Assembly: GCA_024281175.1 (NCBI GenBank)
Contig: JAMJTW010000014.1
Span: 1 to 64,000, forward strand
Source of the DNA: Candidatus Thiovulum imperiosus
GTDB taxonomy: Bacteria > Campylobacterota > Campylobacteria > Campylobacterales > Thiovulaceae
Length of the DNA: 64,000 nucleotides
Direction: 5' to 3'
A program made the translations under genes and the position numbers. This document shows positions 1 through 64,000 of this stretch, one piece after another (position 1 is the first letter of the stretch; each line of letters starts with the position of its first letter). The notes beneath the pieces are model-generated. The model did not search any database and was not told the DNA's origin. It was given only the letters and a program-made list of their open reading frames with translations.

Positions 1-318
<318 letters not shown>

Positions 319-381
319 TTTCAACACTACTACTTCTCTGGTGAATTTATAAGAAGCTATAAAAACAACATTTCTTCTTTT

Positions 382-497
382 GTTGGTGACAACAGAGGTG
401 GGGATACACTCGGATCCATTCCGAACCCGAAAGTTAAGCCCACCATCGCCGATAATACTGCCCTCTACGAGGGTGGGAATGTAGGTCGTCGCCAACT
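382..497 (+). rRNA. rrf: 5S ribosomal RNA
   Basis: The conserved 5S core CCGAACCCGAAAGTTAAGC lies at 421-439. The ends GTTGGTGAC (382-390) and GTCGCCAAC (488-496) pair as the terminal helix, giving about 116 nt. A short T run follows immediately (497-501) and probably marks the end of the rRNA operon. The convergent uvsE remnant begins only a few bases further on. Confidence 0.95.
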
Positions 498-502
498 TTT
501 TC

Positions 503-1371
503 TTAAAAAAAATTACAAATATCTTTAACCGCTAGTTCTTTGGCTTTAGCTTCAATATCGATGTGAACATTTTTGTATTTCTTTATCCATTTTGGAAAAT
601 CATCTTTATCTATGTAATCACTATGAGGTCTTGACTTGTAAGAAGTTGAGTAGCCATATCTTGGAGATGATAGGTGAACTCTTTGATAAGTGAAATCTTT
701 CCAAGTTTTTTGGACTTCTAAAAATAGTTGCTCTTCATCAATCTCTTTTCCAATTTGAAAACATCTTTCATGGTGAATATCATAAGTTACACGAATTTGC
801 AACTCTTGTGCAACTTCCAAAACATCTTTTATAGAGTAATTTAGTTCATCATTTTCAATAGTGATATAATTGAGTTCTTCTCTACTAAAATATCTTCTCA
901 TATTTTCAACAAATCTCTTTTTAGTTTTCTCTTTACTATCATATTTCCCGCCAATATGAATATTAATTTCTCGAATTCCTAAATATCTTGAGAGTATAAA
1001 ATGCTCTTTTAAAGTTTCCACTGAATTTTTATAACTTCCTCTTTTGGACTTCCCATATTTACAAATTGGTCAGGGTGAAAAGAGAGAAGTAAATTATGAG
1101 AATTTAGATTTTGGAGTTTTTCCAAAAAAGGTTGCAGAAATTCTAAATTTAAATCTCCTCTTTTCAATAAAGTTCCAAACTTTGGAAGAATATCTGAAGA
1201 GACTCGATAAGAAGCAATATTGTTTTTGTTACAGTAGTTAAAAGCCTTTTGAAGTTGCTCAATATTATGAGAATAGACCTCATCAGCTTTTTGAAGAGAG
1301 AAGTTTTTTAGGGTAAAAGTTTTAAACTTTATATCCTCCTCTTTAAAGAGGCAACAAAGACCTAAATTCAT
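503..1371 (-). pseudogene. uvsE: UV damage endonuclease UvsE/UvdE, frameshifted
   Basis: Two overlapping frames together make one UvsE-family protein of about 290 aa, a TIM-barrel metal-dependent endonuclease that nicks DNA next to UV photoproducts. The N-terminal piece (1009-1371) ends with the family motif HPDQFVNMGSP. The C-terminal piece (503-1021) carries INIHIGG, a TIEND-type strand and YDIHHERC, which in the family hold metal-ligand residues. The break is in a run of five T on the plus strand (1026-1030). One extra base there would restore the reading KNSVETLKEHF across the junction. It is either a recent frameshift mutation or a sequencing error; there is no other damage. The first ATG at 1371 gives the usual N-terminus. 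The gene is convergent with the rRNA operon. Confidence 0.8.
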
Positions 1372-1391
1372 ATGGAAGTTCCTTTTAAAGT

Positions 1392-1465
1392 TTATTTAAG
1401 ATATTCTACACTTTTTAAACTCGAGAAAATATGAAGCTGTTTTATTGCTGATTGACAAAGAGCTT
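1392..1465 (-). pseudogene. stray 3' end of a KilA-N gene
   Basis: About 74 bases that nearly duplicate the last codons of the KilA-N gene at 1616-2434. Translated on the minus strand they read QSAIKQLHIFSSLKSVEYLK then stop, against QSAVKQLQIFSSLKSVEYLK in the intact gene. The rest of the gene is missing. A MITE-like element (1474-1609) lies between this remnant and the intact gene. This is either a deleted tandem copy or the scar of a recombination. Confidence 0.8.
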
Positions 1466-1473
1466 TTTTATTA

Positions 1474-1609
1474 GGGACTGGCTAAATAGAGCAGGATTTC
1501 CTCTCTGAGCGAATGCGAAGAGTCTATTTTAAATTAGAGACTCTTCGGTCAGTTCTGGAAGAACCTCCCTCAGAGTGTTTTACCTTGAAAAAGTTATTTG
1601 GTCAGTCCC
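1474..1609. mobile_element. MITE-like element A (family 2, 136 bp)
   Basis: Terminal inverted repeats GGGACTGGCTAAATAG (left) and GTTATTTGGTCAGTCCC (right). The interior matches elements at 26773-26890 and 32590-32689 in reverse orientation, with the shared words AGGATTTCCTCT and CACTCTGAGGGAGG (on the minus strand). It carries an additional internal hairpin GAAGAGTCT...AGACTCTTC (1518-1546) that is the same stem used by several terminators here. There is no clear target duplication and no coding capacity. Confidence 0.8.
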
Positions 1610-1615
1610 AAATTT

Positions 1616-2434
1616 CTACTCTTTAAGATATTCGACACTTTTTAAACTTGAGAAAATTTGAAGCTGTTTTACTGCTGATTGACAAAGAGCTTCATATCTC
1701 TCTTTTCTTTCAATTCCACTATCAATCATTTTTGAATTGAGAACTTCCAAATTTGAAAGAACAATCAACTCATCAATTGATGCATAATCTCGAATATTTG
1801 TATTTGATGGTTTATCCAGATTTTCATCTCTCCATTGTTTAGCAGTTTTTCCCCAAACAGCTAAATTTAGCATATCAGCTTCAGAAGCATAAACTCCAGT
1901 TTTACTTTCATACTCTTCTAGGTTTGGAATTAAATTCTCTTTTATTGCTTGAGTCTGGATTTTGTAATTTCGCTTTGAAATCAATCTTTGAACTTGAAAC
2001 TCACTATCTGTTTCATTCTCTTTAAGTCTCTGAAACTCTTTAATAATATAGAGTTTGAACTCTGGACTCAACCAAGTAGCAAATTCAAAAGCAATATCTT
2101 TATGTGCATAAGTCCCGCCATAGCGACCTGCTCTCGAAACTATTCCAATCGCTTTTGTTCTTTTAATCCACTCTTTAACAGAAATAGTAAAATTACTTGT
2201 TCCAGCTTCACTTTTAATATACTCGGCTTCGGGTATATTAAAATTTGAGTTATTTATTTTTTCCCAAATACTAAGAAACTCGATTGTCTTAGAATTTCTT
2301 AGCCAGTTTTGGATAATTTTTCCTGTATGCTCTGCGTCTTTATATTTAGCCATATCTGTAAGGGAGATGAAATCTTCTTCGTTGATTTGTGAAATTGCTA
2401 TCTCAATTTCTTGAACTTTAATCTTATTTTTCAT
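1616..2434 (-). CDS. KilA-N domain protein (phage antirepressor-like)
   Basis: 272 aa. Residues about 15-145 form a KilA-N domain, a DNA-binding fold found in phage and large-DNA-virus regulators. The visible marks are ISLTDMAKY, an IQNWLRNSKT segment, the SRAGRYGGTYAHKDIAFEFA stretch and WLSPEFKLYIIKEF. The C-terminal 120 residues are helical and probably a separate partner-binding region. The gene is on the same strand and 66 bases downstream of the type IIG restriction enzyme, so the two may be cotranscribed. No phage structural genes are nearby, so this is a stand-alone regulator or defence-associated protein rather than part of a prophage. Its 3' end is duplicated at 1392-1465. Function beyond DNA binding is unknown. 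Confidence 0.85.
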   Translation of the reverse strand: MKNKIKVQEIEIAISQINEEDFISLTDMAKYKDAEHTGKIIQNWLRNSKTIEFLSIWEKINNSNFNIPEAEYIKSEAGTSNFTISVKEWIKRTKAIGIVSRAGRYGGTYAHKDIAFEFATWLSPEFKLYIIKEFQRLKENETDSEFQVQRLISKRNYKIQTQAIKENLIPNLEEYESKTGVYASEADMLNLAVWGKTAKQWRDENLDKPSNTNIRDYASIDELIVLSNLEVLNSKMIDSGIERKERYEALCQSAVKQLQIFSSLKSVEYLKE

Positions 2435-2500
2435 AAAATACGGAAACCTCTTTTTTTATTTTCGCAAAAAATATTATATCAAAAGAGGTTTTCCAAAAAA

Positions 2501-5449
2501 CTAGCTTTCCAACTCTCTTAAAAGTTCCAAAGTCTCAAGGCTTACAGTCGTTACTTTTTTCAAAAGTGAGAGAACCTCATCGAAATCTATTTCGCTTTTT
2601 CCAAACTTTTCCCGAACTGTTTCGTCTCGAATTTTCTTCTCTTTGTATCCATCGATAACCCACTCAATTGCTGAACGATTTCCCAATTTATACTCAAGTG
2701 CCTCTTTTGGAAAGAAGTTTATAAAACTCTTTTTACTCAAATCTTTTCGAGAAACTTTTCCGAAATCGATAGAAAATTCTTTCGCTTTCTCAAAATCTGT
2801 ATGGAGTTCCAGAAGAGACTTTCCAACTTTTGAAAAGAGAGAAAAGTTTTCGTAAAATGGAATTCGAGGCAAATCCTGTTTTAGATTTGTCTCATATTTC
2901 TCTCTATACTCTGGAAAGTGGAGAACCGCGTAAATGTAGTGGAAAATTTGGAGTTTTATAACTTTTCCATACCGAACAGAAAACTTTTCTAAAGCAAAAT
3001 CTGTGATGTTTTCTACTTTGGAATTTTCGGTGAAAGTGTGGAGGGGGAAAGATTTAGTTTTTTCTAGCAAATCTAAATTTGGAAGAAGAGAAACCCCAAG
3101 AGCTTGAAAAGGTTTTGAGTGGGAAGTTCCACTTACAGAAATCACAACATTTTCACTTTCTGAAGTTGGGAAAGCATCAAACTGTTGGGCAGGTAAGTCT
3201 ATAAAAATATAATTCGAATTCAAATATTGTTTTACAAATGGTCTGTAAAGAGAGTGTCTAATTTTATCTTTTGAAAAAATAGCTTTTTTATTCTTTAAAA
3301 ACTTATCTCTTTTAATCATTTTAGTCCATTTAATTAGATTTTTTAAATGTAAAAAATCATTTAATCTTTTATCTGTTTCTTTAAACTTCTCATTTTCCAA
3401 TTTATTATCAATGATAAACTTTCGCCATCTTTCTAGTTCCAAATTATATTTTTCAATAAAATACTCTGCTTTCCTTTTCAAATTTTCCTTATCAAAATCA
3501 TAAACCCATTCGTCTCTATTTGTAGAAATCCCATTTGAAAAGTTCCTAAAAATTGCATTTTCCTCTTTTCCAAGTTTTGTCTCTTTTGTTCCCATTGGAA
3601 GAAGTTCTTCCCAATCGTTATCGGTTTGATTAAGCCAATTTCCTTTCTCATCTGGAAAAATATCTTCCCAATCCAAATCGAAAAACCGTTTTCCGTTTCG
3701 TTGTAGCCAAAGAAGTTTATTCTCTTTTCCAATTTCTGGATTTTTTAAATAGTGAAGTTTCGTCGGGCTTTCAGTTTCTCTTTTTACAAAAAAGGCGATA
3801 GCAACACCAACCATAATATCAAATACATTTCCATCTTTTTCACTTTTCCGAACATTTCCCCCCAAGTCAAGTATCCAGATTTCAGAAAATTCAGAAAAGA
3901 TAGTTTTCCGAAAGCCATCAAAAGTTTTGGAGTCGATAAAACTTGAGTTTGTTACAAAAGCTACAACTCCGCTTTTTCCAATTCTATCCGTAGCCCATCG
4001 GTAAAATCGAGAATACATATCATAGACTTTCGTCTTTTGAGCCGATGAGGTTTGGACATAAGTCTCCTTAATTCTCGAGTCCACTTTTGGATAAGCCAGA
4101 TTTTTATTATTATCATTCTCATTTTGCTGATTTGCATTGTATGGAGGATTTCCGATGATTACCGTAAAATCGCTATCCTCCTGCCGATTTACTCTCTCTG
4201 TATTCTCTTCAGAAAAGAGAAATTCCCCTTGTCCTTTCTGATTTTGAGAGAGTTCCAAAGTATCCACAAAACTTATATTTTCAAAGTCTCGAAATTCGCC
4301 TGTTCGCTGAAAATAGATATACTCAAAATTGATATTTGCAATGTAGTAAGGCAGAATTGCTATCTCATTTGCGAAAAGCTCACTACCATATTTCCGAACC
4401 AAATCCCGTTTCGGTATCCAGTTCATAATTTGAGTCAAGAAAGTTCCCGTTCCAGTTGCAGGGTCGAGAATTTGAACACCTTTTGAACTCAAGGACTTCT
4501 TGAAACTCTTTCTCAAAATTCCATCTGTCGCCTCAATCATAAAATCTACAATTTCAAAAGGGGTATAGACGATACCGAGTTTGTCGGCTCTTTTTGGATT
4601 GTAGGCTTTATAGAAACTTTCGTAAAGTGCATTTAGAAATTGGTGTTTCTCTCGATACCCTTTCAGATAGACGGAGTGCGTTTTTATCGCATCATAGAAG
4701 TTCCGAATTTTATGAAAAAGAGCTTTCTTCTCATTTCGTGAAAAAACTGCTATTTCGAGTTCGTTCAAAATCTTTGCGATGTTGTTCTCTTTGTGGAAAT
4801 CCGTAGAAAAGAGGTTTACAAAAATCTCTTCTGTAAGAATGTGTTGGATAAGCATCTCCAAAATCTCAGATTTCGAGATATTCCTATCGATACTCTCCTG
4901 ACAAATCGCCTCAAGCCTACGGTATGCTTTCTGAAATTTCGGTTTCTCTTCACTACTTGAAATTCGCCTCCGAACCTCATCAACAAGTTTTGGAACAGCT
5001 TCTGAAAATTTCTCTAAATTCTCTTCAAACTTTCTCTTTTCTGGATTCTCAAATTTGAAAAAAGTCTCTAAAAGCTCCTCTAACTTTTCAGCTTTCTCCA
5101 TTTCGATTTCCAAAACAGATTCTCCATTTTGAAAAAGAATCGCAAACTTTGAATTCTCAAAAATAATATTTGAAACTGGATACCCCTTTTCCAACTTCTT
5201 TGAAATTTCAGAATCCAAATTATCTTTTAAATCTTTCGCTTCCCAAAAACCGATATCAAACTCAAATTTATCTTTCACAACTCCATCTGGTCGAATATCT
5301 CCAAAAGAGACTTCTGGAACTAGTGAAAGATTTCTCTCTCTCGCAAAACTTGAAAGGAGGTTTTCAAAAGGTCTTCGGGTGCTACTCTCATTTTTTGAAA
5401 AGCTCTGTAACTCTTCTAACTCTCTATAATAATTTTCAATCTCTACCAT
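2501..5449 (-). CDS. type IIG restriction-modification enzyme (nuclease-methyltransferase fusion)
   Basis: 982 aa, a usual size for a single-chain type IIG enzyme. The N-terminus has a PD-(D/E)xK nuclease core: P54-D55 and, after a hydrophobic strand, E70-A-K72. A helical linker follows. The gamma-class N6-adenine methyltransferase has SAM motif I DPATGTGTF at about 329-337 and catalytic NPPY at 434-437. The last 350 residues are the expected target-recognition region. No helicase motifs are present, so it is not an LlaGI-like type ISP enzyme. It would methylate adenine on its site and cut nearby when the site is unmodified. There is no strong ribosome binding site before the ATG. The downstream neighbour on the same strand is a KilA-N protein. 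The target sequence cannot be read from the protein. Confidence 0.88.
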   Translation of the reverse strand: MVEIENYYRELEELQSFSKNESSTRRPFENLLSSFARERNLSLVPEVSFGDIRPDGVVKDKFEFDIGFWEAKDLKDNLDSEISKKLEKGYPVSNIIFENSKFAILFQNGESVLEIEMEKAEKLEELLETFFKFENPEKRKFEENLEKFSEAVPKLVDEVRRRISSSEEKPKFQKAYRRLEAICQESIDRNISKSEILEMLIQHILTEEIFVNLFSTDFHKENNIAKILNELEIAVFSRNEKKALFHKIRNFYDAIKTHSVYLKGYREKHQFLNALYESFYKAYNPKRADKLGIVYTPFEIVDFMIEATDGILRKSFKKSLSSKGVQILDPATGTGTFLTQIMNWIPKRDLVRKYGSELFANEIAILPYYIANINFEYIYFQRTGEFRDFENISFVDTLELSQNQKGQGEFLFSEENTERVNRQEDSDFTVIIGNPPYNANQQNENDNNKNLAYPKVDSRIKETYVQTSSAQKTKVYDMYSRFYRWATDRIGKSGVVAFVTNSSFIDSKTFDGFRKTIFSEFSEIWILDLGGNVRKSEKDGNVFDIMVGVAIAFFVKRETESPTKLHYLKNPEIGKENKLLWLQRNGKRFFDLDWEDIFPDEKGNWLNQTDNDWEELLPMGTKETKLGKEENAIFRNFSNGISTNRDEWVYDFDKENLKRKAEYFIEKYNLELERWRKFIIDNKLENEKFKETDKRLNDFLHLKNLIKWTKMIKRDKFLKNKKAIFSKDKIRHSLYRPFVKQYLNSNYIFIDLPAQQFDAFPTSESENVVISVSGTSHSKPFQALGVSLLPNLDLLEKTKSFPLHTFTENSKVENITDFALEKFSVRYGKVIKLQIFHYIYAVLHFPEYREKYETNLKQDLPRIPFYENFSLFSKVGKSLLELHTDFEKAKEFSIDFGKVSRKDLSKKSFINFFPKEALEYKLGNRSAIEWVIDGYKEKKIRDETVREKFGKSEIDFDEVLSLLKKVTTVSLETLELLRELES

Positions 5450-5576
5450 TTTGAGATTTTACAGTAGAGTTTCCAAACTCATTTCCAGAATTGGAAGAAA
5501 AGAGGTGTTTTTGAAAGAGCTTCCAATTTCAGACTTTTAGAAAACAACTTGATAGAATTTCAGAAAAAGGATTTCC

Positions 5577-6905
5577 TTGATAACTCTCAAAGAGGCGATG
5601 AAACTTCCAAAAGAAGAATTAGTAGAATTTAAAAAAGATTTAAAAAAGAAGATAGAAGAGAGAAAAGATTTAAATGCTTATATAGGTTTGGAAAGTAGTG
5701 GAGATGGAGTTCCAATTCTAATTAAAGATAATATTCAAGTTAAAGATTGGAGTATTACATCTGGTAGTGAGATACTTCAAGGATATCTCTCTCCATACGA
5801 TGCTACTGTAATTTCAAAGTTACGAGAAAGTGGACTCTCTCCATTTGGTAGGGCAAATATGGACGAATTCGCAATGGGAAGTTCTACTGAAACATCTTTT
5901 TATGGAAAAACTTTAAATCCTCATGATGCTAGTAGAGTTCCAGGAGGAAGTTCTGGAGGTTCTGCTTCAGCTGTTGGGGGTGGAGTTGCAATCGCCTCTC
6001 TTGGTAGTGATACTGGAGGAAGTATTCGACAACCAGCCTCTTTTTCTGGAGTTGTAGGACTGAAACCAACTTATGGTAGAGTTAGCAGATATGGATTGAA
6101 TGCTTATGGTAGCTCTCTTGACCAGATAGGACCTATTACACAAACGGTAGAGGACTCAGTAATTCTATACAATGCAATTTCAGGATATGATGTAAAAGAC
6201 TCAACAAGTGCAAATATGGAGTATGCTCCTATCTCTCCAAATCCAGATAGAAAATTGAAAATTGCAACTCTTCCTAAGTATCTGAAAGATGCTTCTAGCG
6301 AAATTGTAAAGGCGTATGAAGAGACAGTAGCCACTTTGCAAAAAATGGGACATACAGTAATAGAAGCGGAGATGGGAGATTTAAACCACTCTATTTCAGC
6401 TTACTACATTACAGCGATGGCGGAAGCGAGTTCCAATCTAGCAAGATATGATGGAATTCGGTATGGGAGAAGAGCAGAAAGAAGTTCACTTTTGGAAACT
6501 TACATAGCTTCTCGTTCAGAAGGTTTTGGTGATGAGGTGAAGCGAAGAATTCTAATTGGAAACTTTGTTCTCTCAAGTGGATATTATGATGCTTACTATG
6601 TAAAAGCTCAAAAGGTTCGATATCTTGTTAAACAGCAATTTGACTCTATTTTCCAAAATGCTGACCTTATTCTCTCTCCAGTTTCACCAACACTACCTTG
6701 GAAGTTTGGAGAACTTTCAGACCCTCTTCAGATGTATTTGAGTGATGTTTATACTGTTCCTGTAAATTTAGCTGGACTTCCTGCAATTTCACTACCAGTT
6801 TCAAAAAGTGGAACTCTGCCTATCGGCTTACAACTTATTGGAAAAGCGTTTGATGAACAGACTCTTTTTGATGGTGCTATGGGACTTGAGAGAGAGCTTT
6901 CATGA
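5577..6905 (+). CDS. gatA: aspartyl/glutamyl-tRNA amidotransferase subunit A
   Basis: 442 aa, an amidase-signature protein. GatA releases ammonia from glutamine, and the GatCAB complex uses it to convert misacylated Glu-tRNA(Gln) or Asp-tRNA(Asn). The Ser-Ser-Lys triad is in place: K50 (LIKDN), S125 in PGGSSGGSA and S149 in [10 protein letters not shown], with the same spacings as in characterised GatA. The start is TTG, chosen because MITLKEA is the family N-terminus and AAAAAGGA lies at the right distance. The stop overlaps the next start by four bases (ATGA), so it is cotranscribed with the DUF507 gene. gatB and gatC are not in the window. Confidence 0.96.
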
Positions 6906-7456
6906 GAATTGGGGTCTCCCACAGCAGATATATCGCAAGTCGAATTGCTCTCGACCTAAATAAAAAAGATTTTGTAAAATTTAGTCGAGGTGTTGATGCT
7001 GTTATTAGTGAAATTGAAATTGATGTTAGAGACAATTTAAATAGAGAACGAAGTCTTGAAGAGAGAGTAAAAGAGCTTCTCTCTGATTATGAAGATGATA
7101 TGGAATTTGAATTTGTTGATGAGAAAGAGCTTTTCAAAATGGTTAAAAAGAAACTTGCAAAAGAGTATGGAGTTATTCTCTCTTATGAAGAGCGATTTTC
7201 AGATTTAGCTCACATAATTCTTCAAGACCTCCTTTTTGAGAACCTCATCAGCTTTGAAGTAAATGAAGTACGAATTAAAACTATCATTTTTGACTCAATC
7301 ACAAACTATATTGAAGAGCGGTTTGAAGTTGAAGATGTAGTTATTGAGAAAATCGATAACATGAAAAGAAAACTTATTCTTGGAACAGATGAGTATCAGA
7401 TAGTTTACAATAAACTCTATGAAGATGAACTACGAAAAAGAGGTGCTATGAGATGA
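6902..7456 (+). CDS. DUF507 family protein
   Basis: 184 aa, full-length DUF507, a conserved family of unknown function common in Campylobacterota and Aquificae and made of two similar helical halves. The N-terminus [19 protein letters not shown] and the acidic helical middle are typical. It overlaps gatA by four bases and the following phosphodiesterase by four bases, so all three are translated from one message. No catalytic motif is visible, no signal peptide and no membrane segment; it is cytoplasmic. Confidence 0.88.
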
Positions 7457-7989
7457 AAGTCGGAGTAATTGCCGATACTCACAAAAAGGTTGGAAGAGCC
7501 AAAAAAGGAGTTGATTACCTTCTAAATTTAGGTGCTGAGTATATAATTCATGCTGGAGATATTGTAAAAACTGAAGTTTTAGACTATTTGGAAGAGTTAG
7601 ATATCACCTATTTAGCTGTTTATGGAAACAATGACTCCCACCTTTTTCAATATCATGACCAATACAACTTAGTTCAAGAACCTTACTACTTTAAAATTAG
7701 AGATACAAGTTTCAAACTTATGCACCACCCCTACTTTATGACTCCAGATGTTGATGTTGTAATTTATGGTCACACTCACATTTTTCATTCTCAAATTAGC
7801 AATGGAACTCTATTTTTAAATCCTGGTGAAATTTGTGCTAGAGATTTTCCAGTTAGTAAAGTTACTCTTCTCGATATCGAACCAGAACTTTTCTCTGTTC
7901 AAAGTTTTGAAAGAACTCTCAAAACAGCAGAGTGGCAAACAAAAACCTTTACATATAGTAGAATTGGAACTAAGGGACTGACCAAATAG
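7453..7989 (+). CDS. YfcE/MJ0936-type metallophosphoesterase
   Basis: 178 aa, small calcineurin-like phosphodiesterase. Metal-binding motifs are complete: D8-T-H10, GD36, GNND at 58-61, H91 and GHTH at 106-109. Such enzymes hydrolyse phosphodiesters in vitro; the natural substrate is unknown. The last three codons before the stop and the stop itself (GLTK then TAG) come from the terminal repeat of MITE B inserted at the 3' end. The ancestral end was probably IGTK then TAG, which still stands at 8134-8145 to the right of the element. It overlaps the DUF507 gene by four bases. Confidence 0.92.
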   Translation: MKVGVIADTHKKVGRAKKGVDYLLNLGAEYIIHAGDIVKTEVLDYLEELDITYLAVYGNNDSHLFQYHDQYNLVQEPYYFKIRDTSFKLMHHPYFMTPDVDVVIYGHTHIFHSQISNGTLFLNPGEICARDFPVSKVTLLDIEPELFSVQSFERTLKTAEWQTKTFTYSRIGTKGLTK

Positions 7990-8131
7990 AGTATTTTTAC
8001 GCCTATATGTCATTTCGAACCCTTTTGGGTGAGAAATCTTTTATTTAGTAAAACGATAAGTTTCCAAGATTTCTCAATCACTTCGTTCATATCGAAATGA
8101 CAAGAGAGGCAGAAACCCTATTTAGTCACTC
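7974..8131. mobile_element. MITE-like element B (family 1, 158 bp)
   Basis: Left terminal repeat GGGACTGACCAAATAG at 7974-7989, right CTATTTAGTCACTC at 8118-8131. It is flanked by identical copies of TTGGAACTAA (7964-7973 and 8132-8141), a target duplication of 8 to 10 bp. The interior can fold on itself: TGTCATTTCGA pairs with TCGAAATGACA, and AGATTTCTC with GAGAAATCT. Closely related to 26264-26437 in inverted orientation. No ORF. Confidence 0.88.
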
Positions 8132-8155
8132 TTGGAACTAAGTAGTTCCAATTTT
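8132..8155. terminator. bidirectional terminator split by MITE B
   Basis: TTGGAACTA-AG-TAGTTCCAA followed by TTTTC: a perfect 9-bp stem between the convergent phosphodiesterase and DUF455 genes. MITE B inserted in its left arm; the target duplication regenerated the arm, so the hairpin is intact to the right of the element. Confidence 0.75.
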
Positions 8156-8977
8156 CTAGCAGTGGGGTATGGAAGTTTCTCCAGAAGCTATCTCAATTTC
8201 CTCTGTTGTAAAACCAGCTTTTTTTCTAGCTTCCCTATTTAGTTTGCCATTCTGAAATGCTTTTGGATAGATTTCTTTAACAATATGAAAGTAGCAATTT
8301 GTATCTATTTCACTCTCTCTACAAGCAAAGTGAAACCACTTATCTCCTTTTCGAACATGTTCAACTTCCTCTTTAAGTATTATCTCTAAAGCTGAAACAA
8401 ACTTTCTTGTAAAAGGGGTATTCAAACTGTTCAACTTTTCAATTATTAGAGGATTTGAGTCTAAACCTGACGCTTCAAGATATCGAGGAACAACACTCAT
8501 TCTTGAAACAAGACTACTTTCACTATTTTTAGATGCGAGAAAAAGAGAGTCATGAACTGGAAAATCTCCATATTTGTAGCCCAACTCTTTCAATAGAGAA
8601 ATTAACATTAGAAAATGGCGAACCTCATCATCAGCAACTTCCAACCAATCATCGTAATACTCTTTTGGTAAATCTCTAAATCGATAAGCGTGGTCAAGAG
8701 CCAAATCTATTGCTGAATACTCTATATGAATAATTGCATGAAGTAGAGAAGCCTGTCCCTCAACTCTGTTCAACTTCTTTCTACTATTCACTTTAGATGG
8801 AAGCAATATTTCTAAAAACTCTTTGTAAGATGGAGTTTCAAAACTTTGTACTTCTCCATTGTGATTTTCTTCCAACTCTCCATTTTTATACTTCTCATAA
8901 AAATCTTGAAAATCTACACACTTCTTTTCTGGATTTGATATCTTCAACAACTTTTCCAAACTTGAAAATAGTTCCAA
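8156..8977 (-). CDS. DUF455 ferritin-like protein
   Basis: 273 aa. Belongs to the DUF455 group of ferritin-like four-helix proteins, related to MiaE-type diiron enzymes. Candidate metal ligands are E and H residues on the helices: ASLLHAIIHIEYSAIDLAL, the DDEVRHF segment and LKEEVEHVRKGD. These ExxH patterns suggest a diiron centre. Substrate unknown. It starts just after the giant lipoprotein gene ends (9-base gap), on the same strand, so it may be cotranscribed with it. There is no signal peptide. Confidence 0.85.
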   Translation of the reverse strand: MELFSSLEKLLKISNPEKKCVDFQDFYEKYKNGELEENHNGEVQSFETPSYKEFLEILLPSKVNSRKKLNRVEGQASLLHAIIHIEYSAIDLALDHAYRFRDLPKEYYDDWLEVADDEVRHFLMLISLLKELGYKYGDFPVHDSLFLASKNSESSLVSRMSVVPRYLEASGLDSNPLIIEKLNSLNTPFTRKFVSALEIILKEEVEHVRKGDKWFHFACRESEIDTNCYFHIVKEIYPKAFQNGKLNREARKKAGFTTEEIEIASGETSIPHC

Positions 8978-8986
8978 TTCCTCTCC

Positions 8987-11900
8987 TTAAAAATATATTC
9001 TTGCATTACTTAAATTCTCTTCTAGTAGAGTCTGATTTGTTTCAGAAACAGAGTTGTTTTGGAGATAGATAAATCTTAAATTCTCCATTCCTAAAAGAGG
9101 TGATATATCTGAAATATTGTTGCTATCAAGATATAGAGTCTCTAAGTTTGTGAGATTTCCAATTTCAGAAATATCTGAAATGGAATTTGAAGAGAGTTTA
9201 AGAGTCTCCAAACTATCAAGATTTGAGAGTTCTAAAGTTACAATTTCATTGTATCGAGCATCTAAACTACTTAAACTTGGTAAGTTGTCAAGAGTTAAAG
9301 TTGTAATTTCGTTTCTTCGAACATTTATAGTTTCAAGATACTCTAAATCTGAGAGAGGAGAAATATCGATAATATCATTTCTATCAAGACCTACAAATTG
9401 TAAATTCTCAAAACCAGAAAGATTAGAGATATCCACTATATCGTTGTAGTTCAAATTCAAAGTCTCCAATTTTAAAAGATTTGAGAAATCTAAAGAGTCT
9501 ATTTGATTGTAATCTAAATTTAGTTCCGTAAGATTTAAATCTGAAAGAGAAGAGACATCTTCGATATTGTTGTAATCAGCGTCTAAAAATGTAAGTTTTG
9601 TTAAATTTGAGAAAGATGATATATCTTCAATACTGTTTTGAGCTATCTCCAGAGTTTGTAGGTTTGTGAGTTCTCCAATTCTACTAACATCGGTAATATC
9701 GAAGTTCTGCTGTAAATCTAACTCTGTAAGATTTGTGAGTATCTCAATTCCAGCAACTCTATCTATCTCCCAATTTCGACAATCTAACTCTGTAATTGTA
9801 TAGTTGTCACCAACACACTCTTCTAAATTGACATCTTCAAACTGTTCATCTTCCTTATAAACTGTATCTCGAATACAGATGCTATATTGGTAGTCATCAT
9901 CTGGACTGCTATTTGTATATCCACCATTTGCTAAGTCGAGACTCCACATACTTGTTGGTGTAAAGTTTGTTGAGTCACTCCAATAGATAGTTGCTATCAC
10001 ATTTTCAAAAACAGAATTTATAAAGCCATCTAAATTTTCAACATCAAAAATAGAGACAAGTTCCTCAATTTCTGGTAGTCTCCAATCATCAAGCCCAGAA
10101 ACATTTTTGTCATCACAAACTGTTTCGGCATCACTCCAAGAAGTTCCTTCACTATACTCATCAAACCACATTAATTCGTGAACCTCATCAACGACAACAC
10201 CTGAACTATTTCTATCTAAATCCAAACTGTTGTAAAGAGTTTCACCAGAGATACAGCGAATATAGTTTTCTGTATCTCTATCTGAAAATTCAATTGCTCC
10301 ATCATAAAAAGAGACTGCATAATATTTATCTTCAAAGCCATTTGCAACTATCTCTTTATCTGTCCAGTAATTTTCAGTTTTAACATACTCAAAAACATCA
10401 GAGATGGCTGGAGATATTTTGTCTCTCTCTGCTAAATACCAAAGCTCTTTAAAGTTTGGAAGTCTCCAACTCTTTCCATACAAATCCAACTCTTCACAAT
10501 AGGCTCTCGCTTCTGAAAGAGTTCCACTCCTATCTCCACTATCTTCCCACAAAATATTTAGAGTCTCATTTTGAACAACTTCTCCCAAATCTGTATAGAC
10601 CATATCTTGGAGAAAATTCCGATAGTCATCACTCGGTTTATTTTCACTATCCTGAACAAAAGAGATATTCAAATCCAAAAAGTCCTCTTTTAAAGTATCA
10701 TTTTTCTCATCAGAGTAATTCTCTACAAAATCCAAATCTGTAAGAGTTTCTAACTCTTCTGCACTCTCAAAATCTTTTGAGTAGATATCTAAAATTTCTG
10801 AATAGTTTTCATCAAAATTTTCAAAATTTGTTGATAAGTCTAAATCTGTTGTCTTTTCTAAATCGTATCTCTTTTCAAAAGTTGTATAGAAAAATAGTTC
10901 TGTTTCATTTTCTAACTCCTCTCTCAATTTGAAATCAGTGGCAAAATCGAAATCTAAAATCTTCTCTAACTCTCCATAAATTTTAAAATCCATATTGAAA
11001 ACTAAATTGTAGAGATGGATATTTTCAGATTTAGTTTTAAAATCAGTGGCAAAATCGAAGTCTAAAATCTTCTCCAACTCACTGTAAGTTTCAAAATCTT
11101 CTAAAAAGATAAGCTCTTTAAATTTCTCCACATCTGAAATTTTCTCAAAATCTATTGCAAAAATCAGAGTCTCCAATTTCTCCAATTCGGAAACTTTTAA
11201 AAAGTCTGCAAAGAGATGTAGAGATTTGAGCTTCTCTGCATCAGATACTTTTTGGAAATCTATGGAAAAGAGAAGAAGTTTCAACTTATCTAAATCTGAA
11301 ACAGCTTCAAAATCAGAACTTAAAACAAGTTCCGAAAGTTTTTCAAGTTCTGACACATTTTCAAAATTTATCATAAATTGGAGTATCTTATACTTCTCCA
11401 AATCTGAAACAGTTTCGAAGTCTGCAAGTGTAGAGAGAGTCCCATATTTAGAAAAACTAGAGATATCTGGAAAGTCTTCTGAAAAGATGATATTTTTCAA
11501 ATTTATAACATCATAAACTTTCTCAAAATCGATATTAAAAAGTATAAATTTTAGATTTTCCAAATCTGAAATAGCTTTAAAATCTTCAGTAAATTGGAAA
11601 TCGAGAAGTTTTGCCAAATCGGAAACTCCTTTCTGAAAATCCTCTTCTAAAAATAGCTCTTTTAAACTTTCCATCTCTTTTACAATTTCAAAATTCAGAG
11701 AGCTGATGAGGTTCAGCAGGTTTTCCACATCTTCCACTATTTCAAAATCCATACCCATTGGAACTTGATTTAAAACAGTTTCAAAATTTTCTGAAAAGAG
11801 TAAAGAGTAAAATTTTCCTAAATCTGATGATGGGTTCTGAAAATCTGTTTCAAAAAGTAGATTTTTAAAATTGGAAATTTCAGAAACAGTTTCAAAATTC

Positions 11901-14842
11901 TTAGAGTAGAAAATCTCAATATTTCTATATATCTCATCAGAAACCTCATCAAAATCTGCAAAGAAAATAAGTTCGATTTTCTCTTTTAAATCTGGAAGCA
12001 GTTCAAAATCGGAAGCTAAAACTAAACTTTTAAGTTTTTGTAGTTCTGAAACAGTTTCATAAGTTTGTATAAATAGAAGTTTTAAATTCTCCAAATCTTC
12101 AGGATTCTCAAAATCTTTTGCAGTTTCAAAACTCCATAAAATAGTCTCTTTTACACTAGCAAAATCTATTTCAAAAAAGAGAATCTGGAGCTTTTCTAAA
12201 TTTTCAGGTTTCTCAAAATCTAAACTTAAAATCATACTTCGAAATTTTTCTAACTCTAAAACTGCTTCAAAGCTCATTCCTAAATTTTTCACATTTTCAA
12301 AATCCAATTGGAAATCTAAAGTTTTATAAAGAAGCAGATTTGAAACTTTTGAAAAATCTGTTGAAAAGAGAATCTCGGAAAATTTCTCCAAATTTTGAAC
12401 AGATTCAAAATCGGAATCTAAAACTAAATTCCCAAGTTTTTGTAGTTCCGAAACAGTTTGGAAATCTAACATCAAATTTACAAAATCTGAAGAGAAGTTC
12501 ATACTACTAAAAAGTTTCTGAAACTTTTCGAGATTCTCTGGATTTCGAAAATCCACACTAGACAAAATATCTAAAAGATTGGAAATTTCTGTCTGGTTTT
12601 GAAAATCCATATTTCCAAGAATGTCTTGAAACTTTTCCAAATCTTCTGGATTTTGAAAGTTTGCATTTTGCAAAATATCTGGAAGTTTTGAAAGCTCTTC
12701 TGGATTCTGAAAATCTATACTTCCAAGAATCTCTCGAAACTTTTCCAAATCTTCTGGATTCTCAAAATCTAAAATTGCATTTGAGATTGTTGGAAAGTCT
12801 ATGGAAAAGAGCAGTTCTCGAATCTTTTCCAGTTTTTGAACTTCTGCAAAATCTTCAGTTTTGAAGATGAGGTTTGAGAGATGTGCTAAGTCTTCTGGAT
12901 TTTGGAAACTTGTACTATCTAAAATATCTTCCAATTTTTCAATATTTTCAGGAATTTCCAAATCGGAATCAAAGAGTAAATTTTTAAAAACTTCTAAATC
13001 TTCAGGTTTCTCAAAATTTGCACTACCCAAAATTTCAAGCAGTCTCTGAAGTTCCGCAAATCTACTAAAGTCTGCAACAGAAATAAGCTCTTTCAACTTC
13101 TCAAGTTCTGCAACTTTTTCAAAATCTTCCATCACATTCTGTTCAAAGTCTGCCGTATTTAAGAAATCTCTCATCTTTTCTAAAAGTTCTGAAAGTGAGT
13201 CGAAATCATCTCCCAAATTTATATCTGGATAGTTGTCTAAATCTTCAGAAACCTCTTCTGGATTTCCATCGTTTGGTGGAGTTACAGTTAGTGGAGCTAC
13301 TGTCTCCGAAGGTAGAGCAAATTCCATTCCCATATAACTCATTATCTTATCATAGATATCTTCAGGAATACACTCATCTCCCTTAAATGGAATTTTGTAG
13401 CAAATTTCTGAGCCACCTCCTGTACTATCTCCTCTGTTATCTCCAGACTCTATTTTAGTACATCTATTTTTAAATGCCATCTCATTTTCAAGTAGAGCCT
13501 CACACTTTAAAACTTCACCTGAACTCTTCTCTTTTCTCTCAAAAAAATATATCCTTGTAACAATAAGAACAGCATATCTCTTTTTTGCTCTCCACTTTGC
13601 CAACATCTCCAGAAACCATCTAGCATTATATTTGTAATACTTATCCACAATCTTAGCTTCAGCTTTCTCTGGTACTTCACCGCTAATTAGAGTTTCTTTA
13701 ATTGTTCCATTCTTATCAATCTCTTCACTAATAGTATCTATAATAATTTCAAATATATCTTCAACAACGGTACTATTTATTTCATAACTACTATTTATAT
13801 CCATTAAAATTTCTGGAAATTTAGCAACTGCCCACTGGTCTCTTGTCGAATTACTCTCATTATCTTCAATGAAGTTTTCATCAAAGTACTTTTCTGGAAT
13901 ATTTGGTATAGATTTTATACCTCTTTTTTGAAAAGAGTTTAGTAGAGTTGATAGCGGTGTAATAAGCATCTCTCTAAGTTTTAACTCTTCTGGAGATACA
14001 TTTAAATCATAAATTTCTACCGTTTTAACACCTGTAAAAATCTCTATTTTTCTCTTTCCAATTAGTGAAATATTTCTCTCATCTGTAAGATTTCCATCTA
14101 CAAAAATTGAGATATTTCCCTCTTTTGAGAAATTATAATCTCCAAGAAGAATACTATTTTCACCTTCAACTATCTCTTCCAGAGAGAAAGTTTTAGAGTC
14201 AAAAAGTAGAACTTCTCTAAAATTTGCAAGAGTAAGTCTTCTCTGAAGTAGACCATAAAATTTCTCATCTGTTGCGGTATTTACACCACCAGAAACTTTA
14301 ACTAAAAACTCTTTATCATCACTCTTTTCAAAAAAGAGATAGAAAACTCCATTCTCATCTGTTTTCTCAAATTGATACTCTTTTCCCTCTAAAGTTGGTG
14401 TTCCACCTTTGATATAACCATCAAGAGCAACTCCTTTAAATGCTAAATATTTATAAATGTTTCTTATGGTAGTGCTATTCTCTTCAGGATAGAGTAAGTT
14501 GTCAGAAAACTCTAAATCTACACTCTTTTCAGGAATTTCAAAAGTTGGAAAGTTCATATTTTCAAGATAGAGGACCTCATCACCATTTGGAATTTTAGGT
14601 GGTACTCCACTTGGAATAGTTCTATTTCCGTTAGGTAGTGGTTTTGGTAGAGTCACATTCTCTTCTGAAAAATTGTTTGCTGAAATCTCTTCTTTCAGAA
14701 GCTCTTCTGAAATATTCTCTTTTGAAATATTCTCTTCTGAAGCATTCTCTTCCAGTAGTATAGTTTTAGAACTTTTCTTGTCATCAGAAAACCACGAACA
14801 GCCTGAAAATAGCAGTAGAAATAGGGGAATTAGCACTTTCAT
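8987..14842 (-). CDS. giant lipoprotein: 18-aa repeats, two DUF1566 domains, leucine-rich repeats
   Basis: 1951 aa from the chosen ATG, which gives MKVLIPLFLLLFSGC, a clean lipoprotein signal, and has AAGG upstream; an in-frame start 51 bases earlier would bury the signal. Order: lipobox and an acidic Asn-rich stretch; a beta-rich region to about residue 560; then about 45 degenerate 18-residue repeats (13160-10720) of the pattern DFxxVSELEKLKxLLFSI; two DUF1566 (Lcl C-terminal) domains with the WRLPN and YWSDS signatures (about 10560-10250 and 10160-9870); and at the C-terminus about a dozen 20-22 residue leucine-rich repeats of SDS22/internalin type (from about 9780). Presumably an anchored surface or periplasmic binding protein; ligand unknown. 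It lies 57 bases downstream of a secreted protein gene. Confidence 0.85.
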   Translation of the reverse strand: MKVLIPLFLLLFSGCSWFSDDKKSSKTILLEENASEENISKENISEELLKEEISANNFSEENVTLPKPLPNGNRTIPSGVPPKIPNGDEVLYLENMNFPTFEIPEKSVDLEFSDNLLYPEENSTTIRNIYKYLAFKGVALDGYIKGGTPTLEGKEYQFEKTDENGVFYLFFEKSDDKEFLVKVSGGVNTATDEKFYGLLQRRLTLANFREVLLFDSKTFSLEEIVEGENSILLGDYNFSKEGNISIFVDGNLTDERNISLIGKRKIEIFTGVKTVEIYDLNVSPEELKLREMLITPLSTLLNSFQKRGIKSIPNIPEKYFDENFIEDNESNSTRDQWAVAKFPEILMDINSSYEINSTVVEDIFEIIIDTISEEIDKNGTIKETLISGEVPEKAEAKIVDKYYKYNARWFLEMLAKWRAKKRYAVLIVTRIYFFERKEKSSGEVLKCEALLENEMAFKNRCTKIESGDNRGDSTGGGSEICYKIPFKGDECIPEDIYDKIMSYMGMEFALPSETVAPLTVTPPNDGNPEEVSEDLDNYPDINLGDDFDSLSELLEKMRDFLNTADFEQNVMEDFEKVAELEKLKELISVADFSRFAELQRLLEILGSANFEKPEDLEVFKNLLFDSDLEIPENIEKLEDILDSTSFQNPEDLAHLSNLIFKTEDFAEVQKLEKIRELLFSIDFPTISNAILDFENPEDLEKFREILGSIDFQNPEELSKLPDILQNANFQNPEDLEKFQDILGNMDFQNQTEISNLLDILSSVDFRNPENLEKFQKLFSSMNFSSDFVNLMLDFQTVSELQKLGNLVLDSDFESVQNLEKFSEILFSTDFSKVSNLLLYKTLDFQLDFENVKNLGMSFEAVLELEKFRSMILSLDFEKPENLEKLQILFFEIDFASVKETILWSFETAKDFENPEDLENLKLLFIQTYETVSELQKLKSLVLASDFELLPDLKEKIELIFFADFDEVSDEIYRNIEIFYSKNFETVSEISNFKNLLFETDFQNPSSDLGKFYSLLFSENFETVLNQVPMGMDFEIVEDVENLLNLISSLNFEIVKEMESLKELFLEEDFQKGVSDLAKLLDFQFTEDFKAISDLENLKFILFNIDFEKVYDVINLKNIIFSEDFPDISSFSKYGTLSTLADFETVSDLEKYKILQFMINFENVSELEKLSELVLSSDFEAVSDLDKLKLLLFSIDFQKVSDAEKLKSLHLFADFLKVSELEKLETLIFAIDFEKISDVEKFKELIFLEDFETYSELEKILDFDFATDFKTKSENIHLYNLVFNMDFKIYGELEKILDFDFATDFKLREELENETELFFYTTFEKRYDLEKTTDLDLSTNFENFDENYSEILDIYSKDFESAEELETLTDLDFVENYSDEKNDTLKEDFLDLNISFVQDSENKPSDDYRNFLQDMVYTDLGEVVQNETLNILWEDSGDRSGTLSEARAYCEELDLYGKSWRLPNFKELWYLAERDKISPAISDVFEYVKTENYWTDKEIVANGFEDKYYAVSFYDGAIEFSDRDTENYIRCISGETLYNSLDLDRNSSGVVVDEVHELMWFDEYSEGTSWSDAETVCDDKNVSGLDDWRLPEIEELVSIFDVENLDGFINSVFENVIATIYWSDSTNFTPTSMWSLDLANGGYTNSSPDDDYQYSICIRDTVYKEDEQFEDVNLEECVGDNYTITELDCRNWEIDRVAGIEILTNLTELDLQQNFDITDVSRIGELTNLQTLEIAQNSIEDISSFSNLTKLTFLDADYNNIEDVSSLSDLNLTELNLDYNQIDSLDFSNLLKLETLNLNYNDIVDISNLSGFENLQFVGLDRNDIIDISPLSDLEYLETINVRRNEITTLTLDNLPSLSSLDARYNEIVTLELSNLDSLETLKLSSNSISDISEIGNLTNLETLYLDSNNISDISPLLGMENLRFIYLQNNSVSETNQTLLEENLSNARIYF

Positions 14843-14898
14843 AAAAAACCTTTTCAAGGGAAAAATTGGAAAGAGAGTGGTAGTCACTCTCAAAAGAA

Positions 14899-15882
14899 CT
14901 ATTCGTTATTACAAAGTCTCTGTCGAACCCACATTCCACTATTTTTTGGAATTGCTGTTGAAGTTGCTCCACTATCTGTATCATTTACCCAATCTTCCTC
15001 TTCAGCGTCATAGTGGTAAATTGAGACAAAGTAACACTCTCTCTCATCATTTAAAAGGTCATCAAAGTAATAAGTTCCAGTTGTAGTGTTTGTCTCTTCT
15101 GTTGCTGAAATCTCAACATCTGTTCCTGTGCTGTTTCCAAGAAGAACCCACTCATCATAATATGGAGTATTTGCAATAATATCTTGGAAATTTGTTGTAT
15201 TAATTTCCGTAGAGTCGATATCTGAGAGAACTGTACCATTAAAATCGGAAACATTGACTGTATTCAAATTTCTCTCTGTATTTGCTGCAACTCTGGTTCG
15301 AACCCAATAGCCTCGACCTCCAACCATCTTATCTGGATATGAAGCCCAATTGTAAGCTGTACCATTATATTCCCAGCCCCAAACCATTGTAACCTTATTT
15401 GATTTTATCAGTTCTCTAGCATTTGTTTGGTATCCGCTTGGAAAGGTGATGAGGTTCCAGATATCATTTGAAACATTAAAGTCTCCAGAAACAACATCTC
15501 CCAAATCTTGCAGAAGTTCAAAGTTTGAAGTTCCACCTCCAAAATCTGTTAAGGCATCATTTGCCAAATTTAGATTTAAATCGTTGTAAGTGTTTCCTCG
15601 AATTGTAGAGACATCATCACTTGCAATTCCGAGATAGATAGTGTTTCCTTCTGTTCTAACATAAGTCAAAGAGATATTGTTTTCAGTCTGTTTTCCAACT
15701 TGGTTGTGTTCAATTGTAATGTTCTTATCTGCCAGATATCCAGAAAGTTCCGCTTCTGTTGGTGCTGAGTCAAACTCAACTTTCACTAAACTATAAGTTT
15801 CTAAATCAAGAGATGCACTTTGAATTGTACCGCCAAAAAGAGCTGAAGCAGTTGCAAGAGAGAGTAAACCAATTCTTAACAT
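14899..15882 (-). CDS. secreted protein of unknown function
   Basis: 327 aa from the ATG at 15882, which has AAAGGAT before it and gives a Sec signal (MLRIGLLSLATASALFGG). A longer frame begins 42 bases upstream but lacks this logic. The mature part is Thr/Asn/Asp-rich and beta-rich, with two similar halves: WNLITFPSG...GGRGYWVRTR and WVLLGNSTG...NSGMWVRQR. These resemble a repeated small beta domain whose second strand ends in a Gly-Tyr-Trp type motif. It precedes the giant repeat lipoprotein in a probable two-gene operon, so it may be a partner or fellow surface component. No enzyme motif seen. Confidence 0.7.
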   Translation of the reverse strand: MLRIGLLSLATASALFGGTIQSASLDLETYSLVKVEFDSAPTEAELSGYLADKNITIEHNQVGKQTENNISLTYVRTEGNTIYLGIASDDVSTIRGNTYNDLNLNLANDALTDFGGGTSNFELLQDLGDVVSGDFNVSNDIWNLITFPSGYQTNARELIKSNKVTMVWGWEYNGTAYNWASYPDKMVGGRGYWVRTRVAANTERNLNTVNVSDFNGTVLSDIDSTEINTTNFQDIIANTPYYDEWVLLGNSTGTDVEISATEETNTTTGTYYFDDLLNDERECYFVSIYHYDAEEEDWVNDTDSGATSTAIPKNSGMWVRQRLCNNE

Positions 15883-15924
15883 TTTCACGTATCCTTTAAG
15901 AAGATTTAGAATATTAGCATACAA

Positions 15925-16257
15925 CTAAAACATCTTGCATAAATTCTTGCGAATTTCAGAATACTCATCTTCACCCAGTTTTGCCAATTTTTCACCAACT
16001 CTCTTTTTAGAAATAGTTCGAATTTGATTTAAAAGTAGATCGCTATCTTTTTCTAAACTCTCTCTTTTTGAAACTCTAAATCGAAAAGGAAGCATATTGT
16101 CAATTAGTTGAGTTGAGAGTGGAGCAACAACGATTGTATCAAGAATAGAGTTTTCATCATCGTGAGAAAGAATAACAGCTGGTCTGATTTTTCCAACTTC
16201 ATGACCTTTTGTAGGATTGAAATTAATTGTTACAATATCGCCTCTACTATATTCCAT
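15925..16257 (-). CDS. MazF/PemK-type toxin
   Basis: About 111 aa. Starts with YSRGDIVTINFNPT and continues GKIRPAVILSHDD, the MazF/PemK fold signature; this family cleaves single-stranded mRNA at short sequences. Key Arg in RPAV and a polar C-terminal half with QIRTISKKRVGE are present. Two adjacent ATGs (16260 and 16257) follow GGAG; the second has the better spacing. Upstream in-frame ATG at 16275 would overlap the antitoxin further. It overlaps the preceding 81-aa gene, the standard antitoxin-first layout. It probably acts in the cytoplasm as the toxin of a type II module. Confidence 0.88.
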   Translation of the reverse strand: MEYSRGDIVTINFNPTKGHEVGKIRPAVILSHDDENSILDTIVVAPLSTQLIDNMLPFRFRVSKRESLEKDSDLLLNQIRTISKKRVGEKLAKLGEDEYSEIRKNLCKMF

Positions 16258-16492
16258 CATCGACTCCAATTTCACAAAACTCTAAATCTTGATGTTTTTT
16301 CAAAATGTGTAATTTTCTGATTTTTTCTTCTCTCTCAATTTTTTCAATTAACTCTTTTACATATTTCTCATATTTTGAAGAGATGTAATAACCGAGAGTT
16401 CGCTTCTCTCTTTTATCGACAATTTCAGAGAAGAGGAGTGTTTTAAAAAGTGCTGGTTTGCTTTGAAGAGCAGTAATTCCTATTGAGTCCAT
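16247..16492 (-). CDS. putative antitoxin of the MazF-like module
   Basis: 81 aa, charged and helical, overlapping the start of the toxin gene. I do not recognise its DNA-binding family: it lacks an obvious MazE AbrB strand or ribbon-helix-helix motif. Its role is inferred from position, size and overlap. The N-terminal part (GITALQSKPALFKTLLFSE) resembles a short regulatory helix pair; the remainder is a Lys/Glu-rich helix. The stop lies inside the toxin gene, so translation is coupled. Confidence 0.65.
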   Translation of the reverse strand: MDSIGITALQSKPALFKTLLFSEIVDKREKRTLGYYISSKYEKYVKELIEKIEREEKIRKLHILKKHQDLEFCEIGVDDGI

Positions 16493-16604
16493 ATATATCT
16501 TTCACATAAATTATCTATGTGGATTATATCTTTTTAAAGTTTGATTTTAAAACTCTAAAATTACAGACTCTTCGGTCAGTTTTGGTTTTATGAGTAAATT
16601 TTTC

Positions 16605-16701
16605 GGGAGTGACCAAATAGGCTTCTGCCTCTCTCACCCGAAAGGGTTCGAAATGACATATAAGTTGTTAAAGCGTAAAAATACTCTATTTGGTCAGTCC
16701 C
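16605..16701. mobile_element. MITE-like element C (family 1, internally deleted, 97 bp)
   Basis: Terminal repeats GGGAGTGACCAAATAG and CTATTTGGTCAGTCCC. Flanked by AATTTTTC on both sides (16597-16604 and 16702-16709), an 8-bp target duplication. The interior is a shortened form of the 26264-26437 element: it keeps GCTTCTGCCTCT, the CTCACCCGAAAGGGTTCG hairpin and GAAATGACATAT, and has lost the middle. A partial repeat AGACTCTTCGGTCAGTT, also found in element A, lies just to its left (16565-16581). Confidence 0.85.
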
Positions 16702-16762
16702 AATTTTTCTGCAAAATTTACTTTATATATAATTCTAAAAAATATTTTATAAAGAGAATATA

Positions 16763-17551
16763 TTGTTAAGCGATGTTCGTAAATCAAATTGGTTTTCAAA
16801 TCTTACTACTTCAGTAATTATAGGTTATGCTGTTGTGCTTGGTTTTAAAACTTCGCATCAGATAGAAGTTGCATTTGAACACTGGTGGTTCTACTTAGAT
16901 TTAGTAATTACACTCTATTTTTTAATAGAGATAGTGATAAAAATTTCTGCTGACAAAAAAGAGTTTTTTAAAAGTGGTTGGAATATTTTCGATTTTCTAA
17001 TTGTAGCTGTTACTCTAATTCCAATAGAAGAGAGTGAATTTATGATGATAGCTAGACTCTTGAGACTTTTCAGAGTTTTAAGACTTTTCAACTCTCGTCC
17101 TGAACTGAAAAATATTATAGATATGTTAATTGGAGCTATTCCATCAATTATAGATATTGTAATTTTGATGTTTATCATTTTCTATGTTTATGGTGTAATT
17201 GGAAGTTTCCTATTCTCATCACTACCATCTGGTCTCTGGAGTGATTTGCTAACATCTATGCTAACTCTATTTAGGGTTCTAACTTTTGAAGATTGGACAG
17301 ATGTTATGTATGAAGCGATGGAGCTAAATTCTCTATATTGGATATATTTTGTCTCATTCATCATAATTACAGCTTTTGTATTCTTCAACCTATTTATCGC
17401 AGTAATAATTGGTGAAATGGAGGCTTTAAGAGAGCAGGGCAAAGGTAGTATGAAAACAACAATTGATGAAGACCACAAAATTTTAGAAAGCGTCCAGAAA
17501 GAGTTGGCTGAAGTGAAAGCTCTTTTACAAGAATTAAAACAGAAAGAGTAG
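16763..17551 (+). CDS. one-domain voltage-gated cation channel with calcium-type filter
   Basis: 262 aa, six membrane segments as in NaChBac/NavAb-type homotetramers. S4 carries arginines at every third position (R98, R101, R104, R107). The pore loop reads RVLTFEDWTD, with the filter at residues 174-180. NavAb has TLESWSM at this place and the engineered calcium-selective CavAb has TLDDWSD; this protein naturally has acidic residues at all three equivalent positions. A C-terminal coiled coil (about 238-260) follows S6, as expected for tetramer assembly. The start is TTG at 16763 with AAAGAGA upstream. It stands alone between a MITE and tatD. Ion selectivity is inferred from the filter only. 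Confidence 0.9.
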   Translation: MLSDVRKSNWFSNLTTSVIIGYAVVLGFKTSHQIEVAFEHWWFYLDLVITLYFLIEIVIKISADKKEFFKSGWNIFDFLIVAVTLIPIEESEFMMIARLLRLFRVLRLFNSRPELKNIIDMLIGAIPSIIDIVILMFIIFYVYGVIGSFLFSSLPSGLWSDLLTSMLTLFRVLTFEDWTDVMYEAMELNSLYWIYFVSFIIITAFVFFNLFIAVIIGEMEALREQGKGSMKTTIDEDHKILESVQKELAEVKALLQELKQKE

Positions 17552-17618
17552 ACCTTTTTTTATTTTTTCTTAAATGAATTTGTTAAAATTTCATATCAAG
17601 AAAAAGGAGAAATAGAAT

Positions 17619-18389
17619 TTGATAATAGATACTCACATTCATCTTGATAATTTCAAATATATTGATGATTTAGAAGATGTGATTGAAAATGCGAAGAGTA
17701 GGGGTGTAGAGAGATTTATAATTCCAGGTGCAGACCCAAAAGATTTAGACAGAGCTATTGAACTTTCAGAAAGGTATGAGGAGATATTTTTTGCGGTTGG
17801 AGTTCACCCGTATCATATTGAGGATTGGAGAGAAGATATTTTTAAGTATCTCTCTCATAAAAAGTGCATAGCAGTTGGAGAAGCTGGTTTAGATTTTTAT
17901 CGACTTCCAGAAGATGAGGTAGAGAAATTGGAGGTAGTTGAGAAGCAGAAAGAGATTTTTAGAAAACAGATAGAAATTGCTAAAGAGCATAAAAAACCAA
18001 TCATTGTCCATATTAGAGATGCAAGTTTAGAGTCAAAAAAGATACTTCTTGAAAATGGTGCTGATGAGGTTGGCGGTGTTCTTCACTGTTTCAATGCTGA
18101 TAGAACACTACTTCAACTTGCAGAACACAACTTCTACTTTGGTATTGGTGGAGTTGTAACATTCAAAAATGCTAAAAAACTTGTAAATATACTACCAGAT
18201 ATTCCAAAAGATAAAATCGTCTTAGAAACAGATGGTCCATATCTTACACCTCATCCCCATAGAGGAAAAAGGAATGAACCAGCATACACAACTCTAGTTG
18301 CTGAAAAAGTTGGAGAGATTTTAGAAATTCCAGTTTCAGAAGTAGCCACTATATCCACAAACAATAGTAAAAAGGTTTTTAAATTATGA
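17619..18389 (+). CDS. tatD: TatD-family metal-dependent hydrolase
   Basis: 256 aa, TIM-barrel amidohydrolase-type nuclease. Metal ligands: DTHIHLD at the N-terminus, GEAGLDFY with catalytic Glu, VHIRD, HCF and the terminal ETDGPYLTP. TatD proteins show 3'-5' exonuclease activity on damaged DNA. The TTG start follows AAGGAG at proper spacing. The stop overlaps the next gene by four bases. It heads the envelope operon that continues to lptC, an order found in Campylobacter and relatives. Confidence 0.94.
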   Translation: MIIDTHIHLDNFKYIDDLEDVIENAKSRGVERFIIPGADPKDLDRAIELSERYEEIFFAVGVHPYHIEDWREDIFKYLSHKKCIAVGEAGLDFYRLPEDEVEKLEVVEKQKEIFRKQIEIAKEHKKPIIVHIRDASLESKKILLENGADEVGGVLHCFNADRTLLQLAEHNFYFGIGGVVTFKNAKKLVNILPDIPKDKIVLETDGPYLTPHPHRGKRNEPAYTTLVAEKVGEILEIPVSEVATISTNNSKKVFKL

Positions 18390-19483
18390 AAAAATATCTA
18401 GCTCTTCTTTTCGCCATTCCCCTATTCGCAACAACATTTGACTTTAGTGAAAATATTGAGAGGCAGATAAATACTCTCCGCAAATTTGATGTTGATGGAA
18501 CTTTCATGAACAATATACATTTTCAAGAGAAATTGGAAGAGTATAAAAGTGAAAATCATAAAATCTACTTCTTCCAAGCTATCAGTAGTGCAATCATCTC
18601 TCTACCAACAATCAAAAAACTTTTGGCAGAGTCTAAAGTTCCAAATGAGTTTATCTATTTGGCAATGGCTGAGTCTCAGTTTGAAAGTAATGTGTTTTCA
18701 AATAAAGAAGCCGCTGGAATGTGGCAATTTATCCCATCAACTGCTGCTCTTTACGGTTTAAAAGTGAATAAATATATTGATGAGAGACTTGATATGATTA
18801 AATCAACAAAAGTAGCAATCAAATTTTTAAGTGATATGCACAAAAGATTTGGAAAATGGTATTTGGCAGCAATTGCATACAATTGTGGAGAGGGTACTCT
18901 TCAGAAAGCGATAAGAAGAGCTGGAACAGATAATTTAGAAGTTCTTATTGACCCAGAAAAGAAGTATCTACCTCAAGAGAGTAGAATTTATATTCGAAAA
19001 ATTTTAGCTTTAGCAATTTTAGAAAGTAATGACTACTTCTTCAACTCAAAATACTCTTACATCTTCAATGTTGGAAATGTGATGTCTCTAATTCCAGTAG
19101 AAGTTGATGGTGGTGAAAAATTAGTTGATATTGCGGAAAGTATAAATATGAATTACAACGAGTTACAATCTCTAAATTCACATATCATAAATGGTGTAAC
19201 TCCACCTTTTGAAAAGAAGTATCAGATATATATTCCTCACTACAAATTGTCGCTATTTAAGAGAAATTACAACTCTAAAACTTTCTTATATGTTGTAAAA
19301 CGCGGTGACACTCTTTATAAGATTGGAAAGAGATATGGTTGTGATTATAGAGATATAAAAAGTAGAAACAATTTAAGAAGTAATAACCTACAAGTTGGTC
19401 AAAAACTTGTAATTCCTTTACTGTATAATTCTGACTCTCTTCAAGTTGCAAAAGAGAAAGAGAACTCCTATTCAAAAAATTAA
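18386..19483 (+). CDS. membrane-bound lytic transglycosylase with LysM (MltD-like)
   Basis: 365 aa. Sec signal peptide (about 1-16), then an SLT lysozyme-like domain with catalytic Glu96 in YLAMAESQFE, GMWQFIPSTA and AIAYNCGEG, which cleaves peptidoglycan glycan strands to 1,6-anhydro ends. One strong LysM module is at about 280-330 (YVVKRGDTLYKIGKRYG ... LQVGQKLVIP); a weaker one may precede it. It acts in the periplasm. It overlaps tatD by four bases and lies nine bases before rlpA, another glycan-strand enzyme. Confidence 0.93.
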   Translation: MKKYLALLFAIPLFATTFDFSENIERQINTLRKFDVDGTFMNNIHFQEKLEEYKSENHKIYFFQAISSAIISLPTIKKLLAESKVPNEFIYLAMAESQFESNVFSNKEAAGMWQFIPSTAALYGLKVNKYIDERLDMIKSTKVAIKFLSDMHKRFGKWYLAAIAYNCGEGTLQKAIRRAGTDNLEVLIDPEKKYLPQESRIYIRKILALAILESNDYFFNSKYSYIFNVGNVMSLIPVEVDGGEKLVDIAESINMNYNELQSLNSHIINGVTPPFEKKYQIYIPHYKLSLFKRNYNSKTFLYVVKRGDTLYKIGKRYGCDYRDIKSRNNLRSNNLQVGQKLVIPLLYNSDSLQVAKEKENSYSKN

Positions 19484-19492
19484 GGTCAAAAT

Positions 19493-20635
19493 ATGAAAAT
19501 CTACATTTTATTACCACTTATTTTTCTATTGAGTGGCTGTTTTACAGATAGTCCTGAACCAGTTATTTCTGAACAGAAAAGATATAACACCTCATCACCT
19601 TATGAGAAAAATGGAAAGAGATATTTTCCAAAACAGGAGCAGTTGGGATATACAGAAAAGGGATATGCTAGTTGGTATGGAGATAAATTTCATAATGAGA
19701 AAACAGCTAGTGGAGAAGTTTTCAACATGTTTGCTGAAACAACAGCACATCGTACTCTACCTATGAATAGTATGTTGCATATCAAAAATCTTGAAAATGG
19801 AAATAGTGTAGTAGTACGAGTAAATGATAGAGGTCCTTTTGTTGAAGATAGAATTTTAGATTTATCAAAACAGGCCGCAAAAAAGATTGGACTATTGAAA
19901 AATGGTGTAGCTCTTGTTGAGTATAAAGTTGTTGGATATAACGGAGAGATAAGAGAGGAGCTACTTCCAGTAGAAGAGAAGCCAAAGGAAATTTCTGATG
20001 AGGTAGCTGAAGAGGAAAAAGAAGTTGTAAAAAACTCTTTAGAAGATGAAGATATCTCTACGGTAGAAGAGCCTAAAATAGAAGAAGAGCATATAACAGT
20101 AAAAGAGAAAAAAACAGAGACAGTTCTTTTAGATAACATAATGCCTCAAGTTGCTATATACACAACTCAAGAAGATGGTTTAGATAGTGATGATGATTTA
20201 GAAGTTGGCGAAGATGATATGAAGAAAGAGATAGTTGCAGACAACTTATCTGATTTAGAGACTGCCATCGAAAGCACTCCAAAAGAGGTTACAAATTTAG
20301 TCATCACTTACAACAAAAAAAGCAAACCTGAAGTTGTAGAGAAAACTGAAGAGAAACCTGAAAAGAAAATAGAGTTTAAACCAAAACAGAAAGTGAAAAC
20401 ATTTTTAGTTCAAGTAAATTCATTCTCCTCACTTGTAAATGCAGAAGCGTATATCTTTTCTAAGCAGGATTTAAATATGCCTGAAAATTTAAAACTTGTT
20501 ATTGATGAAGAGAAAGGCTCTTTTAAAGTTCGAGTTTTTGGTTTTCCAGATGAGAAGAGTGCTAGAGACTTTAGTTATCAAAAAGAGTTTTTCCCATCTT
20601 CATTTGTAGTAATTCGAGATAGGATAGTAGAGTGA
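19493..20635 (+). CDS. rlpA: RlpA-family septal lytic transglycosylase with SPOR domain
   Basis: 380 aa lipoprotein: lipobox LLSGC with C16. The RlpA double-psi beta-barrel (about 57-150) shows GYASWYGDKFHNEKTASGE and VRVNDRGPF, with the catalytic His and Asp regions intact. RlpA cuts glycan strands that lack stem peptides. A long Glu/Lys-rich linker (about 150-295) leads to a C-terminal SPOR domain (about 300-378) that binds denuded glycan at the division site. The linker is unusually acidic. Its end overlaps the hisB start by four bases. Confidence 0.93.
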   Translation: MKIYILLPLIFLLSGCFTDSPEPVISEQKRYNTSSPYEKNGKRYFPKQEQLGYTEKGYASWYGDKFHNEKTASGEVFNMFAETTAHRTLPMNSMLHIKNLENGNSVVVRVNDRGPFVEDRILDLSKQAAKKIGLLKNGVALVEYKVVGYNGEIREELLPVEEKPKEISDEVAEEEKEVVKNSLEDEDISTVEEPKIEEEHITVKEKKTETVLLDNIMPQVAIYTTQEDGLDSDDDLEVGEDDMKKEIVADNLSDLETAIESTPKEVTNLVITYNKKSKPEVVEKTEEKPEKKIEFKPKQKVKTFLVQVNSFSSLVNAEAYIFSKQDLNMPENLKLVIDEEKGSFKVRVFGFPDEKSARDFSYQKEFFPSSFVVIRDRIVE

Positions 20636-21201
20636 TTATAGAGAGAAAGACAAAAGAGACAGATATAGTCTTGGAGTTGAATTTAGAAGGAAAAGGAGAT
20701 TACTCTATAAATAGTGGAGTTGGTTTTCTTGACCACATGTTAGAAGCTCTTTCAAAACATAGTCTTATCGATATAAAAGTGAAAGCGTCTGGAGATACTC
20801 ATATTGACGACCATCACACTGTTGAAGATATCGGAATTGTTCTTGGAACCGCTTTTGCAAATGTGATATATCCAGCAAAAGAGATAGAGAGATATGGTAA
20901 TGCAACTGTTGTTATGGACGAGGCTTCAGTATCTTGTGATTTGGATATCTCAAATAGACCATATCTTCACTTTGAAATGGATATAGATGGAAAAGTTGGA
21001 AATTTTGATGTTGAACTTGTAGAAGAGTTTTTTAGAGCATTTGTTTTAAACAGCAGAATTACTCTACATCTTGTTCAAAATCGAGGGAAAAACAGACACC
21101 ATATTATCGAAGCAGGTTTTAAAGCTCTTGCCGTAGCTCTTCGAAGAGCTTTGACAAAAAATAGTCGCCTCTCCACTCCAAGTACCAAAGGTGTAATTTA
21201 G
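20632..21201 (+). CDS. hisB: imidazoleglycerol-phosphate dehydratase
   Basis: 189 aa, monofunctional HisB (no HAD phosphatase part), which dehydrates imidazole glycerol phosphate in histidine synthesis. Both manganese-binding HHxxE repeats are present: DDHHTVED and RHHIIEAGFKA. The GTG start at 20632 overlaps rlpA by four bases. A histidine enzyme among envelope genes is usual in Campylobacterota. Cytoplasmic. Confidence 0.95.
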   Translation: MIIERKTKETDIVLELNLEGKGDYSINSGVGFLDHMLEALSKHSLIDIKVKASGDTHIDDHHTVEDIGIVLGTAFANVIYPAKEIERYGNATVVMDEASVSCDLDISNRPYLHFEMDIDGKVGNFDVELVEEFFRAFVLNSRITLHLVQNRGKNRHHIIEAGFKALAVALRRALTKNSRLSTPSTKGVI

Positions 21202-21203
21202 AG

Positions 21204-21731
21204 ATGTCTCTACTACATCTCTTTCTACCTATCCTCTTTTTTGTAAACATCTCTATTTTTATATTTCTTCGTCCTGTTCCTGACAAGATAAATTTGAATG
21301 AGACATTTTTAAAAAACTATCCTCAAGTTGGATTTAAGAATTTCCAATTCTTTGATATGGATAAGAACAAATATGTTGTGATGATTGTAAAAGGAGCCGT
21401 AGCAGAGGGTTTTGAGAATAGAAGATATAGAATGAAAAATATCGATTTGATGTATCAGAACACCCTTTTTCTTGAAACTTTAAAAGGAAACTATGCTGTT
21501 TATGAAAATAGAGAGATAGATGTTTTAGGAGATGTTGAGTATGAGAGGTCTGATAACAGCTCTATCACTACAAACAAACTCATTTACAAAATTGAAGAGA
21601 AGAAATTCTATATTCCTGAAGAGTTCACTTTTAGAAGAGATAAAACTTATATACAAGGGAAAACTCTTATAATTGAGAGAGATAGCGGAAAAATTAGTGC
21701 TTTCAATATTCAAGCAATTTTAAATGAGTAA
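21204..21731 (+). CDS. lptC: LPS export protein LptC
   Basis: 175 aa. One N-terminal membrane anchor (about 5-22), then a beta-jellyroll-like periplasmic region with LptC traits (DMDKNKYVVMIVKGAVAEGF; GDVEYERSDNSSITTNKLIY). LptC receives LPS from the LptBFG ABC transporter and hands it to LptA. It starts two bases after hisB ends. In Campylobacter the neighbouring genes are a KDO-8-P phosphatase (kdsC) and lptA; neither is here, because a terminator follows directly. Confidence 0.85.
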   Translation: MSLLHLFLPILFFVNISIFIFLRPVPDKINLNETFLKNYPQVGFKNFQFFDMDKNKYVVMIVKGAVAEGFENRRYRMKNIDLMYQNTLFLETLKGNYAVYENREIDVLGDVEYERSDNSSITTNKLIYKIEEKKFYIPEEFTFRRDKTYIQGKTLIIERDSGKISAFNIQAILNE

Positions 21732-21756
21732 GAAGAGTCTTTCTCTTAGACTCTTC
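21732..21756. terminator. hairpin terminator after lptC
   Basis: GAAGAGTCT, seven-base loop, AGACTCTTC: perfect 9-bp stem between convergent lptC and lnt. The same stem sequence is reused at 36017-36043 and 41627-41646. Confidence 0.75.
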
Positions 21757-21781
21757 GATTTCCTTGCTTTAGCCAAATTTT

Positions 21782-22996
21782 CTAATTAGCACTTACAACT
21801 CCAGTTCCAGAACGGTTAGCACTATGGAATATGGTTACACCGTACTTATTTGCAAAGTGTTGCATAAGAAGTTTTTGAAGAGATGGTTCAATTGATGGTA
21901 GAAACCAGCCGTTATTACTTGTTGCAACCACAAACTTTGGCATATTTTCATCATAGATTTTATTACTCGTAGCTTCATAACAGATAGCGTTTCGAAATTT
22001 GACTCCAGAAACTTCTATATCTGTTGGAGTTTGAGCTGGAGTGAAGTCATCTGCTTTTTGGAAAATCACTTCATTTATCCAATCTCTCATAAATTTTGGT
22101 AATGGAACATACTCTCCAAAAGGTACTAAAACAACTTTTTTAGCAACTTCAAATTTTCCATTTTGAAATATGAAAGAGGCGTTGTAACTTTTCTGGTTTT
22201 CAAAATAGAGTCCACCTGTCCAGATAGTTATTTTTTGAGAAAGCTCTTTTAAAATCTCTAAAACATCATCTCGAGTATTTAGAAAAAATGGAAAAGTGCT
22301 TTCAGGAAGAACTACCATATCGTAACCTTCTCCTATCGCTCTTCTTATCTCTTCAAAATTCATAAGAACAATATCAGTCTGATTTTCAATTTTCCACTTC
22401 TCTTCCTGAAGAATTTCAGTCTCTACAACTTTTACTCTCAAATCTAAATCTATATCTTCATGCTCTCTAAAATCTAAAGCTAAAAGAAGAAGTATTGGAG
22501 CAAATAGTAATCTCTTCTCTCTTTTCTGAATACCAAAAATAAGTAGAGCTAAAACTATGAGAATGATTCCAAATTGCCACAGTTCTGTACCAAAAGGGGA
22601 GTTTATAAATATGATTTGAGGTCGGAACCAGTCAAAACCAAAAAGATGAATCTCATTTATCGCAATTAGGAATCCAACTCTCCAAATTAGATTTTGAAAA
22701 TATCCAATACCTAAAAATATTCCACCAAAAAGAGTGGCAAAAAAGAGAACTACTAGAGGAACTAGATATGGAAATCCGTAATATTGAACTGAAAAACCAA
22801 TCCAGAAAAACCAGAAGATTCCAACAAAGAATCCAACTGAAAAGAGAGCTTTTCGACTCTTTTCTAAAAGGAGGAAAAAGAGACCTCCCAAACCAAGAAT
22901 AGCATTCAATAGAGGTAGAGGAACTCCTATATCCTCAAGATATATAAAAGCGGAAAGGAAAAAAGCTATTCCAAATCCTCTTATAATTTCTCTCAC
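21782..22996 (-). CDS. lnt: apolipoprotein N-acyltransferase
   Basis: 404 aa, slightly shorter than the E. coli enzyme. Six or so membrane segments in the first 180 residues, then a nitrilase-fold catalytic domain. Triad: Glu in MVVLPESTFPF, Lys in KKVVLVPFGEY, Cys in AICYEA. It adds the third acyl chain to mature lipoproteins at the inner membrane, which fits the two very large lipoproteins in this window. The ATG start overlaps the end of ribBA by four bases. Confidence 0.93.
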   Translation of the reverse strand: MREIIRGFGIAFFLSAFIYLEDIGVPLPLLNAILGLGGLFFLLLEKSRKALFSVGFFVGIFWFFWIGFSVQYYGFPYLVPLVVLFFATLFGGIFLGIGYFQNLIWRVGFLIAINEIHLFGFDWFRPQIIFINSPFGTELWQFGIILIVLALLIFGIQKREKRLLFAPILLLLALDFREHEDIDLDLRVKVVETEILQEEKWKIENQTDIVLMNFEEIRRAIGEGYDMVVLPESTFPFFLNTRDDVLEILKELSQKITIWTGGLYFENQKSYNASFIFQNGKFEVAKKVVLVPFGEYVPLPKFMRDWINEVIFQKADDFTPAQTPTDIEVSGVKFRNAICYEATSNKIYDENMPKFVVATSNNGWFLPSIEPSLQKLLMQHFANKYGVTIFHSANRSGTGVVSAN

Positions 22997-24015
22997 AATA
23001 TCACCTCATCAACAACATGAAGTCCAAAGCCGTGAATTCCAACAAACTCTAAATCTTTTTTTTCTGTTAAAAGATGAATTTGAGCTACACCTAAACTTTT
23101 GAGAATTTGAGCTCCAACCCCAAACTCTTTGATTGAATCTCCACTCTTGTTTGAAGCAGTTAAAAAGAGAAGAATACCTCCATTCTTTTTTAGATACTCA
23201 ACAGATTTTGTAAAGAGCTTATACTTTTTACTATTTGTAACCAAATCTACATCAGTAGAGATGTGGTGAATTCTAATGTTTGTAACAGAGTGAGCAGAGT
23301 AGAAACGAATAGCTGTGTGTTCCCGTTTTAAGTGGTCTTCAAATCTGTATCTCTTCACTTTTACATCAAAAAGTTCTAACTCATCTTCGCTTTTAAGTTT
23401 TACTAAAAGCTCATTTTGAAGTCGATACTCTACTAAATCTGAAATATATAAACTTTTCAAATTGTGCTTTTTAGAGAACTCTGCTAAATCATCTCTTCTA
23501 GCCATCTCTCCATCTTCTCTCATAATCTCACAAATTACAGCACTCTCTTGAAGACCAGCTAAACGGCATAAATCGACTGAACCTTCTGTATGTCCTGTTC
23601 TAACTAAAACTCCACCATCTTTTGCAATTAGAGGAAAAATGTGTCCAGGTCGAACAAGCTCTTCAGCTTTTGAAAGAGGGTTTGCCAATATTTTTATTGT
23701 CATATCTCTCTCTCCAGCACTAATTCCAGTAAGAGCATCTTTTGCATCTACCGATATTGTAAAAGCTGTCTCATAAGATGAGGTATTACTTGAAACCATT
23801 GGAGCTAACTCTAATCTTTCTGCATCTTCTTCTGAAACTGCCACACAGATAAGTCCCTTTCCATGTGTAGCTAAGAAATTCACTTTTTCTGGAGTTGTAA
23901 AAGTTGAAGCGTAAACTAAATCACCCTCATTCTCTCTATCTTCATCATCAATCATAACAACAATCTCTCCAGCTTTAATAGCCTCAATTGCCTCTCTTAC
24001 TCTCTCAATTGCCAC
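22993..24015 (-). CDS. ribB: 3,4-dihydroxy-2-butanone 4-phosphate synthase with degenerate GTP cyclohydrolase II domain
   Basis: 340 aa, RibBA layout. Residues 1-200 are a full DHBP synthase: DDEDRENEGDL at 23-33, HTEGSVDL and the acidic active-site residues. It makes the four-carbon riboflavin precursor from ribulose 5-phosphate. The C-terminal 130 residues align with GTP cyclohydrolase II but contain no cysteine, so the zinc site of a working RibA is absent. Such degenerate fusions are known in Helicobacter and relatives, where a separate RibA does the second job. The GTG start has AAGGA upstream. It precedes lnt in an operon. Confidence 0.92.
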   Translation of the reverse strand: MAIERVREAIEAIKAGEIVVMIDDEDRENEGDLVYASTFTTPEKVNFLATHGKGLICVAVSEEDAERLELAPMVSSNTSSYETAFTISVDAKDALTGISAGERDMTIKILANPLSKAEELVRPGHIFPLIAKDGGVLVRTGHTEGSVDLCRLAGLQESAVICEIMREDGEMARRDDLAEFSKKHNLKSLYISDLVEYRLQNELLVKLKSEDELELFDVKVKRYRFEDHLKREHTAIRFYSAHSVTNIRIHHISTDVDLVTNSKKYKLFTKSVEYLKKNGGILLFLTASNKSGDSIKEFGVGAQILKSLGVAQIHLLTEKKDLEFVGIHGFGLHVVDEVIL

Positions 24016-24017
24016 AC

Positions 24018-24110
24018 TTATCCTTTTTGGAAATTGTAACCTATGTCTAAATTTTGGGAGTAACCAAATAGACTTCTGCCGAAAAGAGAAGCGAGAATGA
24101 TTTTTTTCAT
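24018..24110 (-). pseudogene. truncated small secreted peptide gene fused to MITE D
   Basis: A 30-codon frame starting MKKIILASLF. Its upstream bases and first codons match those of the peptide gene at 25735-25971: shared TTTCATCTCA start context and a TTTATTTTGGCAA-like leader. After the signal-peptide part the frame runs into the end of MITE D (SLFGYS) and soon stops, two bases before the ribBA start. I take it as a paralogue cut off by the element. Confidence 0.6.
24056..24080. mobile_element. MITE-like fragment D (left end only)
   Basis: Terminal repeat GGGAGTAACCAAATAG at 24056-24071 followed by ACTTCTGCC, as in family 1 elements. The rest of the element and its right end are missing. 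Confidence 0.65.
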
Positions 24111-24434
24111 CTCACACTTCCTAAATTTATTTTGGCAATAGTGCTTTTAAAGATTTTGGACTCCCACTTTCCAAAAGAAGAGTTCTTCAAAAATATGATT
24201 TAAGAAAATGTTTCTCTGTTTTATATTTTGAAAATAAATTCTATTAGAGTAGACTTCTGAACTTTAAAATATCAAAAATAAAATCAGAACTTTTGACTAT
24301 TTTTTGAAACTCTTGGTTTGTTTCAAGTTCAAAGTTTGGAATTACAGCAAGAATTTTCCCGCCACTCTCTTTTGTTTGAAACATTTCAAGAAATTTAGCT
24401 TTCTTAACTTTAATATTTCAAAAAGATGGGTCAG
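24111..24434. other. scrambled intergenic stretch with gene and repeat remnants
   Basis: No complete gene. It holds the promoter-like leader of the truncated peptide gene (about 24111-24140), a copy of the 66-bp repeat (24185-24250), and an open minus-strand fragment (24244-24417) of 57 codons with no start at its 5' end, containing KFLEMFQTKESGGKILAVIP. I do not recognise the fragment's family. The block is closed by a lone terminal-repeat-like GGGTCAGCTAAATAG at 24428-24442. Confidence 0.5.
24185..24250. repeat. 66-bp dispersed repeat, copy 1
   Basis: AATATGATTTAAGAAAATG followed by TTTCTCTGTTTTATATTTTG and AAAATAAATTCTATTAGAGTA. It matches 26166-26231 at about 85-90 percent. Both copies lie upstream of a small-secreted-peptide reading frame on the minus strand. 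It may have been carried along when the peptide gene was duplicated. Confidence 0.7.
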
Positions 24435-25014
24435 CTAAATAGATGTAATTTTCTCATTTTTCTGAAAAGAGGATTTCAAAAAGAAGACGATTGGGTCGCT
24501 TGTGTAATAGGAAGAGACAAAAATGGAATTAGACTTGAAATTCATATCTTCTCTTCTATTCTCTAACTCGACTCTATTTATCGCTTGTGTTGAACCTCCA
24601 ATTAGAAGAGCTGGATAGCTATCCTCTTTCCGAATTTGATATATCAATCCTAAAGTTGAAAAGTCTCTTTTCTGTCTGAAATCCATCTGCTGATGAGGTT
24701 CGAGAGAAGTTTGAAAACCATGAAGCATAACTGAAAACTTCTAAACTTTTTGAAATTCCATATTTCAAATTTGCTGAATAGGTTATGAAATCTATGTTTG
24801 TAGAACTCTCTCCTGCAAATGTTGAAACTGTTACAAAATCTCCAGCTGATGTTTGATAGTTTATCAAAGCTAATGAACCTGACTTCTGATTTGTGTTTGT
24901 ATAAGTCGTGGAAATATCTAGCTTTATCTCGTTTTTGTCTGAAAGTATCTCTTCCACTTTTACCGCTTTTGAGAAAAGGAGAATTGGGAAGAGAAATATA
25001 AGATACTTTTTCAA
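24435..25014 (-). pseudogene. outer-membrane beta-barrel protein, frameshifted and truncated
   Basis: The first frame (from ATG at 25014) has a signal peptide MKKYLIFLFPILLFSKA and then alternating beta strands (EIKLDISTTYTNTN, SLALINYQTSAGDF, YSANLKYGISKSLEVFSYASW). The barrel continues in another frame from about 24690 (DFRQKRDFSTLGLIYQIRK, PALLIGGSTQAINR), so a one-base frameshift lies at about 24665-24690. The second frame ends at SSFQKNEKITSI with a TAG that belongs to a terminal-repeat-like sequence (24428-24442), well short of a normal barrel. It is a dead gene unless the frameshift is a sequence error. Exact family not recognised. Confidence 0.65.
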
Positions 25015-25040
25015 TTTTTGGGAACCTTGTGATAGAATTT

Positions 25041-25064
25041 TAAAAGAGGGGTTCCCCTCTTAAA
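25041..25064 (-). terminator. hairpin terminator upstream of the barrel pseudogene
   Basis: AAGAGGGG-TT-CCCCTCTT with flanking A and T runs, nearly perfectly palindromic. On the minus strand it follows the tiny membrane-protein genes and ends in TTTTAAAATT. Confidence 0.6.
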
Positions 25065-25113
25065 TTGGTTTGCATCTTTTTTATGAGTGTGAGACTTTTG
25101 AAAAAGATGTAAC

Positions 25114-25281
25114 TTATTTCATAGTAGACACTATCTCATCTATTAAGTATATAGTTCCAGTAAATATTAGGAAACTACCAACAGTTAGACTACTACTTAA
25201 ATAAGAAACTCCAAAACTAATTATTGCTATTGGAAACATAATAAAAACTAAAAGTTTTAATAACTTGCCAACTAAGTTCAA
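25114..25281 (-). CDS. tiny membrane protein (55 aa)
   Basis: 55 codons beginning at TTG, four bases after the stop of the 79-aa gene, on the same strand. About two hydrophobic segments: LLKLLVFIMFPIAIISFGV and a shorter LTVGSFLIFTGTIYLI. The Shine-Dalgarno is weak and an internal ATG is possible. I recognise no family. It is supported by the tight packing of four such genes (25114-25971) and by open reading in only this frame. Candidate accessory or immunity protein for the small secreted peptide encoded upstream; this role is inference. Confidence 0.45.
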   Translation of the reverse strand: MNLVGKLLKLLVFIMFPIAIISFGVSYLSSSLTVGSFLIFTGTIYLIDEIVSTMK

Positions 25282-25285
25282 CTTA

Positions 25286-25525
25286 TTACTTTTTTGTATA
25301 AATTAGCCACATAATATGTAAGTTCATGAAAACAAACAACAAGCTTTCTGCAATTAAAACTTTAACATCAGCTATTAGACAAATCACCAGTAAGTACATA
25401 AATACTAGAGCATAAATGCTTCCTATTAAGAGATGACTATTATATATTTCTTTTATATATTTGATATTAAAAACATTATAAATAATAATAACCATACAAA
25501 ATGTTGTGATTACTTCCAATACCAT
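25286..25525 (-). CDS. small membrane protein (79 aa)
   Basis: 79 aa, three hydrophobic segments (VITTFCMVIIIYNVF, LLIGSIYALVFMYLLVICLIA, VLIAESLLFVFMNLHIMWLIY) and few charges. No family recognised. It is in a run of four small genes on the minus strand between two terminators or repeats. AT-richer than neighbouring housekeeping genes. Likely inner-membrane. Confidence 0.6.
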   Translation of the reverse strand: MVLEVITTFCMVIIIYNVFNIKYIKEIYNSHLLIGSIYALVFMYLLVICLIADVKVLIAESLLFVFMNLHIMWLIYTKK

Positions 25526-25566
25526 ATTAAATACTAATTATGAATAGTCAAACCAGCTAAGTTCAA

Positions 25567-25734
25567 CTATTTAAGTTTATTAGTTCTAAAATAAAGAACA
25601 ATTATTGCAAACATTGAAAAAATTGTAATTCCAAAACCATTAAAGTAATTTTCTAATATATATATATTATATATTCCCCAAATCAACAGAGGAAGTATAA
25701 ATAATATTAACTCTATTAGAAAAATAACTATCAA
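25567..25734 (-). CDS. tiny membrane protein (55 aa)
   Basis: 55 codons. The TTG start follows directly on the stop codon of the peptide gene (TAA TTG), so translation is probably coupled. Two hydrophobic segments: IVIFLIELILFILPLLIWGIY and GITIFSMFAIIVLYF, with a basic end FRTNKLK. No family recognised. The coupling to the secreted peptide gene suggests a linked function such as immunity or export. Confidence 0.5.
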   Translation of the reverse strand: MIVIFLIELILFILPLLIWGIYNIYILENYFNGFGITIFSMFAIIVLYFRTNKLK

Positions 25735-25971
25735 TTATCTTCCCTGTGCTCCAGTTAAATAAGCTGACCTAGAACTTAAACTATATACTGTCCAACCTAT
25801 TGCAAAGAAAAACCACTGTCCATCAGTTTCAACCATCTCATTTTGAGAAATTAGTTGGGCATCAACTTTTTGATTTCCAAAAAGGAACTGTTGGTCAGAG
25901 TTCTGAAGTGAACTAGCGAAAATGGAACTTCCTCCAAAGAGAAGAGCAAAAGTGAGAATGAGTTTTTTCAT
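25735..25971 (-). CDS. small secreted peptide, bacteriocin-like precursor (candidate)
   Basis: 78 aa from ATG 25971, which has a very strong GGAGG six bases upstream; the longer frame from 25998 would start before the likely transcription start. A Sec signal MKKLILTFALLFGGSSIFAS is followed by a polar stretch and LISQNEMVETDGQ. This resembles the LSxxEMxxVxGG end of peptide leader sequences. The tail (QWFFFAIGWTVYSLSSRSAY) is aromatic and hydrophobic. A truncated paralogue stands at 24018-24110. Its neighbours are three tiny membrane proteins. A processed antimicrobial or signalling peptide is one reading; a simple small envelope protein is the other. Confidence 0.55.
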   Translation of the reverse strand: MKKLILTFALLFGGSSIFASSLQNSDQQFLFGNQKVDAQLISQNEMVETDGQWFFFAIGWTVYSLSSRSAYLTGAQGR

Positions 25972-25999
25972 CTCATACCTCCGAAATTTGTTTGGCAAG

Positions 26000-26005
26000 A
26001 TTATA
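26000..26005 (-). promoter_or_regulatory. -10 box for the small peptide operon
   Basis: On the minus strand: TATAAT preceded by a T-rich stretch (TTTTTTAGCTTTAAC), the usual Campylobacterota sigma-70 form without a clear -35. It is placed about 29 bases before the chosen start codon of the peptide gene. Confidence 0.6.
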
Positions 26006-26263
26006 TATAGTTAAAGCTAAAAAATAGTTTTGAATATAAGAAAAATTTCTTAAAAAAGTTAAGCATATGTTATAAAATATGATTAAAACTGCTTTCAAAA
26101 AATATATTTTATAAAAAATAGTAGCGGTAAAACCGTCTTTTTTGAAATTTTGAATTCTTAAGTTTCTTAAAATATGATTTAAGAAAATATTTCTCTGTTT
26201 TCTATTTTGAAAACAAATTCTGTTAAAGTATTTTCATGCTTTAAAAATTTATATGGCAGTGGA
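26006..26263. other. AT-rich intergenic stretch with repeat copy
   Basis: No gene found. It contains the upstream region of the peptide operon, a small inverted repeat around AGCGGTAAAACCGTC (26123-26137), and the second copy of the 66-bp repeat. It ends at MITE E. Confidence 0.6.
26166..26231. repeat. 66-bp dispersed repeat, copy 2
   Basis: AATATGATTTAAGAAAATA, then TTTCTCTGTTTTCTATTTTG and AAAACAAATTCTGTTAAAGTA; about 85-90 percent identical to 24185-24250. It is placed between MITE E and the small peptide operon. Confidence 0.7.
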
Positions 26264-26437
26264 GGGAATGACCAAGTAGGCTTCTGCCTCTATTGTCATT
26301 TCGATATGAGCGTAGAGATTGAGAAATCTTGGAAACTTATCGTTTTACTCGAAGTGATGTAAAAGATTTCTCACCCAAAAGGGTTCGAAATGACATATGG
26401 GTTGTCAAAGTGTAAAGTCTTCTATTTGGTCACTCCC
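26264..26437. mobile_element. MITE-like element E (family 1, 174 bp)
   Basis: Terminal repeats GGGAATGACCAAGTAG and CTATTTGGTCACTCCC. The interior is the longest family-1 version, inverted relative to element B: GCTTCTGCCTCT, TGTCATTTCGATATGAGCG, GAGAAATCTTGGAAACTTA, CGTTTTACT, AGATTTCTCACCC, GGGTTCGAAATGACA. The two halves can pair into a long imperfect hairpin. No obvious target duplication. Its right end is four bases from the stop of the 103-aa gene. Confidence 0.88.
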
Positions 26438-26441
26438 TTAT

Positions 26442-26753
26442 TTATTCTTCCACTCTACATATGGTGAGTGAACGACAACTTCCATTGATATTAAAACCAT
26501 GATATTTTCTGGACTCAGAACTACTTCTTGTTCCTCCAGTTCCATTTTCAGTGCATGTTGTTAGTCGAAAATTGCTCTTATTTATAATATTTACTTCTGC
26601 TTCACCCCAAGGTGAAAAATCACATATAAGATTTCCTCCACTTTCAAATACATCTATCTTATTAGCTTCACTATATTCAGAATAAGTTACTACAGATATA
26701 ATTGATAAGACAATCAGAACTACAATTCCAAAATCTCTTTTTCCTTTATTCAC
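26442..26753 (-). CDS. small exported or membrane-anchored protein, unknown function
   Basis: 103 aa from a GTG start with GAAAGGAAAAA before it. One N-terminal membrane segment (about 8-25, FGIVVLIVLSIISVVTY) and a periplasmic domain with four cysteines (C44, C67, C92 and C99 by rough count) that could form two disulfides, with a Gly/Ser/Thr-rich middle. No family recognised. It sits between MITE E and MITE F, so it may be a recently moved or framed gene. Confidence 0.6.
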   Translation of the reverse strand: MNKGKRDFGIVVLIVLSIISVVTYSEYSEANKIDVFESGGNLICDFSPWGEAEVNIINKSNFRLTTCTENGTGGTRSSSESRKYHGFNINGSCRSLTICRVEE

Positions 26754-26772
26754 TTTTTCCTTTCAAATTTTA

Positions 26773-26890
26773 GGGAGTGGCTAAATAGCTTTTTTAGGGA
26801 AAAACACTCTGAAGTAAAACGATCATAGAGTTTTAGATAGACTCTGCGACTACGCTCAGAGTAGAAGTCCTACTCTATTTAGCTAATTCC
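26773..26890. mobile_element. MITE-like element F (family 2, 118 bp)
   Basis: Terminal repeats GGGAGTGGCTAAATAG and CTATTTAGCTAATTCC. Interior words CTTTTTTAGGG, AAACACTCTGA and ACTACGCTCAGAGTAGAAG match elements A (inverted) and G. It also contains AAAACGATCATAGAG, which is absent from the others. No target duplication seen. Confidence 0.82.
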
Positions 26891-26918
26891 TGCAAAGAGC
26901 CTAAGGGTAGACTCTTCT

Positions 26919-27428
26919 TTAAATATCGAAATATTTTGGTGCTAATTCTCTAAACTTCAAAAATATTTTTTCAAAATCGGTTGAGTAAATTCTTGTATGA
27001 GAGATAGTTGTAATAAAGTTTGTATCTCGATTAAATCTTGGAACAAGATGTAAATGGATATGTTCAGCAATACCTGCTCCAGCACTTTCACCAAGGTTCA
27101 TTCCAATATTTACACCTGTTGCTGAAAAATCTTTTTTAAGAAGTTCGACACCTTTTTGAGCAAGTTTTGAGATATGTAACCAATTTTCTGGAGGAACATC
27201 TTCAAGATTTTGAGTATGTTGATGAGGTATTATCATAAAGTGACCTGGAGTATAAGGAAATCTATTCATTACTACAAAACAGACCTCATCGCGAAAAAGA
27301 ACCTTGTTTTCTAAATCCAACTCCTCTTTTTGAGATATATCACAAAAAACACACTCACTTCTTTTTGCTCCTGCAACATATTCTGTTCTCCAAGGAGCAT
27401 AAAGTATACTGTTTCTACTATCTTCCAT
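26919..27428 (-). CDS. HIT-family hydrolase (histidine triad)
   Basis: 169 aa. A zinc-type CVFC pair (C26, C29) at the N-terminus and the histidine triad HIHLHLVPR. HIT proteins of this Fhit/Ap4A-phosphorylase branch act on dinucleoside polyphosphates or AMP-linked compounds; the substrate is not deducible. The gene is directly downstream of the thioredoxin-like gene (adjacent codons), in an operon of three with the DUF1566 gene. Cytoplasmic. Confidence 0.9.
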   Translation of the reverse strand: MEDSRNSILYAPWRTEYVAGAKRSECVFCDISQKEELDLENKVLFRDEVCFVVMNRFPYTPGHFMIIPHQHTQNLEDVPPENWLHISKLAQKGVELLKKDFSATGVNIGMNLGESAGAGIAEHIHLHLVPRFNRDTNFITTISHTRIYSTDFEKIFLKFRELAPKYFDI

Positions 27429-27794
27429 CTAAAATCCTAATTTTTTTACAAATAGTTGCCACCATGTATAGTTGTAAAGAGCCTTGTCAGCCATCTCAAA
27501 ATATCGAATTGGATCAAGAAGACCAAGTTCCACATCTTTTATCTTCTTTTCCCTATTTATCGATACACAAAATGGAACTGAACGAATTCTATACTTTTCA
27601 GCAAGTTTAGGATTTGAACTAACATCACACTTTCCAATAACAACATCACCTTTATAGTGTAAATCCATCTCATCTAAAATTGGAAGAAGTCTTTGACAAG
27701 CTCCACACATCGGAGTATAAAACTCTATAAAAATGGGTTTATCAGTTTGAGTGATAAAATCAGCATAATTCCCATCTTTTAACTCAACTATCAT
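27429..27794 (-). CDS. thioredoxin-family protein
   Basis: 121 aa, single thioredoxin fold. Active site C30-G-A-C33 in FYTPMCGACQRLL, cis-proline in RIRSVPF. There is no signal peptide, so it is a cytoplasmic disulfide reductant. The GAC spacer differs from the standard WCGPC (Met in place of Trp, Ala in place of Pro), so its redox potential may differ from housekeeping thioredoxin. It overlaps the DUF1566 gene by four bases and abuts the HIT gene. Confidence 0.88.
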   Translation of the reverse strand: MIVELKDGNYADFITQTDKPIFIEFYTPMCGACQRLLPILDEMDLHYKGDVVIGKCDVSSNPKLAEKYRIRSVPFCVSINREKKIKDVELGLLDPIRYFEMADKALYNYTWWQLFVKKLGF

Positions 27795-28420
27795 CTATCT
27801 CTCACACAGATAACAGAATTTTTTACATCTTTGGAGTTGTGGTAATTTCCACCTTCAAAAAAGCTAACAACCCAACCAAGGTTTGTCATTCTCGATATTT
27901 TAGTCTCCCCTTTTCCATATCCGTAAGTGTAATCCTCAACAGCTGTTGAACTCCAATACCATGTCTCTATCTGATAATTCATAATTCCTGAAAGCTCTCT
28001 CTTGACAAAAACTTTACCATTTCTAAAAGACTCTATCTGCTCTCTCCAACTTTTTCGAGAACCATACTTTAAACCTCTATCTCTATAATCAAAAAGTTTT
28101 GCTGAACCCAAAGTCATAAGTTCATCAACAGTCGGAACTCTCCATCTATTTGAACCATCATAGAGTTTAATACTCAAATTTTCAGCATATCTCTTTGCTT
28201 CATCAAAAGAGTATGTGTCATTATAATTACTTCTATTTTTAACTTCCCAAATCAATCCAGTTGTCTTATCTTTCCAACTTAGAGGATTGTTTACACTATC
28301 ATCAAAAATATCTATAACACCTTTTTCATCGTCCTCACTACCTATATCTTTTCTAGTAGACTCTACTTCACTTCTCTTTTCGCTCTTATCTTCCTTTTTC
28401 TTAGAAAACCAACCAAACAT
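27791..28420 (-). CDS. DUF1566 domain protein
   Basis: 209 aa. A charged N-terminal region (about 1-45) without a clear signal peptide, then one DUF1566 (Lcl C-terminal) domain: DKTTGLIWEV, WRVPTVDELMTLG, YWSSTAVED and the terminal VICVRDR. In this family the Trp-rich core is thought to form a binding fold; ligand unknown. Same domain type as in the giant lipoprotein at 8987. Operon with thioredoxin-like and HIT genes. Confidence 0.82.
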   Translation of the reverse strand: MFGWFSKKKEDKSEKRSEVESTRKDIGSEDDEKGVIDIFDDSVNNPLSWKDKTTGLIWEVKNRSNYNDTYSFDEAKRYAENLSIKLYDGSNRWRVPTVDELMTLGSAKLFDYRDRGLKYGSRKSWREQIESFRNGKVFVKRELSGIMNYQIETWYWSSTAVEDYTYGYGKGETKISRMTNLGWVVSFFEGGNYHNSKDVKNSVICVRDR

Positions 28421-28494
28421 TCCTTGCCTTTAAAATTTATTTGATATTTTATAGAAATGTTTTATAAGTTGGTAATATTTAAAAAAAGTTTATA

Positions 28495-29022
28495 ATGAAA
28501 TTTCTACTTATTTTTACAATACCTCTTTTTGCTAAAGTTGTTTATGAACCATTTCCATACTATTTTGCAGATTTCCCAATCAAAATAGAAGTTTCTCTAT
28601 TTAATGAGCGATTTCCTCCTTATGAAGCTGGAATATTTTGGGCAAACTCTTTTCAAAAAGGGTATAAATATGTGTCGATGAGGTGTAGTAAAAAATGGTG
28701 TAAAGCAGTCATTCCTCCGCAACCAATAGACTCCCACTATCTTCAATATAAATTTATTTTCAAATTTCACAATCGAGATATTGAAAGTGGTGAGTTTGTT
28801 GTAAATAGAGCTATTCTTCCAGATTGGCAAAGTGAAAATAGAAGTCAAATAGAAATTTTAGGTCTTGAAAGAGAACTTGTTGGATTTTCTAAAAATTATG
28901 TAACTTTTGAAAAGATGATACAAAGAGTAAGAGTAAGAAGAGAAAAGCCTAAAATAAAAGAGGAAGTTGAAGAAGTTGAAGAGGAAAGTTTCTGGAACTT
29001 CCTAAAAATCTTCACTCCATAA
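28495..29022 (+). CDS. exported protein, unknown function
   Basis: 175 aa. Short signal peptide (MKFLLIFTIPLFA), then a beta-rich domain (about 18-110) with one Cys pair (MRCSKKWCKAVIPPQ), and a C-terminal charged helix rich in Lys and Glu. It resembles short Ig-like or periplasmic beta domains, but I do not recognise the family. It faces the convergent thiS gene across a strong terminator. Confidence 0.65.
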   Translation: MKFLLIFTIPLFAKVVYEPFPYYFADFPIKIEVSLFNERFPPYEAGIFWANSFQKGYKYVSMRCSKKWCKAVIPPQPIDSHYLQYKFIFKFHNRDIESGEFVVNRAILPDWQSENRSQIEILGLERELVGFSKNYVTFEKMIQRVRVRREKPKIKEEVEEVEEESFWNFLKIFTP

Positions 29023-29030
29023 AACCTTAG

Positions 29031-29053
29031 AATTGGGACTTTTAGTCCCAATT
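29031..29053. terminator. bidirectional terminator
   Basis: AATTGGGACT-TTT-AGTCCCAATT: perfect 10-bp stem with AT ends between convergent genes ending at 29022 and 29061. Confidence 0.85.
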
Positions 29054-29060
29054 CATAATT

Positions 29061-29261
29061 TTATCCGCCTCCAACAAATTGGAGAAATTCAACTTTATCG
29101 CCATCTTTTGGAGAGAAATCTTTCCAACTCTCCTCTTTTACAACACTCATATTTACAGCACAAGCCATAACTTTGTCTCTAATTTTTAAAGTTTCTAAAA
29201 TTTCAAAAATAGAAATATCATCTTTGAACTCTATCTCTTCACCATTTACTAAAATTTTCAT
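29061..29261 (-). CDS. thiS: sulfur carrier protein ThiS
   Basis: 66 aa, beta-grasp ubiquitin-like fold ending in the diagnostic Gly-Gly (QFVGGG). The C-terminal glycine is adenylated by ThiF and loaded with sulfur as a thiocarboxylate for thiazole synthesis in the thiamine pathway. The final residue is a third glycine, unusual but seen in some members. It overlaps murC by four bases; other thi genes are not in the window. Confidence 0.85.
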   Translation of the reverse strand: MKILVNGEEIEFKDDISIFEILETLKIRDKVMACAVNMSVVKEESWKDFSPKDGDKVEFLQFVGGG

Positions 29262-30556
29262 TTTGCTCCTCTCAACTGGTAAGTTATATCTCCAGCACCA
29301 AATCCTATCACAAGACCATTTCTAAGTTTCTCTCCAGAAGAGAGTTTTACAACACCTTCTGAAACAGAAACTCTTTCTGAAAAAATTGGAGAGTATCTGG
29401 AAAATAGTCTCTCAAAGTTTACATCAATTTTTTCCTCTCCAGCACTCCAAACAGGAAGAATTACAAGTTTAGAGACACCTTCAAAACAGCTTTGAAAATG
29501 AACCATATTATCAAGGGTTCTACTATATTTGTGAGGTTGCCAAATTGCAACTACCTCATCAATATTTTTCATTTTTGCATACTCAAAAGCTGATTTTAGA
29601 GTTGCTTCAATTTCAGTTGGGTGGTGTCCATAATCATCAATTAGAACAAAATCACTACTCTTTTGCAAGATATCAAATCTCTTTTCTGTACCTCTATATT
29701 TTCTCAAATTCTCTGCAATTTCAGAACTCTTCATTCCAAAATCTAACGCTGTAAGAATTGCAAGAGAGGCATCAAGAGCGATATGTTCTCCTAACCCCCA
29801 AACTGAAAATTCACCATAATTTTTTAAATGAAAGTTTGTATATGGTTCATCACCAACAAGAGTCTGTTCTATATTTTTTATATCTTTTGATGGATAGAGG
29901 CGAATTGCATCAAGATTTACATCTTTTAAAAACTCATCTTCTCCATTAATAACTCTCTTTTTACCAATAGATAAGAATTTATAATAAGCACTGTAAAATC
30001 TATCTAAATCGTAGTTATAAAATTCCATGTGTTCAGGTTCAGCATTTGTAACAATTGAGTAGTATGGATTGCTATTTAAAAAACTTCCATCACTCTCATC
30101 AGCTTCAAAAACTAAATTTTCACTATCTGAATAGGAGACATTTGAGTTATAGATTTTATTATAAGCTCCAATTATTGATGACTCTCCAATTATTGATGAG
30201 AGCATTGCACTTGTAGTACTTTTTCCATGAGCTCCACAAACTGAAAATACTCTTTTTCCTTCTAAAATTTTGCCTATCGCTTCAGAACGGGAAAAAGTTT
30301 TTATACTTAACTCTTTTGCTCTAATAATTTCTGGATTACTATCTTTTATGATTGCTGAGTAGATAATAAAATCTATATCTGAAGATATCGCATCTCTGCT
30401 GTGAGGTACGGTTATCTCTATTCCAAGTTTTTCTAAATCTTTAGTAATTTTTGTCGCTTTCTGGTCAGAACCTGAAATGCTATTTCCTTTAAAATAGAGA
30501 TATTTGGCTAAACCTGAAATACCAATTCCACCAATTCCGATGAGGTGAACTCTCAC
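29258..30556 (-). CDS. murC: UDP-N-acetylmuramate--L-alanine ligase
   Basis: 432 aa, Mur ligase. N-terminal Rossmann-like UDP-binding domain (LIGIGGIGISGLAKYL), ATP-binding P-loop GAHGKSTTSAML, central EADESDGSFL and the C-terminal DYGHHPTEI. Adds the first alanine of the peptidoglycan stem peptide in the cytoplasm using ATP. Operon: the 195-aa gene upstream overlaps its start by four bases and thiS overlaps its stop by four bases. Confidence 0.96.
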   Translation of the reverse strand: MRVHLIGIGGIGISGLAKYLYFKGNSISGSDQKATKITKDLEKLGIEITVPHSRDAISSDIDFIIYSAIIKDSNPEIIRAKELSIKTFSRSEAIGKILEGKRVFSVCGAHGKSTTSAMLSSIIGESSIIGAYNKIYNSNVSYSDSENLVFEADESDGSFLNSNPYYSIVTNAEPEHMEFYNYDLDRFYSAYYKFLSIGKKRVINGEDEFLKDVNLDAIRLYPSKDIKNIEQTLVGDEPYTNFHLKNYGEFSVWGLGEHIALDASLAILTALDFGMKSSEIAENLRKYRGTEKRFDILQKSSDFVLIDDYGHHPTEIEATLKSAFEYAKMKNIDEVVAIWQPHKYSRTLDNMVHFQSCFEGVSKLVILPVWSAGEEKIDVNFERLFSRYSPIFSERVSVSEGVVKLSSGEKLRNGLVIGFGAGDITYQLRGAK

Positions 30557-31140
30557 AGTTTTAACTCCCTAACTTCCCTCATAGCACTTCTAATTAGTTC
30601 ACTATTTTCATGAAGAAAAGAGTTTGCATTATCTTTAAAATAGAGCATAAAAAAGCTATCTTCATCTTTCTCTAACTCTTCTAAATCGATATACTCTTCT
30701 ATAAAATCACTTAAACTTATCTCTTTTAAAACTGCTACAAGATGTATCTGCATAGCACCTTTAAAACTACTATTATCTGTTAAAATTGAGAGCATTATAA
30801 AAAGCTCTTTCGCTTCTGTAAAGAGAGATTTACTATATTTATCAATTCCATATTCATATATTGCTCTTAGGGTGTAGTGGTCTATCTGATTTTCAAGTGA
30901 AAAGAGAGTCTCATTTTCCAATCTCTTTTTTAAATTGTGTAGAGCTTCTTCTAAAATAACTTCATAAATTTTATTTATTCTCTCACTATTTCCCTCTTGA
31001 AAAAGAAGAAGAGAGTCAAGAACATCATAAAGTGAAACCAAATTTTTATCTTCTAACCCACTCTTCTCCATTTCGTTTAACTTATCAAGAAAACTAGGGT
31101 CATTTTGAAGTTCCACAATCTCCTCTTTACTGTAATTCAA
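30553..31140 (-). CDS. conserved-looking cytoplasmic protein, unknown function
   Basis: 195 aa, almost entirely helical, acidic, no cysteine cluster, no signal peptide. Repeated helix pairs suggest a tetratricopeptide-like or armadillo-like scaffold, but I see no clear TPR consensus. It overlaps the murC start by four bases, so it is translated with murC and thiS. No family recognised. Confidence 0.6.
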   Translation of the reverse strand: MNYSKEEIVELQNDPSFLDKLNEMEKSGLEDKNLVSLYDVLDSLLLFQEGNSERINKIYEVILEEALHNLKKRLENETLFSLENQIDHYTLRAIYEYGIDKYSKSLFTEAKELFIMLSILTDNSSFKGAMQIHLVAVLKEISLSDFIEEYIDLEELEKDEDSFFMLYFKDNANSFLHENSELIRSAMREVRELKL

Positions 31141-31210
31141 AAACTATTTCCTCTTTTTAAATGAAATTTTAATATTCTATCAAATTATTATCCGATATTT
31201 TGGAGTGAAA

Positions 31211-32584
31211 ATGGCAAATTTAAAAGAGCTAGAAAAGATAGTTGGAGTAGATAATGTCTACTTAGATAAAGCTCACCTCATCGCCTACTCTTATGATGCA
31301 ACTCGAAGCAGTTTTAAACCTGATGCAGTTGTTTTTCCAAGAGATGAGAAAGATGTAAGTGAAGTTCTAAAGTTTTGTAATAGAAACAGAGTACCAATTG
31401 TTCCAAGAGGTGCGGGAAGCGGTTTTACTGGTGGAGCTTTACCAAGTGAAGGAGGTATAGTTCTCGCTTTTGAGAAACATATGAACAGAATTTTAGAAAT
31501 TGATATGGAAAATATGGTTGCAATTGTTCAACCTGGTGTAATAAATATGGATTTACAAAAGGAAGTAGAGTCTAAAGGTCTTTTTTATCCACCAGACCCA
31601 GCAAGTGAAAATTACTCAACAATTGGAGGAAATGTTTCTGAAAATGCTGGAGGAATGAGAGCTACAAAATATGGAATTACCAAAGATTTTGTGATGGCAC
31701 TTCGGGCTGTTTTACCAAATGGAGAGGTGATACGAGCTGGAAAGAGAACTATAAAAGATGTTGCAGGATACAATGTTGTTGGAACTCTTGTTGGTAGCGA
31801 GGGAACTCTTGCTGTCATTACAGAAGTAACCTTGAAACTTCTCTCAAAACCGAAACTCTCTAAAACAGCAATGGGAATTTTTCCAGATGTTGAGTCGGCG
31901 ATGAGGTCGGTTTTTAAAACTATGGCAAGTGGAGTAACTCCTGTTGCAATGGAATTTTTAGATGCTCTTACAATCCGTGCAGTTGAAGAGAAATATAAAA
32001 TTGGACTTCCTAAAAATGCTGGAGGAATTCTTGTAACAGATGTTGATGGAGATTTGGAAATAAACTTAGAGAAAGATTTAGAACTCATAGAGGCTAAGTT
32101 TCGAGAAAATGGAGCTTTTGATTTTAAAATCGCTAAAGATGAAGCTGAAGCAAAAGATATCTGGTTTGCAAGACGAAATGCAAGTCAGGCAATTTCCATC
32201 TATGGTAGTAAGAAAATCAATGAAGATGTAACAGTTCCAAGAAGTAAACTTCCAGAAACTTTAAAGAAATTTGGAGAAGTTGGAGAGAAATATGGTATTC
32301 AGATACCTTGCTTTGGACACTCTGGAGATGGAAATATCCATACAAATGTAATGGTTGATGGGAAAGACCCAAAAGCTGTGGAAATAGGATACAAAGCAAT
32401 AGAAGAGATTTTCCAAATTACAGTTGATATGGGCGGAACTCTTTCTGGTGAACATGGTATTGGATTGGCAAAAGCACCTTATATGAAAATGGCTTTTACT
32501 GATGCTGAAATGGAACTTTTTCGAAGCATGAAAAAAGCGTTTGACCCAAATAATATCTTAAATCCTAATAAAATGGGACTTTAG
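31211..32584 (+). CDS. glcD: glycolate/D-lactate oxidase subunit, FAD-linked
   Basis: 457 aa from ATG 31211. GGAG is five bases upstream; the in-frame GTG at 31205 overlaps this site and is rejected. FAD PCMH-type binding domain: PRGAGSGFTGGALP, ENAGGMRATKYG, LVGSEGTLAVITE. C-terminal FAD-linked oxidase domain ends with HSGDGNIH and GEHGIGLAK, which carry the catalytic and metal histidines. It oxidises a 2-hydroxyacid (glycolate or D-lactate) and passes electrons onward. The iron-sulfur partner GlcF is not adjacent; a MITE follows instead. Confidence 0.92.
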   Translation: MANLKELEKIVGVDNVYLDKAHLIAYSYDATRSSFKPDAVVFPRDEKDVSEVLKFCNRNRVPIVPRGAGSGFTGGALPSEGGIVLAFEKHMNRILEIDMENMVAIVQPGVINMDLQKEVESKGLFYPPDPASENYSTIGGNVSENAGGMRATKYGITKDFVMALRAVLPNGEVIRAGKRTIKDVAGYNVVGTLVGSEGTLAVITEVTLKLLSKPKLSKTAMGIFPDVESAMRSVFKTMASGVTPVAMEFLDALTIRAVEEKYKIGLPKNAGGILVTDVDGDLEINLEKDLELIEAKFRENGAFDFKIAKDEAEAKDIWFARRNASQAISIYGSKKINEDVTVPRSKLPETLKKFGEVGEKYGIQIPCFGHSGDGNIHTNVMVDGKDPKAVEIGYKAIEEIFQITVDMGGTLSGEHGIGLAKAPYMKMAFTDAEMELFRSMKKAFDPNNILNPNKMGL

Positions 32585-32589
32585 ATTTT

Positions 32590-32689
32590 GGAAACTGACC
32601 AAATAGCTTTTTCAGGGCAAAACACTCTGAGGGAGATAGATTCTGCAACTACGCTCAAAGAGGAAATCCTACTCTATTTGGTCACTTCC
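32590..32689. mobile_element. MITE-like element G (family 2, about 100 bp)
   Basis: Terminal repeats GAAACTGACCAAATAG and CTATTTGGTCACTTCC. Interior CTTTTTCAGGGCAAAACAC, TCTGAGGGAGATAGA and AACTACGCTCAAAGAGGAAA as in elements A and F. It is the shortest member and begins six bases after the glcD stop. No clear target duplication. Confidence 0.82.
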
Positions 32690-32707
32690 GAATTTGTTTT
32701 GGCATCT

Positions 32708-33391
32708 TTACAGTAGAGTCTCTATTTTCCATTTGAGTTGGAAAAAGTTTCCAGAAAATTCCATTCCGAATTCTTTCCCACTTTCTGTAAGTTTCCAAAC
32801 TCCCTCCAGCTTTTTCTGAAATCCAAGGTTTTCCAAAAGCAAGTTTGCTTCTCTTCCTGAAATTCCGTAGAGCTTCCCAAGTTCTGTTGGAAGAAAATAG
32901 GAATTTTTAAAAGAGATTCCAAACTTTTCGAGTGGCGAGATTCCAGTTTCAGACTTCACAAAAGAATCTAAACGAATTTTAGAAATTGCAGACTTGCTTT
33001 CGAGGATTTCAAGAAGCTCAGAACCTAAAAGCAAAACCTCTTTTAGATTTGGGGTTTTGGAAGTTTTGCCTAGAATTTCTTCAATCTGTTCATCACACCA
33101 AATTGCGAATTCAACATCTAACCAACGAGCAAAATGAATTACAAGTTTTTTGTGTATCCAAGTTCCCTGCTCTTCAGCTTTTCCACCTTGCTGAACAATT
33201 ACAAGTTTCTCTTTTAAAAAGTTTAGGTGTTTTGAAAGAGCTTCGATATATTTTTTTGTTTCAGAGTTCCGAAGCCAATCTTTTGGAGCTTTATTAAAAT
33301 GCTTTGCTGTTTCAGTCGCATTTAAATAGAGAGTTGTATCTAGTGAAAAAAGAATTTCAAACTCATGAAACTGTTTTGCTATAATGTTCAT
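32708..33391 (-). CDS. KilA-N domain protein with AntA-type C-terminus
   Basis: 227 aa. Residues about 15-110 are a KilA-N DNA-binding domain (LYLNATETAKHFNKAPKDWL, KLVIHFARWLDVEFAIWCDE). The last 65 residues (FLPTELGKLYGISGREAN to FFQLKWKIETLL) are clearly homologous to the C-terminus of the AntA protein at 34027-34809. The protein is thus a different N-terminal DNA-binding head on a shared tail. No structural phage genes are near. A promoter (TTGACA, 16-base spacer, TATACA) lies upstream. Confidence 0.82.
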   Translation of the reverse strand: MNIIAKQFHEFEILFSLDTTLYLNATETAKHFNKAPKDWLRNSETKKYIEALSKHLNFLKEKLVIVQQGGKAEEQGTWIHKKLVIHFARWLDVEFAIWCDEQIEEILGKTSKTPNLKEVLLLGSELLEILESKSAISKIRLDSFVKSETGISPLEKFGISFKNSYFLPTELGKLYGISGREANLLLENLGFQKKLEGVWKLTESGKEFGMEFSGNFFQLKWKIETLL

Positions 33392-33434
33392 TCAATCAAC
33401 TTTAAATAGTTATTTCAGAAGAGTTAATTTTTGG

Positions 33435-33489
33435 TAGAAGAGACTCTTCTGTTAGAAGAATTGTATAAGAAATTTATATTTAATGTCAA
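33435..33489 (-). promoter_or_regulatory. promoter and possible operator of the KilA-N gene
   Basis: Minus strand: -35 TTGACA (33484-33489), 16-base spacer, -10 TATACA (33462-33467). Just downstream stands the perfect palindrome AGAAGAG-A-CTCTTCT (33435-33449), well placed to be a repressor site, perhaps for the adjacent XRE protein. Confidence 0.5.
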
Positions 33490-33496
33490 GTTTATA

Positions 33497-33520
33497 CCGT
33501 TAGGCGAATTCTCCTAACGG
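33497..33520 (-). terminator. hairpin at the end of the XRE gene
   Basis: CCGTTAGG-CGAATTCT-CCTAACGG overlaps the last codons of the XRE gene. There is no strong T run after it on the minus strand, so it may be a regulatory palindrome instead. Confidence 0.45.
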
Positions 33521-33738
33521 CTTTCTATCGCCTTTTTTACCATGTATTGAAAATTTTTATATTCTTGCTCAACTACTAAAAGTCTTAAAGTTTCTTGGAT
33601 AACTTGACTGATATTTGTTCTTCCACTACTCCAATCTGAAACTGTTTGGCGACTAACCCCAATTCTTTCAGCCAACTCTTTTTGTGTAATTCCCAATTCT
33701 CTACAAGTTTTTTTTACTAAATTCTTTTCACTTTCCAC
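33514..33738 (-). CDS. XRE-family helix-turn-helix regulator
   Basis: 74 aa, a lambda-Cro/C1-type HTH covering residues about 9-62 (LGITQKELAERIGVSRQTVS is the two-helix core, followed by DWSSGRTNIS). Small single-domain regulators like this usually repress their own and neighbouring genes. It is on the same strand as and upstream of the KilA-N gene and divergent from the AntA gene, a layout like a phage repressor/antirepressor switch. Confidence 0.85.
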   Translation of the reverse strand: MESEKNLVKKTCRELGITQKELAERIGVSRQTVSDWSSGRTNISQVIQETLRLLVVEQEYKNFQYMVKKAIESR

Positions 33739-33788
33739 AAAAATCCTTTTTTGAAATTTTACAAAAACCGTGTGTTATTTCGACCAAC

Positions 33789-33836
33789 CGATTGAAATGG
33801 AAAATTGATGTTCTTTTATAAATATGATAAAATCAT
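33789..33836 (+). pseudogene. stray 3' end of an AntA/KilA-type gene
   Basis: The eleven codons RLKWKIDVLL-stop repeat the exact end of the AntA protein at 34027-34809 (QLKWKIDVLL). The match continues past the stop (ATGATAAAATCATTTT against TTGATAAAATTCTTTT). Nothing of the rest of the gene precedes it. Compare the similar KilA-N tail remnant at 1392-1465. Confidence 0.75.
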
Positions 33837-33868
33837 TTTTGGAAATTTTACTTCCATTTTGAATTTGT

Positions 33869-33967
33869 CTTGATAAGGCTTTACCAGTGCCTTTTTGCAA
33901 ACCTAAGGCTTTCTTCGGAAAGTCTTATCAAGGTGAATTCGGAGGGTTTTGCAAATAAAACTGGTAA
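33869..33967 (+). promoter_or_regulatory. structured leader with competing hairpins before the antirepressor gene
   Basis: Three stems: CTTGATAAGGCTTT (33869-33882) with AAAGTCTTATCAAG (33919-33932); a TTCG-loop hairpin AAGGCTTTC-TTCG-GAAAGTCTT that shares the second arm of that stem; and TTACCAGT (33881-33888) with ACTGGTAA (33960-33967), whose arms extend imperfectly to about 23 bp. The first two exclude each other, and the first and third interleave. Confidence 0.5.
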
Positions 33968-34026
33968 CTTTATTTTCAGCTCTCTAAAAAGAGAATTTCC
34001 ACCAAATTTATTTTTACCGTATTTAA

Positions 34027-34809
34027 ATGAAAGAACTTATAGAAGTTTCTCAAAACAGAATAGGAGACGACGAAGTAAATTCCGTTTCTGCTAGAGAATT
34101 GCACAAAGCATTAGGTTTAGCAAAAAGCCAATTTAATAGATGGATAAAAACCAATCTGTTAGACAACCCTTTTTTTACTGAAAACATCGATTACATCGTC
34201 CATCGACTTAATGTCGATGGCTTACGACAAAACAGTCGAGGGTTTTGGATAGATAAAACAGGAAAAGTTGTTGAAATTATAGATTACATCTTAACTCTTG
34301 ATACTGCGAAACATTTAACTATGCTTTCTAAAACTACAAAAGCTCATCAAATTAGAAACTATTTCATCGAGATTGAAAAGAGGTTTTGGCAAATTTCTGA
34401 AACAAAAGTTTCTTCTTTAGAAAGTTTGAATTTGGTGAAAGTTGAAAAATTAGAAGAGAAGTTCCAAAAACTTAGCAACTACTCAAAACCTGTTTTGGAG
34501 TTTTCAAAAGCTCTTCAAACTGAAAATCCATACACTCTTACAGTTCTTGAGAAAATCACAAAAGAGAATTTAGGTTTCTCACTTTTTGAAACTTTTCAAA
34601 TTGACTTTTCAGATACTCTTTTTCTACCAACAGAACTTGGAAAATTCATTGGAGTTTCAGGAGCTGAAATGAATAGGAAATTGAAAGAGAGAGGTTTTCA
34701 AATTCGAGATGGAAAACATTGGAAACTTACAGAAAAAGGAAAAAAGTTTGGGAACGATGTTTCAGAAGAGTTTCCACAATTGAAATGGAAAATTGATGTT
34801 CTATTGTAG
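34027..34809 (+). CDS. AntA/AntB-type antirepressor protein
   Basis: 260 aa. N-terminal AntA domain (about 15-110): VSARELHKALGLAKSQFNRW, NIDYIVHRL, DYILTLDTAKHLTMLSKT. In phages such proteins inactivate repressors. A helical linker is followed by a C-terminal module (about 195-260, FLPTELGKFIGVSGAEMN to LKWKIDVLL) shared with the KilA-N protein at 32708. The ATG is preceded by a structured leader. There is no prophage around it. Confidence 0.82.
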   Translation: MKELIEVSQNRIGDDEVNSVSARELHKALGLAKSQFNRWIKTNLLDNPFFTENIDYIVHRLNVDGLRQNSRGFWIDKTGKVVEIIDYILTLDTAKHLTMLSKTTKAHQIRNYFIEIEKRFWQISETKVSSLESLNLVKVEKLEEKFQKLSNYSKPVLEFSKALQTENPYTLTVLEKITKENLGFSLFETFQIDFSDTLFLPTELGKFIGVSGAEMNRKLKERGFQIRDGKHWKLTEKGKKFGNDVSEEFPQLKWKIDVLL

Positions 34810-34840
34810 AATTGATAAAATTCTTTTATAAGAAAGTATT

Positions 34841-35386
34841 TTGAAGTTTATATTACTATTTATTATAACCATATTTTCAGGTTGTGGTTTTGTAGGCAAA
34901 CCTCCGCCTCCATTAAATTCATGCAAAAAAGAGAGTGAAGATGTTTATATATGCGAAACAAGCTATAACTCTAGCGAATTAGATAGCGAAGTTAATGCAC
35001 ATAAACAAACAAAGCTCAAAATGTATAACATACTATCTCAAAACTTAAGTAAAGATATTCCTGCCAATGAAGAAGATATAAGGAATATTTTAAATCTAGT
35101 TCAAGATGATTTACTTTTTCAAGAACTGAACCATTTTTGGAATGGAGAGATTTATAATCTTAAAGCGAAAATAAAAATAGGTGATACAAAGATTATATCT
35201 TTATTAGATGAAAAGAAAAATGAGAGAATTAGACATAAAATAAATGAGTTATTCTTTAACTTATCAAAAGACTATAAAGAGAATTATGAAAAACTTATAG
35301 GACTTTTCAAAGAAGAGGCATTTGTAGAGATGACAGATGAAAATAAAATTACTATTAAATTCTTTCTAAAGAAGTTATCAACCTGA
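34841..35386 (+). CDS. small lipoprotein, unknown function
   Basis: 181 aa from a TTG start. Lipoprotein signal ending TIFSGCGFVG. The mature part is charged, helical, with an N-terminal Cys pair (NSCKKES, YICETSY). No family recognised. It is 32 bases after the antirepressor gene on the same strand, and eight bases before the next hypothetical gene. AT-richer than housekeeping genes here, which suits an acquired segment. Confidence 0.6.
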   Translation: MKFILLFIITIFSGCGFVGKPPPPLNSCKKESEDVYICETSYNSSELDSEVNAHKQTKLKMYNILSQNLSKDIPANEEDIRNILNLVQDDLLFQELNHFWNGEIYNLKAKIKIGDTKIISLLDEKKNERIRHKINELFFNLSKDYKENYEKLIGLFKEEAFVEMTDENKITIKFFLKKLST

Positions 35387-35393
35387 AAGTACC

Positions 35394-35990
35394 TTGTTTC
35401 GAGTTTTTAGTTGGAAAAAGAATGTTGGAGAGATTTTAAATCAGAAAATTAAGATATTTAAAGAAACAAATTTTGATGGTTATAAATATAATACTATTAT
35501 TCTTTTTGAAAATATTCTTATTTATCCAAAAGATGGTTATTACTATATCTCTTTTCGTAATAAAAAAACTACTAGAAATAAAAGTGGTTATAGTGGTTGG
35601 CTGATTTCTGATTTCGGAAAACAAAAACATGGAAAGATGACTTATATTAATCAGTTTAAATTTGAAGAAGATGATATGAACTATTCTACAAGTACTAAAA
35701 ACATGAATACAATAGATGATTTAATCATTAATTGTTCAGATACACAAATTGAGATTTATTCTCAATATAAATTTGAGTTTAACTCAAGTCAAAAAACACT
35801 TTCATTTGACAACAGCGATTATTCCAACTTTAAAAAGAGTATCTATAATGGGTGTAAACTTATAATTGAAAAAAGAGAGAAAAACACCATTTTTAGATTT
35901 GATGAAAACAAAAAGTTTGTTGTGAAAACAAAAAGTAAAAATCAATTAATTTTAAATTTGGAAGTGGGTGAAACAGAGCCAATCAAATAG
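35394..35990 (+). CDS. hypothetical protein
   Basis: 198 aa, beta-strand rich with many Asn, Lys and Tyr (about one third), no signal peptide, no membrane segment. Start TTG at 35394 is uncertain because the Shine-Dalgarno is poor. Stretches such as YKYNTIILFENILIYPKDG and YYYISFRNKKTTR suggest a PH-like or beta-sandwich fold; I do not recognise a family. Last gene of the phage-regulator-like island, ended by a terminator. Confidence 0.5.
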   Translation: MFRVFSWKKNVGEILNQKIKIFKETNFDGYKYNTIILFENILIYPKDGYYYISFRNKKTTRNKSGYSGWLISDFGKQKHGKMTYINQFKFEEDDMNYSTSTKNMNTIDDLIINCSDTQIEIYSQYKFEFNSSQKTLSFDNSDYSNFKKSIYNGCKLIIEKREKNTIFRFDENKKFVVKTKSKNQLILNLEVGETEPIK

Positions 35991-36016
35991 AGCTTAATTT
36001 CCATTCCAAGTGCATC

Positions 36017-36043
36017 GAAGAGTCTTTGTAATCAAGACTCTTC
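36017..36043. terminator. bidirectional terminator
   Basis: GAAGAGTCTT-TGTAATC-AAGACTCTTC, perfect 10-bp stem between convergent genes; same stem as at 21732 and 41627. Confidence 0.8.
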
Positions 36044-36051
36044 TGCCACTT

Positions 36052-39000
36052 TTACTGAAATCTTTTTCTATGAAGAACAGCAAAAAGAACAGGTAAGTAG
36101 ATGAGGTTTAATACAGTTCCCCAAAGAAGTCCAAAACCTAAAGATATTGCGATAGGTTGCAAAATTACAGCTTGTCCAGTTGCAAAAAAGATAAGAGTTG
36201 AAAGACCGATAAATGTTGTTAGGGAAGTGATAAGAATTGGTCTAAGTCTTAAAGATGCTCTTTCGAGAAGTTCTTCAAAACTATTTGATTTTCCAATAAA
36301 TGCCAACATAACAACACCATTATTGATTACAACTCCAGCAAGTCCAAGAATTCCAATTACCGACGGCATTGCGAAATTCACTCCAGTTATAGAGTGACCA
36401 AGAACTGCTCCAAAAACTGAAAGTGGAATTACAGAGAGAATTGTAAAAGTGGCTCGGAAAGAGTTGAACATTACAAGAAGAGTTATGAAAATTAGAAACA
36501 TTGCAATCATAAAAGCGAGAGATAGCTCTTTCATCATTTGAGCGTTCTGTTCCGCTTCTCCTTTTAGGGCTACGAGAACACCACTATTTCGTATCTGTTC
36601 CAGAGTTGGTTCAAGAATTTTCATAACTTCAACTGCTGTAATTTTTCGAGTATCAACATTTGCAAATACCGTTTTCACCGAAATTCCGTCCTCTTTATAG
36701 ATAGAGTCAAAATTGGAGATGAAATCCAAATTTGCTACATCTTTTAACTTCACAATTCGGCTACCATCTGGAGTTGAAATCTCAAAATTTTCTAAAAGTT
36801 TTACGCTACCTAAATCTTTTTCTCTAGTAACGATAAGAACAATTCCCTCATTTCCAAGTCCTCGACTCTGTTCAATTTCTAAAAAGAAAGGAGCTAATGA
36901 TGAGGCAAGATATGCTTCGGTAAAACCTAAATTTTCACCAAATCGATTTGGAGAGAGTTTCACTTCTCGAACTCCATCTTTTGCGTCATCTCCAAATGTA
37001 ACGAGTCCTTCGATTTTCGCAAATTCACTTTTCATAGAGGCAATAGCACTTCGGAGAAGAACCTCATCACCAGAGTTTAGTTGGATTTCAATATCATATT
37101 TTGTAATAGCTGGTTTATCTCGAATTATTAAAAGTTCCTCAAGACCCTCTATTTGCAAATTCTCAATTCTCTCTTTTACAATCTCAACAATTTCAGCAAC
37201 TCCAATATCTCGAACTCTATCTGAACCATCATATCTTGGAGAGAAGTATGGAGTTATATACTTATCAATAAAATTTTCTGGAACTTTGTTTTGAAGTTCA
37301 ACATTGATTTCAAAAACATTCGGTTTTATCTCCACAGCTCCAAGAGTCGTATTTTTAAATCCAGCCAGTAATGAAATTGACTTTATATAGAGTTCCTCTT
37401 TCAATTCTAAAAGCTCTACCTCAATCGGTTCTAACTTCTTTGCCACATCTTCAACTGTATGATTTACAGAGAAGTTTCCTCGAATAAACATTCTATCCAT
37501 ATCAGTTTCTGGAAAGAGTTGATATTTCAAACTTCCTCCAATCATCACTGTTCCGACGAAAACTGCAATTACAAAAGTTGGCAGAAAGATATATCTCCTA
37601 TACTTTCCCTTCACATGGAAATTTAGAACTTTCTTATAGATACTATTTGCTCTACTCCAATCTAACTCTTTACTACCTTTTTTGAAAAGGTGAAGAGAGT
37701 GAAGTGGTAGAAAAAAGAAACTCTCTACAAGAGAAGCAAAAATGAGAATTACGATTGCAATCGGTATCATTTTCATAAATTCACCCATCTCATTTGTGAG
37801 TGCCAACATTGGGAAAAATGCGAAAATTGTTGTAAGACTCGAAGCTAAAACTGGAATTAAAACCTCTTTTGTTCCAACAATTGCGGAATAGACTTTCTCA
37901 TCTCCTTGATGAATGTGTCTCTGAATATTTTCAGCAACGATAATTGCATCATCAACTAAAACCCCCAAAATTAGAAGAACTCCAAGCAGAGTCATAATGT
38001 TTATAGAGTATCCCATTAGATAGGCAAAAACTGCACCAATAAGAAAAGTTGTTGGAATTCCAATCGTTACAACAAAAGAGACCCGTGCATTTACTAAAAT
38101 CATCACTGTCAAACTCACAAGAATTAAACCAACTAGGATACTTGAAACTACGGTATTTAAACGATTTCGGACAAATTTTGAGGCATCATTGTAGTAGGAG
38201 AACTCTACACTTGGATACCGCTCTCGAAGTTCTGAAAACTTCTCTTTTACACTTTCAGCAAGTGCAATTGCATCTCCACCCTCATTTTTTGAAACTCCCA
38301 TCTCAATATTTCTAATTCCATTAAATCGAGATAGAACATCTGTCTCTTTATACTTCTTCTCAATTTCAGCAATATCTTTTAGATAGATATTTTGTCCGCC
38401 AACAGAGAGTCTGATATTTAAAATCTCTTCAGAGTTTCTATTTCCATTTAGAGTAGATATGAAAAGGTGATTTCCCTGCTCTTCGATTTTTCCAGCAGGA
38501 TAGATATAAGCAAACTTGCGAAGTTCTCCAATTAGAAGAGATTTCTCCAATCCATAAGCCTCTATCTTTTTTGAGTCCAATCTTATCTCTAAAGCTCTAT
38601 CATTTTCAGCATAAAGATTTACATTTGAAACACCCTCTATCGAAAGTATCTCTCTCTTTACATCTTTCCCTATTCTGATGAGGTCATCGATACTTTCACT
38701 ATTTGAAGAGAGAACAGCACCAAGAATTGGAATTTGTATCGTAACCTTTTTTGCAGTTGGTTCGTCCATATCTGATGGAAAATATCTCTTCACATTTGAG
38801 ATAATATCTTTCACATCGTTTAGAGTGTCGTCCATGTTTGTTCCTCGAGAGAGTGTTAAAAAGATAGTAAAAGCACTATTCTTGATTTCAGATTGCATCT
38901 CTGAAATTCCCTCGAGAGAACGAAGTTCATCTTCCAGCTTCGTAACAGCCATTTTATCTAAAATGTCTACTGACGCTCCGCCATAGTGTCCAGAAACAAT

Positions 39001-39138
39001 GATTTTATCCAGTTTGATTGGAGGAAAAACATCTTTCGGCATCATCTGATAGCTAATTACACCTAAAATTACTATGAACAGCATTAGAGTATAGTTGAGT
39101 CTTGCTTTTGTTAAGAAAAAGCGTAAAACAGCTTCCAT
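36052..39138 (-). CDS. RND-family efflux transporter
   Basis: 1028 aa from ATG 39138 (AAAAGGA upstream; the longer frame adds 29 residues without support). Twelve-helix inner-membrane pump of the HAE-1/AcrB type with two large periplasmic loops. Intact signatures: TM4 LGVLVDDAIIVAENI with the two Asp residues of the proton relay, GVVINNGVVMLAF in the second half. It would expel drugs or lipophilic compounds using the proton gradient. The usual partners (membrane fusion protein, TolC) are not adjacent. Upstream gene is a leucine-rich-repeat protein. Confidence 0.9.
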   Translation of the reverse strand: MEAVLRFFLTKARLNYTLMLFIVILGVISYQMMPKDVFPPIKLDKIIVSGHYGGASVDILDKMAVTKLEDELRSLEGISEMQSEIKNSAFTIFLTLSRGTNMDDTLNDVKDIISNVKRYFPSDMDEPTAKKVTIQIPILGAVLSSNSESIDDLIRIGKDVKREILSIEGVSNVNLYAENDRALEIRLDSKKIEAYGLEKSLLIGELRKFAYIYPAGKIEEQGNHLFISTLNGNRNSEEILNIRLSVGGQNIYLKDIAEIEKKYKETDVLSRFNGIRNIEMGVSKNEGGDAIALAESVKEKFSELRERYPSVEFSYYNDASKFVRNRLNTVVSSILVGLILVSLTVMILVNARVSFVVTIGIPTTFLIGAVFAYLMGYSINIMTLLGVLLILGVLVDDAIIVAENIQRHIHQGDEKVYSAIVGTKEVLIPVLASSLTTIFAFFPMLALTNEMGEFMKMIPIAIVILIFASLVESFFFLPLHSLHLFKKGSKELDWSRANSIYKKVLNFHVKGKYRRYIFLPTFVIAVFVGTVMIGGSLKYQLFPETDMDRMFIRGNFSVNHTVEDVAKKLEPIEVELLELKEELYIKSISLLAGFKNTTLGAVEIKPNVFEINVELQNKVPENFIDKYITPYFSPRYDGSDRVRDIGVAEIVEIVKERIENLQIEGLEELLIIRDKPAITKYDIEIQLNSGDEVLLRSAIASMKSEFAKIEGLVTFGDDAKDGVREVKLSPNRFGENLGFTEAYLASSLAPFFLEIEQSRGLGNEGIVLIVTREKDLGSVKLLENFEISTPDGSRIVKLKDVANLDFISNFDSIYKEDGISVKTVFANVDTRKITAVEVMKILEPTLEQIRNSGVLVALKGEAEQNAQMMKELSLAFMIAMFLIFITLLVMFNSFRATFTILSVIPLSVFGAVLGHSITGVNFAMPSVIGILGLAGVVINNGVVMLAFIGKSNSFEELLERASLRLRPILITSLTTFIGLSTLIFFATGQAVILQPIAISLGFGLLWGTVLNLIYLPVLFAVLHRKRFQ

Positions 39139-39225
39139 AAAAATCCTTTTGAAAAATTTACACATCGGAATTTTACTTGAAAGTGTCAAGCTGTTTTGAA
39201 AATACTCTTTTACTTTTTTTACCAA

Positions 39226-39738
39226 TTACCCATGACAGCTACTACAACAGCAACCTCCACTGTGAGAAATTTTATCTATCTCACTCTTCTCTATTTCTAT
39301 AAAATTTTCTACAAAATCTTTGACCGAAACAGTTTCCTCTTTGTAAATATGATTGATACTTTTCAATTTTTTGAAACTTGAAATATCTAAAATATCTAGC
39401 TTTTCACTATCAATTTCTATATGTTCAAGATTAGGAGTTTTAAGTGATAACTCTTTTAAGTTCTTTGCCCTTTTCAAACTTATCTCAAGAAGTTCCAGTG
39501 AAGTAACTTTCAAAACTTCTACTCCTGTTCCAGCTAAAGCAATATGTCCAAGATTAATGCAATTTAGAGATAGATTTTTCAATTTTTTCGTATATTTTAA
39601 ATCGACTCTTCTGAGACTGTCACTCTCTATCTCTATATTTTCAAGTTGAGAGTTTCGAGCATTAAAGTCAAAACTACTTTTCAACTTCTCTAAAATATCA
39701 TCAGGAATTGATGCTCCATTATAATTGTGTAAACTCAT
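39226..39738 (-). CDS. leucine-rich-repeat-like protein with cysteine-rich tail
   Basis: About 170 aa. ATG 39738 has AGGAG nine bases upstream; a TTG two codons earlier is too close to it. Residues about 30-130 show irregular LRR strands (LENIEIESDSLRRVDLKYTK, LKNLSLNCINLGHIALAG, LELLEISLKRAKNLKELSLK). The C-terminus is GGCCCSSCHG, a compact cluster of four cysteines and one histidine that could bind metal. No signal peptide. Family not recognised. Confidence 0.65.
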   Translation of the reverse strand: MSLHNYNGASIPDDILEKLKSSFDFNARNSQLENIEIESDSLRRVDLKYTKKLKNLSLNCINLGHIALAGTGVEVLKVTSLELLEISLKRAKNLKELSLKTPNLEHIEIDSEKLDILDISSFKKLKSINHIYKEETVSVKDFVENFIEIEKSEIDKISHSGGCCCSSCHG

Positions 39739-39828
39739 AATCAATATCTCCTATAAGTTGGAAATATAGCATACATCTAGTTCACTCTTTTTTATCAATA
39801 TAATTCTAATAAAATAGAGGATTATAAA

Positions 39829-40677
39829 TTGATTAAGAAAATTGCTATTACAGGGGCTTCAGGTTTTGTAGGAAAAGCTGTTTCAAAACATTTTGTAGAG
39901 ATGGGTGATGAGATAGTTTCAATTGGTAGAGATGATTTTACTTTGGAGAAACTTGTTGAAAAGTTAGAGGGAGTAGAAGTTATTATAAATTTGGCTGGTA
40001 GTCCAATTGTCAAAAAATGGAGTGAAAAGTATAAAAAGGAACTTATAGAGAGTCGAGTTAATACGACAAAAATTCTTGTGGAAGCTATCTCAAAATTGGA
40101 AGAGAAGCCAACTCATCTCATCTCAACTTCAGCAGTTGGAATTTACAACAATATAGATACTCATACAGAAGAATCTATAAATTTTGGAAACTCTTTTCTC
40201 TCAAATCTCTGTATAAATTGGGAAAGTGAAGCTAAAAAGGCTGAAGAGTTGGGAGTGATGGTTACAATTTTTAGATTTGGAGTTGTACTTGGAAATGGAG
40301 GTGCTTTAAAAAAGATGTTGCCTCCATTTAAAATGGGAGTTGGAGGAAAAATAGGTAGTGGGAAACAGGCAGTAAGTTTTATCCATATCGAAGACCTTTT
40401 AAGAGCCTATTTCTTTGTAATAGAGCATGAACTATCTGGTGTTTTCAATTTAGCTACACCACAACCAACTACAAATTTAGAAATGACACAAATTCTTGGA
40501 AAAGTTTTAAGAAGACCAACTCTTTTTCCAGTACCAGAATTTGTTGTCAAAAAGATATTTGGTGATGGAGCAAGAGTTTTAATTGATGGAGAGAAAATGG
40601 TTCCAGAAAGATTATTGGAAGAGGGGTTTGAGTTTAAGTTTAACTACATAGAGGAAGCAATTATAGACTTGTGTTAA
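39829..40677 (+). CDS. TIGR01777-type NAD(P)-dependent epimerase (YfcH-like)
   Basis: 282 aa, Rossmann-fold short-chain dehydrogenase of the extended type. Nucleotide motif GASGFVG at residues 8-14, strand NLAGSPI, and a C-terminal DUF1731-like segment (LRRPTLFPVPEFVVKKIFGDGA). Substrate unknown. TTG start with GAGGA upstream. Starts a three-gene plus-strand run ending at the terminator at 41627. Confidence 0.88.
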   Translation: MIKKIAITGASGFVGKAVSKHFVEMGDEIVSIGRDDFTLEKLVEKLEGVEVIINLAGSPIVKKWSEKYKKELIESRVNTTKILVEAISKLEEKPTHLISTSAVGIYNNIDTHTEESINFGNSFLSNLCINWESEAKKAEELGVMVTIFRFGVVLGNGGALKKMLPPFKMGVGGKIGSGKQAVSFIHIEDLLRAYFFVIEHELSGVFNLATPQPTTNLEMTQILGKVLRRPTLFPVPEFVVKKIFGDGARVLIDGEKMVPERLLEEGFEFKFNYIEEAIIDLC

Positions 40678-40687
40678 AAATTGTAAA

Positions 40688-41152
40688 ATGTCAAAAAAAA
40701 GGATAGATTTGCTTTTACGAGAACAAATTCGGGAAGATATTAAAGTAGCTATGAAGGCTAAAGATGTTTTTCGAAGAGATACTTTAAGACTTCTTTTAAG
40801 TGCTATGAAACAGATAGAAGTTGATGAGAGAAAAGAGTTACTTGATGAAGATGTAATTAAAATCATTCAGAAACAGATAAAGCAGAGAGAAGAGAGTTCT
40901 GAGCAGTATAAAAATGCTGGTAGAGATGACCTTTTCGAAAAAGAGGTTGGTGAAGCAGAAATATTTAGAGCTTATCTTCCAAAACAGCTTTCTGATGATG
41001 AGGTTAAAGAGAGAGTTTCTGAAATTGTAAATAGAGTTGGAGCTTCTTCTATGAAAGATATGGGAAAAGTTATGGGTGTAGCAACCAAAGAGTTAGCAGG
41101 TGTTGCTGATGGCAAACGGATAAATATAGCCGTAAAATCAATTTTAGGATAA
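40688..41152 (+). CDS. GatB/YqeY domain protein
   Basis: 154 aa, full-length YqeY family, a helical domain shared with the tail of GatB. Motifs: LREQIREDIKVAMKAKD and the ending MGKVMGVATKELAGVADGK. It may bind tRNA or aid amidotransfer; function in bacteria is not established. Follows the epimerase by ten bases and precedes a membrane protein by three. Confidence 0.9.
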   Translation: MSKKRIDLLLREQIREDIKVAMKAKDVFRRDTLRLLLSAMKQIEVDERKELLDEDVIKIIQKQIKQREESSEQYKNAGRDDLFEKEVGEAEIFRAYLPKQLSDDEVKERVSEIVNRVGASSMKDMGKVMGVATKELAGVADGKRINIAVKSILG

Positions 41153-41155
41153 GAG

Positions 41156-41620
41156 ATGGTAGAGATATATTCAGAATATGGGGAAATACTTATATTTCTT
41201 CACATAATTAGTGCTGTAATTTGGGTCGGTGGAATGATAGCTGTCAAATTTGCTGTTCATCCAGCAATGCAACTTATTGCTACTCCAGAAGTTCGAATTA
41301 GTAGAAGTTTACACATTACAAGAAACCTATTCAACTTGGTTATACCATTTATTCTAATTCTTGTAATTACAGGTATTGTGATGGTTTTGGCAGTTCATAA
41401 AGGAGACCCTTTGACTCATGTTAAAGAGGGTATCTGGACAGTTATGGTCATAAACTTTATTGCTATGTATCTTCGAAGAAATAGTGCTGAAAAATTTTCA
41501 AGAGATGGTAAAGTTGAAGATGCTAAAAAGATAGCAAACCTCATCACCAAATATATGTTGCCTCTCAATATTATTCTTGGAGTTGTTGCAATTTTTGTTG
41601 GTGGAATGTTGCGATTTTAA
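41156..41620 (+). CDS. CopD/HemJ-like four-helix membrane protein
   Basis: 154 aa with four membrane helices. Histidine in the first helix (LHIISAVIWVGGMIAVKFAVHP) and a short basic loop pattern resemble the CopD/HemJ (DUF2269-like) group that binds haem or copper. The HIISAVIWVGGM segment is typical. Function not assigned with certainty. Third gene in the epimerase - yqeY run. Confidence 0.7.
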   Translation: MVEIYSEYGEILIFLHIISAVIWVGGMIAVKFAVHPAMQLIATPEVRISRSLHITRNLFNLVIPFILILVITGIVMVLAVHKGDPLTHVKEGIWTVMVINFIAMYLRRNSAEKFSRDGKVEDAKKIANLITKYMLPLNIILGVVAIFVGGMLRF

Positions 41621-41626
41621 AATTGT

Positions 41627-41646
41627 GAAGAGTCTTTAGACTCTTC
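41627..41646. terminator. bidirectional terminator
   Basis: GAAGAGTCT-TT-AGACTCTTC between convergent genes ending at 41620 and 41653. Confidence 0.8.
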
Positions 41647-41652
41647 AATTCT

Positions 41653-42783
41653 CTAAACTCTATCTTTTGGTAAATTTGCAAGAATAGAGAAGATAGATGA
41701 TATAAAGTAGATTGCAATTAGGAAAAGTGCATTACTAACTACATTAGACATCTCTATATCGAAATTAACTCTCAAGTCTCCATTCGAAAATAGTGCTACT
41801 GGTTCATAAACAATTATAAAACTTAAGTAGGAAATTATGGGAACTAAAATAGATAGCAATATTGAAAGAAAAAATAGTTCTAAAGTCAAAAGTTTAAAAA
41901 TTCTATATCTGCTCCAATCATAAATCATTAAAGTTTCAAAAATATCCTTAGAAAATCTAATATCTGCTCTCCAACTCTGGTATGAAATAAATAGGATAGT
42001 TATAGAAATTACTACATAAAGCCAAACTGTAACTTTCCAAACCTCATCAAAAATATTGCTTCCATTACTCTTTTCAAATTTAAATCCAACTTCTGAAATT
42101 TTATTTGACACTTCTTGAAGTATATTTTCTGAACTAAATTTCAGAACAACTCTATCCAAAAGATTACTTTTCAAAAAAGAGTCTGAAATTCGTAGTGGCA
42201 TTACTACTAAATTTCTATCTTGAAAAGACTCTTTAAAAATTCCTACAATCTTTAAGGATAGGCTATTTATCCCTTTTTCACTATTTCTATTTATAGTGTA
42301 GAGTCTAATTTCATCTCCAACTTTTACTCTAAGTTTTTTAGAAAGTTTAGAACTTATCATAATCTCACTATCTAACTTATCACTTAAATACCTACCTTTT
42401 TGTAGTTTGAATAGTTTTGGTAAAGTTTTAATATCTCTTTTTGTGTCTATACCTATTCCATAGAAATTTATGTTCTGTTCCTTATTTTCAGCAATTCCTG
42501 AAAATAGCATTTGAAAACCTATCCTCTGAATAAATACATCATACTCTCCAAGAAAGGTTTGTAATTGTAAAATATCATCTACTCCTATGTGGTCTGATAC
42601 AGAACTAACTAAAGCATGTTCACCTTTTAAAAGAAGAGATGACTGTTGTGCTTCAAGTTTTTTAGAAGAGCTAATCCACTCTTTCCAATACAGAGTAGTT
42701 GTAAGAAAAAAAGAGATTAAAAAAGCTAAGAATAGGTAGTAATACCTCTTTTCCCATAAATTATGAATGCTAAATGGTAACAA
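41653..42783 (-). CDS. MacB/FtsX-type ABC transporter permease
   Basis: 376 aa. One N-terminal membrane helix (about 14-31), a large periplasmic domain (about 35-235), and three C-terminal helices: the FtsX/MacB topology of mechanotransmission or lipoprotein-release transporters. The periplasmic part contains strands typical of MacB-PCD (GRYLSDKLDSEIMISSKLSK, LRVKVGDEIRLYT). Overlaps its ATPase gene by 14 bases. With the upstream GTPase gene it probably forms one machine; cargo unknown. Confidence 0.8.
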   Translation of the reverse strand: MLPFSIHNLWEKRYYYLFLAFLISFFLTTTLYWKEWISSSKKLEAQQSSLLLKGEHALVSSVSDHIGVDDILQLQTFLGEYDVFIQRIGFQMLFSGIAENKEQNINFYGIGIDTKRDIKTLPKLFKLQKGRYLSDKLDSEIMISSKLSKKLRVKVGDEIRLYTINRNSEKGINSLSLKIVGIFKESFQDRNLVVMPLRISDSFLKSNLLDRVVLKFSSENILQEVSNKISEVGFKFEKSNGSNIFDEVWKVTVWLYVVISITILFISYQSWRADIRFSKDIFETLMIYDWSRYRIFKLLTLELFFLSILLSILVPIISYLSFIIVYEPVALFSNGDLRVNFDIEMSNVVSNALFLIAIYFISSIFSILANLPKDRV

Positions 42784-43411
42784 GTTTCCCTTTCTCTAAT
42801 TTGTAAGACTCTGTAAAAATAGTTTTCTCTAAAATTATCTCTTCCATATTTGTAATAAGAAGAACACCAAATGCGTTCTCTTCAGAAAGTCTTTTTAGAA
42901 AGTAGAGAAAAGAGTAAAACTCTCCTTTTGTCAAAAGAGATAAAGGTTCATCAACAAAAAGAAGATATGGATTTTTCAAAACAGCAAGAGCTAATTTGGC
43001 ATACTGTCTCTCTTCATTTGAAAGAGTGTGCATCTTATCAAAAAGTTTATGTGATAAACCAGCTTTTGTAGATATCTCTATAACTTTATCTCTTTTAGCA
43101 CTGGTTAGCCATTTCAAGTTTTGTAAAAGTGTTTTATCTTCAAGAAAAAATTCATGTTGAGGAACATACCCTATTCTATTTCGAAGGGCAAGAACATGTT
43201 TTCTATGTTTATAAGAAACCTTTTTATTCTCAAAAAGAATGGTTCCCTCTAAAAAAGGAATATTAGCTAAAACTGTTTCAAAGAGATAACTTTTTCCAGA
43301 GGATATCTCCCCGCTTATACCTATGAAACTATTTAATCTAACTTCTAAAGTTATGCCAGAAAGAAGCTCTTTTTTATTAGAATAGTAGTGAAGATTATTA
43401 ATTTCCAGCAA
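42770..43411 (-). CDS. ABC transporter ATP-binding protein
   Basis: 213 aa, single nucleotide-binding domain. Walker A GISGEISSGKS (K40), Q-loop YVPQHEFF, signature LSNEERQYAKLAL (a variant of LSGGQ), Walker B LLFVDEP. Partner of the downstream MacB/FtsX-type permease. The signature has Asn-Glu in place of Gly-Gly, unusual for an active ABC. It overlaps the GTPase gene by 14 bases. Confidence 0.85.
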   Translation of the reverse strand: MLEINNLHYYSNKKELLSGITLEVRLNSFIGISGEISSGKSYLFETVLANIPFLEGTILFENKKVSYKHRKHVLALRNRIGYVPQHEFFLEDKTLLQNLKWLTSAKRDKVIEISTKAGLSHKLFDKMHTLSNEERQYAKLALAVLKNPYLLFVDEPLSLLTKGEFYSFLYFLKRLSEENAFGVLLITNMEEIILEKTIFTESYKLEKGKLVTI

Positions 43412-44435
43412 AATTTTCTTCCTCTTTATATTTCACAAGTTTTTCACCTTGTAAAATTACAAAGTTATGGTCTCTTTTATAGTTATCTGAAAAATGTTTA
43501 ATTGCATCTATAAATTGTGCATCTAAATCAAACATATCACTCACTTTCTTGTTCAAATTTCCTCTTTTCCGTAAATATTCTGAAATTGCAAATGCAAGAA
43601 TATATTTTAAAGGCTGTTCAGTATCTTTTGGAGAGTAGCGAGAATTAAAATCCCTCTTCTTATAAATGAAAATAGGATTTTGTTGTGTATCTCTCTCAAT
43701 CATAGAAAATTCTACATCTCCTAAAGTTTGAATTGAAGTTAGAACTACAGCTACTTTTTCTGAAAGTTTGTTAGATTTGAAAAAATTTATAAGGTTTTTA
43801 AACTCTCTCTCCACCTCATCTCGAATTCTATTCGTATAGTAGTCTGTACCTTGTAAATACTTCTCACTCTTTAAAGCTACAAAAAGAACTAATCTATTTT
43901 TCATCTCGAAACTTCCTTTTATAGCTCTAAGAGTATCAAAAAGAGTGGCTGGAGCATTTGTCATCTCGCTCCACACACCACCTTCTTCCAATAGAGTAGT
44001 AGTATCCACTGGAATTACTAATACATTACTATCTTTAATAAAACTTTTAACTTTTATTCTCTCAGATTCTAAATAACCACCTGGAAAATCTCGAAATTTC
44101 AAATGAAGTTTTTGAGAAGAATCTTCATCTTTTGCAACATAGAAGTTATACTCTTCTAACTGTTTAGTTCCAATTAATGTTGGCTTCGCTCTAACTTCAT
44201 CTAAAGCAACTTGCTTCTTTAATTCAGCTAGTTTTCTATTAAGTCGATTCGAAGTTACATCATCAGGAAGTAGTTGTATATCTAAATTTGTATCAACAAC
44301 AGAATTGAAACGGTCATACATAGCTGTTAAAGTTGATGTCTTTCCAACTCCGCTACCACCTAAAAAGAGTATATTGATACTTTTGTCATCTTTTGATGTG
44401 TCATCAAACAGGGATTTAAGTAGTGTTTTAAACAT
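43398..44435 (-). CDS. P-loop GTPase-like protein
   Basis: 345 aa. P-loop GGSGVGKTS at 26-34, a switch-II-like DFPGG, and a strand ending NVLVIPVDTTTLL. It resembles the double-GTPase/TRAFAC-type NTPases of unknown function often linked to membrane machinery. No membrane segment. Cotranscribed with an ABC transporter and a DUF3972 protein. Substrate (GTP or ATP) is inferred only from the P-loop type. Confidence 0.7.
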   Translation of the reverse strand: MFKTLLKSLFDDTSKDDKSINILFLGGSGVGKTSTLTAMYDRFNSVVDTNLDIQLLPDDVTSNRLNRKLAELKKQVALDEVRAKPTLIGTKQLEEYNFYVAKDEDSSQKLHLKFRDFPGGYLESERIKVKSFIKDSNVLVIPVDTTTLLEEGGVWSEMTNAPATLFDTLRAIKGSFEMKNRLVLFVALKSEKYLQGTDYYTNRIRDEVEREFKNLINFFKSNKLSEKVAVVLTSIQTLGDVEFSMIERDTQQNPIFIYKKRDFNSRYSPKDTEQPLKYILAFAISEYLRKRGNLNKKVSDMFDLDAQFIDAIKHFSDNYKRDHNFVILQGEKLVKYKEEENFAGN

Positions 44436-44443
44436 AGAAGACC

Positions 44444-44932
44444 CTAAAATTTATTTTTCGGTTTGTAATCCTCTATCACTTTACCCCACATGAGCTTATA
44501 TTTCTTCTTAACAAATTTGAGCTCCTCTTGACAGTTATCTAACTGTTCAGTTAAAACTCTCACATTGCTTCTCTCATCTTCCAGTATCTCTTGAACTGAA
44601 ATAAGAGCCTCTTTTAAGAACATATTTTCCTCTTTTAAAACAGATACAGTTTCATCTTTTGATGCGATAACTTTTTCATGAAGATTTAAAATAGTAGAGA
44701 TAGTTTTCTCTATAAAATCCAAGTTTATGGAGTCACCTCCATCATCTATTGCTAAAGATTTCATAGCTTCAGGAACAAGCATTTTACTACCTTGCTCAGT
44801 GTCTATATAGATAACACCATCTTCCTCTTTAAACTCTATCTCTTGCCTTGTTATCATTCCATGAATAGTCTCTAAATCCATACCTGTTATTTGGGAAAAT
44901 TCCCTAATACTAACCCAGTTTTCTTTTATCAA
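44444..44932 (-). CDS. DUF3972 family protein
   Basis: 162 aa. N-terminal helix-turn-helix-like domain (WVSIREFSQITGMDLETIHG, then a DGVIYIDTEQGS strand pair) as in DUF3972 proteins of Helicobacter and Campylobacter, followed by a long coiled coil (about 70-150). Probably a cytoplasmic scaffold or regulator. First gene of the four-gene operon with GTPase and ABC transporter; eight-base gap to the next gene. Confidence 0.75.
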   Translation of the reverse strand: MIKENWVSIREFSQITGMDLETIHGMITRQEIEFKEEDGVIYIDTEQGSKMLVPEAMKSLAIDDGGDSINLDFIEKTISTILNLHEKVIASKDETVSVLKEENMFLKEALISVQEILEDERSNVRVLTEQLDNCQEELKFVKKKYKLMWGKVIEDYKPKNKF

Positions 44933-45012
44933 GTTACCCTCTCCCCTAACAATACAGAATGATTGAAATTATACTCAATTAGAACTCTCTTCTGTTTTAG
45001 ACTTTTTTTGGA

Positions 45013-45018
45013 TATAAT
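45013..45018 (+). promoter_or_regulatory. -10 box of rpsU
   Basis: TATAAT preceded by ACTTTTTTTGGA, an extended-10-like, T-rich form typical of Campylobacterota sigma-70 promoters. It lies 43 bases before the rpsU start. Confidence 0.7.
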
Positions 45019-45060
45019 CCACCACATTTTCAAAATATTTAAAGAAAGTAGGTAATTTTA

Positions 45061-45273
45061 GTGCCAGGTATCTCACTTAGACCAGATGACAATTTCGATA
45101 TCGCTTACAGAAGATTTAAAAAACAAGTTGATAGAAACCTAATTGTTACAGAAGCGAGAGCTAGAAGATTTTATGAAACTCAAACTGAGAAGAGAAAAAA
45201 ACAGAAAATTTCTGCTCGAAAGAAAATCCTTAAGAGACTCTACATGATGAGAAGATATGAGTCAAGATTGTAA
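45061..45273 (+). CDS. rpsU: 30S ribosomal protein S21
   Basis: 70 aa, normal length. Conserved RRFKKQVDR and the basic C-terminus [16 protein letters not shown] start with AGTAGGT upstream. Binds the 3' region of 16S rRNA and assists initiation. Monocistronic with its own promoter. Confidence 0.95.
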
Positions 45274-45291
45274 AATCTCTCTTCGAAGAGG

Positions 45292-46233
45292 CTAAATATC
45301 GTATATTTGAATTATACCGATAAGTTCCTCTTCAACTACTAGAAGAGAATTTATCTTCTTTTCTAACATAAACTCTTCTGCTTCGGAAAGTTTTGCTTTT
45401 GGAGATATAGTTTTAGGGTTTCTATTTGCGACTTGATATGCAGATAGAGAGAAAAACTTCTCTTCTGAATTTTCCATTGCTCTTCGAATATCCCCATCTG
45501 TAATTACTCCAAAAATGCTTTTCTCTTCCAATACAACAACAAGACCAAATCTGCTTTTTGAAATAGTCTCAATTACACTTTTAATAGAGCTACTCTTTTC
45601 ACAAATTGGAAGATTGTCTGAACTCATAACATCAGAAACTTTTAAAAGCAATCTTTTTCCTAAAGAGCCTCCAGGGTGAAAACGGGCAAAGTTCTCTTCT
45701 TGAAAACCTCGTATCTCCATAAGAGCCACAGCAAGAGCATCTCCTATTACAAGAGTAGCAGTTGTTGAACTTGTTGGAGCTAGTTGGAGGGGACAAGCCT
45801 CTTTGGAAACAGATATATCTAAATATATATCACAATTTTTAGAAAGAGTGGAATTTCCTTTTCCAGAAAAAGCAATAGTTCTATTTCCATTCTCTTTTAA
45901 ATATGGGAGAACTCTTATAACTTCTTCTGTTTCGCCTGAGTTTGAAATAAGAATAGCGGTATCATGACTCTCTACTACTCCTAAATCGCCATGAAAACCT
46001 TCAGCCGGATGTAGAAAAATAGATGGAGTTCCAGTTGATGAGAAAGTTGCAGAAATCTTTTTTCCGATAAGTCCAGATTTGCCCATACCAATAAAAACTA
46101 CTTTTCCTTTGGAACTTAAAATAGTTTCTACTGCTAATTCAAAATTTTTATCTATTTTTGAAATCAAGTTTGAAATCTCATCTCTCTCGATTTGAACTAC
46201 TCTACGACCAATTTCTAAAACTCTACTCATCAC
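45292..46233 (-). CDS. kdsD: arabinose-5-phosphate isomerase (KdsD/KpsF)
   Basis: 313 aa. SIS domain (about 35-180) with GMGKSGLIGKKISATFSSTG and HPAEGFHGDLG; two CBS domains follow (about 200-313). Converts ribulose 5-phosphate to arabinose 5-phosphate, first step to KDO of the LPS core. Minus strand, convergent with rpsU, 25 bases after the NeuB-like gene, so both sugar-acid genes are probably cotranscribed. Confidence 0.93.
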   Translation of the reverse strand: MMSRVLEIGRRVVQIERDEISNLISKIDKNFELAVETILSSKGKVVFIGMGKSGLIGKKISATFSSTGTPSIFLHPAEGFHGDLGVVESHDTAILISNSGETEEVIRVLPYLKENGNRTIAFSGKGNSTLSKNCDIYLDISVSKEACPLQLAPTSSTTATLVIGDALAVALMEIRGFQEENFARFHPGGSLGKRLLLKVSDVMSSDNLPICEKSSSIKSVIETISKSRFGLVVVLEEKSIFGVITDGDIRRAMENSEEKFFSLSAYQVANRNPKTISPKAKLSEAEEFMLEKKINSLLVVEEELIGIIQIYDI

Positions 46234-46258
46234 TATCTTTTTTAAACTATTTTAACAT

Positions 46259-47317
46259 CTAATCAAACATATTCCACTGAAGTACAGAGTCTTCAGAAAT
46301 ATTGTGTAGAGCTTTTTTACCGATGAGGTCATCAATAAATTTTGGAGAAATACCGTGAGCTGGTCTTTTAAAGGTAAGGTCTGTTTCAGAAATAGTTTCG
46401 CCTTGTAAAATATCTCTACTTGCAACAAGACTTCTTCTCGCATTTCTTCTTGCTGGAGCTTCATCTTCCAAAGCTGTTACAGAAAAATTGCCTAAAAGTT
46501 CAAATCTCTTTTGCAGATTTTCTCGAAATAGTTTCAAATCTTTCCAATCCATTGCATGATAGTGGTCATTTCCTTGCAAAGTCTTGTCATGGGTGAAATG
46601 TTTTTCAAGAATAACGCTACCAAGTAGTGTAGCAATTTCCAGAGTACTCATATCTTTTGGCAATGTATGGTCAGAATACCCAATTGGAATATCTGGAAAC
46701 GCTTTTTTTAATCCAGAAATCATTCCAAGATTTGCATTCTCATCTGGTGTTGGATAATTCAAAACACAGTGAAGAAGTGAATATGGAACTTTAAACTCTT
46801 CTATCCATTTGACAGCTTCATGAATTTCACTTAAATCACTTGCTCCAGTTGATAATATGATGGGCTTTCCAAAAGATGCTATATGTTTTATAAATGGTTT
46901 ATTTGTTAAATCACTTGAAGATATTTTGAAAACTGGTTGTAAGTCATTCAAAAAGTTTGCTGACTCAATATCAAAAGGAGTTGAAAGAAACTCAATTCCT
47001 ACCTCATCACAATACTTTTTTAATTCTACAAACTCATCTTTCCAAAATTTGTCATGTTTTTGAAATAGTTCGAATTGTGACTTTGTTGGCTCTTTTGTTG
47101 TATCCCAATATGCTGGAGACTCTTTTGAAGCGATAGTATTTGCTTTGTAAGTCTGAAACTTTATGGCGTCTGCTCCACCATCTTTTGCTTCTCGAACTAA
47201 TCTTTTCGCTGTTTCCATACTTCCTTCATGGTTTACACCAGCTTCTGCAATTATGTATGGTCTTCCAATCTCTATATTTCCACAATTCCAGTTTTGAAAT
47301 AGTTCTACTATTTTCAT
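46259..47317 (-). CDS. NeuB-family nonulosonic acid synthase
   Basis: 352 aa. TIM-barrel synthase domain (about 15-280: IIAEAGVNHEGSMETAKRLV, DAIKFQTYKANT, STPFD, STGAS, GYSDHT, EKHFTHD) and a C-terminal antifreeze/SAF domain (about 290-350). Condenses phosphoenolpyruvate with a six-carbon amino sugar to sialic, legionaminic or a related nonulosonic acid for surface glycans or flagellin. It looks nearer to NeuB/LegI than to PseI. Companion nonulosonate genes are not in the window. Confidence 0.85.
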   Translation of the reverse strand: MKIVELFQNWNCGNIEIGRPYIIAEAGVNHEGSMETAKRLVREAKDGGADAIKFQTYKANTIASKESPAYWDTTKEPTKSQFELFQKHDKFWKDEFVELKKYCDEVGIEFLSTPFDIESANFLNDLQPVFKISSSDLTNKPFIKHIASFGKPIILSTGASDLSEIHEAVKWIEEFKVPYSLLHCVLNYPTPDENANLGMISGLKKAFPDIPIGYSDHTLPKDMSTLEIATLLGSVILEKHFTHDKTLQGNDHYHAMDWKDLKLFRENLQKRFELLGNFSVTALEDEAPARRNARRSLVASRDILQGETISETDLTFKRPAHGISPKFIDDLIGKKALHNISEDSVLQWNMFD

Positions 47318-47384
47318 ATTTACTCTTTATAAGGTTTTGGAAAAAATCGGTTTGTGAAATTAGATATTGAAATAGAGAAGAGAT

Positions 47385-47402
47385 GGAGGGGAAACCCCCT
47401 CC
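47385..47402 (-). terminator. hairpin after the giant lipoprotein gene
   Basis: GGAGGGG-AAAC-CCCCTCC. On the minus strand it stands 12 bases after the stop codon of the 2098-aa gene. There is no long T run. Confidence 0.55.
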
Positions 47403-47414
47403 CGAGAGAAAAGA

Positions 47415-50400
47415 CTATTGAGAGTCTGAAAGAGACATAATTTTTGCTGTGTAAACTTCTCCAAGAAGAGTATAGAAAGTAACTGTAATTCCAACTGTAC
47501 CATTTATATTGTTTGCAACAAAATCATCTGGGTCTATTGTATCAATTAAGTTGAATTCAAAGTTTCCACCTCCAGCAACATTCCAAGATACAGTTTTTCC
47601 ATCAGATGAATATGTATCTTCACTAAGTTTTGTAGCAGTTTTTATACTTCCACTCATACTTTCATTAAAAGTGATGTTAACATCTTTAAGCATATTTACT
47701 CCACTACCTTGAGCATCAAAGTTGAACTGATAAGAAGTATCAGTTGGAGAGTAGTAAAGTCTTAAAGAGTATCTACTTCCATCAAACACATTATCAGAAA
47801 TAGCCTCACCATACTTAACTGTGTTTCCAGTTCCAGTTGCTTCTGTAAAGTTTATACTAGCACTATCTGAACTTCTATCAACATCTGTTGTAATAGCTTT
47901 AGTTTCACTTCTATAAGTTGTTTCAACATGATAAGAACTACCAAATGGAACATTCTCAAATACTGCACATCCAGAAGCATCAGTTTCTACTGTATCACTA
48001 AATCCATCTTGTTTCGCAATTTTTACAAAAACAGTTGTACTATCAGGATTACCATCTTCATCAATATCAACTGTATAGATATTTTTGTCATCTTCTGTAA
48101 TACAAACTTCAAAATCAACAGCAAGACTATTTAAAGTAATAGTTCTCTCAATTTTTTCACTACCTTCAGGTAATTGAATTCTATCAACATACTCAACAAA
48201 ATCAGCATCATCATTTAATTTATTTACAACAACAAAAGCAACTGCCGAAGTTTCAATAAATCCAGAAGCAATTCCCTTGTGATTTGTAACACTTAAAGAT
48301 GAAATATCTGTTGCTGTTGCAGTAGCAGATGAGCCGTATCTAACCTCAACTGGAATTCCAACAAGAATATTTCCAGCATTATCTACAACTGTAATATTTG
48401 TTTCAGTAATATTTGCTTTACAAATAGGAGTTGGTAAAGTTCCTTGTAAAGAACCAGTAGTTCCAAAATCTATCATAATAGGAGCTTTTACACCCTCATT
48501 CCAAATTACTTCATCGCAATCATCTAAGTTAAAAGTTAAAGAACTTGTAGTAGTTGCTGAAGTTACACTAGATTTTTCTACTGTAATTGGAGTTAATCCA
48601 ACAGTAAATTCAGTTACAGCAGCAGAGCCAGATTTTGCAGTTACTGTATAAGTCCAGCTTCCATTACCCGCACCTGTTGGAGCAGTATACTCAACTTTAT
48701 AATCAGCAGCCATATAAGTACAATTTTGTCCTACGGCACTTCCACTTTCACAACCATTTCCAACTGTTCCTTCTTCAGAACCATCTTCAGAGCCATCTCC
48801 AATTCGGTCTTCACCATCATCTGGAAGAGTTACAGTTCTTTTGATTAATCTGATTTCGTCAAAATCAAGAACTCCAGTAGCTGTATCAAAAGTGATTGTT
48901 CCTACACTACCTGTGGAAGCATCTATTAATTCACTACTGTCAATATCAAGAACAAATGTTCTTTTATAGTAATCACCAGCAGTAATTTCAACTACATATC
49001 CATAAACAGCATAAAGGTCTAAGTCATCTTGACTATATGTTCCTTTGGTCGCATCATCTTCATTAGAAGAGACCATTTGAACTGAAGGTAAACCATTTTT
49101 AGTGATATTAATCACAGCTTGACCAACAGGTATATCATTACCATCTGCATCTAACTCAGTATCGAGAATAGAACCTTTAATTTCAGTGATTTTTGAGTTT
49201 GCAACACTTGGGTCTCCAATACAAACAACACCTTTATAGTTTCGAGCATCTGTTTCTTGAACACTGTAATGTGTATCGCTTATAGAAACCATCTCAAACA
49301 TTGTAGTTGTACTAGCCACCTCATCACCTTCTAAGCCAGAATATCCACCTAAAAGACTAGTAACTTCATCATCTGTCCAATATTCACCATTCTCAATAGA
49401 TTTAGTTGTATCATATTCAGTTTGACCACTAAAATAGATAGATTTTAAATCATCTACATCTGGAGAAGCTAATCCAAGATTTTCACAAGCACTTTGAGAA
49501 GTTGGATTGTCCATCATAACATGAGAGTCATCTGACCGAAGAATAATATAACTTGGAATAACTGCACAACTAGCTGTATTATCAGTTTTGAAAGCAGCAA
49601 ATTTGAGATTATTTTCATCAGGATACTCATCTAAATGAGAAGTTCCATCTCCATTAATATTGACAGCTACTGGAAGCGAAATAGCTTGTTCATCTATTGG
49701 AAGTTTTTCAACCTTGATAGTTGTAAACTTATACTCAGCTAACTTATCTCCAACTTCTGTTTCCATATCATCATTAGTATCATCACCATTGAATGGAGCA
49801 GTAGCAGTAACTGTGTAAGTCAAAGTAAAGCTATCTAAGGTTTTATCTGCACAACCACCTAAATTGTCTATCTTATAACTACCTGAAGCAGATAGTGTAT
49901 CACTACAAACTGGAGTGAGATTATTTAAATAATAACCATTAATTGTAATACTTCCACTAGCTGGAGCTTGTCCTGTTATTTCATGTAATTTAAAAATATT
50001 TCTTGAAACTGTTGGTGCAAAATGGAGAGTACTCGCTACTGCAAAGTTTCCTGTAACTGAAGCAGATGTGGAACTAGGATAATTAGTTTCTATATTTGCA
50101 GGAGTAATAGATGGTTTATCAACATATATACCATCTGTTGGGTCAAGAACTAAACCATTAGAAGAACTTATAGAGAAGGATTGAGTATATGGATTATCAA
50201 CATAAGTACTTGTTACAGGGTCAAGCTCATTTCTAGTATAGTTATATGTAGGACTAGAAAGTGTTAGCATATCACTATCACTAAAAGAAATGCTTATAGT
50301 ATTTTCAGGAGCATAAATTGTATTCGTAGAACTTTGCGAACCATTATTTAAGTGAACACCTTCATCATCACCCTCTTCAAGAGTATTTATAATAGAAGTA

Positions 50401-53400
50401 ATTACACCGTTTGGAGTATTAGCCCAATATGGTCCAGTAAATCCTTGGAAATCATAACCAGCAGAAGCTAACATTTGATACTCTTCAGCAGTTAAAAGGT
50501 CTCCGAGTCTTTCCGTTCCATGACAATAGTAGTTGTGATAATCTTCAATATTGTTTGCTATATCATCATCTCTATTATTTACAGAGAAAAATCTTGCATT
50601 TACAACTTCACCATCATCATCTGTTACAGTAGGAATATGAATATCTCCCAACTCAACAACTGTTACATTGTAATCATAGTTTTGAATTTCACCACTACAT
50701 TGAGCTTGAACAACAACTAGAAGTTCTTTACCATGTAAATCTCCAGCTGTGCCACTGTTTTTAATTTTGACTGTTACATGTTTAACTTCATTTTCGATTG
50801 TATCAAGAGTTAAAGTAGAAGTAGTATCTTCTAATATACTTTGAGGAGTGTCTTGAATAAATTCTGAATTATTTGTAACAGCTCCTGTAACTGGGTCTGT
50901 AACTACTAAATCTGAATGTAAAAGGAAAATATAACCACTTGTTTCAAAACCACTATTTGGTAAATCAGTAGTTTTATTGAAAATAGATATATTTGCATCC
51001 AACTTGTTACCTTCACTATCTATACACTCTGGCATATCAAGTTGAGGGTCTAATAGTTTGTAAGTATCATTTAATACATAAACTTGTTTTGGAGGGTTTT
51101 TAGGAGTTGCATCAACACAATCAGTTGTATTAAAGTCATTAACTTCTAATTGCTCAAGAGTGTAACCTGCCGAATTACTCGCACTACTAAGATAAGCAGT
51201 TAAATCAGCAAAAGTTAAAATACCAACTACTGGAAGTCTAAATACAGAAACATTTACATCTTGACAAGTAATATACTCATCTCTTTTGTAAGGAGTTCCA
51301 AGAGGTGTCCTAACAGTAATTTCACTTATGTCATCAGCACCATTACAGTATACAGATGTTTGAACATCAATTGTTTTTCTAAGCAAGTCTCCATCAGCTG
51401 CTTGGTCATCAGGAGTACCACTCTCTTTATCAAGACCTTTTTCAGTTAAAAACCTACTAAGAGAAGCGTTGTTGATTGAAATAACTTGCTCATTTACATC
51501 TGTTGTTACTGGGTCATCAGCAATTACTTCTGTAAAATCTGTAAAACCTGTTACATTTTCAAGAATATCTCCAGCAAAAATAATAGTAGCTATTTTTTTA
51601 CCACCACCATATGGACACTCATCACTACCTATTTCATAGGTTTCAACTGCTTCAGTAAGATTATACTCAGTAGCATTAAAATCATCACAAGATACAATAG
51701 AGATATTATGTTCAGCAACTCCACCATCTAATAAGTCTGTAATAGCACTTCTATTAAGAGGTGTACCGTTTATAAGTGTACTTACAGAAGCCGCTTCAGG
51801 GATATCTTTTTTATAGAAGAATGTTATATTTCTTTCTCCACCATAAGGACACTCTTTAACTGTTGCAGGTACAGTGAAGTTTACATCATCAATAGTATCA
51901 TCATAAGCGTTACAATAAACCTCATCAAACTTCTCTTCATCTTTTATAATTCCATTATCATCATAATCAGCTATATGGAATAGATTATAACCTCCAACAC
52001 CTGGACATAAAATAGTACCTGTTACATCAGGAACACCTAATTTATAAGCAGTTTCACCATCTAATTCTATTTTTGTTACAACATGAGATCCTGGAGTAAA
52101 ACCGTGAGGCTCTGTATTACATACAAAAACTCTTTCTAAAGCATCTTTTCTTGTAACATCAGTAGCAGTAGCATCATAGTAATTTCTCTCAATACCACCA
52201 CCTCGACAATACTGATTACCTTCATCAAGAGTTGTATCAGCATAATTTACAGTAGTAGCTCCAATTGTTGTTATTAAAGTGTGAACATCATCTTCAGTTC
52301 CTGTTCCAGTAGTAGAACCATCAACTTCATTTTTATAAACAATGTCATAGTCTATATTTCCAGTTCCATCTACAACAGCTGTTTTAAAAGCAACTACTCT
52401 AGTTGGATAAGAACAGATAGTCTCATTATACTCACCTACTTTTTTAGGGTTAGTTGTTCCTAGTTCAGTTTCACCAATTGCGTATTGGTAGTGAGTTACA
52501 ATTTTCCCACCTTCTGGACAAGACCAATGCTCAATAACTCTATCTGCTCTTTTTGCAGTATTTGTTGGAAATACAGTAGGGTAATTTACTAAATCTGTCC
52601 CATCTGTTACATCTCTTAATTGTGAGATAGTTGAGTATAAAAGACCATTATCAACTTCTGCCGTAGCGATATTTCCTCCACTATATTGAGGTGTTGCACT
52701 CATATCACCAGAAAAGTTTTTAGCAGAGTTGTAATATTTTATATTTGGAGCACCAGCTGAACCGATATCAATTTTCCCAACAATATGGAATGTAGAAATT
52801 GTTTCTTGAATAGTTGTTGTTGCACAAAAAACACTAGTGTAGTTTTCATAAGTATTGTCATTATTAAAATCAACACTATATAATTTGACTATACCACCAG
52901 TAGGACACTCTTCTATTGTAGCCTCTCTAATTTCAATCTTTTTAGTAAGTTTTGCATGAGTATCTTCTAAGTGAGTCTCAGCATCTGCCTCCGTAACTAA
53001 AGATTTTGTATTATCAATACCAGCAATAGTATTTTGAAGCTCTCTATCAGCTAAAGCACCTCGAAGAGTAAAATCTAAATCTGTTGGAAAACTACTACTT
53101 TGATAAGCAGTAACATCAATAACATCATCTGATGGGTCTGTATCTAAAGATAAAAGTAGTCTTGATACATACATAACTCGAGAGTCATAAATATAATTTG
53201 TATCAAAAAGTCTTGTGATATCAATAAGATTAATTCCATCAACTGGATTATCTCCAACATTGATTTTACCTAAAGAAAGGTCTCCAAGAAGAAATTCAAC
53301 TTCATAAGCATCATCAATAAATGAGAATTTACCATTATGTCGTTCAGTGCCAGTTGAAACTACAAGTCTGTTATCAGTAAAACTATAACTAGGTAATCCA

Positions 53401-53711
53401 TCAACATCAGCTGGTGCTGTTAAAAGATTTTCATCTTCATCATACTGTTTAACATTCAACCCATAAACAACTGTATCAACAAAAACACCTTGAGATTTAA
53501 GTTCTGGAGTTGTAACCTCCTCTGGTGTTTCAACATCAGGGACTGTTGGGGTTGTAACATCAGGGTCAGTCACAACAGGGTTAGTAGGAATAACAGGATT
53601 ACTTGGTTGTTGTAAAACTGGTGTATCCGAGCCACTATCTCCTTCACCACATCCAATGATGGAGAGGGAGAAACCTACAATAAGTAGTATCTGAGAAATA
53701 TATCTTCTCAT
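47415..53711 (-). CDS. giant lipoprotein with cysteine-pair modules, unknown function
   Basis: 2098 aa. Lipoprotein signal with lipobox SIIGC (C21) and a near-perfect AAAGGAGGT before the ATG, so probably strongly expressed. A Pro/Thr/Val linker (about 31-70) leads to a beta domain (GVFVDTVVYGLNVKQYDEDE). From about 270 to 900 there are six or so modules that begin CP-x-GG or CRGGG and end in a second cysteine (VFC, YCN, VCN), resembling DUF7151-type modules. Later come tandem beta domains, one degenerate DUF1566-like segment (ENGEYWTDDEV...YKGVVCIGD) and carboxypeptidase-regulatory-like folds. No catalytic motif. Probably an outer-surface or periplasmic adhesin-like protein; role not known. 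Confidence 0.8.
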   Translation of the reverse strand: MRRYISQILLIVGFSLSIIGCGEGDSGSDTPVLQQPSNPVIPTNPVVTDPDVTTPTVPDVETPEEVTTPELKSQGVFVDTVVYGLNVKQYDEDENLLTAPADVDGLPSYSFTDNRLVVSTGTERHNGKFSFIDDAYEVEFLLGDLSLGKINVGDNPVDGINLIDITRLFDTNYIYDSRVMYVSRLLLSLDTDPSDDVIDVTAYQSSSFPTDLDFTLRGALADRELQNTIAGIDNTKSLVTEADAETHLEDTHAKLTKKIEIREATIEECPTGGIVKLYSVDFNNDNTYENYTSVFCATTTIQETISTFHIVGKIDIGSAGAPNIKYYNSAKNFSGDMSATPQYSGGNIATAEVDNGLLYSTISQLRDVTDGTDLVNYPTVFPTNTAKRADRVIEHWSCPEGGKIVTHYQYAIGETELGTTNPKKVGEYNETICSYPTRVVAFKTAVVDGTGNIDYDIVYKNEVDGSTTGTGTEDDVHTLITTIGATTVNYADTTLDEGNQYCRGGGIERNYYDATATDVTRKDALERVFVCNTEPHGFTPGSHVVTKIELDGETAYKLGVPDVTGTILCPGVGGYNLFHIADYDDNGIIKDEEKFDEVYCNAYDDTIDDVNFTVPATVKECPYGGERNITFFYKKDIPEAASVSTLINGTPLNRSAITDLLDGGVAEHNISIVSCDDFNATEYNLTEAVETYEIGSDECPYGGGKKIATIIFAGDILENVTGFTDFTEVIADDPVTTDVNEQVISINNASLSRFLTEKGLDKESGTPDDQAADGDLLRKTIDVQTSVYCNGADDISEITVRTPLGTPYKRDEYITCQDVNVSVFRLPVVGILTFADLTAYLSSASNSAGYTLEQLEVNDFNTTDCVDATPKNPPKQVYVLNDTYKLLDPQLDMPECIDSEGNKLDANISIFNKTTDLPNSGFETSGYIFLLHSDLVVTDPVTGAVTNNSEFIQDTPQSILEDTTSTLTLDTIENEVKHVTVKIKNSGTAGDLHGKELLVVVQAQCSGEIQNYDYNVTVVELGDIHIPTVTDDDGEVVNARFFSVNNRDDDIANNIEDYHNYYCHGTERLGDLLTAEEYQMLASAGYDFQGFTGPYWANTPNGVITSIINTLEEGDDEGVHLNNGSQSSTNTIYAPENTISISFSDSDMLTLSSPTYNYTRNELDPVTSTYVDNPYTQSFSISSSNGLVLDPTDGIYVDKPSITPANIETNYPSSTSASVTGNFAVASTLHFAPTVSRNIFKLHEITGQAPASGSITINGYYLNNLTPVCSDTLSASGSYKIDNLGGCADKTLDSFTLTYTVTATAPFNGDDTNDDMETEVGDKLAEYKFTTIKVEKLPIDEQAISLPVAVNINGDGTSHLDEYPDENNLKFAAFKTDNTASCAVIPSYIILRSDDSHVMMDNPTSQSACENLGLASPDVDDLKSIYFSGQTEYDTTKSIENGEYWTDDEVTSLLGGYSGLEGDEVASTTTMFEMVSISDTHYSVQETDARNYKGVVCIGDPSVANSKITEIKGSILDTELDADGNDIPVGQAVINITKNGLPSVQMVSSNEDDATKGTYSQDDLDLYAVYGYVVEITAGDYYKRTFVLDIDSSELIDASTGSVGTITFDTATGVLDFDEIRLIKRTVTLPDDGEDRIGDGSEDGSEEGTVGNGCESGSAVGQNCTYMAADYKVEYTAPTGAGNGSWTYTVTAKSGSAAVTEFTVGLTPITVEKSSVTSATTTSSLTFNLDDCDEVIWNEGVKAPIMIDFGTTGSLQGTLPTPICKANITETNITVVDNAGNILVGIPVEVRYGSSATATATDISSLSVTNHKGIASGFIETSAVAFVVVNKLNDDADFVEYVDRIQLPEGSEKIERTITLNSLAVDFEVCITEDDKNIYTVDIDEDGNPDSTTVFVKIAKQDGFSDTVETDASGCAVFENVPFGSSYHVETTYRSETKAITTDVDRSSDSASINFTEATGTGNTVKYGEAISDNVFDGSRYSLRLYYSPTDTSYQFNFDAQGSGVNMLKDVNITFNESMSGSIKTATKLSEDTYSSDGKTVSWNVAGGGNFEFNLIDTIDPDDFVANNINGTVGITVTFYTLLGEVYTAKIMSLSDSQ

Positions 53712-53970
53712 AACAACTTACCTCCTTTAAAAATTTTGAAGAACTTGAAAAAGTATCTTCATAGACAATGTAATGATATAACTTTTTTTCCTTAAAGAGA
53801 AATTTAACTAATCTCTACTATTGTTTCAAATTAAGAAATAAAACATAGTATAGAAGCTATATAGGTGAAAAAGAGAAAGTTTGTATATGTGATAAAACTT
53901 ATACAGTTTTTAAAAATTTATTTAAGATAGTGAAATATTTATAACAATATTTATAAAAAAGGTCTATTGT
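53712..53970. other. intergenic region between divergent genes
   Basis: AT-rich spacer between the giant lipoprotein gene and argC. It must contain both promoters. I see no confident -35/-10 pair, no hairpin and no ORF. Confidence 0.5.
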
Positions 53971-54966
53971 ATGAAAAAAGTTGGGGTTGTAGGAGCGAGT
54001 GGTTATACAGGATTAGAACTAATTAAAATCTTGATTTCTCACCCATATTTTGAACTTGTATATTTGGCAACCAGTGGAGGTGGAGAAGAGTTAGAAGAGT
54101 TACATACTTCTCTTCAAAATATTTACAATTTCCCTATTTCAAAAGCAAATTCAAAAGAGATTGGAGAGAAGTGTGATTTAGTCTTTTTAGCTGTTCCTCA
54201 TAAAACTGCTATGGAGTATGTAAAAGAACTTATGGAGTTTCCAAATTTGAGAATTGTAGATTTTTCTGCTGACTATCGCCTCAAATTGGAAACTTATGAA
54301 AAGTTTTATACAAAACATATAAATCCTGAAAATTTAGAAAAAGCTATTTATGGTATTCCAGAACTATTTAGAAAAGAGATAAGCAGTGCAAGACTTGTAG
54401 CAAATCCAGGTTGTTATCCAACCTCATCAATATTAGGAATTCTTCCATTTTTAAAATATGTTAAATCTGGAACTCCAATTTTTATAGATGCTAAAAGTGG
54501 AGTTAGTGGAGCAGGAAAAAAACTTTCTGATACAACAAGTTTTGTTACAGTAAATGAGAATATCTTCTCTTACAATCCTCTTTCTCATCGACACGCTCCA
54601 GAGATTTCTGAAAAAACAGGTTTAGAAAATATCTATTTTGTACCTCATTTAATTCCTGTAACAAGAGGAATGTTAAGTTCTATCTATTTCGAAATTTCTG
54701 AAGAGTTAGAACCATTTGAAATTTTAAAAGAGTTTTATAAAGATGAAATATTTGTAAGAATTAGAAAAAATCCGCCTCAAATTAAAGATGTTGCTGGAAC
54801 AAACTTTACTGATATATTTGCAAAAAGAGATGGAAAAATCTTATACATCTCAAGTGCCATAGACAATCTGCTTCGAGGTGCAAGTTCTCAAGCTGTTGTA
54901 AATGCAAATATTATGTTTGGCTTTCCAGAAGAGAGTGGAATTCCAAAAATTCCTACTACTCCATGA
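53971..54966 (+). CDS. argC: N-acetyl-gamma-glutamyl-phosphate reductase
   Basis: 331 aa. NADPH fold GASGYTG at 8-14 and catalytic C148 in NPGCYPTS; HRHAPEI later. Reduces N-acetylglutamyl phosphate to the semialdehyde in arginine synthesis. ATG with AAAAGGT upstream. Its stop overlaps the next gene by four bases. Confidence 0.95.
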   Translation: MKKVGVVGASGYTGLELIKILISHPYFELVYLATSGGGEELEELHTSLQNIYNFPISKANSKEIGEKCDLVFLAVPHKTAMEYVKELMEFPNLRIVDFSADYRLKLETYEKFYTKHINPENLEKAIYGIPELFRKEISSARLVANPGCYPTSSILGILPFLKYVKSGTPIFIDAKSGVSGAGKKLSDTTSFVTVNENIFSYNPLSHRHAPEISEKTGLENIYFVPHLIPVTRGMLSSIYFEISEELEPFEILKEFYKDEIFVRIRKNPPQIKDVAGTNFTDIFAKRDGKILYISSAIDNLLRGASSQAVVNANIMFGFPEESGIPKIPTTP

Positions 54967-55688
54967 TTGAATTACAAGAGGAGGCAATTCTTGTTTCTGA
55001 TATTCACTACTCATCTTTTAGAAAAGAACACTTTGAAACTCTTTTAGATAAATTGGAAAAGAAACCTCCACCTCAGCTAATTCTCTTAGGAGATATCTTC
55101 GACTTGCTTTTTGGAGGAATTAAATATACTGAAAAAGAGAATTTTGAAGTGATTCAAAAATTAGAAAATTTAGGAAAAAAGTTTGAGATTCTCTATTTTG
55201 AAGGGAATCACGACTTCAATTTAAAATCTGTTTTTAAAAATATTATTGTAATTCCAATTTCAAAACAGCCTTTTTTGATGAGGTTTGGAGAAAAAAGAGT
55301 TCTAATAGCTCACGGTGATTATAGAACAAAAGGATTTTTTGGTTTATACAGACGATTTATTGAAAGAGAATCTGTTCTAAAATTTCTCAATTTTTTAGAT
55401 TCAAATTTTTTACAAAATAGAATTATTCGAGGAATAGAGAGAAAACAGAGACCAAAAAGAAAATGTTATAAAATCAAAGGATTTAAAGATATAATTGAGA
55501 GGGAAATTTTTCGGATAGACAAAATTGATTATTTCATAGAGGGACATTTTCATCAAGGAGTTCAATTTTCTATCGGTGAAATGGAGTATTTTAATCTCCA
55601 CTCTTTTGCCTGTAATCAAAATTGTTTTATAGTAAAATCGAAACAGAAGAGTCTGTTATATAAAAATATAAATCTTGAGGATTTGTGA
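54963..55688 (+). CDS. LpxH-like UDP-2,3-diacylglucosamine diphosphatase
   Basis: 241 aa calcineurin-like phosphoesterase. Metal motifs SDIHYS, GDIFDLLF, GNHDFN, AHGD and GHFH are all present, as in LpxH, which removes UMP from UDP-2,3-diacylglucosamine in lipid A synthesis. The length fits LpxH. An LpxG/LpxI function cannot be excluded. It overlaps argC and cheV, linking lipid A, arginine and chemotaxis genes on one message. Confidence 0.8.
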   Translation: MIELQEEAILVSDIHYSSFRKEHFETLLDKLEKKPPPQLILLGDIFDLLFGGIKYTEKENFEVIQKLENLGKKFEILYFEGNHDFNLKSVFKNIIVIPISKQPFLMRFGEKRVLIAHGDYRTKGFFGLYRRFIERESVLKFLNFLDSNFLQNRIIRGIERKQRPKRKCYKIKGFKDIIEREIFRIDKIDYFIEGHFHQGVQFSIGEMEYFNLHSFACNQNCFIVKSKQKSLLYKNINLEDL

Positions 55689-56641
55689 TGAGTAATAAAG
55701 ATAATGGAATAAAACTTGGCTCAAATGAGATAGAACTTGTAGACTTCCGAATTATGAAAGATATAGGAGGAAAAAACTATGAGGGAATCTATGGAATAAA
55801 TGTAGCTAAAGTAAGAGAGATAATTCGTTTACCTAAATTGACAGAACTCCCAGGAGTACCTAGTTTTATAGAGGGAATCTTCGACTTAAGAGGTGTTGTA
55901 ATTCCTGTGGTAAATTTATCTACATGGATGAGTGTAAGCTCAGGACAATCTTTAGATAATAAGAAAATTAGAGTAATTATTGCAGAATTTAATGGTGTTC
56001 TAATTGGATTTATTGTTCATGAGGCAAAAAGAATCAGAAGAATAAATTGGAAAGATATAGAACCATCATCATTTGCATCAGCTGGAGACTCAGCAATGGG
56101 TGTTGAACGAAGTAAAATAACAGGTGTTACAAGAATAGAGAATAACTCTGTATTACTAATTTTAGATTTAGAAAGTATAGTTCAAGAGCTTGGACTTGTT
56201 CAAGCACCAACTGAAATTGATAAATTGACTGATGGTCATGAATTTTCTGGAAAAGCTCTTCTTTTAGATGATAGTGCAACAGCAAGAAAAGCCATGAAAA
56301 CAGCTATTGAACATATGGGATTTACAGTTATTGAAGCAATAGACGGAGAAGATGGTCTTGAAGTTTTAGAAAAAGTGTATAAAGAGTATGGTCAAGAGAG
56401 ATTTGATAATGAGATAAAAATTGTTATTTCTGATATAGAAATGCCAAGAATGGACGGTTTTCATTTTGCATCAAATCTTAAAAAAGATGATAGATTTAGA
56501 AAATTACCTATTTTATTTAACTCTTCTATTAGTAATGATTTTGCTACTGAGCAAGGTAAAGAAGCTGGAGGAGATGGATATACTGTAAAGTTTGACCCTA
56601 AAAAATTCTATGATGAAGTTTCAAGAATTTTAAAAAAGTAG
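55688..56641 (+). CDS. cheV: chemotaxis coupling protein CheV
   Basis: 317 aa. CheW-like domain (about 15-165: YGINVAKVREIIRLPKL, GIFDLRGVVIPVVNLS) followed by a receiver domain (about 185-317) with LLLDDSATARK and phosphoacceptor Asp in ISDIEMPRMDG. ATG 55688 chosen because GAGG lies seven bases away; an adjacent GTG is too close. First gene of cheV - cheA - cheW, as in many Campylobacterota. Confidence 0.94.
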   Translation: MSNKDNGIKLGSNEIELVDFRIMKDIGGKNYEGIYGINVAKVREIIRLPKLTELPGVPSFIEGIFDLRGVVIPVVNLSTWMSVSSGQSLDNKKIRVIIAEFNGVLIGFIVHEAKRIRRINWKDIEPSSFASAGDSAMGVERSKITGVTRIENNSVLLILDLESIVQELGLVQAPTEIDKLTDGHEFSGKALLLDDSATARKAMKTAIEHMGFTVIEAIDGEDGLEVLEKVYKEYGQERFDNEIKIVISDIEMPRMDGFHFASNLKKDDRFRKLPILFNSSISNDFATEQGKEAGGDGYTVKFDPKKFYDEVSRILKK

Positions 56642-56655
56642 AGGAGACAATTTAG

Positions 56656-59055
56656 ATGGACGAATTTGAAGAGATTTTACAAGATTTTTTAGTTGAGGCA
56701 TTTGAGTTAATTGAACAATTAGATTTAGATTTAGTTGAACTTGAAAATAACCCTGATGACTTAGACTTATTAAATCGTATCTTTAGAGTTGCTCACACAA
56801 TTAAAGGTTCTAGCTCTTTCTTAAATTTTGATGTTCTTACAGAATTGACTCATCATATGGAAGATGTTCTTAACAAAGCTAGAAAAGGTGAGCTTCAAGT
56901 TACACCTGAAGTTATGGATGTTGTTTTACCATCTATTGATATGATGAAAGGACTTCTTGAGCAGATAAGAAATACAGGAAGTGACCAAGATGGTATAGAG
57001 ATAGAGGGTATAGTTGCACAGCTTAAAGCAGTTTTAAGTGGTGAAGATGTGCATGTTGCAGAAATAGAAGATAGTGAAATAGAAGATACTCTTGAAGAAA
57101 CAGAGAGCGGATATGAAAATCCTCTTGATGATGAAGGCGAAATCGATATTTCAAGTATGAGTGAAGATGCTGTTGAAGCTGAAATAGAGAGACTCCTCAA
57201 GAAAAAACAAGAAGCAGATAAGGCTAGAAGAGAAGCTAAAATTGCTGCTGGAGAAAGTGTTCCTGAATTCCAAGCTCCTGTTTTAGAGGAAGAGAAGCCT
57301 AAAGAGGAAGAGAAGCCTAAAGAGGAAGAAAAGCCTAAAGAGGAAGTTAAACCTAAAGTTCCTGTAAAAGCTGAAGTTCAGAAAAAACCAGTCACAACAG
57401 CATCTGCACCTGCAACTACAAGTAGCCAAAAATCTGTAGAACAAACAATACGAGTTGATGTAAATAGACTTGACCACCTTATGAACCTCATCGGAGAGTT
57501 AGTTCTTGGTAAAAACAGACTAATGAAAATCAATGATGATGTTGAAGAGAGATATGAAGGTGAGGAGTTCTTAGAAGAGTTAAACCAAGTTGTTTCCATG
57601 ATTTCTCTTGTAACAACTGACCTTCAAATTGCTGTTATGAAAACAAGAATGCTACCAATTGGAAAAGTATTCAATAAGTTCCCAAGAATGATAAGAGACC
57701 TTTCAAGAGAACTTCAAAAGAAAATAGACTTACAGATAGAGGGTGAAGAGACCGAATTAGACAAGTCGATAGTTGAAGAGATTGGAGACCCATTGGTTCA
57801 CATCATTAGAAATTCTTGTGACCATGGTATTGAGTCTCCTGCTGATAGGGTTGCAAAAGGAAAACCTGAGATGGGAGTTGTAAGTCTTAAAGCATACAAT
57901 GAGGGGAACCATATTGTCGTTCAAATTACAGATGATGGTAAAGGTCTCAATCCAAATATGCTTAAAGTTAAGTCTATTGAAAAGGGTGTTATTACTGAAA
58001 AAGAAGCTAACACTATGACAGATAAAGAGGCTTATGGACTTATCTTTAGACCTGGTTTTTCAACAGCAGCAAAAGTTACAAATGTCTCTGGTCGAGGTGT
58101 TGGAATGGATGTTGTTAAGACAAATATTGAGAAATTGAACGGAATTATTGATATTGACTCTGAAGTTGGTGAATATACAAGTATGAAACTTAAAATTCCT
58201 CTAACTCTTGCTATTATTCAAGCACTTCTTGTTGGAGTTCAAGAGGAGTATTATGCTATTCCACTCGCATCTGTTCTTGAGACTGTAAGAATTACTGCTG
58301 ATGAAATCTATACAGTTGAAAATAGACAAGTTTTAAGATTACGAGATGAGGTTCTCTCTTTAGTTCACCTTGCTGATGTTTTTGATGTAGAGAAAGTGTT
58401 CGACAATAGTGACCATACTTATGTTGTTGTTCTCGGTCTTGCAGAAGCAAAAATTGGTGTTATTGTAGACTCTCTTGTTGGACAAGAAGAGATAGTTATT
58501 AAAAATCTTGGTGAATATCTTAAAGGAATGGAAGGAATAGCTGGAGCTACAATTCGTGGTGATGGTGGAGTTACGCTAATTGTTGATGTTGCGGCTGTTA
58601 TGCATGTAGCAAAAGAGATTAAATCTCATGCAGTTTCAACTGAAGCCATTACAAGCAAAAAAGTTAGAAACGGTCCAGAAGACTATACAGTAATGTTAGT
58701 TGATGATAGTAAAACTGATCGAAAGATTATGAAGACAGCCATTGAACCTCTTGGAATTCAGATAGTTGAAGCTACAGATGGTGTTGATGCTCTCACAAAA
58801 CTGAAAAATAGTGAAGAAGAGATAGATGTTATGCTTGTAGATATAGAGATGCCTAGAATGGACGGATATACTCTTGCGAGTGAAATTCGAAAGTACAATA
58901 GATATAAGGGAATGCCTCTGATAGCTGTTACGTCTCGAAATAGTAAAAGTGACAGAATGAGAGGGGTTGAAGCTGGAATGAGTGAGTATATTACAAAACC
59001 TTACTCTGTTGAATATCTTGCAAATGTTGTTAAAAGAAACTTAGGATTGGAGTAG
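56656..59055 (+). CDS. cheA: chemotaxis histidine kinase CheA with C-terminal receiver
   Basis: 799 aa. P1 Hpt domain with H47 (VAHTIKGSSSF), a short P2-like linker with repeated EEEKPK units (57285-57350), P3 dimer helices (VDRLDH-like VNRLDHLMNLIGELV), P4 ATPase (N box NSCDHGIE, DDGKGL, GRGVGMDVV), P5 CheW-like regulatory domain and a receiver (about 675-799; LVDDSKTDR, VDIEMPRMDGY). The fused receiver is usual in Campylobacterota. It phosphorylates CheY and CheV. 14 bases after cheV. Confidence 0.95.
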   Translation: MDEFEEILQDFLVEAFELIEQLDLDLVELENNPDDLDLLNRIFRVAHTIKGSSSFLNFDVLTELTHHMEDVLNKARKGELQVTPEVMDVVLPSIDMMKGLLEQIRNTGSDQDGIEIEGIVAQLKAVLSGEDVHVAEIEDSEIEDTLEETESGYENPLDDEGEIDISSMSEDAVEAEIERLLKKKQEADKARREAKIAAGESVPEFQAPVLEEEKPKEEEKPKEEEKPKEEVKPKVPVKAEVQKKPVTTASAPATTSSQKSVEQTIRVDVNRLDHLMNLIGELVLGKNRLMKINDDVEERYEGEEFLEELNQVVSMISLVTTDLQIAVMKTRMLPIGKVFNKFPRMIRDLSRELQKKIDLQIEGEETELDKSIVEEIGDPLVHIIRNSCDHGIESPADRVAKGKPEMGVVSLKAYNEGNHIVVQITDDGKGLNPNMLKVKSIEKGVITEKEANTMTDKEAYGLIFRPGFSTAAKVTNVSGRGVGMDVVKTNIEKLNGIIDIDSEVGEYTSMKLKIPLTLAIIQALLVGVQEEYYAIPLASVLETVRITADEIYTVENRQVLRLRDEVLSLVHLADVFDVEKVFDNSDHTYVVVLGLAEAKIGVIVDSLVGQEEIVIKNLGEYLKGMEGIAGATIRGDGGVTLIVDVAAVMHVAKEIKSHAVSTEAITSKKVRNGPEDYTVMLVDDSKTDRKIMKTAIEPLGIQIVEATDGVDALTKLKNSEEEIDVMLVDIEMPRMDGYTLASEIRKYNRYKGMPLIAVTSRNSKSDRMRGVEAGMSEYITKPYSVEYLANVVKRNLGLE

Positions 59056-59059
59056 GAAT

Positions 59060-59554
59060 ATGAGTGGAAAATTACAAGAAGTTGTTCAAAAACAGAGAGA
59101 ACAGCAAAATGTATCTCCTGTAAGTGATGATGAGGTTCTTCAACTTGTAAGTTTTGTTGTTGGTGAAGAAGAGTTCGCAATACCAATTCTTACTATTCAA
59201 GAGATAATCAAGCCTATTGAACATACGAGAGTTCCAAGAACTCCTCCTTTTGTTCTTGGTGTTTTTAACTTGAGAGGCAGTGTTATTCCTCTTATAGACC
59301 TTCGTCTTAAATTTGGTGTTACAGCAAAAGGAAAGACAGAAGATACCAGATATATAGTTCTAAAAGATGGAGTGGAAACTGCTGGGTTTGTAATTGATAG
59401 ATTAAATCAAGCTATTAGAATTAATAAACAGAAAATCGATCCAGCACCAGAAGCTACGGCTCAAGATAAAAGCCTCATTGAGGGAGTTGGAAAACAGGAC
59501 GATAGAATTATCACAATTCTTCGAGTATCAAAACTTTTAGAAAGAGATTTCTAG
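59060..59554 (+). CDS. cheW: chemotaxis coupling protein CheW
   Basis: 164 aa, one CheW domain: VVGEEEFAIPILTIQEIIKP, PFVLGVFNLRGSVIPLIDLR. Links receptors to CheA. Starts four bases after cheA ends and is followed by a good terminator, so it closes the operon. Confidence 0.95.
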   Translation: MSGKLQEVVQKQREQQNVSPVSDDEVLQLVSFVVGEEEFAIPILTIQEIIKPIEHTRVPRTPPFVLGVFNLRGSVIPLIDLRLKFGVTAKGKTEDTRYIVLKDGVETAGFVIDRLNQAIRINKQKIDPAPEATAQDKSLIEGVGKQDDRIITILRVSKLLERDF

Positions 59555-59558
59555 TTTT

Positions 59559-59581
59559 AGGGACTTTACAGTCCCTCTTTT
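59559..59581 (+). terminator. terminator of the chemotaxis operon
   Basis: AGGGACT-TTAC-AGTCCCT followed by CTTTT: intrinsic terminator five bases after the cheW stop. Confidence 0.85.
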
Positions 59582-59597
59582 ACAAAAGGTTTTTTAA

Positions 59598-61106
59598 GTG
59601 AAAAAGACTCTTTCAGCAACAATTAGAGGGTTAGAGGCTGATGAGGTTTCAGTTGAAGTAAACTTCACAAGAGGACTTCCAAAAATTCATCTCGTAGGTT
59701 TGGCTTCCAATGAAGTTAAAGAGTCTGTTCATAGAGTCAAATCAGCACTTTTAAGTAGTGGCTTCCAATTCCCAAATATGGTTGTAACCATAAATTTGTC
59801 ACCATCTGAAATCAAAAAAAGTGGTTCTCACTTTGATTTACCAATTGCACTTGCCATAGCTCTTTTTCAATTTGAAGAGATAGATATTTCAGATTGGCAT
59901 ATTTTTGGAGAAGTTGGTTTAGATGGCTCTTTAAAAGATAGTTCATCTATATTTCCTGCAATTCTCTCTTTAAAAAATGAAGGGAAAATTTCAAAAGTTT
60001 TAATTCCAGAAGAGAGTTTAGAAAAAGTTTCAAAAATACCAGAAATAGAGATATATAGAGTCTCTTCAATATCTGAAGCAATGGATTTCTTTAGAGGTAT
60101 TTTAAATATTGACAAAATTTCTGGAAAAGAGCTGGAAAGTGAAAAATTAGAAATTGAAAATTTAGCTTATCTATTTGATAGAGACTTTGAAACTGATTTT
60201 GAACAAGTTCTAGGACAGACTGTTGCAAAAAATGCTTCTCTAATTGCTGTTGCTGGCATGCACAACATCATTTTTGAAGGTTCTCCTGGAAGTGGAAAAA
60301 GTATGATTGCCAAAAGACTTCAACACATTTTACCTCCAATTGCAGAAAGTGAATTGTTAGAAATAGCAAAACTTCAAGCTCTAAATGGAGAGACTCCAAA
60401 CTTCTCTCCAAAAAGACCATTTCGAGCACCTCATCACACAGCAAGTAGAGGTAGTATTTTTGGGGGAGGAACAAGAAGTGCCAAAATTGGAGAAGTCTCA
60501 ATGGCAAATTCTGGAATTCTATTTTTTGATGAACTTCCCCACTTTCCAAAACAGATATTAGAAGCTCTTCGAGAACCTCTTCAAGATTATTCTATTCTTA
60601 TTTCAAGAGTTAATTCCAAAATTCTATATCCAGCAAATTTCCTTTTTGTTGGTGCTATGAACCCATGTCCATGCGGATATCTAATCTCTAAAACAAAAAG
60701 TTGTCGCTGTTCAGACTTGGAAATTAAGAGATACCAAAATATATTATCAGAACCATTTTGGGATAGAATAGATTTATATGTTGCAATGAGTGAAGTTTCA
60801 GCTCAAGATACTCCAACTATCTCTTCTAATAAAATGTTTTCAAGTGTCTTAAATGCGTTTGAAAAACAGATGAAACGGGGACAAAAATTTCTAAATGGAA
60901 GACTTGAAGAGAGAGAATTAGAAGAGTTTATAAAACTTGACGATAAGACAAATATGACTTTAATTCAAGCCTCTGAAAAATTTAATTTAAGTTTACGAGG
61001 CATTTCTAAAATCAAAAAAGTTGCAAGAACTATTGCTGATTTACAAGGAGTTGAAGAGATAGGTAGAAGCCATATTTTAGAAGCTCTATCTTATCGAAAA
61101 AGATAA
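59598..61106 (+). CDS. comM: ComM/YifB-type AAA+ ATPase (Mg chelatase-like)
   Basis: 502 aa. N-terminal ChlI domain (VEVNFTRGLPKIHLVGLA; PSEIKKSGSHFDLPIALA), P-loop EGSPGSGKSMIAKR, Walker B GILFFDELP, zinc-like CPCGY...CRC, and Mg-chelatase C-terminal helices. ComM homologues are hexameric branch-migration helicases that help integrate incoming DNA during natural transformation. GTG start at 59598 with AAAAGGT upstream. Its presence fits with the candidate uptake motif in this window. Confidence 0.93.
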   Translation: MKKTLSATIRGLEADEVSVEVNFTRGLPKIHLVGLASNEVKESVHRVKSALLSSGFQFPNMVVTINLSPSEIKKSGSHFDLPIALAIALFQFEEIDISDWHIFGEVGLDGSLKDSSSIFPAILSLKNEGKISKVLIPEESLEKVSKIPEIEIYRVSSISEAMDFFRGILNIDKISGKELESEKLEIENLAYLFDRDFETDFEQVLGQTVAKNASLIAVAGMHNIIFEGSPGSGKSMIAKRLQHILPPIAESELLEIAKLQALNGETPNFSPKRPFRAPHHTASRGSIFGGGTRSAKIGEVSMANSGILFFDELPHFPKQILEALREPLQDYSILISRVNSKILYPANFLFVGAMNPCPCGYLISKTKSCRCSDLEIKRYQNILSEPFWDRIDLYVAMSEVSAQDTPTISSNKMFSSVLNAFEKQMKRGQKFLNGRLEERELEEFIKLDDKTNMTLIQASEKFNLSLRGISKIKKVARTIADLQGVEEIGRSHILEALSYRKR

Positions 61107-61121
61107 TAATAAAGGCTTTTT

Positions 61122-62003
61122 ATGAAATTCTCAATTTTAATGAACTGTTATAACTGTGAAAAATATTTAGTTGAAGCAATGAACTCAATTTACTCGCAAA
61201 CATTTGAAGATTGGGAAATTATTTTTATAGATAACTCATCAATAGACAATAGTAAAGAAATTGCCTTAAATTATGATAGTCGAGTTAAATATCATCAAAC
61301 TCCTTACTTTATGTCTCTTGGAGAAGCTCGGAATTTTGGTTTACAGTTTTGCAAAGGAGAGTATTTAGCTTTTTTAGATACTGATGATGTTTGGTATTCA
61401 TTTAAATTAAAAGAGCAGATAGAGATTTTAGACTCAGATAAAAGTCTTGCAATGTGTTACTCCTCTGTAATGTTTATTGATGAGAATTCAAAAGAGTTGG
61501 CAAAACTTGTTGCAGTTGCAAAGAGTGGAGATGTTTTTAAACAACAACTTTTAAGGTATGAGATAAATATGCAATCTGTTGCAATTAGAAACAATATTCC
61601 AATCTCTTTCAATCCAAAAATGGAGTTTTCTCCAGATTTTGACCTTTTTATGAAGATAGTTTCAAAATATCAAGTAGCTGTTGTTTCAGAACCTCTTGTA
61701 AAGTACAGATTAGTTTCTAGCTCTTTAACAAATAAGAAGATTGCGAGATGGTGGATTGAGATGAAAATGACTTTAGATGCTATCTTTGAAGAAAATCCTG
61801 AATTTTTAAAAAAATATAGTGATGAGGTGAAAATAGCTTATGCAAAAGTCTCTTACTATAAAGCTAGATATTTGATGAAAATAGGAGAAAATAGAAAAGC
61901 GAAAGAGGAACTTAAAAAAAACAGAAGTTTGAATTTAAGCTATTTTGCTCTATATATTCTCTCACTATTTCCTCCCATCTGGAATAGAATATTTAAATCT
62001 TAG
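61122..62003 (+). CDS. family 2 glycosyltransferase
   Basis: 293 aa, GT-A fold: MNCYNCEKYLVEAMNSIYSQ, IFIDNSSIDNS, FLDTDDVWY (the DxD metal site). Acceptor and sugar are unknown; enzymes of this kind build LPS, capsule or glycoprotein glycans. It follows comM by 15 bases, probably same transcript. Confidence 0.9.
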   Translation: MKFSILMNCYNCEKYLVEAMNSIYSQTFEDWEIIFIDNSSIDNSKEIALNYDSRVKYHQTPYFMSLGEARNFGLQFCKGEYLAFLDTDDVWYSFKLKEQIEILDSDKSLAMCYSSVMFIDENSKELAKLVAVAKSGDVFKQQLLRYEINMQSVAIRNNIPISFNPKMEFSPDFDLFMKIVSKYQVAVVSEPLVKYRLVSSSLTNKKIARWWIEMKMTLDAIFEENPEFLKKYSDEVKIAYAKVSYYKARYLMKIGENRKAKEELKKNRSLNLSYFALYILSLFPPIWNRIFKS

Positions 62004-62081
62004 ATAAAATATTTACAAAATCAATTTTTTCACAAAATTTTAAGAAAGGATGCAATAACTAATATTATTGCCAAATAACTT

Positions 62082-62894
62082 ATGAAGTATGACACCCTTT
62101 TTCCTATGAACAATATTAAAAAAGTTGATAGAGCTAATGCAGAACAGAGTAGTAGAGCTGGTCTTATAAAGTTTGGCTCAAAACTACCAATAACTATGGA
62201 TATTCTTCAGAGAATTGACCCTTCAACTTATCTTCTTCAGATGAATGGAAAAAAGAGTTTTGCAGAAAGTGAAAGAAACTTAGACCCAGGCATGAAATAT
62301 TGGGGTGAAGTTACTCATAAGCGGGGTGAAAAGTTAGTTGTTAAAAATCTAATTAAACAGCCATCATTCTTTAATCAAATTAGAGATTATGCCTATTTAG
62401 ACGCAAAAAAAGTTTTACAATCCTTTTCTCAAAATTTTGGCTCATCATTTCAGAGTAAGTTCAAGAGTGAAATAATATCAAACATGGCAAATAGTAACAG
62501 TAGAGAGGAGTTTCTATTTTTAAATCAACTACTATTGTCAATGGAGCAGAATGTTATCTCTATTCCTGTCACATATCAAGATAGAAGTGGAATGTTTCAG
62601 TATAAATATGGGAAGAAAGAGAAGCGACAAAATGGGAAAGAGGAAGTTAGAAATTTAGACTTTTATGCTGCTTTTGAGACTTTAGGAGCTATGAAAGGTA
62701 AAGTTGTCTATTTTAACAAAGAAGCTAGTCTGAATTTGGAAGTAAACTTTGAAAAGACTAGAGATTTTCTTTATAGAAACATAGGTGTTAGCGATGTAGT
62801 TAAAGAGATGGATGTATCAATAAAAATTATTAAAGATGAGATACAACCTCTATACTCTTTCACTCAAAATAATATTTTAGATATTAAGACGTAA
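62082..62894 (+). CDS. hypothetical protein with FliK-like C-terminus
   Basis: 270 aa, cytoplasmic, no signal or membrane segment. The C-terminal part (about 185-250: FYAAFETLGAMKGKVVYFNK, LEVNFEKTRDFLYRNI) is reminiscent of the flagellar hook-length control protein FliK C-terminal domain, but the match is weak and my assignment tentative. No other flagellar genes nearby. No strong Shine-Dalgarno before ATG. Confidence 0.6.
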   Translation: MKYDTLFPMNNIKKVDRANAEQSSRAGLIKFGSKLPITMDILQRIDPSTYLLQMNGKKSFAESERNLDPGMKYWGEVTHKRGEKLVVKNLIKQPSFFNQIRDYAYLDAKKVLQSFSQNFGSSFQSKFKSEIISNMANSNSREEFLFLNQLLLSMEQNVISIPVTYQDRSGMFQYKYGKKEKRQNGKEEVRNLDFYAAFETLGAMKGKVVYFNKEASLNLEVNFEKTRDFLYRNIGVSDVVKEMDVSIKIIKDEIQPLYSFTQNNILDIKT

Positions 62895-62954
62895 TTTTTA
62901 CAAAATATCGGAAAATTTTAGTAATATTTCAAAAATAGAGCAAGGATATAATAT

Positions 62955-64000
62955 ATGATAGGTTGGATGCAACATAATAAAAAGTATTTAGTAGTTACTT
63001 TATGGATAAGTGCTTTTGCATTTATAGGTGCAGGATTTGTAGGTTGGGGAAGTTATAGTTATGGAAGTAAAGCTACATCTATTGCAAAAGTCGGAGATGT
63101 AGAAATTAAACTGTCTGAGTTACAGCAAACTTATAGTAATCTTTATGGCTACTACTCTCAAATGTTTGGTGGTCAATTTGATGAAGAACAGGCTAGAAAT
63201 ATGGGGCTTCAAGAAACAGCATTCAACATGTTAAAAAGAGAAGCATTACTATTAAATGTAGCTAAAGATTTTGGACTAATAGTATTAGATAAAGAAATAG
63301 CAGAACATATATTAAATACAAAAGATTTTCAACAAGATGGAAATTTCAGTAGAGAACAGTATGAATTTGTTCTTAAAAATAGTGGAATGACTCCTAAAGA
63401 GTATGAAGGTAGAATTTCAAAAGTTATACTAATTACAAAACTTCAAAAACTGTTAAAAATTGATGTCACTCCTTTGGAAAAAGAGATATTCAACTCTTTG
63501 ACAAAATTAGAAGACAAGTTAGAGTATAAAGTTCTAAGTTTTTATGATGTTGAAGTTTCTGTAACTGATGATGAGGTGATTTCTGCTTGGGAACTTACAA
63601 AAGAGAAATATAAAACTGATGAGAAATATAAGATTTCCTATATAGAGACTCCTTTAATTGAAAAAGATATTAACGATAGTGAAATTGAAGAGTATTACAA
63701 CACTCACGCATTGGATTATAATGGTCTTTTTGAAGATGTTAAAGAGGAAATTAGAGAAGATATCTTAAAAGATGCAACAAAAAATAGTGCTTTAAAAGAG
63801 TATCTTGCATTTAAAAAAGGTGAATATAGTGATGAGGTTTTCTCTGATGAAATTGGAAGCATAAATTTACTTCTCTCTTTAGAAGAGATGGAAAAACTCA
63901 AAGGTTCTGAAGTAGGAAGTTATTTAAAACCAGTTTTTTCTGGAAACAGATTTGTATCTATAAAACTTGAAGAGATAGTTTCTCCACAACTTGAAAAATT
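62955..64000 (+). CDS. PpiD/SurA-like peptidyl-prolyl isomerase, 5' part
   Basis: The frame is open from ATG 62955 to the window end (348 codons, no stop). One N-terminal membrane helix (VVTLWISAFAFIGAGFVGW), then a SurA-N-type chaperone domain (about 40-170: IAKVGDVEIKLSELQQTY, EREALLL-like KREALLLNVAKDFG, ISREQYEFVLKNSGMT-like segment). PpiD is a membrane-anchored periplasmic folding factor for secreted and outer-membrane proteins. The parvulin domain is only partly within the window. AAGGA precedes the start. Confidence 0.85.
   Translation, partial: MIGWMQHNKKYLVVTLWISAFAFIGAGFVGWGSYSYGSKATSIAKVGDVEIKLSELQQTYSNLYGYYSQMFGGQFDEEQARNMGLQETAFNMLKREALLLNVAKDFGLIVLDKEIAEHILNTKDFQQDGNFSREQYEFVLKNSGMTPKEYEGRISKVILITKLQKLLKIDVTPLEKEIFNSLTKLEDKLEYKVLSFYDVEVSVTDDEVISAWELTKEKYKTDEKYKISYIETPLIEKDINDSEIEEYYNTHALDYNGLFEDVKEEIREDILKDATKNSALKEYLAFKKGEYSDEVFSDEIGSINLLLSLEEMEKLKGSEVGSYLKPVFSGNRFVSIKLEEIVSPQLEK

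Follow-up and report, generated by a model that had tools for sequence, protein, structure and literature searches.

Genome-wide uptake sequences are known chiefly from the Neisseriaceae and the Pasteurellaceae. A helicase-nuclease recognizes Chi sequences in one direction, and they usually show leading-strand skew, which is not strictly required of them. In the DUS of the Neisseriaceae, the core is constant while the flanks vary between species as dialects (PMC3630211), and its distribution serves to mark foreign elements (PMC7371117). Here, we analyzed the octamer GATGAGGT, the most over-represented 8-mer in a 64-kb stretch of DNA (the window) from Candidatus Thiovulum imperiosus, a member of the Campylobacterota. 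An earlier note on this DNA had proposed a candidate uptake or recognition sequence, none being known for this phylum, and we likewise found no such sequence in the literature searched. The data support a recognition sequence that spans the genome and, as far as that literature shows, has no precedent in Campylobacterota: enrichment is restricted to one family, an invariant core carries dialects, foreign DNA forms deserts and each of the family's five genomes encodes competence genes.

Abundance, dialects and family restriction

Searching both strands for exact matches revealed 49 copies in the window, 25 on the plus and 24 on the minus strand (Table 1), compared with 1.6 expected from dinucleotide shuffles and 1.15 from a second-order Markov model, the latter corresponding to a 43-fold excess. 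All 48 copies previously listed were correctly placed, but the minus-strand copy at 18248-18255 had been overlooked. The complete genome of 2,199,814 bp holds 1,565 copies (782 forward, 783 reverse), again an approximately 40-fold excess, compared with 204 copies of a reversed control word; the roughly 40-fold over-representation and the balanced orientations (25:23) first claimed for the window are thus borne out. Orientation was also unrelated to replication, as each 20-kb stretch was approximately balanced in T. imperiosus (G000) and in the closed genome G039. Within 652 kb of T. imperiosus, the octamer was sparser between genes (0.34 versus 0.74 per kb). Conserved and non-conserved genes showed no clear gap in density.

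Table 1. Copies of the octamer and the comM homologue in the window
Feature	Position	Strand	Basis
GATGAGGT copy 1	1277..1284	-	exact match
GATGAGGT copy 2	2574..2581	-	exact match
GATGAGGT copy 3	4044..4051	+	exact match
GATGAGGT copy 4	4974..4981	-	exact match
GATGAGGT copy 5	6531..6538	+	exact match
GATGAGGT copy 6	7242..7249	-	exact match
GATGAGGT copy 7	8622..8629	-	exact match
GATGAGGT copy 8	10182..10189	-	exact match
GATGAGGT copy 9	11705..11712	+	exact match
GATGAGGT copy 10	11943..11950	-	exact match
GATGAGGT copy 11	12866..12873	+	exact match
GATGAGGT copy 12	14574..14581	-	exact match
GATGAGGT copy 13	15448..15455	+	exact match
GATGAGGT copy 14	17913..17920	+	exact match
GATGAGGT copy 15 (in one of few close same-strand pairs)	18063..18070	+	exact match
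GATGAGGT copy 16 (overlooked in the earlier note)	18248..18255	-	exact match
GATGAGGT copy 17	19589..19596	-	exact match
GATGAGGT copy 18	19997..20004	+	exact match
GATGAGGT copy 19	23003..23010	-	exact match
GATGAGGT copy 20	23777..23784	+	exact match
GATGAGGT copy 21	24692..24699	+	exact match
GATGAGGT copy 22	27221..27228	+	exact match
GATGAGGT copy 23	27283..27290	-	exact match
GATGAGGT copy 24	28677..28684	+	exact match
GATGAGGT copy 25	29553..29560	-	exact match
GATGAGGT copy 26	30539..30546	+	exact match
GATGAGGT copy 27	31275..31282	-	exact match
GATGAGGT copy 28	31900..31907	+	exact match
GATGAGGT copy 29	36100..36107	+	exact match
GATGAGGT copy 30	37061..37068	-	exact match
GATGAGGT copy 31	38677..38684	+	exact match
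GATGAGGT copy 32	40997..41004	+	exact match
GATGAGGT copy 33	41538..41545	-	exact match
GATGAGGT copy 34	42041..42048	-	exact match
GATGAGGT copy 35	43813..43820	-	exact match
GATGAGGT copy 36	46322..46329	+	exact match
GATGAGGT copy 37	47001..47008	-	exact match
GATGAGGT copy 38	49318..49325	-	exact match
GATGAGGT copy 39	51919..51926	-	exact match
GATGAGGT copy 40	54421..54428	-	exact match
GATGAGGT copy 41	55277..55284	+	exact match
GATGAGGT copy 42	57485..57492	-	exact match
GATGAGGT copy 43	58345..58352	+	exact match
GATGAGGT copy 44	59129..59136	+	exact match
comM/yifB homologue (transformation branch-migration helicase family)	59598..61106	+	TIGR00368, 452 bits, above cut-off
GATGAGGT copy 45 (within comM)	59640..59647	+	exact match
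GATGAGGT copy 46 (within comM)	60428..60435	-	exact match
GATGAGGT copy 47	61821..61828	+	exact match
GATGAGGT copy 48	63570..63577	+	exact match
GATGAGGT copy 49	63831..63838	+	exact match

Such an excess might stem from dispersed repeats or from bias in codons, dipeptides or base composition, and most sense copies do share one frame, GAT GAG GTn, read as Asp-Glu-Val. However, synonymous shuffling within genes left 95.6 +/- 8.2 of the 430 coding copies in the 652 kb of T. imperiosus, and shuffling of codon order left 22.8, so that the claim that codon bias is not the simple cause holds. The octamer is moreover present on both coding strands, words one mismatch away occur at about background frequency, and control 8-mers show none of the same-strand exclusion described below, most of them clustering on the same strand instead. 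The shuffles and this exclusion rule out codon and dipeptide bias, and we give an origin from bias or repeats practically no credence.

Among 399 Campylobacterales genomes searched, all five Thiovulaceae genomes and no others were strongly enriched. An apparent enrichment in another family (f19 g22, G126) was dismissed as an effect of 54% GC, being just 4-fold over Markov expectation. The recognized word is longer than the octamer, approximately T-G-n-Y-GATGAGGT-T, the favored flanks being about T-G-n-Y upstream and T or C, and G, downstream; CGATGAGGTCG is 4,484-fold enriched in ES and TGATGAGGTT 116-fold in T. imperiosus. Whereas the core is invariant, the flanking bases form species dialects, which are distinct even within a genus, as two of its species show. 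In ES, the bases flanking 25 intact orthologous copies had shifted to C, contrary to the genome-wide trend (position -1, seven T>C versus one C>T; position +1, six T>C versus one). Orthologue comparison further revealed that cores were retained at 41% of octamer sites, compared with 14.6% for background 8-mers.

Strand-wise exclusion between copies

Spacing was evaluated in the 652 kb of T. imperiosus, about 560 kb of G053, 400 kb of G039 and smaller samples of G066 and G079. Copies in the same orientation repelled each other within about 1 kb, reaching only 0.15-0.45 of the random frequency below 800 bp, while copies in opposite orientations were placed independently of one another. Neighbors therefore alternate, with 799 opposite and 359 same-orientation pairs (69% opposite; the maximum in 2,000 permutations was 665), and the window shows 29 and 19, respectively. 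The exclusion applied to pairs of either coding sense and was seen both inside genes and across gene boundaries, and a rule of one copy per gene and strand was rejected because it operates between genes too. The pattern shows that GATGAGGT tags the two DNA strands independently.

Simulating strand-wise redundancy resulted in 67% alternation, close to the observed value, whereas orientation-blind redundancy excluded both orientations and gave 51%. Two further candidates were discarded: single-mismatch variants do not act as working copies, showing no exclusion near perfect ones, and one-sided directional uptake from the octamer depleted convergent pairs in simulation, while the data show at most a slight depletion (281 convergent versus 348 divergent pairs at 30-1500 bp).

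Known systems behave differently in the same analysis. For the Pasteurellaceae USS (AAGTGCGGT; 582 kb), neighbor orientations were 183:177 and pairs at 60-1000 bp 153:155; for the Neisseria DUS (320 kb), the values were 75:63 and 50:46, with no orientation effect. Close inverted pairs are common among USS copies (67 within 60 bp) and many DUS copies are inverted pairs, but close inverted pairs are few for GATGAGGT, which also lacks the AT-rich tails of the USS. E. coli Chi, in turn, showed no same-strand exclusion (23 observed, 22.1 expected). As exclusion acts among same-strand copies alone, unlike in USS, DUS and E. coli Chi, the signal appears to be used strand by strand.

Weighing possible readers

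An ordinary uptake sequence of the USS or DUS type, which a pilus receptor would recognize in duplex DNA whatever its orientation, would fit the abundance, balance and dialects of the octamer and, as with DUS, its restriction to a family. It would also fit the scarcity in recently acquired DNA, the three largest deserts, which were the ones annotated, holding Mu-like prophage, transposase, reverse transcriptase and surface polysaccharide genes, as well as the ComEC, DprA, secretins and pilins present in all five Thiovulaceae genomes. Copies are not interchangeable between orientations, however, and blind redundancy fails in simulation. While the uptake reading of the earlier note therefore fits restriction, dialects, deserts and competence genes, it does not accommodate strand-wise exclusion, avoidance of intergenic DNA or the paucity of close inverted pairs, and we consider an orientation-blind signal highly improbable. 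The DUS receptor is ComP, but the pilins of the five genomes look ordinary and include no ComP-like, strongly basic candidate common to all. A receptor gene adjoining comEC was likewise rejected, comEC neighborhoods not being conserved across the family.

The main rival is a Chi-like signal, at which AddAB, moving one way, would recognize the octamer in one orientation, stop degrading and start recombination. Since only one orientation would be recognized, each would be needed independently, and strand-wise exclusion is directly predicted. Like the E. coli Chi (GCTGGTGG) and the AddAB Chi of Firmicutes, GATGAGGT is a short, over-represented, G-rich and purine-rich word, and its density falls in the known Chi range. 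AddB (PF12705) is encoded in all five genomes; RecC is in none, so that a horizontally acquired RecBCD recognizing a new Chi was rejected. Yet AddB is common to Campylobacterales without enrichment, the flank dialects of two species of one genus are unlike, and replichore skew, strong per stretch for E. coli Chi, is absent. Strand balance had been held against Chi and KOPS in the earlier note; the missing skew upholds this argument, but strand-wise spacing is compatible with a direction-specific, Chi-like role, which we judge rather unlikely overall. A strand-specific epigenetic or nicking mark, set by a methyltransferase or other enzyme acting on one strand at the octamer and required on each strand at intervals of 1-2 kb for repair or self-recognition, would also serve the two strands independently over a characteristic range. 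It is quite improbable, as a 40-fold enrichment is not normal for modification sites and selection per site should be only weak.

A putative self-recognition sequence

We tentatively favor, at somewhat less than even confidence, that GATGAGGT with its flanks is a Thiovulaceae self-recognition sequence of natural transformation, spread by drive and read per strand; this function is putative. Cells would favor the intake or use of DNA bearing the octamer, and fragments carrying it would displace alleles without it, so that copies would accumulate through uptake-driven molecular drive to one per approximate length of a transferred fragment (~1 kb). The octamer would be read on a single strand, for instance where an imported strand is admitted, protected or passed to recombination. 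Each copy would then serve just the strand that bears it, and each strand would need its own copies. The analysis itself shows the abundance, family restriction, fixed core, dialects, strand-wise exclusion, missing replication skew, scarcity in foreign DNA and competence genes described above; transformation as the driving process, reading at the single-strand level and the identity of the reader are what we infer here. Several points speak against this reading: no ComP-like pilin stood out, competence genes occur too in other Campylobacterales without the motif, and, as USS and DUS show no strand-wise exclusion, strand-specific reading has to be assumed in addition. The comM homologue noted previously was confirmed (Table 1) and is a possible downstream partner. 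The literature searched contained no report of a transformation experiment on Thiovulum.

These findings suggest that the octamer labels DNA as the cell's own in a manner without earlier description, probably during DNA uptake. Chances are about even that GATGAGGT is the first of a class of genome-wide self-marks read one strand at a time, either as single-stranded DNA or by machinery working in one direction, with per-strand upkeep, exclusion over ~1 kb and restriction to one family; it would then differ from classical uptake sequences and from classical Chi alike. Wherever a genome contains an abundant word, strand-wise exclusion offers a general computational test that tells uptake signals indifferent to orientation from signals read on one strand. 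If comparable to DUS and USS, the octamer would mean that self-recognition in bacterial sex arose independently in a third phylum, distant from the other two. Thiovulum strains from Movile Cave, for which Nanopore data exist (project PRJNA673084), and from Frasassi share about 96% identity (PMC9938260). Cells of this giant sulfur bacterium swim fast, form veils and carry many surface pili, and a DNA self-mark, if true, would suggest one use for these pili.

Abundance and distribution of the octamer

An exact-match recount located 49 copies of the octamer GATGAGGT in the window (25 plus, 24 minus), where 1 to 2 are expected, ranking it first in over-representation among the window's 8-mers. The coordinates listed in an earlier note were all correct, and its total of 48 missed one minus-strand copy at 18248. 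GATGAGGT was also the top over-represented 8-mer over 432 kb of the Candidatus Thiovulum imperiosus genome (310 copies, 39-fold), and the excess persisted genome-wide, with 782 forward and 783 reverse copies in 36 contigs (2,199,814 bp). Replication-strand bias of the octamer, raised in the same note, was looked for and none was found. A second repeated word family in T. imperiosus, TGTCATTTCGA / CATTTCGAACCC (16-41 copies in 432 kb, stretches L009-L028), looks like a REP-type palindromic repeat.

Codon bias, already doubted as a simple explanation in the earlier note, was ruled out as the cause by shuffling 652 kb of T. imperiosus: 430 genic copies were observed, compared with 95.6 +/- 8.2 after within-gene synonymous codon shuffling and 22.8 after codon-order shuffling. 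Because synonymous shuffling retains protein sequences that the motif has already shaped, the resulting 4.5-fold excess is a lower bound. Both coding strands of this sample carry the octamer (sense 240, antisense 190), and its density is lower between genes (0.34 per kb) than within them (0.74 per kb). Antisense copies tend toward the gene 5' end and sense copies toward the 3' end in stretches of T. imperiosus, T. stygium Movile and Thiovulum ES.

Strong enrichment was confined to five of 399 Campylobacterales genomes (87 genera), all Thiovulum, with 1,565, 1,378, 990, 733 and 1,239 copies; most remaining genomes held 50 to 200. By their assembly statistics (PMC9938260, Table 2), they correspond to Ca. 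T. imperiosus (36 scaffolds, 2.20 Mb), Ca. T. stygium Movile (a single closed 1.72-Mb sequence), Thiovulum ES (206 scaffolds, 2.08 Mb), Ca. T. karukerense (191 scaffolds, 1.86 Mb) and Thiovulum Tui Malila (178 scaffolds, 1.34 Mb). Counts reached about 500 in another group (f19 g22), which was rejected as enriched, its sampled member G126 having 54% GC and only a 4-fold excess over expectation. Strongly lopsided orientation counts of the octamer in three other Campylobacterales genomes, G169 (111:11), G184 (47:1) and G301 (3:82), are probably due to tandem or dispersed repeats.

Long stretches devoid of the octamer (deserts) include two in T. imperiosus that are among the largest examined, one of them a possible defence island (L122), and a large one in ES occupied by a surface polysaccharide locus.

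Octamer deserts in T. imperiosus and giant open reading frames of the window
Feature	Location	Strand	Content
10-kb desert	L127:5612-15707 (G000:C34)		Mu-like prophage remnant (portal, F protein); DDE transposase, D12 adenine methyltransferase, SocA-like antitoxin
12-kb desert	L122:6202-18509 (G000:C10)		Phage Rha regulator, OLD-like AAA_21 ATPase, reverse transcriptase; adjoins polysulfide-reductase-like operon (NrfD, molybdopterin)
ORF, 1,968 aa	window 8987-14893	minus	Leucine-rich repeats resembling internalins near C terminus
ORF, 2,098 aa	window 47415-53711	minus	No NCBIfam match

Core, flanks and conservation

The core is rigid, with single-mismatch words near background, the main exception being GATGATGT (4 to 5-fold). 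Flank preferences, in turn, are graded and species-dependent: T-G-n-T before and T after the core in T. imperiosus, C before and C-G after in ES, Y before and G at +2 in Tui Malila, and Y before and T after in T. stygium. The word CGATGAGGTCG occurs 80 times in ES, a 4,484-fold enrichment. Across 91 kb of aligned T. imperiosus/ES DNA (73% identity), ES retains 25 of the 61 T. imperiosus copies that align without gaps, compared with 14.6% of 8-mers generally, a comparison between relatives that the earlier note had proposed; one-mismatch intermediates are rare (2). From T. imperiosus to ES, the 25 shared copies changed T>C seven times and C>T once at flank -1, and six times and once at +1, against an opposite genome-wide background trend (2,322 T>C, 2,707 C>T). 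Although the numbers are small, this shift agrees with the ES dialect in direction and place.

Strand-wise exclusion

In samples of each genome, neighbouring copies were mostly of opposite orientation (opposite:same 296:138 in T. imperiosus, 278:136 in ES, 158:58 in T. stygium, 49:18 in Tui Malila and 18:9 in karukerense), giving a pooled 799:359, while 2,000 orientation permutations reached at most 665 opposite. This alternation arises from same-orientation exclusion: at separations under 800 bp such pairs reach only 0.15 to 0.45 of the number expected at random, returning to expectation by 1.2 to 1.6 kb, whereas opposite pairs stay near 1.1 at every distance. Divergent pairs slightly exceed convergent ones in stretches of T. 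imperiosus, T. stygium and ES. The exclusion holds inside genes and between them, and for pairs sense or antisense to genes alike; nine further 8-mers that are frequent in these genomes did not display it, most showing the reverse.

In a simple, illustrative birth-death simulation with unfitted parameters, same-strand-only redundancy yielded 67% alternation (observed, 69%) and left opposite pairs unaffected, whereas orientation-blind redundancy excluded all near pairs, with 51% alternation. One-side-only service depleted convergent pairs and was rejected, as this depletion is at most slight in the data. GATGAGGT thus serves each strand separately, over a range of about 1 kb.

Candidate functions

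Known signals served as controls. Pasteurellaceae uptake signal sequences (USS; AAGTGCGGT, 73 loci, 582 kb) were orientation-blind (183 opposite:177 same neighbours; 153:155 for pairs at 60-1000 bp). The Neisseriaceae DNA uptake sequence (DUS10) likewise had no orientation effect (75:63; 50:46 at 60-1000 bp) in 320 kb of non-redundant DNA from IMG/VR proviral contigs retrieved by a DUS inverted pair, whose Neisseria-type origin was deduced from the DUS itself. Over 550 kb of E. coli K-12 sequence, Chi was strongly skewed by stretch (12:0, 14:3, 2:11), with same-strand pairs at expectation (23 against 22.1). Lacking strand-wise exclusion, all three therefore differ from GATGAGGT in this respect.

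The chief rival reading, a Chi-like signal for AddAB, gains from the direction-specific nature of such signals and from AddB being present in Thiovulum, but GATGAGGT is unskewed, E. coli Chi shows no exclusion, AddAB-bearing relatives are not enriched and the flanks form species dialects. The octamer may also be a methylation mark that is read on each strand separately. Uptake-driven accumulation, in turn, produces a word that is abundant, keeps a rigid core within species dialects, is restricted to one family and is absent from DNA of foreign origin. ComEC and DprA are present in each of the five genomes, as are two or more secretins and seven or more pilins; type IV pili genes have been reported in all Thiovulum strains (PMC9938260), and the window encodes ComM, as noted earlier. 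No receptor for the octamer was found: the pilins look ordinary, and the genes around comEC are not conserved across these genomes. Open-licence literature yielded no link of Thiovulum to natural competence and no report combining DNA uptake sequences with Campylobacterota.

Given abundance, core and dialects, family restriction, foreign-DNA deserts and competence genes, we therefore favour a putative self-recognition sequence in transformation, partly in keeping with the uptake or recognition role first proposed, although the USS and DUS controls, without strand-wise exclusion, offer no precedent for its spacing. We infer a reading step that would act on a single strand; GATGAGGT would mark the cell's own DNA in transformation, and its copies would accumulate through uptake.

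Follow-up and report, generated by a model that had tools for sequence, protein, structure and literature searches.

To our knowledge, CavMr from Meiothermus ruber is the only natural prokaryotic calcium channel demonstrated so far. CavMr and the sodium channel NavPp from Plesiocystis pacifica are members of the ancestor-like BacNavs (AnclNavs), which were described by Shimomura et al. in 2020 and are widespread in bacteria and archaea (PMC7041947). NavPp carries the filter TLEDWTD; as noted in PMC7041947, this is the sequence that Liebeskind et al. 2013 predicted for the BacNav ancestor. NavPp is sodium-selective, with a PCa/PNa of 0.308, and is blocked by calcium (PMC7041947). NavPp given TLEDWSD or TLEDWAD, the filters of engineered calcium-selective mutants, is still not calcium-permeable, and the D4G exchange leads to a gain of calcium selectivity (PMC7041947). 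CavMr has the filter TLEGWVD and a PCa/PNa of 218, which drops to 7.7 when Gly4 is replaced by Asp; its calcium selectivity is due mainly to Gly4 (PMC7041947). With the NavPp filter, CavMr shows a PCa/PNa of 13.8 and only weakly distinguishes Na, K and Cs. In NavPp, single swaps likewise abolish monovalent selectivity, while the wild type keeps Na over K and Cs (PMC7041947). The T220A exchange slows the inactivation of NaChBac (PMC7041947). An Asp at filter position 4 raises the calcium permeability of NavAb or NaChBac (PMC10120453, PMC7764494). In Spafford's "beacon" scheme, channels with this residue are classed as calcium-selective or calcium-blocked; the same source describes an extended disulfide loop before S6 in CavMr (PMC10120453). 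Phe at filter position 2 has been reported in some BacNavs and AnclNavs, and L176F in NavAb does not produce calcium block (PMC10349818).

The channel gene studied here lies at positions 16763–17551 (forward strand, stop codon included) of the analysed DNA stretch of 64,000 nucleotides, referred to as the window. It starts with TTG and encodes 262 amino acids. The motif AAAGAGA (16751–16757, forward strand), located 5 nt upstream of the TTG, may serve as the ribosome-binding site. The Pfam family PF00520 (Ion_trans) covers residues 9–225 with E=1.1e-44 and a score of 152.8 bits against a curated cut-off of 25, a match far beyond chance. A specific NCBIfam model for the protein was not found. 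The AlphaFold2 model, computed from a 62-row alignment from which four plasmid-record rows were left out, has a mean pLDDT of 90.5. It shows the expected helices S1–S6, the P1 helix, the filter, the P2 helix and a long C-terminal helix. CavAb, NavMs, NavAb and NaChBac are its best matches among solved structures. Judged from its sequence, the gene is intact and encodes a bacterial one-domain six-helix voltage-gated cation channel. The description as a bacterial one-domain channel, given before in a sequence-only reading of the window, is thus borne out by the family match and the confident fold.

The sequences of NavAb and NaChBac used for comparison were checked against PDB chains. The NavAb sequence is identical to its PDB chain over the full length. 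For NaChBac, the C-terminal tail and one residue in the final part of the compared sequence do not match, and the comparison was limited to the portion up to "NEEDGE". All features of the channel are on the forward strand. S1–S3 of the voltage-sensing domain (16787–17017; model helices 9–29, 39–70 and 72–85) contain the occluding residue F53 and the counter-charges E56 and D77, which align with F56, E59 and D80 of NavAb. The S4 helix (17042–17095, residues 94–111) reads MMIARLLRLFRVLRLF and contains the arginines R98, R101, R104 and R107. The four arginines align one-to-one with R99, R102, R105 and R108 of NavAb, which confirms the regular S4 spacing noted earlier. In the model, the S4–S5 linker and S5 form a single continuous helix (17099–17212, residues 113–150), which is followed by the P1 pore helix (17246–17281, residues 162–173). 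The P2 helix (17294–17320, residues 178–186) was delimited from the model and a spacing count. The pore-lining S6 helix (17330–17437) contains A204 at the position of NaChBac T220, and N209, the conserved S6 Asn. The C-terminal helix (17438–17548) is continuous to residue 261 in the model and is probably a tetramerising coiled coil, by analogy with BacNavs. The protein contains no cysteines.

The bases 17282–17302 of the forward strand, within the 262-aa ORF, translate to the selectivity filter TFEDWTD (T174, F175, E176, D177, W178, T179 and D180) with the acidic residues E176, D177 and D180, in agreement with the sequence-only reading. That reading had also placed acidic residues at all three sites where NavAb was changed to give CavAb. 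This is correct for positions 3 and 4 of the filter. For position 7 it is less certain, given the spacing of the pore: filter Trp and S6 Asn are 31 residues apart in the window channel, against 32 in NavAb and NaChBac, and a superposition of D180 on D181 of CavAb therefore cannot be assumed. The stretch between the filter and S6, including P2, lacks one residue relative to NavAb and NaChBac. A spacing of 31 was found in all 67 channels with a TLE[DG] filter and in 23 of the 24 with TFEDWTD, and a spacing of 32 in 17 of 18 canonical rows, NavAb and NaChBac among them; the two exceptions look like failures of pattern reading. Position 4 is occupied by Asp177 and not by the glycine characteristic of CavMr.

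Of two phylogenetic trees, one was computed after masking the seven filter residues, which removes the influence of the filter on the grouping. In both, a single branch separates the acidic-filter proteins from the canonical proteins (NavAb-like proteins and NaChBac), with support of 100/98 unmasked and 99/94 masked. The trees are unrooted, and NaChBac, the sole row of the Bacillus group, sits on a long branch. The spacing between Trp and the S6 Asn, an independent character, agrees with this split. On the acidic side, the window channel falls into a clade of proteins from Campylobacterota and some Gammaproteobacteria, for example Pseudoalteromonas (100/99), which is set apart from the broad TLEDWTD group as a sub-branch of its own. 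A single clade uniting these proteins with the NavAb-like proteins of Campylobacterota was rejected (AU p=8e-5). As in AnclNavs, the channel branches apart from the NavAb-like and Bacillus groups and has a filter more acidic than TLESW; the TLESW filter and the placement in the NavAb clade that mark canonical BacNavs were not found. The lineage thus appears to resemble the AnclNavs, as judged from trees that do not include NavPp and CavMr themselves. Because of the separate lineage and the shorter P2, NavAb and CavAb are poor templates for the window channel.

A related channel is present in 73 of 397 genomes of Campylobacterota. The members of the close class share about 57–78% identity with the window channel, and TFEDWTD was found in all 26 loci read, window included. 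The remaining 25 include a second channel gene in the same 2.2 Mb genome, whose product is 60% identical and has the filter TFEDWTD as well. This second copy (L002, G000:C24:3676-4452) lies about 4 kb away from a chemoreceptor gene. The distant class shares about 29–36% identity, and its filter, where read, is TLESWSM, as in NavAb. Seven genomes (G226, G259, G273, G321, G376, G394 and G413) contain one member of each class. When 84,980 species genomes were scanned, 564 relatives matching TLE[GD]W[TV]D[VIL][MA] were obtained; the query was a search pattern including edited and invented fragments and served only to find loci. Among the best 80 of the 564, the filter is TLEDWTD in 79 and TLEGWVD in one. 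These 80 belong to Pseudomonadota, Nitrospirota, Acidobacteriota, Nitrospinota and Chloroflexota, and none carries a Deinococcota or Myxococcota label. No relatives were found in viral contigs searched with the single window protein, and the phage records gave one weak, distant match.

Acidic filters such as TFEDWTD and TLEDWTD are thus widespread and not rare. The comparison with the filters of homologues, proposed earlier as a check, gave the same motif in 25 of 25 close homologues and a sister motif in 564 relatives. The statement that natural prokaryotic calcium channels are few is sound, CavMr being the only one demonstrated. The conclusion that the window protein is a good candidate does not follow from it, since acidic filters are common and the motif does not single out this channel. 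The window channel is an ordinary member of a known lineage of acidic-filter bacterial channels.

Three of the homologous loci deserve separate mention. The betaproteobacterial homologue L127 has the filter TLEGWVD, the same as CavMr, which makes it a stronger natural calcium-channel candidate than the window protein. On each of the gammaproteobacterial contigs L055 and L056, a channel gene with the acidic filter TFEDWTD and another with TLEDWTD are separated by about 3 kb; in L055 the two are on different branches of the tree. An unannotated homologue on a Vibrio alfacsensis plasmid (L048) is interrupted by a stop codon in frame and by a frameshift, and the filter region still reads TFEDWTD.

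The genes around the channel give no local support to the link with motility or chemotaxis that had been mentioned earlier as speculative. A PemK/MazF-like toxin gene and a small upstream ORF flank the channel on the opposite strand, and genes for TatD, an SLT/LysM transglycosylase, an RlpA-like DPBB protein and HisB lie downstream. These neighbours are unrelated to motility, and none of the flanking genes was found again next to the second copy or next to the homologous channel at eleven other loci. A motility link based on local gene order was therefore rejected. The genome as a whole contains flagellin genes and 12 chemoreceptor matches, and with these a role of the channel in motility is possible. 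Other features of the region were also recorded. The toxin gene and the upstream ORF overlap (15925–16492, reverse strand); the ORF encodes 81 amino acids without a Pfam match and could be the antitoxin. A MITE-like intergenic element with 16-nt inverted arms (16605–16620 and 16686–16701) occupies positions 16600–16705 between this pair and the channel gene. About 40 copies occur in the genome, with 88–99% identity across the right part. Many of them hold about 65 additional internal bases, so the element at 16600–16705 looks internally deleted. Further away, at 8987–14893 on the reverse strand, a 1968-aa protein is encoded, with a lipoprotein-like start, many imperfect "DFExxxELEKL"-type repeats, two Lcl_C domains and leucine-rich repeats at the C-terminus.

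We propose, with a probability of roughly 60%, that the window channel functions like NavPp, as a voltage-gated channel for mainly sodium, with some permeation of calcium, which also blocks it. Four subunits would form a homotetramer. Upon depolarisation, the S4 arginines R98–R107 would move past the charge-transfer centre of F53, E56 and D77, and the S6 gate would open. The filter would be lined by E176, D177 and D180 of each of the four subunits, so that the tetramer has 12 formal negative charges, the same number as NavPp and CavAb. With NavPp as a guide, sodium would be the main ion and calcium modestly permeant, and millimolar calcium would block or slow the current. Slow inactivation is predicted because A204 sits at the position of NaChBac T220, where T220A has a slowing effect. 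The naming of the filter as a native calcium type was based on the analogy with CavAb and appears weak, since NavPp with TLEDWTD is sodium-selective and calcium-blocked and stayed calcium-impermeable with TLEDWSD or TLEDWAD (PMC7041947). The closest experimental precedent thus does not favour this naming: a nearly identical filter prefers sodium, which leaves the calcium-channel label unproven. To judge from NavPp and CavMr, calcium selectivity within the acidic-filter group cannot be predicted from an Asp at position 4. No electrophysiology on the TFEDWTD clade was found in the literature.

It is somewhat unlikely that the channel is truly calcium-selective and represents a second natural prokaryotic calcium channel, working through EDW and D180 on a pore scaffold of its own. 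The 12 filter carboxylates, equal in number to those of CavAb, are consistent with this, and so is the Cav-like EDWTDVMY stretch; the top phmmer matches are eukaryotic T-type Cav chains, a ranking that comes in part from the summing of four repeats. Mutants of NavAb and NaChBac with Asp at position 4 shift towards calcium (PMC10120453, PMC7764494), although the NavAb scaffold is more distant from the window channel, and CavMr carrying TLEDWTD retains a PCa/PNa of 13.8 (PMC7041947). Such scaffold effects are large, which is why calcium selectivity keeps some weight. However, NavPp with TLEDWTD has a PCa/PNa of 0.31, and both the key Gly4 of CavMr and its disulfide loop are missing from the cysteine-free window channel. 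It is unlikely that the whole TFEDWTD clade, from Campylobacterota and some Gammaproteobacteria, forms a natural calcium-selective family of its own that works without Gly4, standing beside a NavAb-type sodium channel in some genomes; if it were, one cell would have separate voltage-gated entry routes for sodium and calcium. We regard as very unlikely a weakly selective channel for sodium, potassium and calcium. CavMr with the NavPp filter barely separates Na, K and Cs, and single swaps in NavPp abolish monovalent selectivity (PMC7041947), but wild-type NavPp with its near-identical filter prefers Na over K and Cs, and the strict conservation of TFEDWTD in the clade suggests a tuned function. 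A canonical sodium channel of the NavAb type in Campylobacterota that acquired acidic residues would fit the phylum and fold of NavAb, but this descent was rejected and can practically be dismissed, given the AU test, the identity of only ~30% to NavAb-like proteins, the presence of both types together in several genomes and the different P2 length.

If the channel is NavPp-like, as we favour, it would strengthen the case that calcium selectivity is not determined by acidic charge alone. If it is calcium-selective, it would be the second natural prokaryotic Cav, with a mechanism unlike that of CavMr and in the phylum of NavAb. The Campylobacterota genomes with TFEDWTD and NavAb-type channels offer a natural side-by-side test.

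Among the known systems, the repeats of the eukaryotic channels Cav1 and Cav3 resemble the window channel in the filter and the start of P2: EDWTDVMY can be compared with TLEGWVDIMY in Cav3 DI, TMEGWTDVLY in Cav1.1 DI and TQEDWNVVLY in T-type DII. They differ in having four unlike repeats per chain, only one of which has Asp at position 4. NaChBac from Bacillus halodurans shares the fold and the four S4 arginines, whereas its filter is TLESWAS, its T220 corresponds to A204, and one more residue separates its filter Trp from its S6 Asn. NavAb from Aliarcobacter butzleri has the same fold, voltage-sensor residues and phylum, but shows only ~30% identity, belongs to a separate clade and has a P2 longer by one residue. 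The engineered CavAb has the same Asp at position 4, with Asp instead of Glu at position 3. CavMr, like the window channel a one-domain prokaryotic protein, shares T1, E3, W5 and D7 of the filter; it differs by Gly4 in place of Asp and by the disulfide loop before S6, which the window channel lacks because it has no cysteines. NavPp, also one-domain and prokaryotic, comes from another phylum, has Leu at filter position 2 where the window channel has F175, and carries T232 where A204 is found, an equivalence that would follow from the shared NaChBac T220 position. Compared by the filter and not by full alignment, TLEDWTD of NavPp and TFEDWTD of the window channel are identical at six of seven residues.

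Follow-up and report, generated by a model that had tools for sequence, protein, structure and literature searches.

The hemocin operon hmcDCBAI of Avibacterium paragallinarum plasmid p250 (NC_005245.1) encodes a stand-alone C39 peptidase, the HmcD barrel and an adjacent immunity gene, and its structural protein (MKKFFILLIAIIFSSASLASS...VLSQKEMSEVKGG, followed by the core) joins a Sec-type signal to a leader. Bacteriocin activity of haemocin against other types of Haemophilus influenzae has been reported (PMC8873416). A parallel case is the nap island of Neisseria, with small GG peptides (NapA-C), a stand-alone C39 peptidase (NapP), a FapF-like channel (NapF) and the immunity-like napI; its peptides promote stationary-phase autolysis, and other bacteria were not inhibited in tests (PMC11798529). 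The Fap system of Pseudomonas pairs a periplasmic C39 peptidase (FapD), whose active-site cysteine is required for secretion, with a 12-strand barrel (FapF), and Asn/Gln-rich repeats have been described in FapC (PMC5557850). Class II microcins and double-glycine bacteriocins have EM- or EL-type leaders that end in glycine and undergo C39-type cleavage, and the putative pilus system Fil of Acinetobacter includes a C39 peptidase, FilB.

The locus compared with these systems here lies in a window (the whole stretch of DNA analyzed, 64,000 nucleotides of Candidatus Thiovulum imperiosus). Its four open reading frames (ORFs) of 78, 55, 79 and 55 aa are located on the minus strand where the initial annotation had placed them. 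The first (25735-25971, ATG start) is the best coding frame and encodes a precursor that matches the family profile described below with an E-value of 2e-22. The 78-aa protein is laid out as a Sec-type signal, LISQNEMVETDGQ and an aromatic tail, with three small membrane ORFs after it, and its sequence divides as MKKLILTFALLFGGSSIFA/SSLQNSDQQFLFGNQKVDAQLISQNEMVETDGQ/WFFFAIGWTVYSLSSRSAYLTGAQGR. The signal peptide, judged by eye, comprises approximately residues 1-19. The post-signal leader (residues ~20-52; 25816-25914, minus strand) carries xxDQQFLFG and LISQNEMVETDG and extends to the predicted C39 site T-D-G-Q; it corresponds to the conserved block in family alignments and ends at the leader/core border seen between paralogues. 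The variable core, delimited by leader/core comparison (residues 53-78; 25738-25815, minus strand), has a net charge of +2 and is 27% aromatic; written as (Q)WFFFAIGWTVYSLSSRSAYLTGAQGR, it amounts to 26-27 aa. A GGAGG ribosome-binding site, also noted at the outset, is located six bases ahead of the ATG (25978-25982, minus strand). The strong promoter claimed for this gene is retained only in part: a TATAAT -10-like box is present (26000-26005, minus strand), but a consensus -35 element is absent and the promoter scan lists no site there.

Neither the precursor nor the small ORFs matched Pfam, NCBIfam or PHROGs above cut-offs. The sole match in the contig scan, from Alistipes (L015), covers the signal peptide only, lies ahead of a GDSL-like hydrolase gene and was rejected as a relative. 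A kinship of the window core with cores of the FWPIxWGL...NAPSYGD type was also rejected: the two ranked cores of this type reached z-scores of only 1.4-1.6, 31-32 of 300 shuffles scored equally well, and another core ranked higher.

Relatives of the window protein were found in 11 of 299 genomes of the same order. With an N-terminal profile built from them, strong matches (E<1e-8) were obtained from 20 of the 399 genomes searched in the order, which belong to at least eight families (numbered with an f in the whole-genome matches) and have up to seven copies each. The precursors of these 20 genomes have in common a signal-like N-terminus, xxDxQFLFG and LSxxEMxxTxG[E/Q/K/A]. The residue after the motif glycine is mostly E, sometimes Q, K or A (the window precursor has GQ), and the sequence past G-x is hypervariable. 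Between paralogues of one genome, leader identity compares with core identity as 90% versus 23% (G082), 75% versus 12% (G376) and 94% versus 23% (G394). At the EM-x-x-T-x-G motif, the conserved leader gives way to cores that are exchangeable. Weaker profile matches also proved real: these are signal proteins ending EVKGG, VVGG or IKGA that adjoin divergent C39 genes. Cleavage-site residues are GE, GQ, GK or GA in the core family and GG or GA in these extended members. Cores measure 24-80 aa and are of Gly/aromatic/cationic composition in the core family, and those of some extended members reach 90-120 aa, which is long for bacteriocins. Literature searches found no such system in Campylobacterota.

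In the relatives, precursor genes adjoin genes for an outer-membrane barrel of ~290 aa (OMP1) and a stand-alone C39 peptidase of ~225 aa with a signal-like N-terminus (PF03412, Peptidase_C39, E = 2.7e-19). The C39 proteins are single-domain, ~185-230 aa in length. Their closest NCBIfam model is FapD (E = 6e-27, at 94 bits against an equivalog cut-off of 330), followed by FilB (E = 1e-22); Fil components other than this C39 relative were not found. For a relative's OMP1, AlphaFold2 with ten sequences predicted a barrel of 12 strands (pLDDT 79.7), and FapF structures occupy the first 14 places among its PDB matches (E = 1e-12 to 1e-9, TM-score 0.64-0.72). Strong C39 matches accompany strong leader matches in 16 of the 20 genomes with a leader, but occur in only 3 of the 379 others (Fisher p = 3e-22). 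An intact C39 gene is lacking in four leader genomes: the window's own, which has a remnant, two in which the precursor is near a contig end (G053 and G377) and one with masked stretches downstream (G049).

Comparison of Campylobacterota profiles with the hemocin components of p250 gave E-values of 8e-9 for the leader, 1e-20 for C39 and 4e-13 for the barrel against HmcD; the window precursor is a member of the leader profile that matches the hemocin structural protein (E = 7.8e-9). Judged from these matches, the family belongs to the haemocin type and the window copy is a broken member: the leader precursor is intact, whereas the exported C39 peptidase and the HmcD/FapF-like barrel are not. 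Like the hemocin structural protein, the Campylobacterota precursors combine a Sec-type signal and a leader. The differences concern the cleavage motif (GG in hemocin, G-E/Q/K in the Campylobacterota family), the core (cysteine-rich in hemocin, unlike Campylobacterota cores), the immunity protein (apparently soluble in hemocin, membrane proteins as candidates here), the AAA ATPase gene in the HmcB position, which is not consistently seen in Campylobacterota, and the gene order. Class II microcins and double-glycine bacteriocins resemble the family in leader and in C39-type cleavage, but the microcin C39 domain is fused to an ABC transporter, whereas here C39 is a separate protein that has an export signal of its own, and Sec signals are present on the precursors.

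The same cassette was found on Acinetobacter plasmids. The small mobilizable plasmid pTR11_4 of Acinetobacter sp. TR11 (L143, 6.3 kb) has a complete-looking version, consisting of a precursor with an EMKDTQG leader and a Gly-rich core, a 108-aa multi-TM protein, C39 and the end of a barrel. Genes for a C39 family protein next to a hypothetical protein at the place of the barrel, related to the extended family, also occur on many conjugative plasmids of Campylobacter jejuni and on a plasmid of C. upsaliensis, for example at 3150-4582 of NZ_OU701460.1 (L145). Viral contigs gave only three distant C39 matches (24-28%). Seven stand-alone C39 genes are scattered over an f14 genome (G316; L083, L126-L128), each at a locus of its own, and a barrel and a precursor accompany several of them. 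A C39 gene and a barrel-like gene also adjoin the gene of an 886-aa protein (L137, 6580-9240) that bears a signal and, close to the N-terminus, LSDSDLGEISAQG; this protein appears to be a large cargo with a similar leader. At two loci of family f11 (L119 and L123, genus g28), precursors adjoin repeated proteins of ~430-450 aa (MSIFSINDNSNYGSILSQ...), with several copies per locus.

Three small membrane ORFs follow the precursor in the window, all on the minus strand. A 55-aa two-TM protein, a candidate immunity protein, is encoded at 25567-25734, and its TTG start (25734) directly abuts the precursor stop codon. A 79-aa three-TM protein (25286-25525) is a candidate immunity or accessory protein, and a second 55-aa small membrane protein is encoded at 25114-25281 from a TTG start at 25281, or as 41 aa from an internal ATG. 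For each, its own annotated frame is best by codon usage. Together they cover 576 of 621 bases, compared with a shuffle mean of 53, and none of 1000 dinucleotide shuffles reached 576. The three membrane ORFs are not due to chance.

A small multi-TM protein is encoded after the precursor in the window and in six other loci (L062, L063, L064, L073, L076 and L078); similarity between the 79-aa window protein and the TM partner of L076 was not significant. Similar cores of the NAPSYGD type in G082 and G049 (families f7 and f17) have homologous TM partners (46% identity, E = 7e-18). Between the barrel gene and the C39 gene of one Acinetobacter plasmid lie two precursors whose cores differ, and the small partner that comes after each is also a different one. 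Cores and TM partners that travel together in this manner would look like the pattern expected of putative immunity. The initial annotation had looked to homologues for both the EM...G motif and linked small membrane genes. The motif is near-invariant; the linkage is found in several lineages but is not universal. Two loci (L066 and L067) have neither small membrane genes nor a barrel-like protein, and the gene after most precursors of the f14 lineage is for a barrel-like protein of ~245 aa rather than a small TM protein. The ~245-aa proteins of f14 genomes (L068-L071, L077-L082) are paralogous, with an N-terminal CEESxC-type motif.

The barrel and peptidase genes are decayed in the window, and their remnant (24259-25014, minus strand) had been missed by the initial annotation. 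The N-terminal part of the FapF/HmcD-like OMP1 barrel is preserved as a pseudogene at 24667-25014 (OMP1 profile positions 3-117, E = 8.8e-35). The middle part is in another frame, owing to a frameshift, at 24450-24716 (positions 103-194, E = 3e-24), and the last strands are missing. A C-terminal remnant of the C39 gene with two in-frame TGA codons is located at 24259-24471 (C39 profile positions 145-219, E = 5.3e-18). Through an internal deletion the barrel gene runs into the final ~75 codons of the C39 gene; the first two thirds of the latter, with the catalytic Cys and His, are lost. The window's genome (98% complete) gave no further copy of C39 or OMP1 and no match to PF03412. Sequencing error, which could account for one frameshift but not for the internal deletion and two further stops, was rejected as a full explanation of the OMP1 break. 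The OMP1 fragment also matched a Shiga-toxin model, at 13.9 bits with a cut-off of 720, which is noise.

A second, truncated copy of the precursor, described from the outset, is indeed present at 24089-24251 (minus strand, repeats D2 and D7). It consists of the upstream region and the first ~10 codons, is 92% (24190-24251) and 86% (24089-24132) identical to the precursor upstream/start region, and ends at the edge of a MITE-like repeat. A MITE-like element occupies 26263-26438; its terminal inverted repeats match imperfectly (17 of 24), and it has at least 41 copies in the genome. Further MITE-like elements of the window are at 26768-26895 and 32583-32697. Between two such elements lies a 103-aa ORF (26442-26753, minus strand) that has a hydrophobic anchor at its N-terminus and matched no family. 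Because the truncated precursor copy adjoins the remnants and the genome is MITE-rich, the machinery may have been lost through rearrangement between repeats.

The window thus retains an intact precursor and candidate immunity genes, with working processing and export probably absent. Because both the barrel and C39 genes are broken, this strain is unlikely to process and release a peptide; the gene content suggests that the strain may keep immunity without production. In the only other genome of the same genus (G053; L002/L074), the precursor frame breaks at the cleavage motif, and decay or homopolymer error may also affect that genus.

Homology of the leader, C39 and barrel to hemocin components, together with the location of the EM-x-x-T-x-G motif at the boundary of conserved leader and swappable cores, makes a bacteriocin with immunity proteins, one of the possibilities raised by the initial annotation, the reading with the strongest support. 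The four-gene cassette was too narrow a description, as a FapF-like pore and a FapD-like peptidase belong to it too. We consider it probable that the precursors form a haemocin-type, bacteriocin-like peptide family of which the window cassette is a relic; a haemocin-type bacteriocin is the best reading of the sequences, and killing is putative.

We infer localisation, cleavage, secretion, killing and immunity as follows. Sec would export the unfolded precursor, and signal peptidase would remove the first ~19 residues, as predicted from sequence. A stand-alone, Sec-exported C39 peptidase of the FapD/HmcC type would recognize the leader xxDxQFLFG...LSxxEMxxTxG-x in the periplasm and cut at or just after G-x, freeing a hydrophobic or cationic core of 24-80 residues. 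A counter-point is that the residue after the motif glycine is usually E, Q or K, versus the G, A or S usual at C39 sites. The core would leave through the dedicated 12-strand barrel (OMP1, FapF/HmcD-like) and would most likely act as a bacteriocin-like, membrane-active peptide, while in many lineages the small multi-TM protein encoded directly downstream would protect the producer. The window's genome has kept the precursor and TM genes intact, the frameshift, internal deletion and stop codons having destroyed the barrel and peptidase. A Sec signal and a GG-like leader would occur in one protein because the C39 peptidase lies in the periplasm and exit is through a FapF-like pore. This pairing had been regarded as unusual; it recurs across the family together with a periplasmic-type C39, and is a signature of systems with a periplasmic C39 and no unique oddity.

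The same export machinery could also serve peptides that act on the producer's own population, by Nap-like autolysis, or as a peptide signal. We regard this as unlikely. The nap island does have the same parts, with autolysis reported and competitors not killed (PMC11798529), and the C39 protein of a gonococcal record in the plasmid collection is 37% identical to the Campylobacterota C39; hypervariable cores that are swapped between paralogues are, however, more usual for weapons than for signals, a matching small TM protein accompanies several of the cores as would be expected of immunity, and bacteriocin activity has been reported for the homologous hemocin (PMC8873416).

A Fap-like functional amyloid or surface-fibre system, with cores that assemble outside the cell, is still less probable. 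Its pure amyloid form was dropped for lack of repeats: the cores, at 24-80 aa in the core family and of Gly/aromatic/cationic composition, do not have the Asn/Gln-rich repeats of FapC (PMC5557850), and such repeats were not found in the core sequences inspected. The best matches of C39 and the barrel are FapD and FapF, respectively, with the same fold as in Fap (PMC5557850), but the Fap cargo is an amyloid without a canonical C39 leader, unlike the precursors here, whose leader homology points to hemocin. FapF also has a long periplasmic coiled coil for which OMP1, at ~290 aa, has no room, and no FapA, B, C or E lookalikes were seen in the neighbourhoods. Least probable of all, and very doubtful, is a small envelope protein kept at full length with an incidental EM...G motif, since the motif is near-invariant at the conserved/variable border and the family co-occurs with a C39 peptidase, even if the window protein may stay uncut in a genome where no C39 was found.

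The haemocin-type reading may extend further. There is, in our estimate, an even chance that peptide bacteriocins throughout Campylobacterota and Pseudomonadota use a general export route that dispenses with ABC transporters, leading from Sec to a periplasmic C39 with relaxed G-x recognition and on to a FapF-like pore, with exchangeable core/immunity modules, and that haemocin, the nap island and the unnamed families form one secretion class.

The analysis identifies a previously unremarked peptide family across Campylobacterota and accounts for the presence of both a Sec signal and a bacteriocin-type leader in one protein. Haemocin, nap and Fap, which were described separately, are joined by one machine pair, a periplasmic C39 peptidase and a FapF-type pore. 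With the leader, barrel and peptidase conserved, many new peptide loci can be found by profile, in a group of bacteria that includes Campylobacter, Helicobacter and many inhabitants of vents and sediments.
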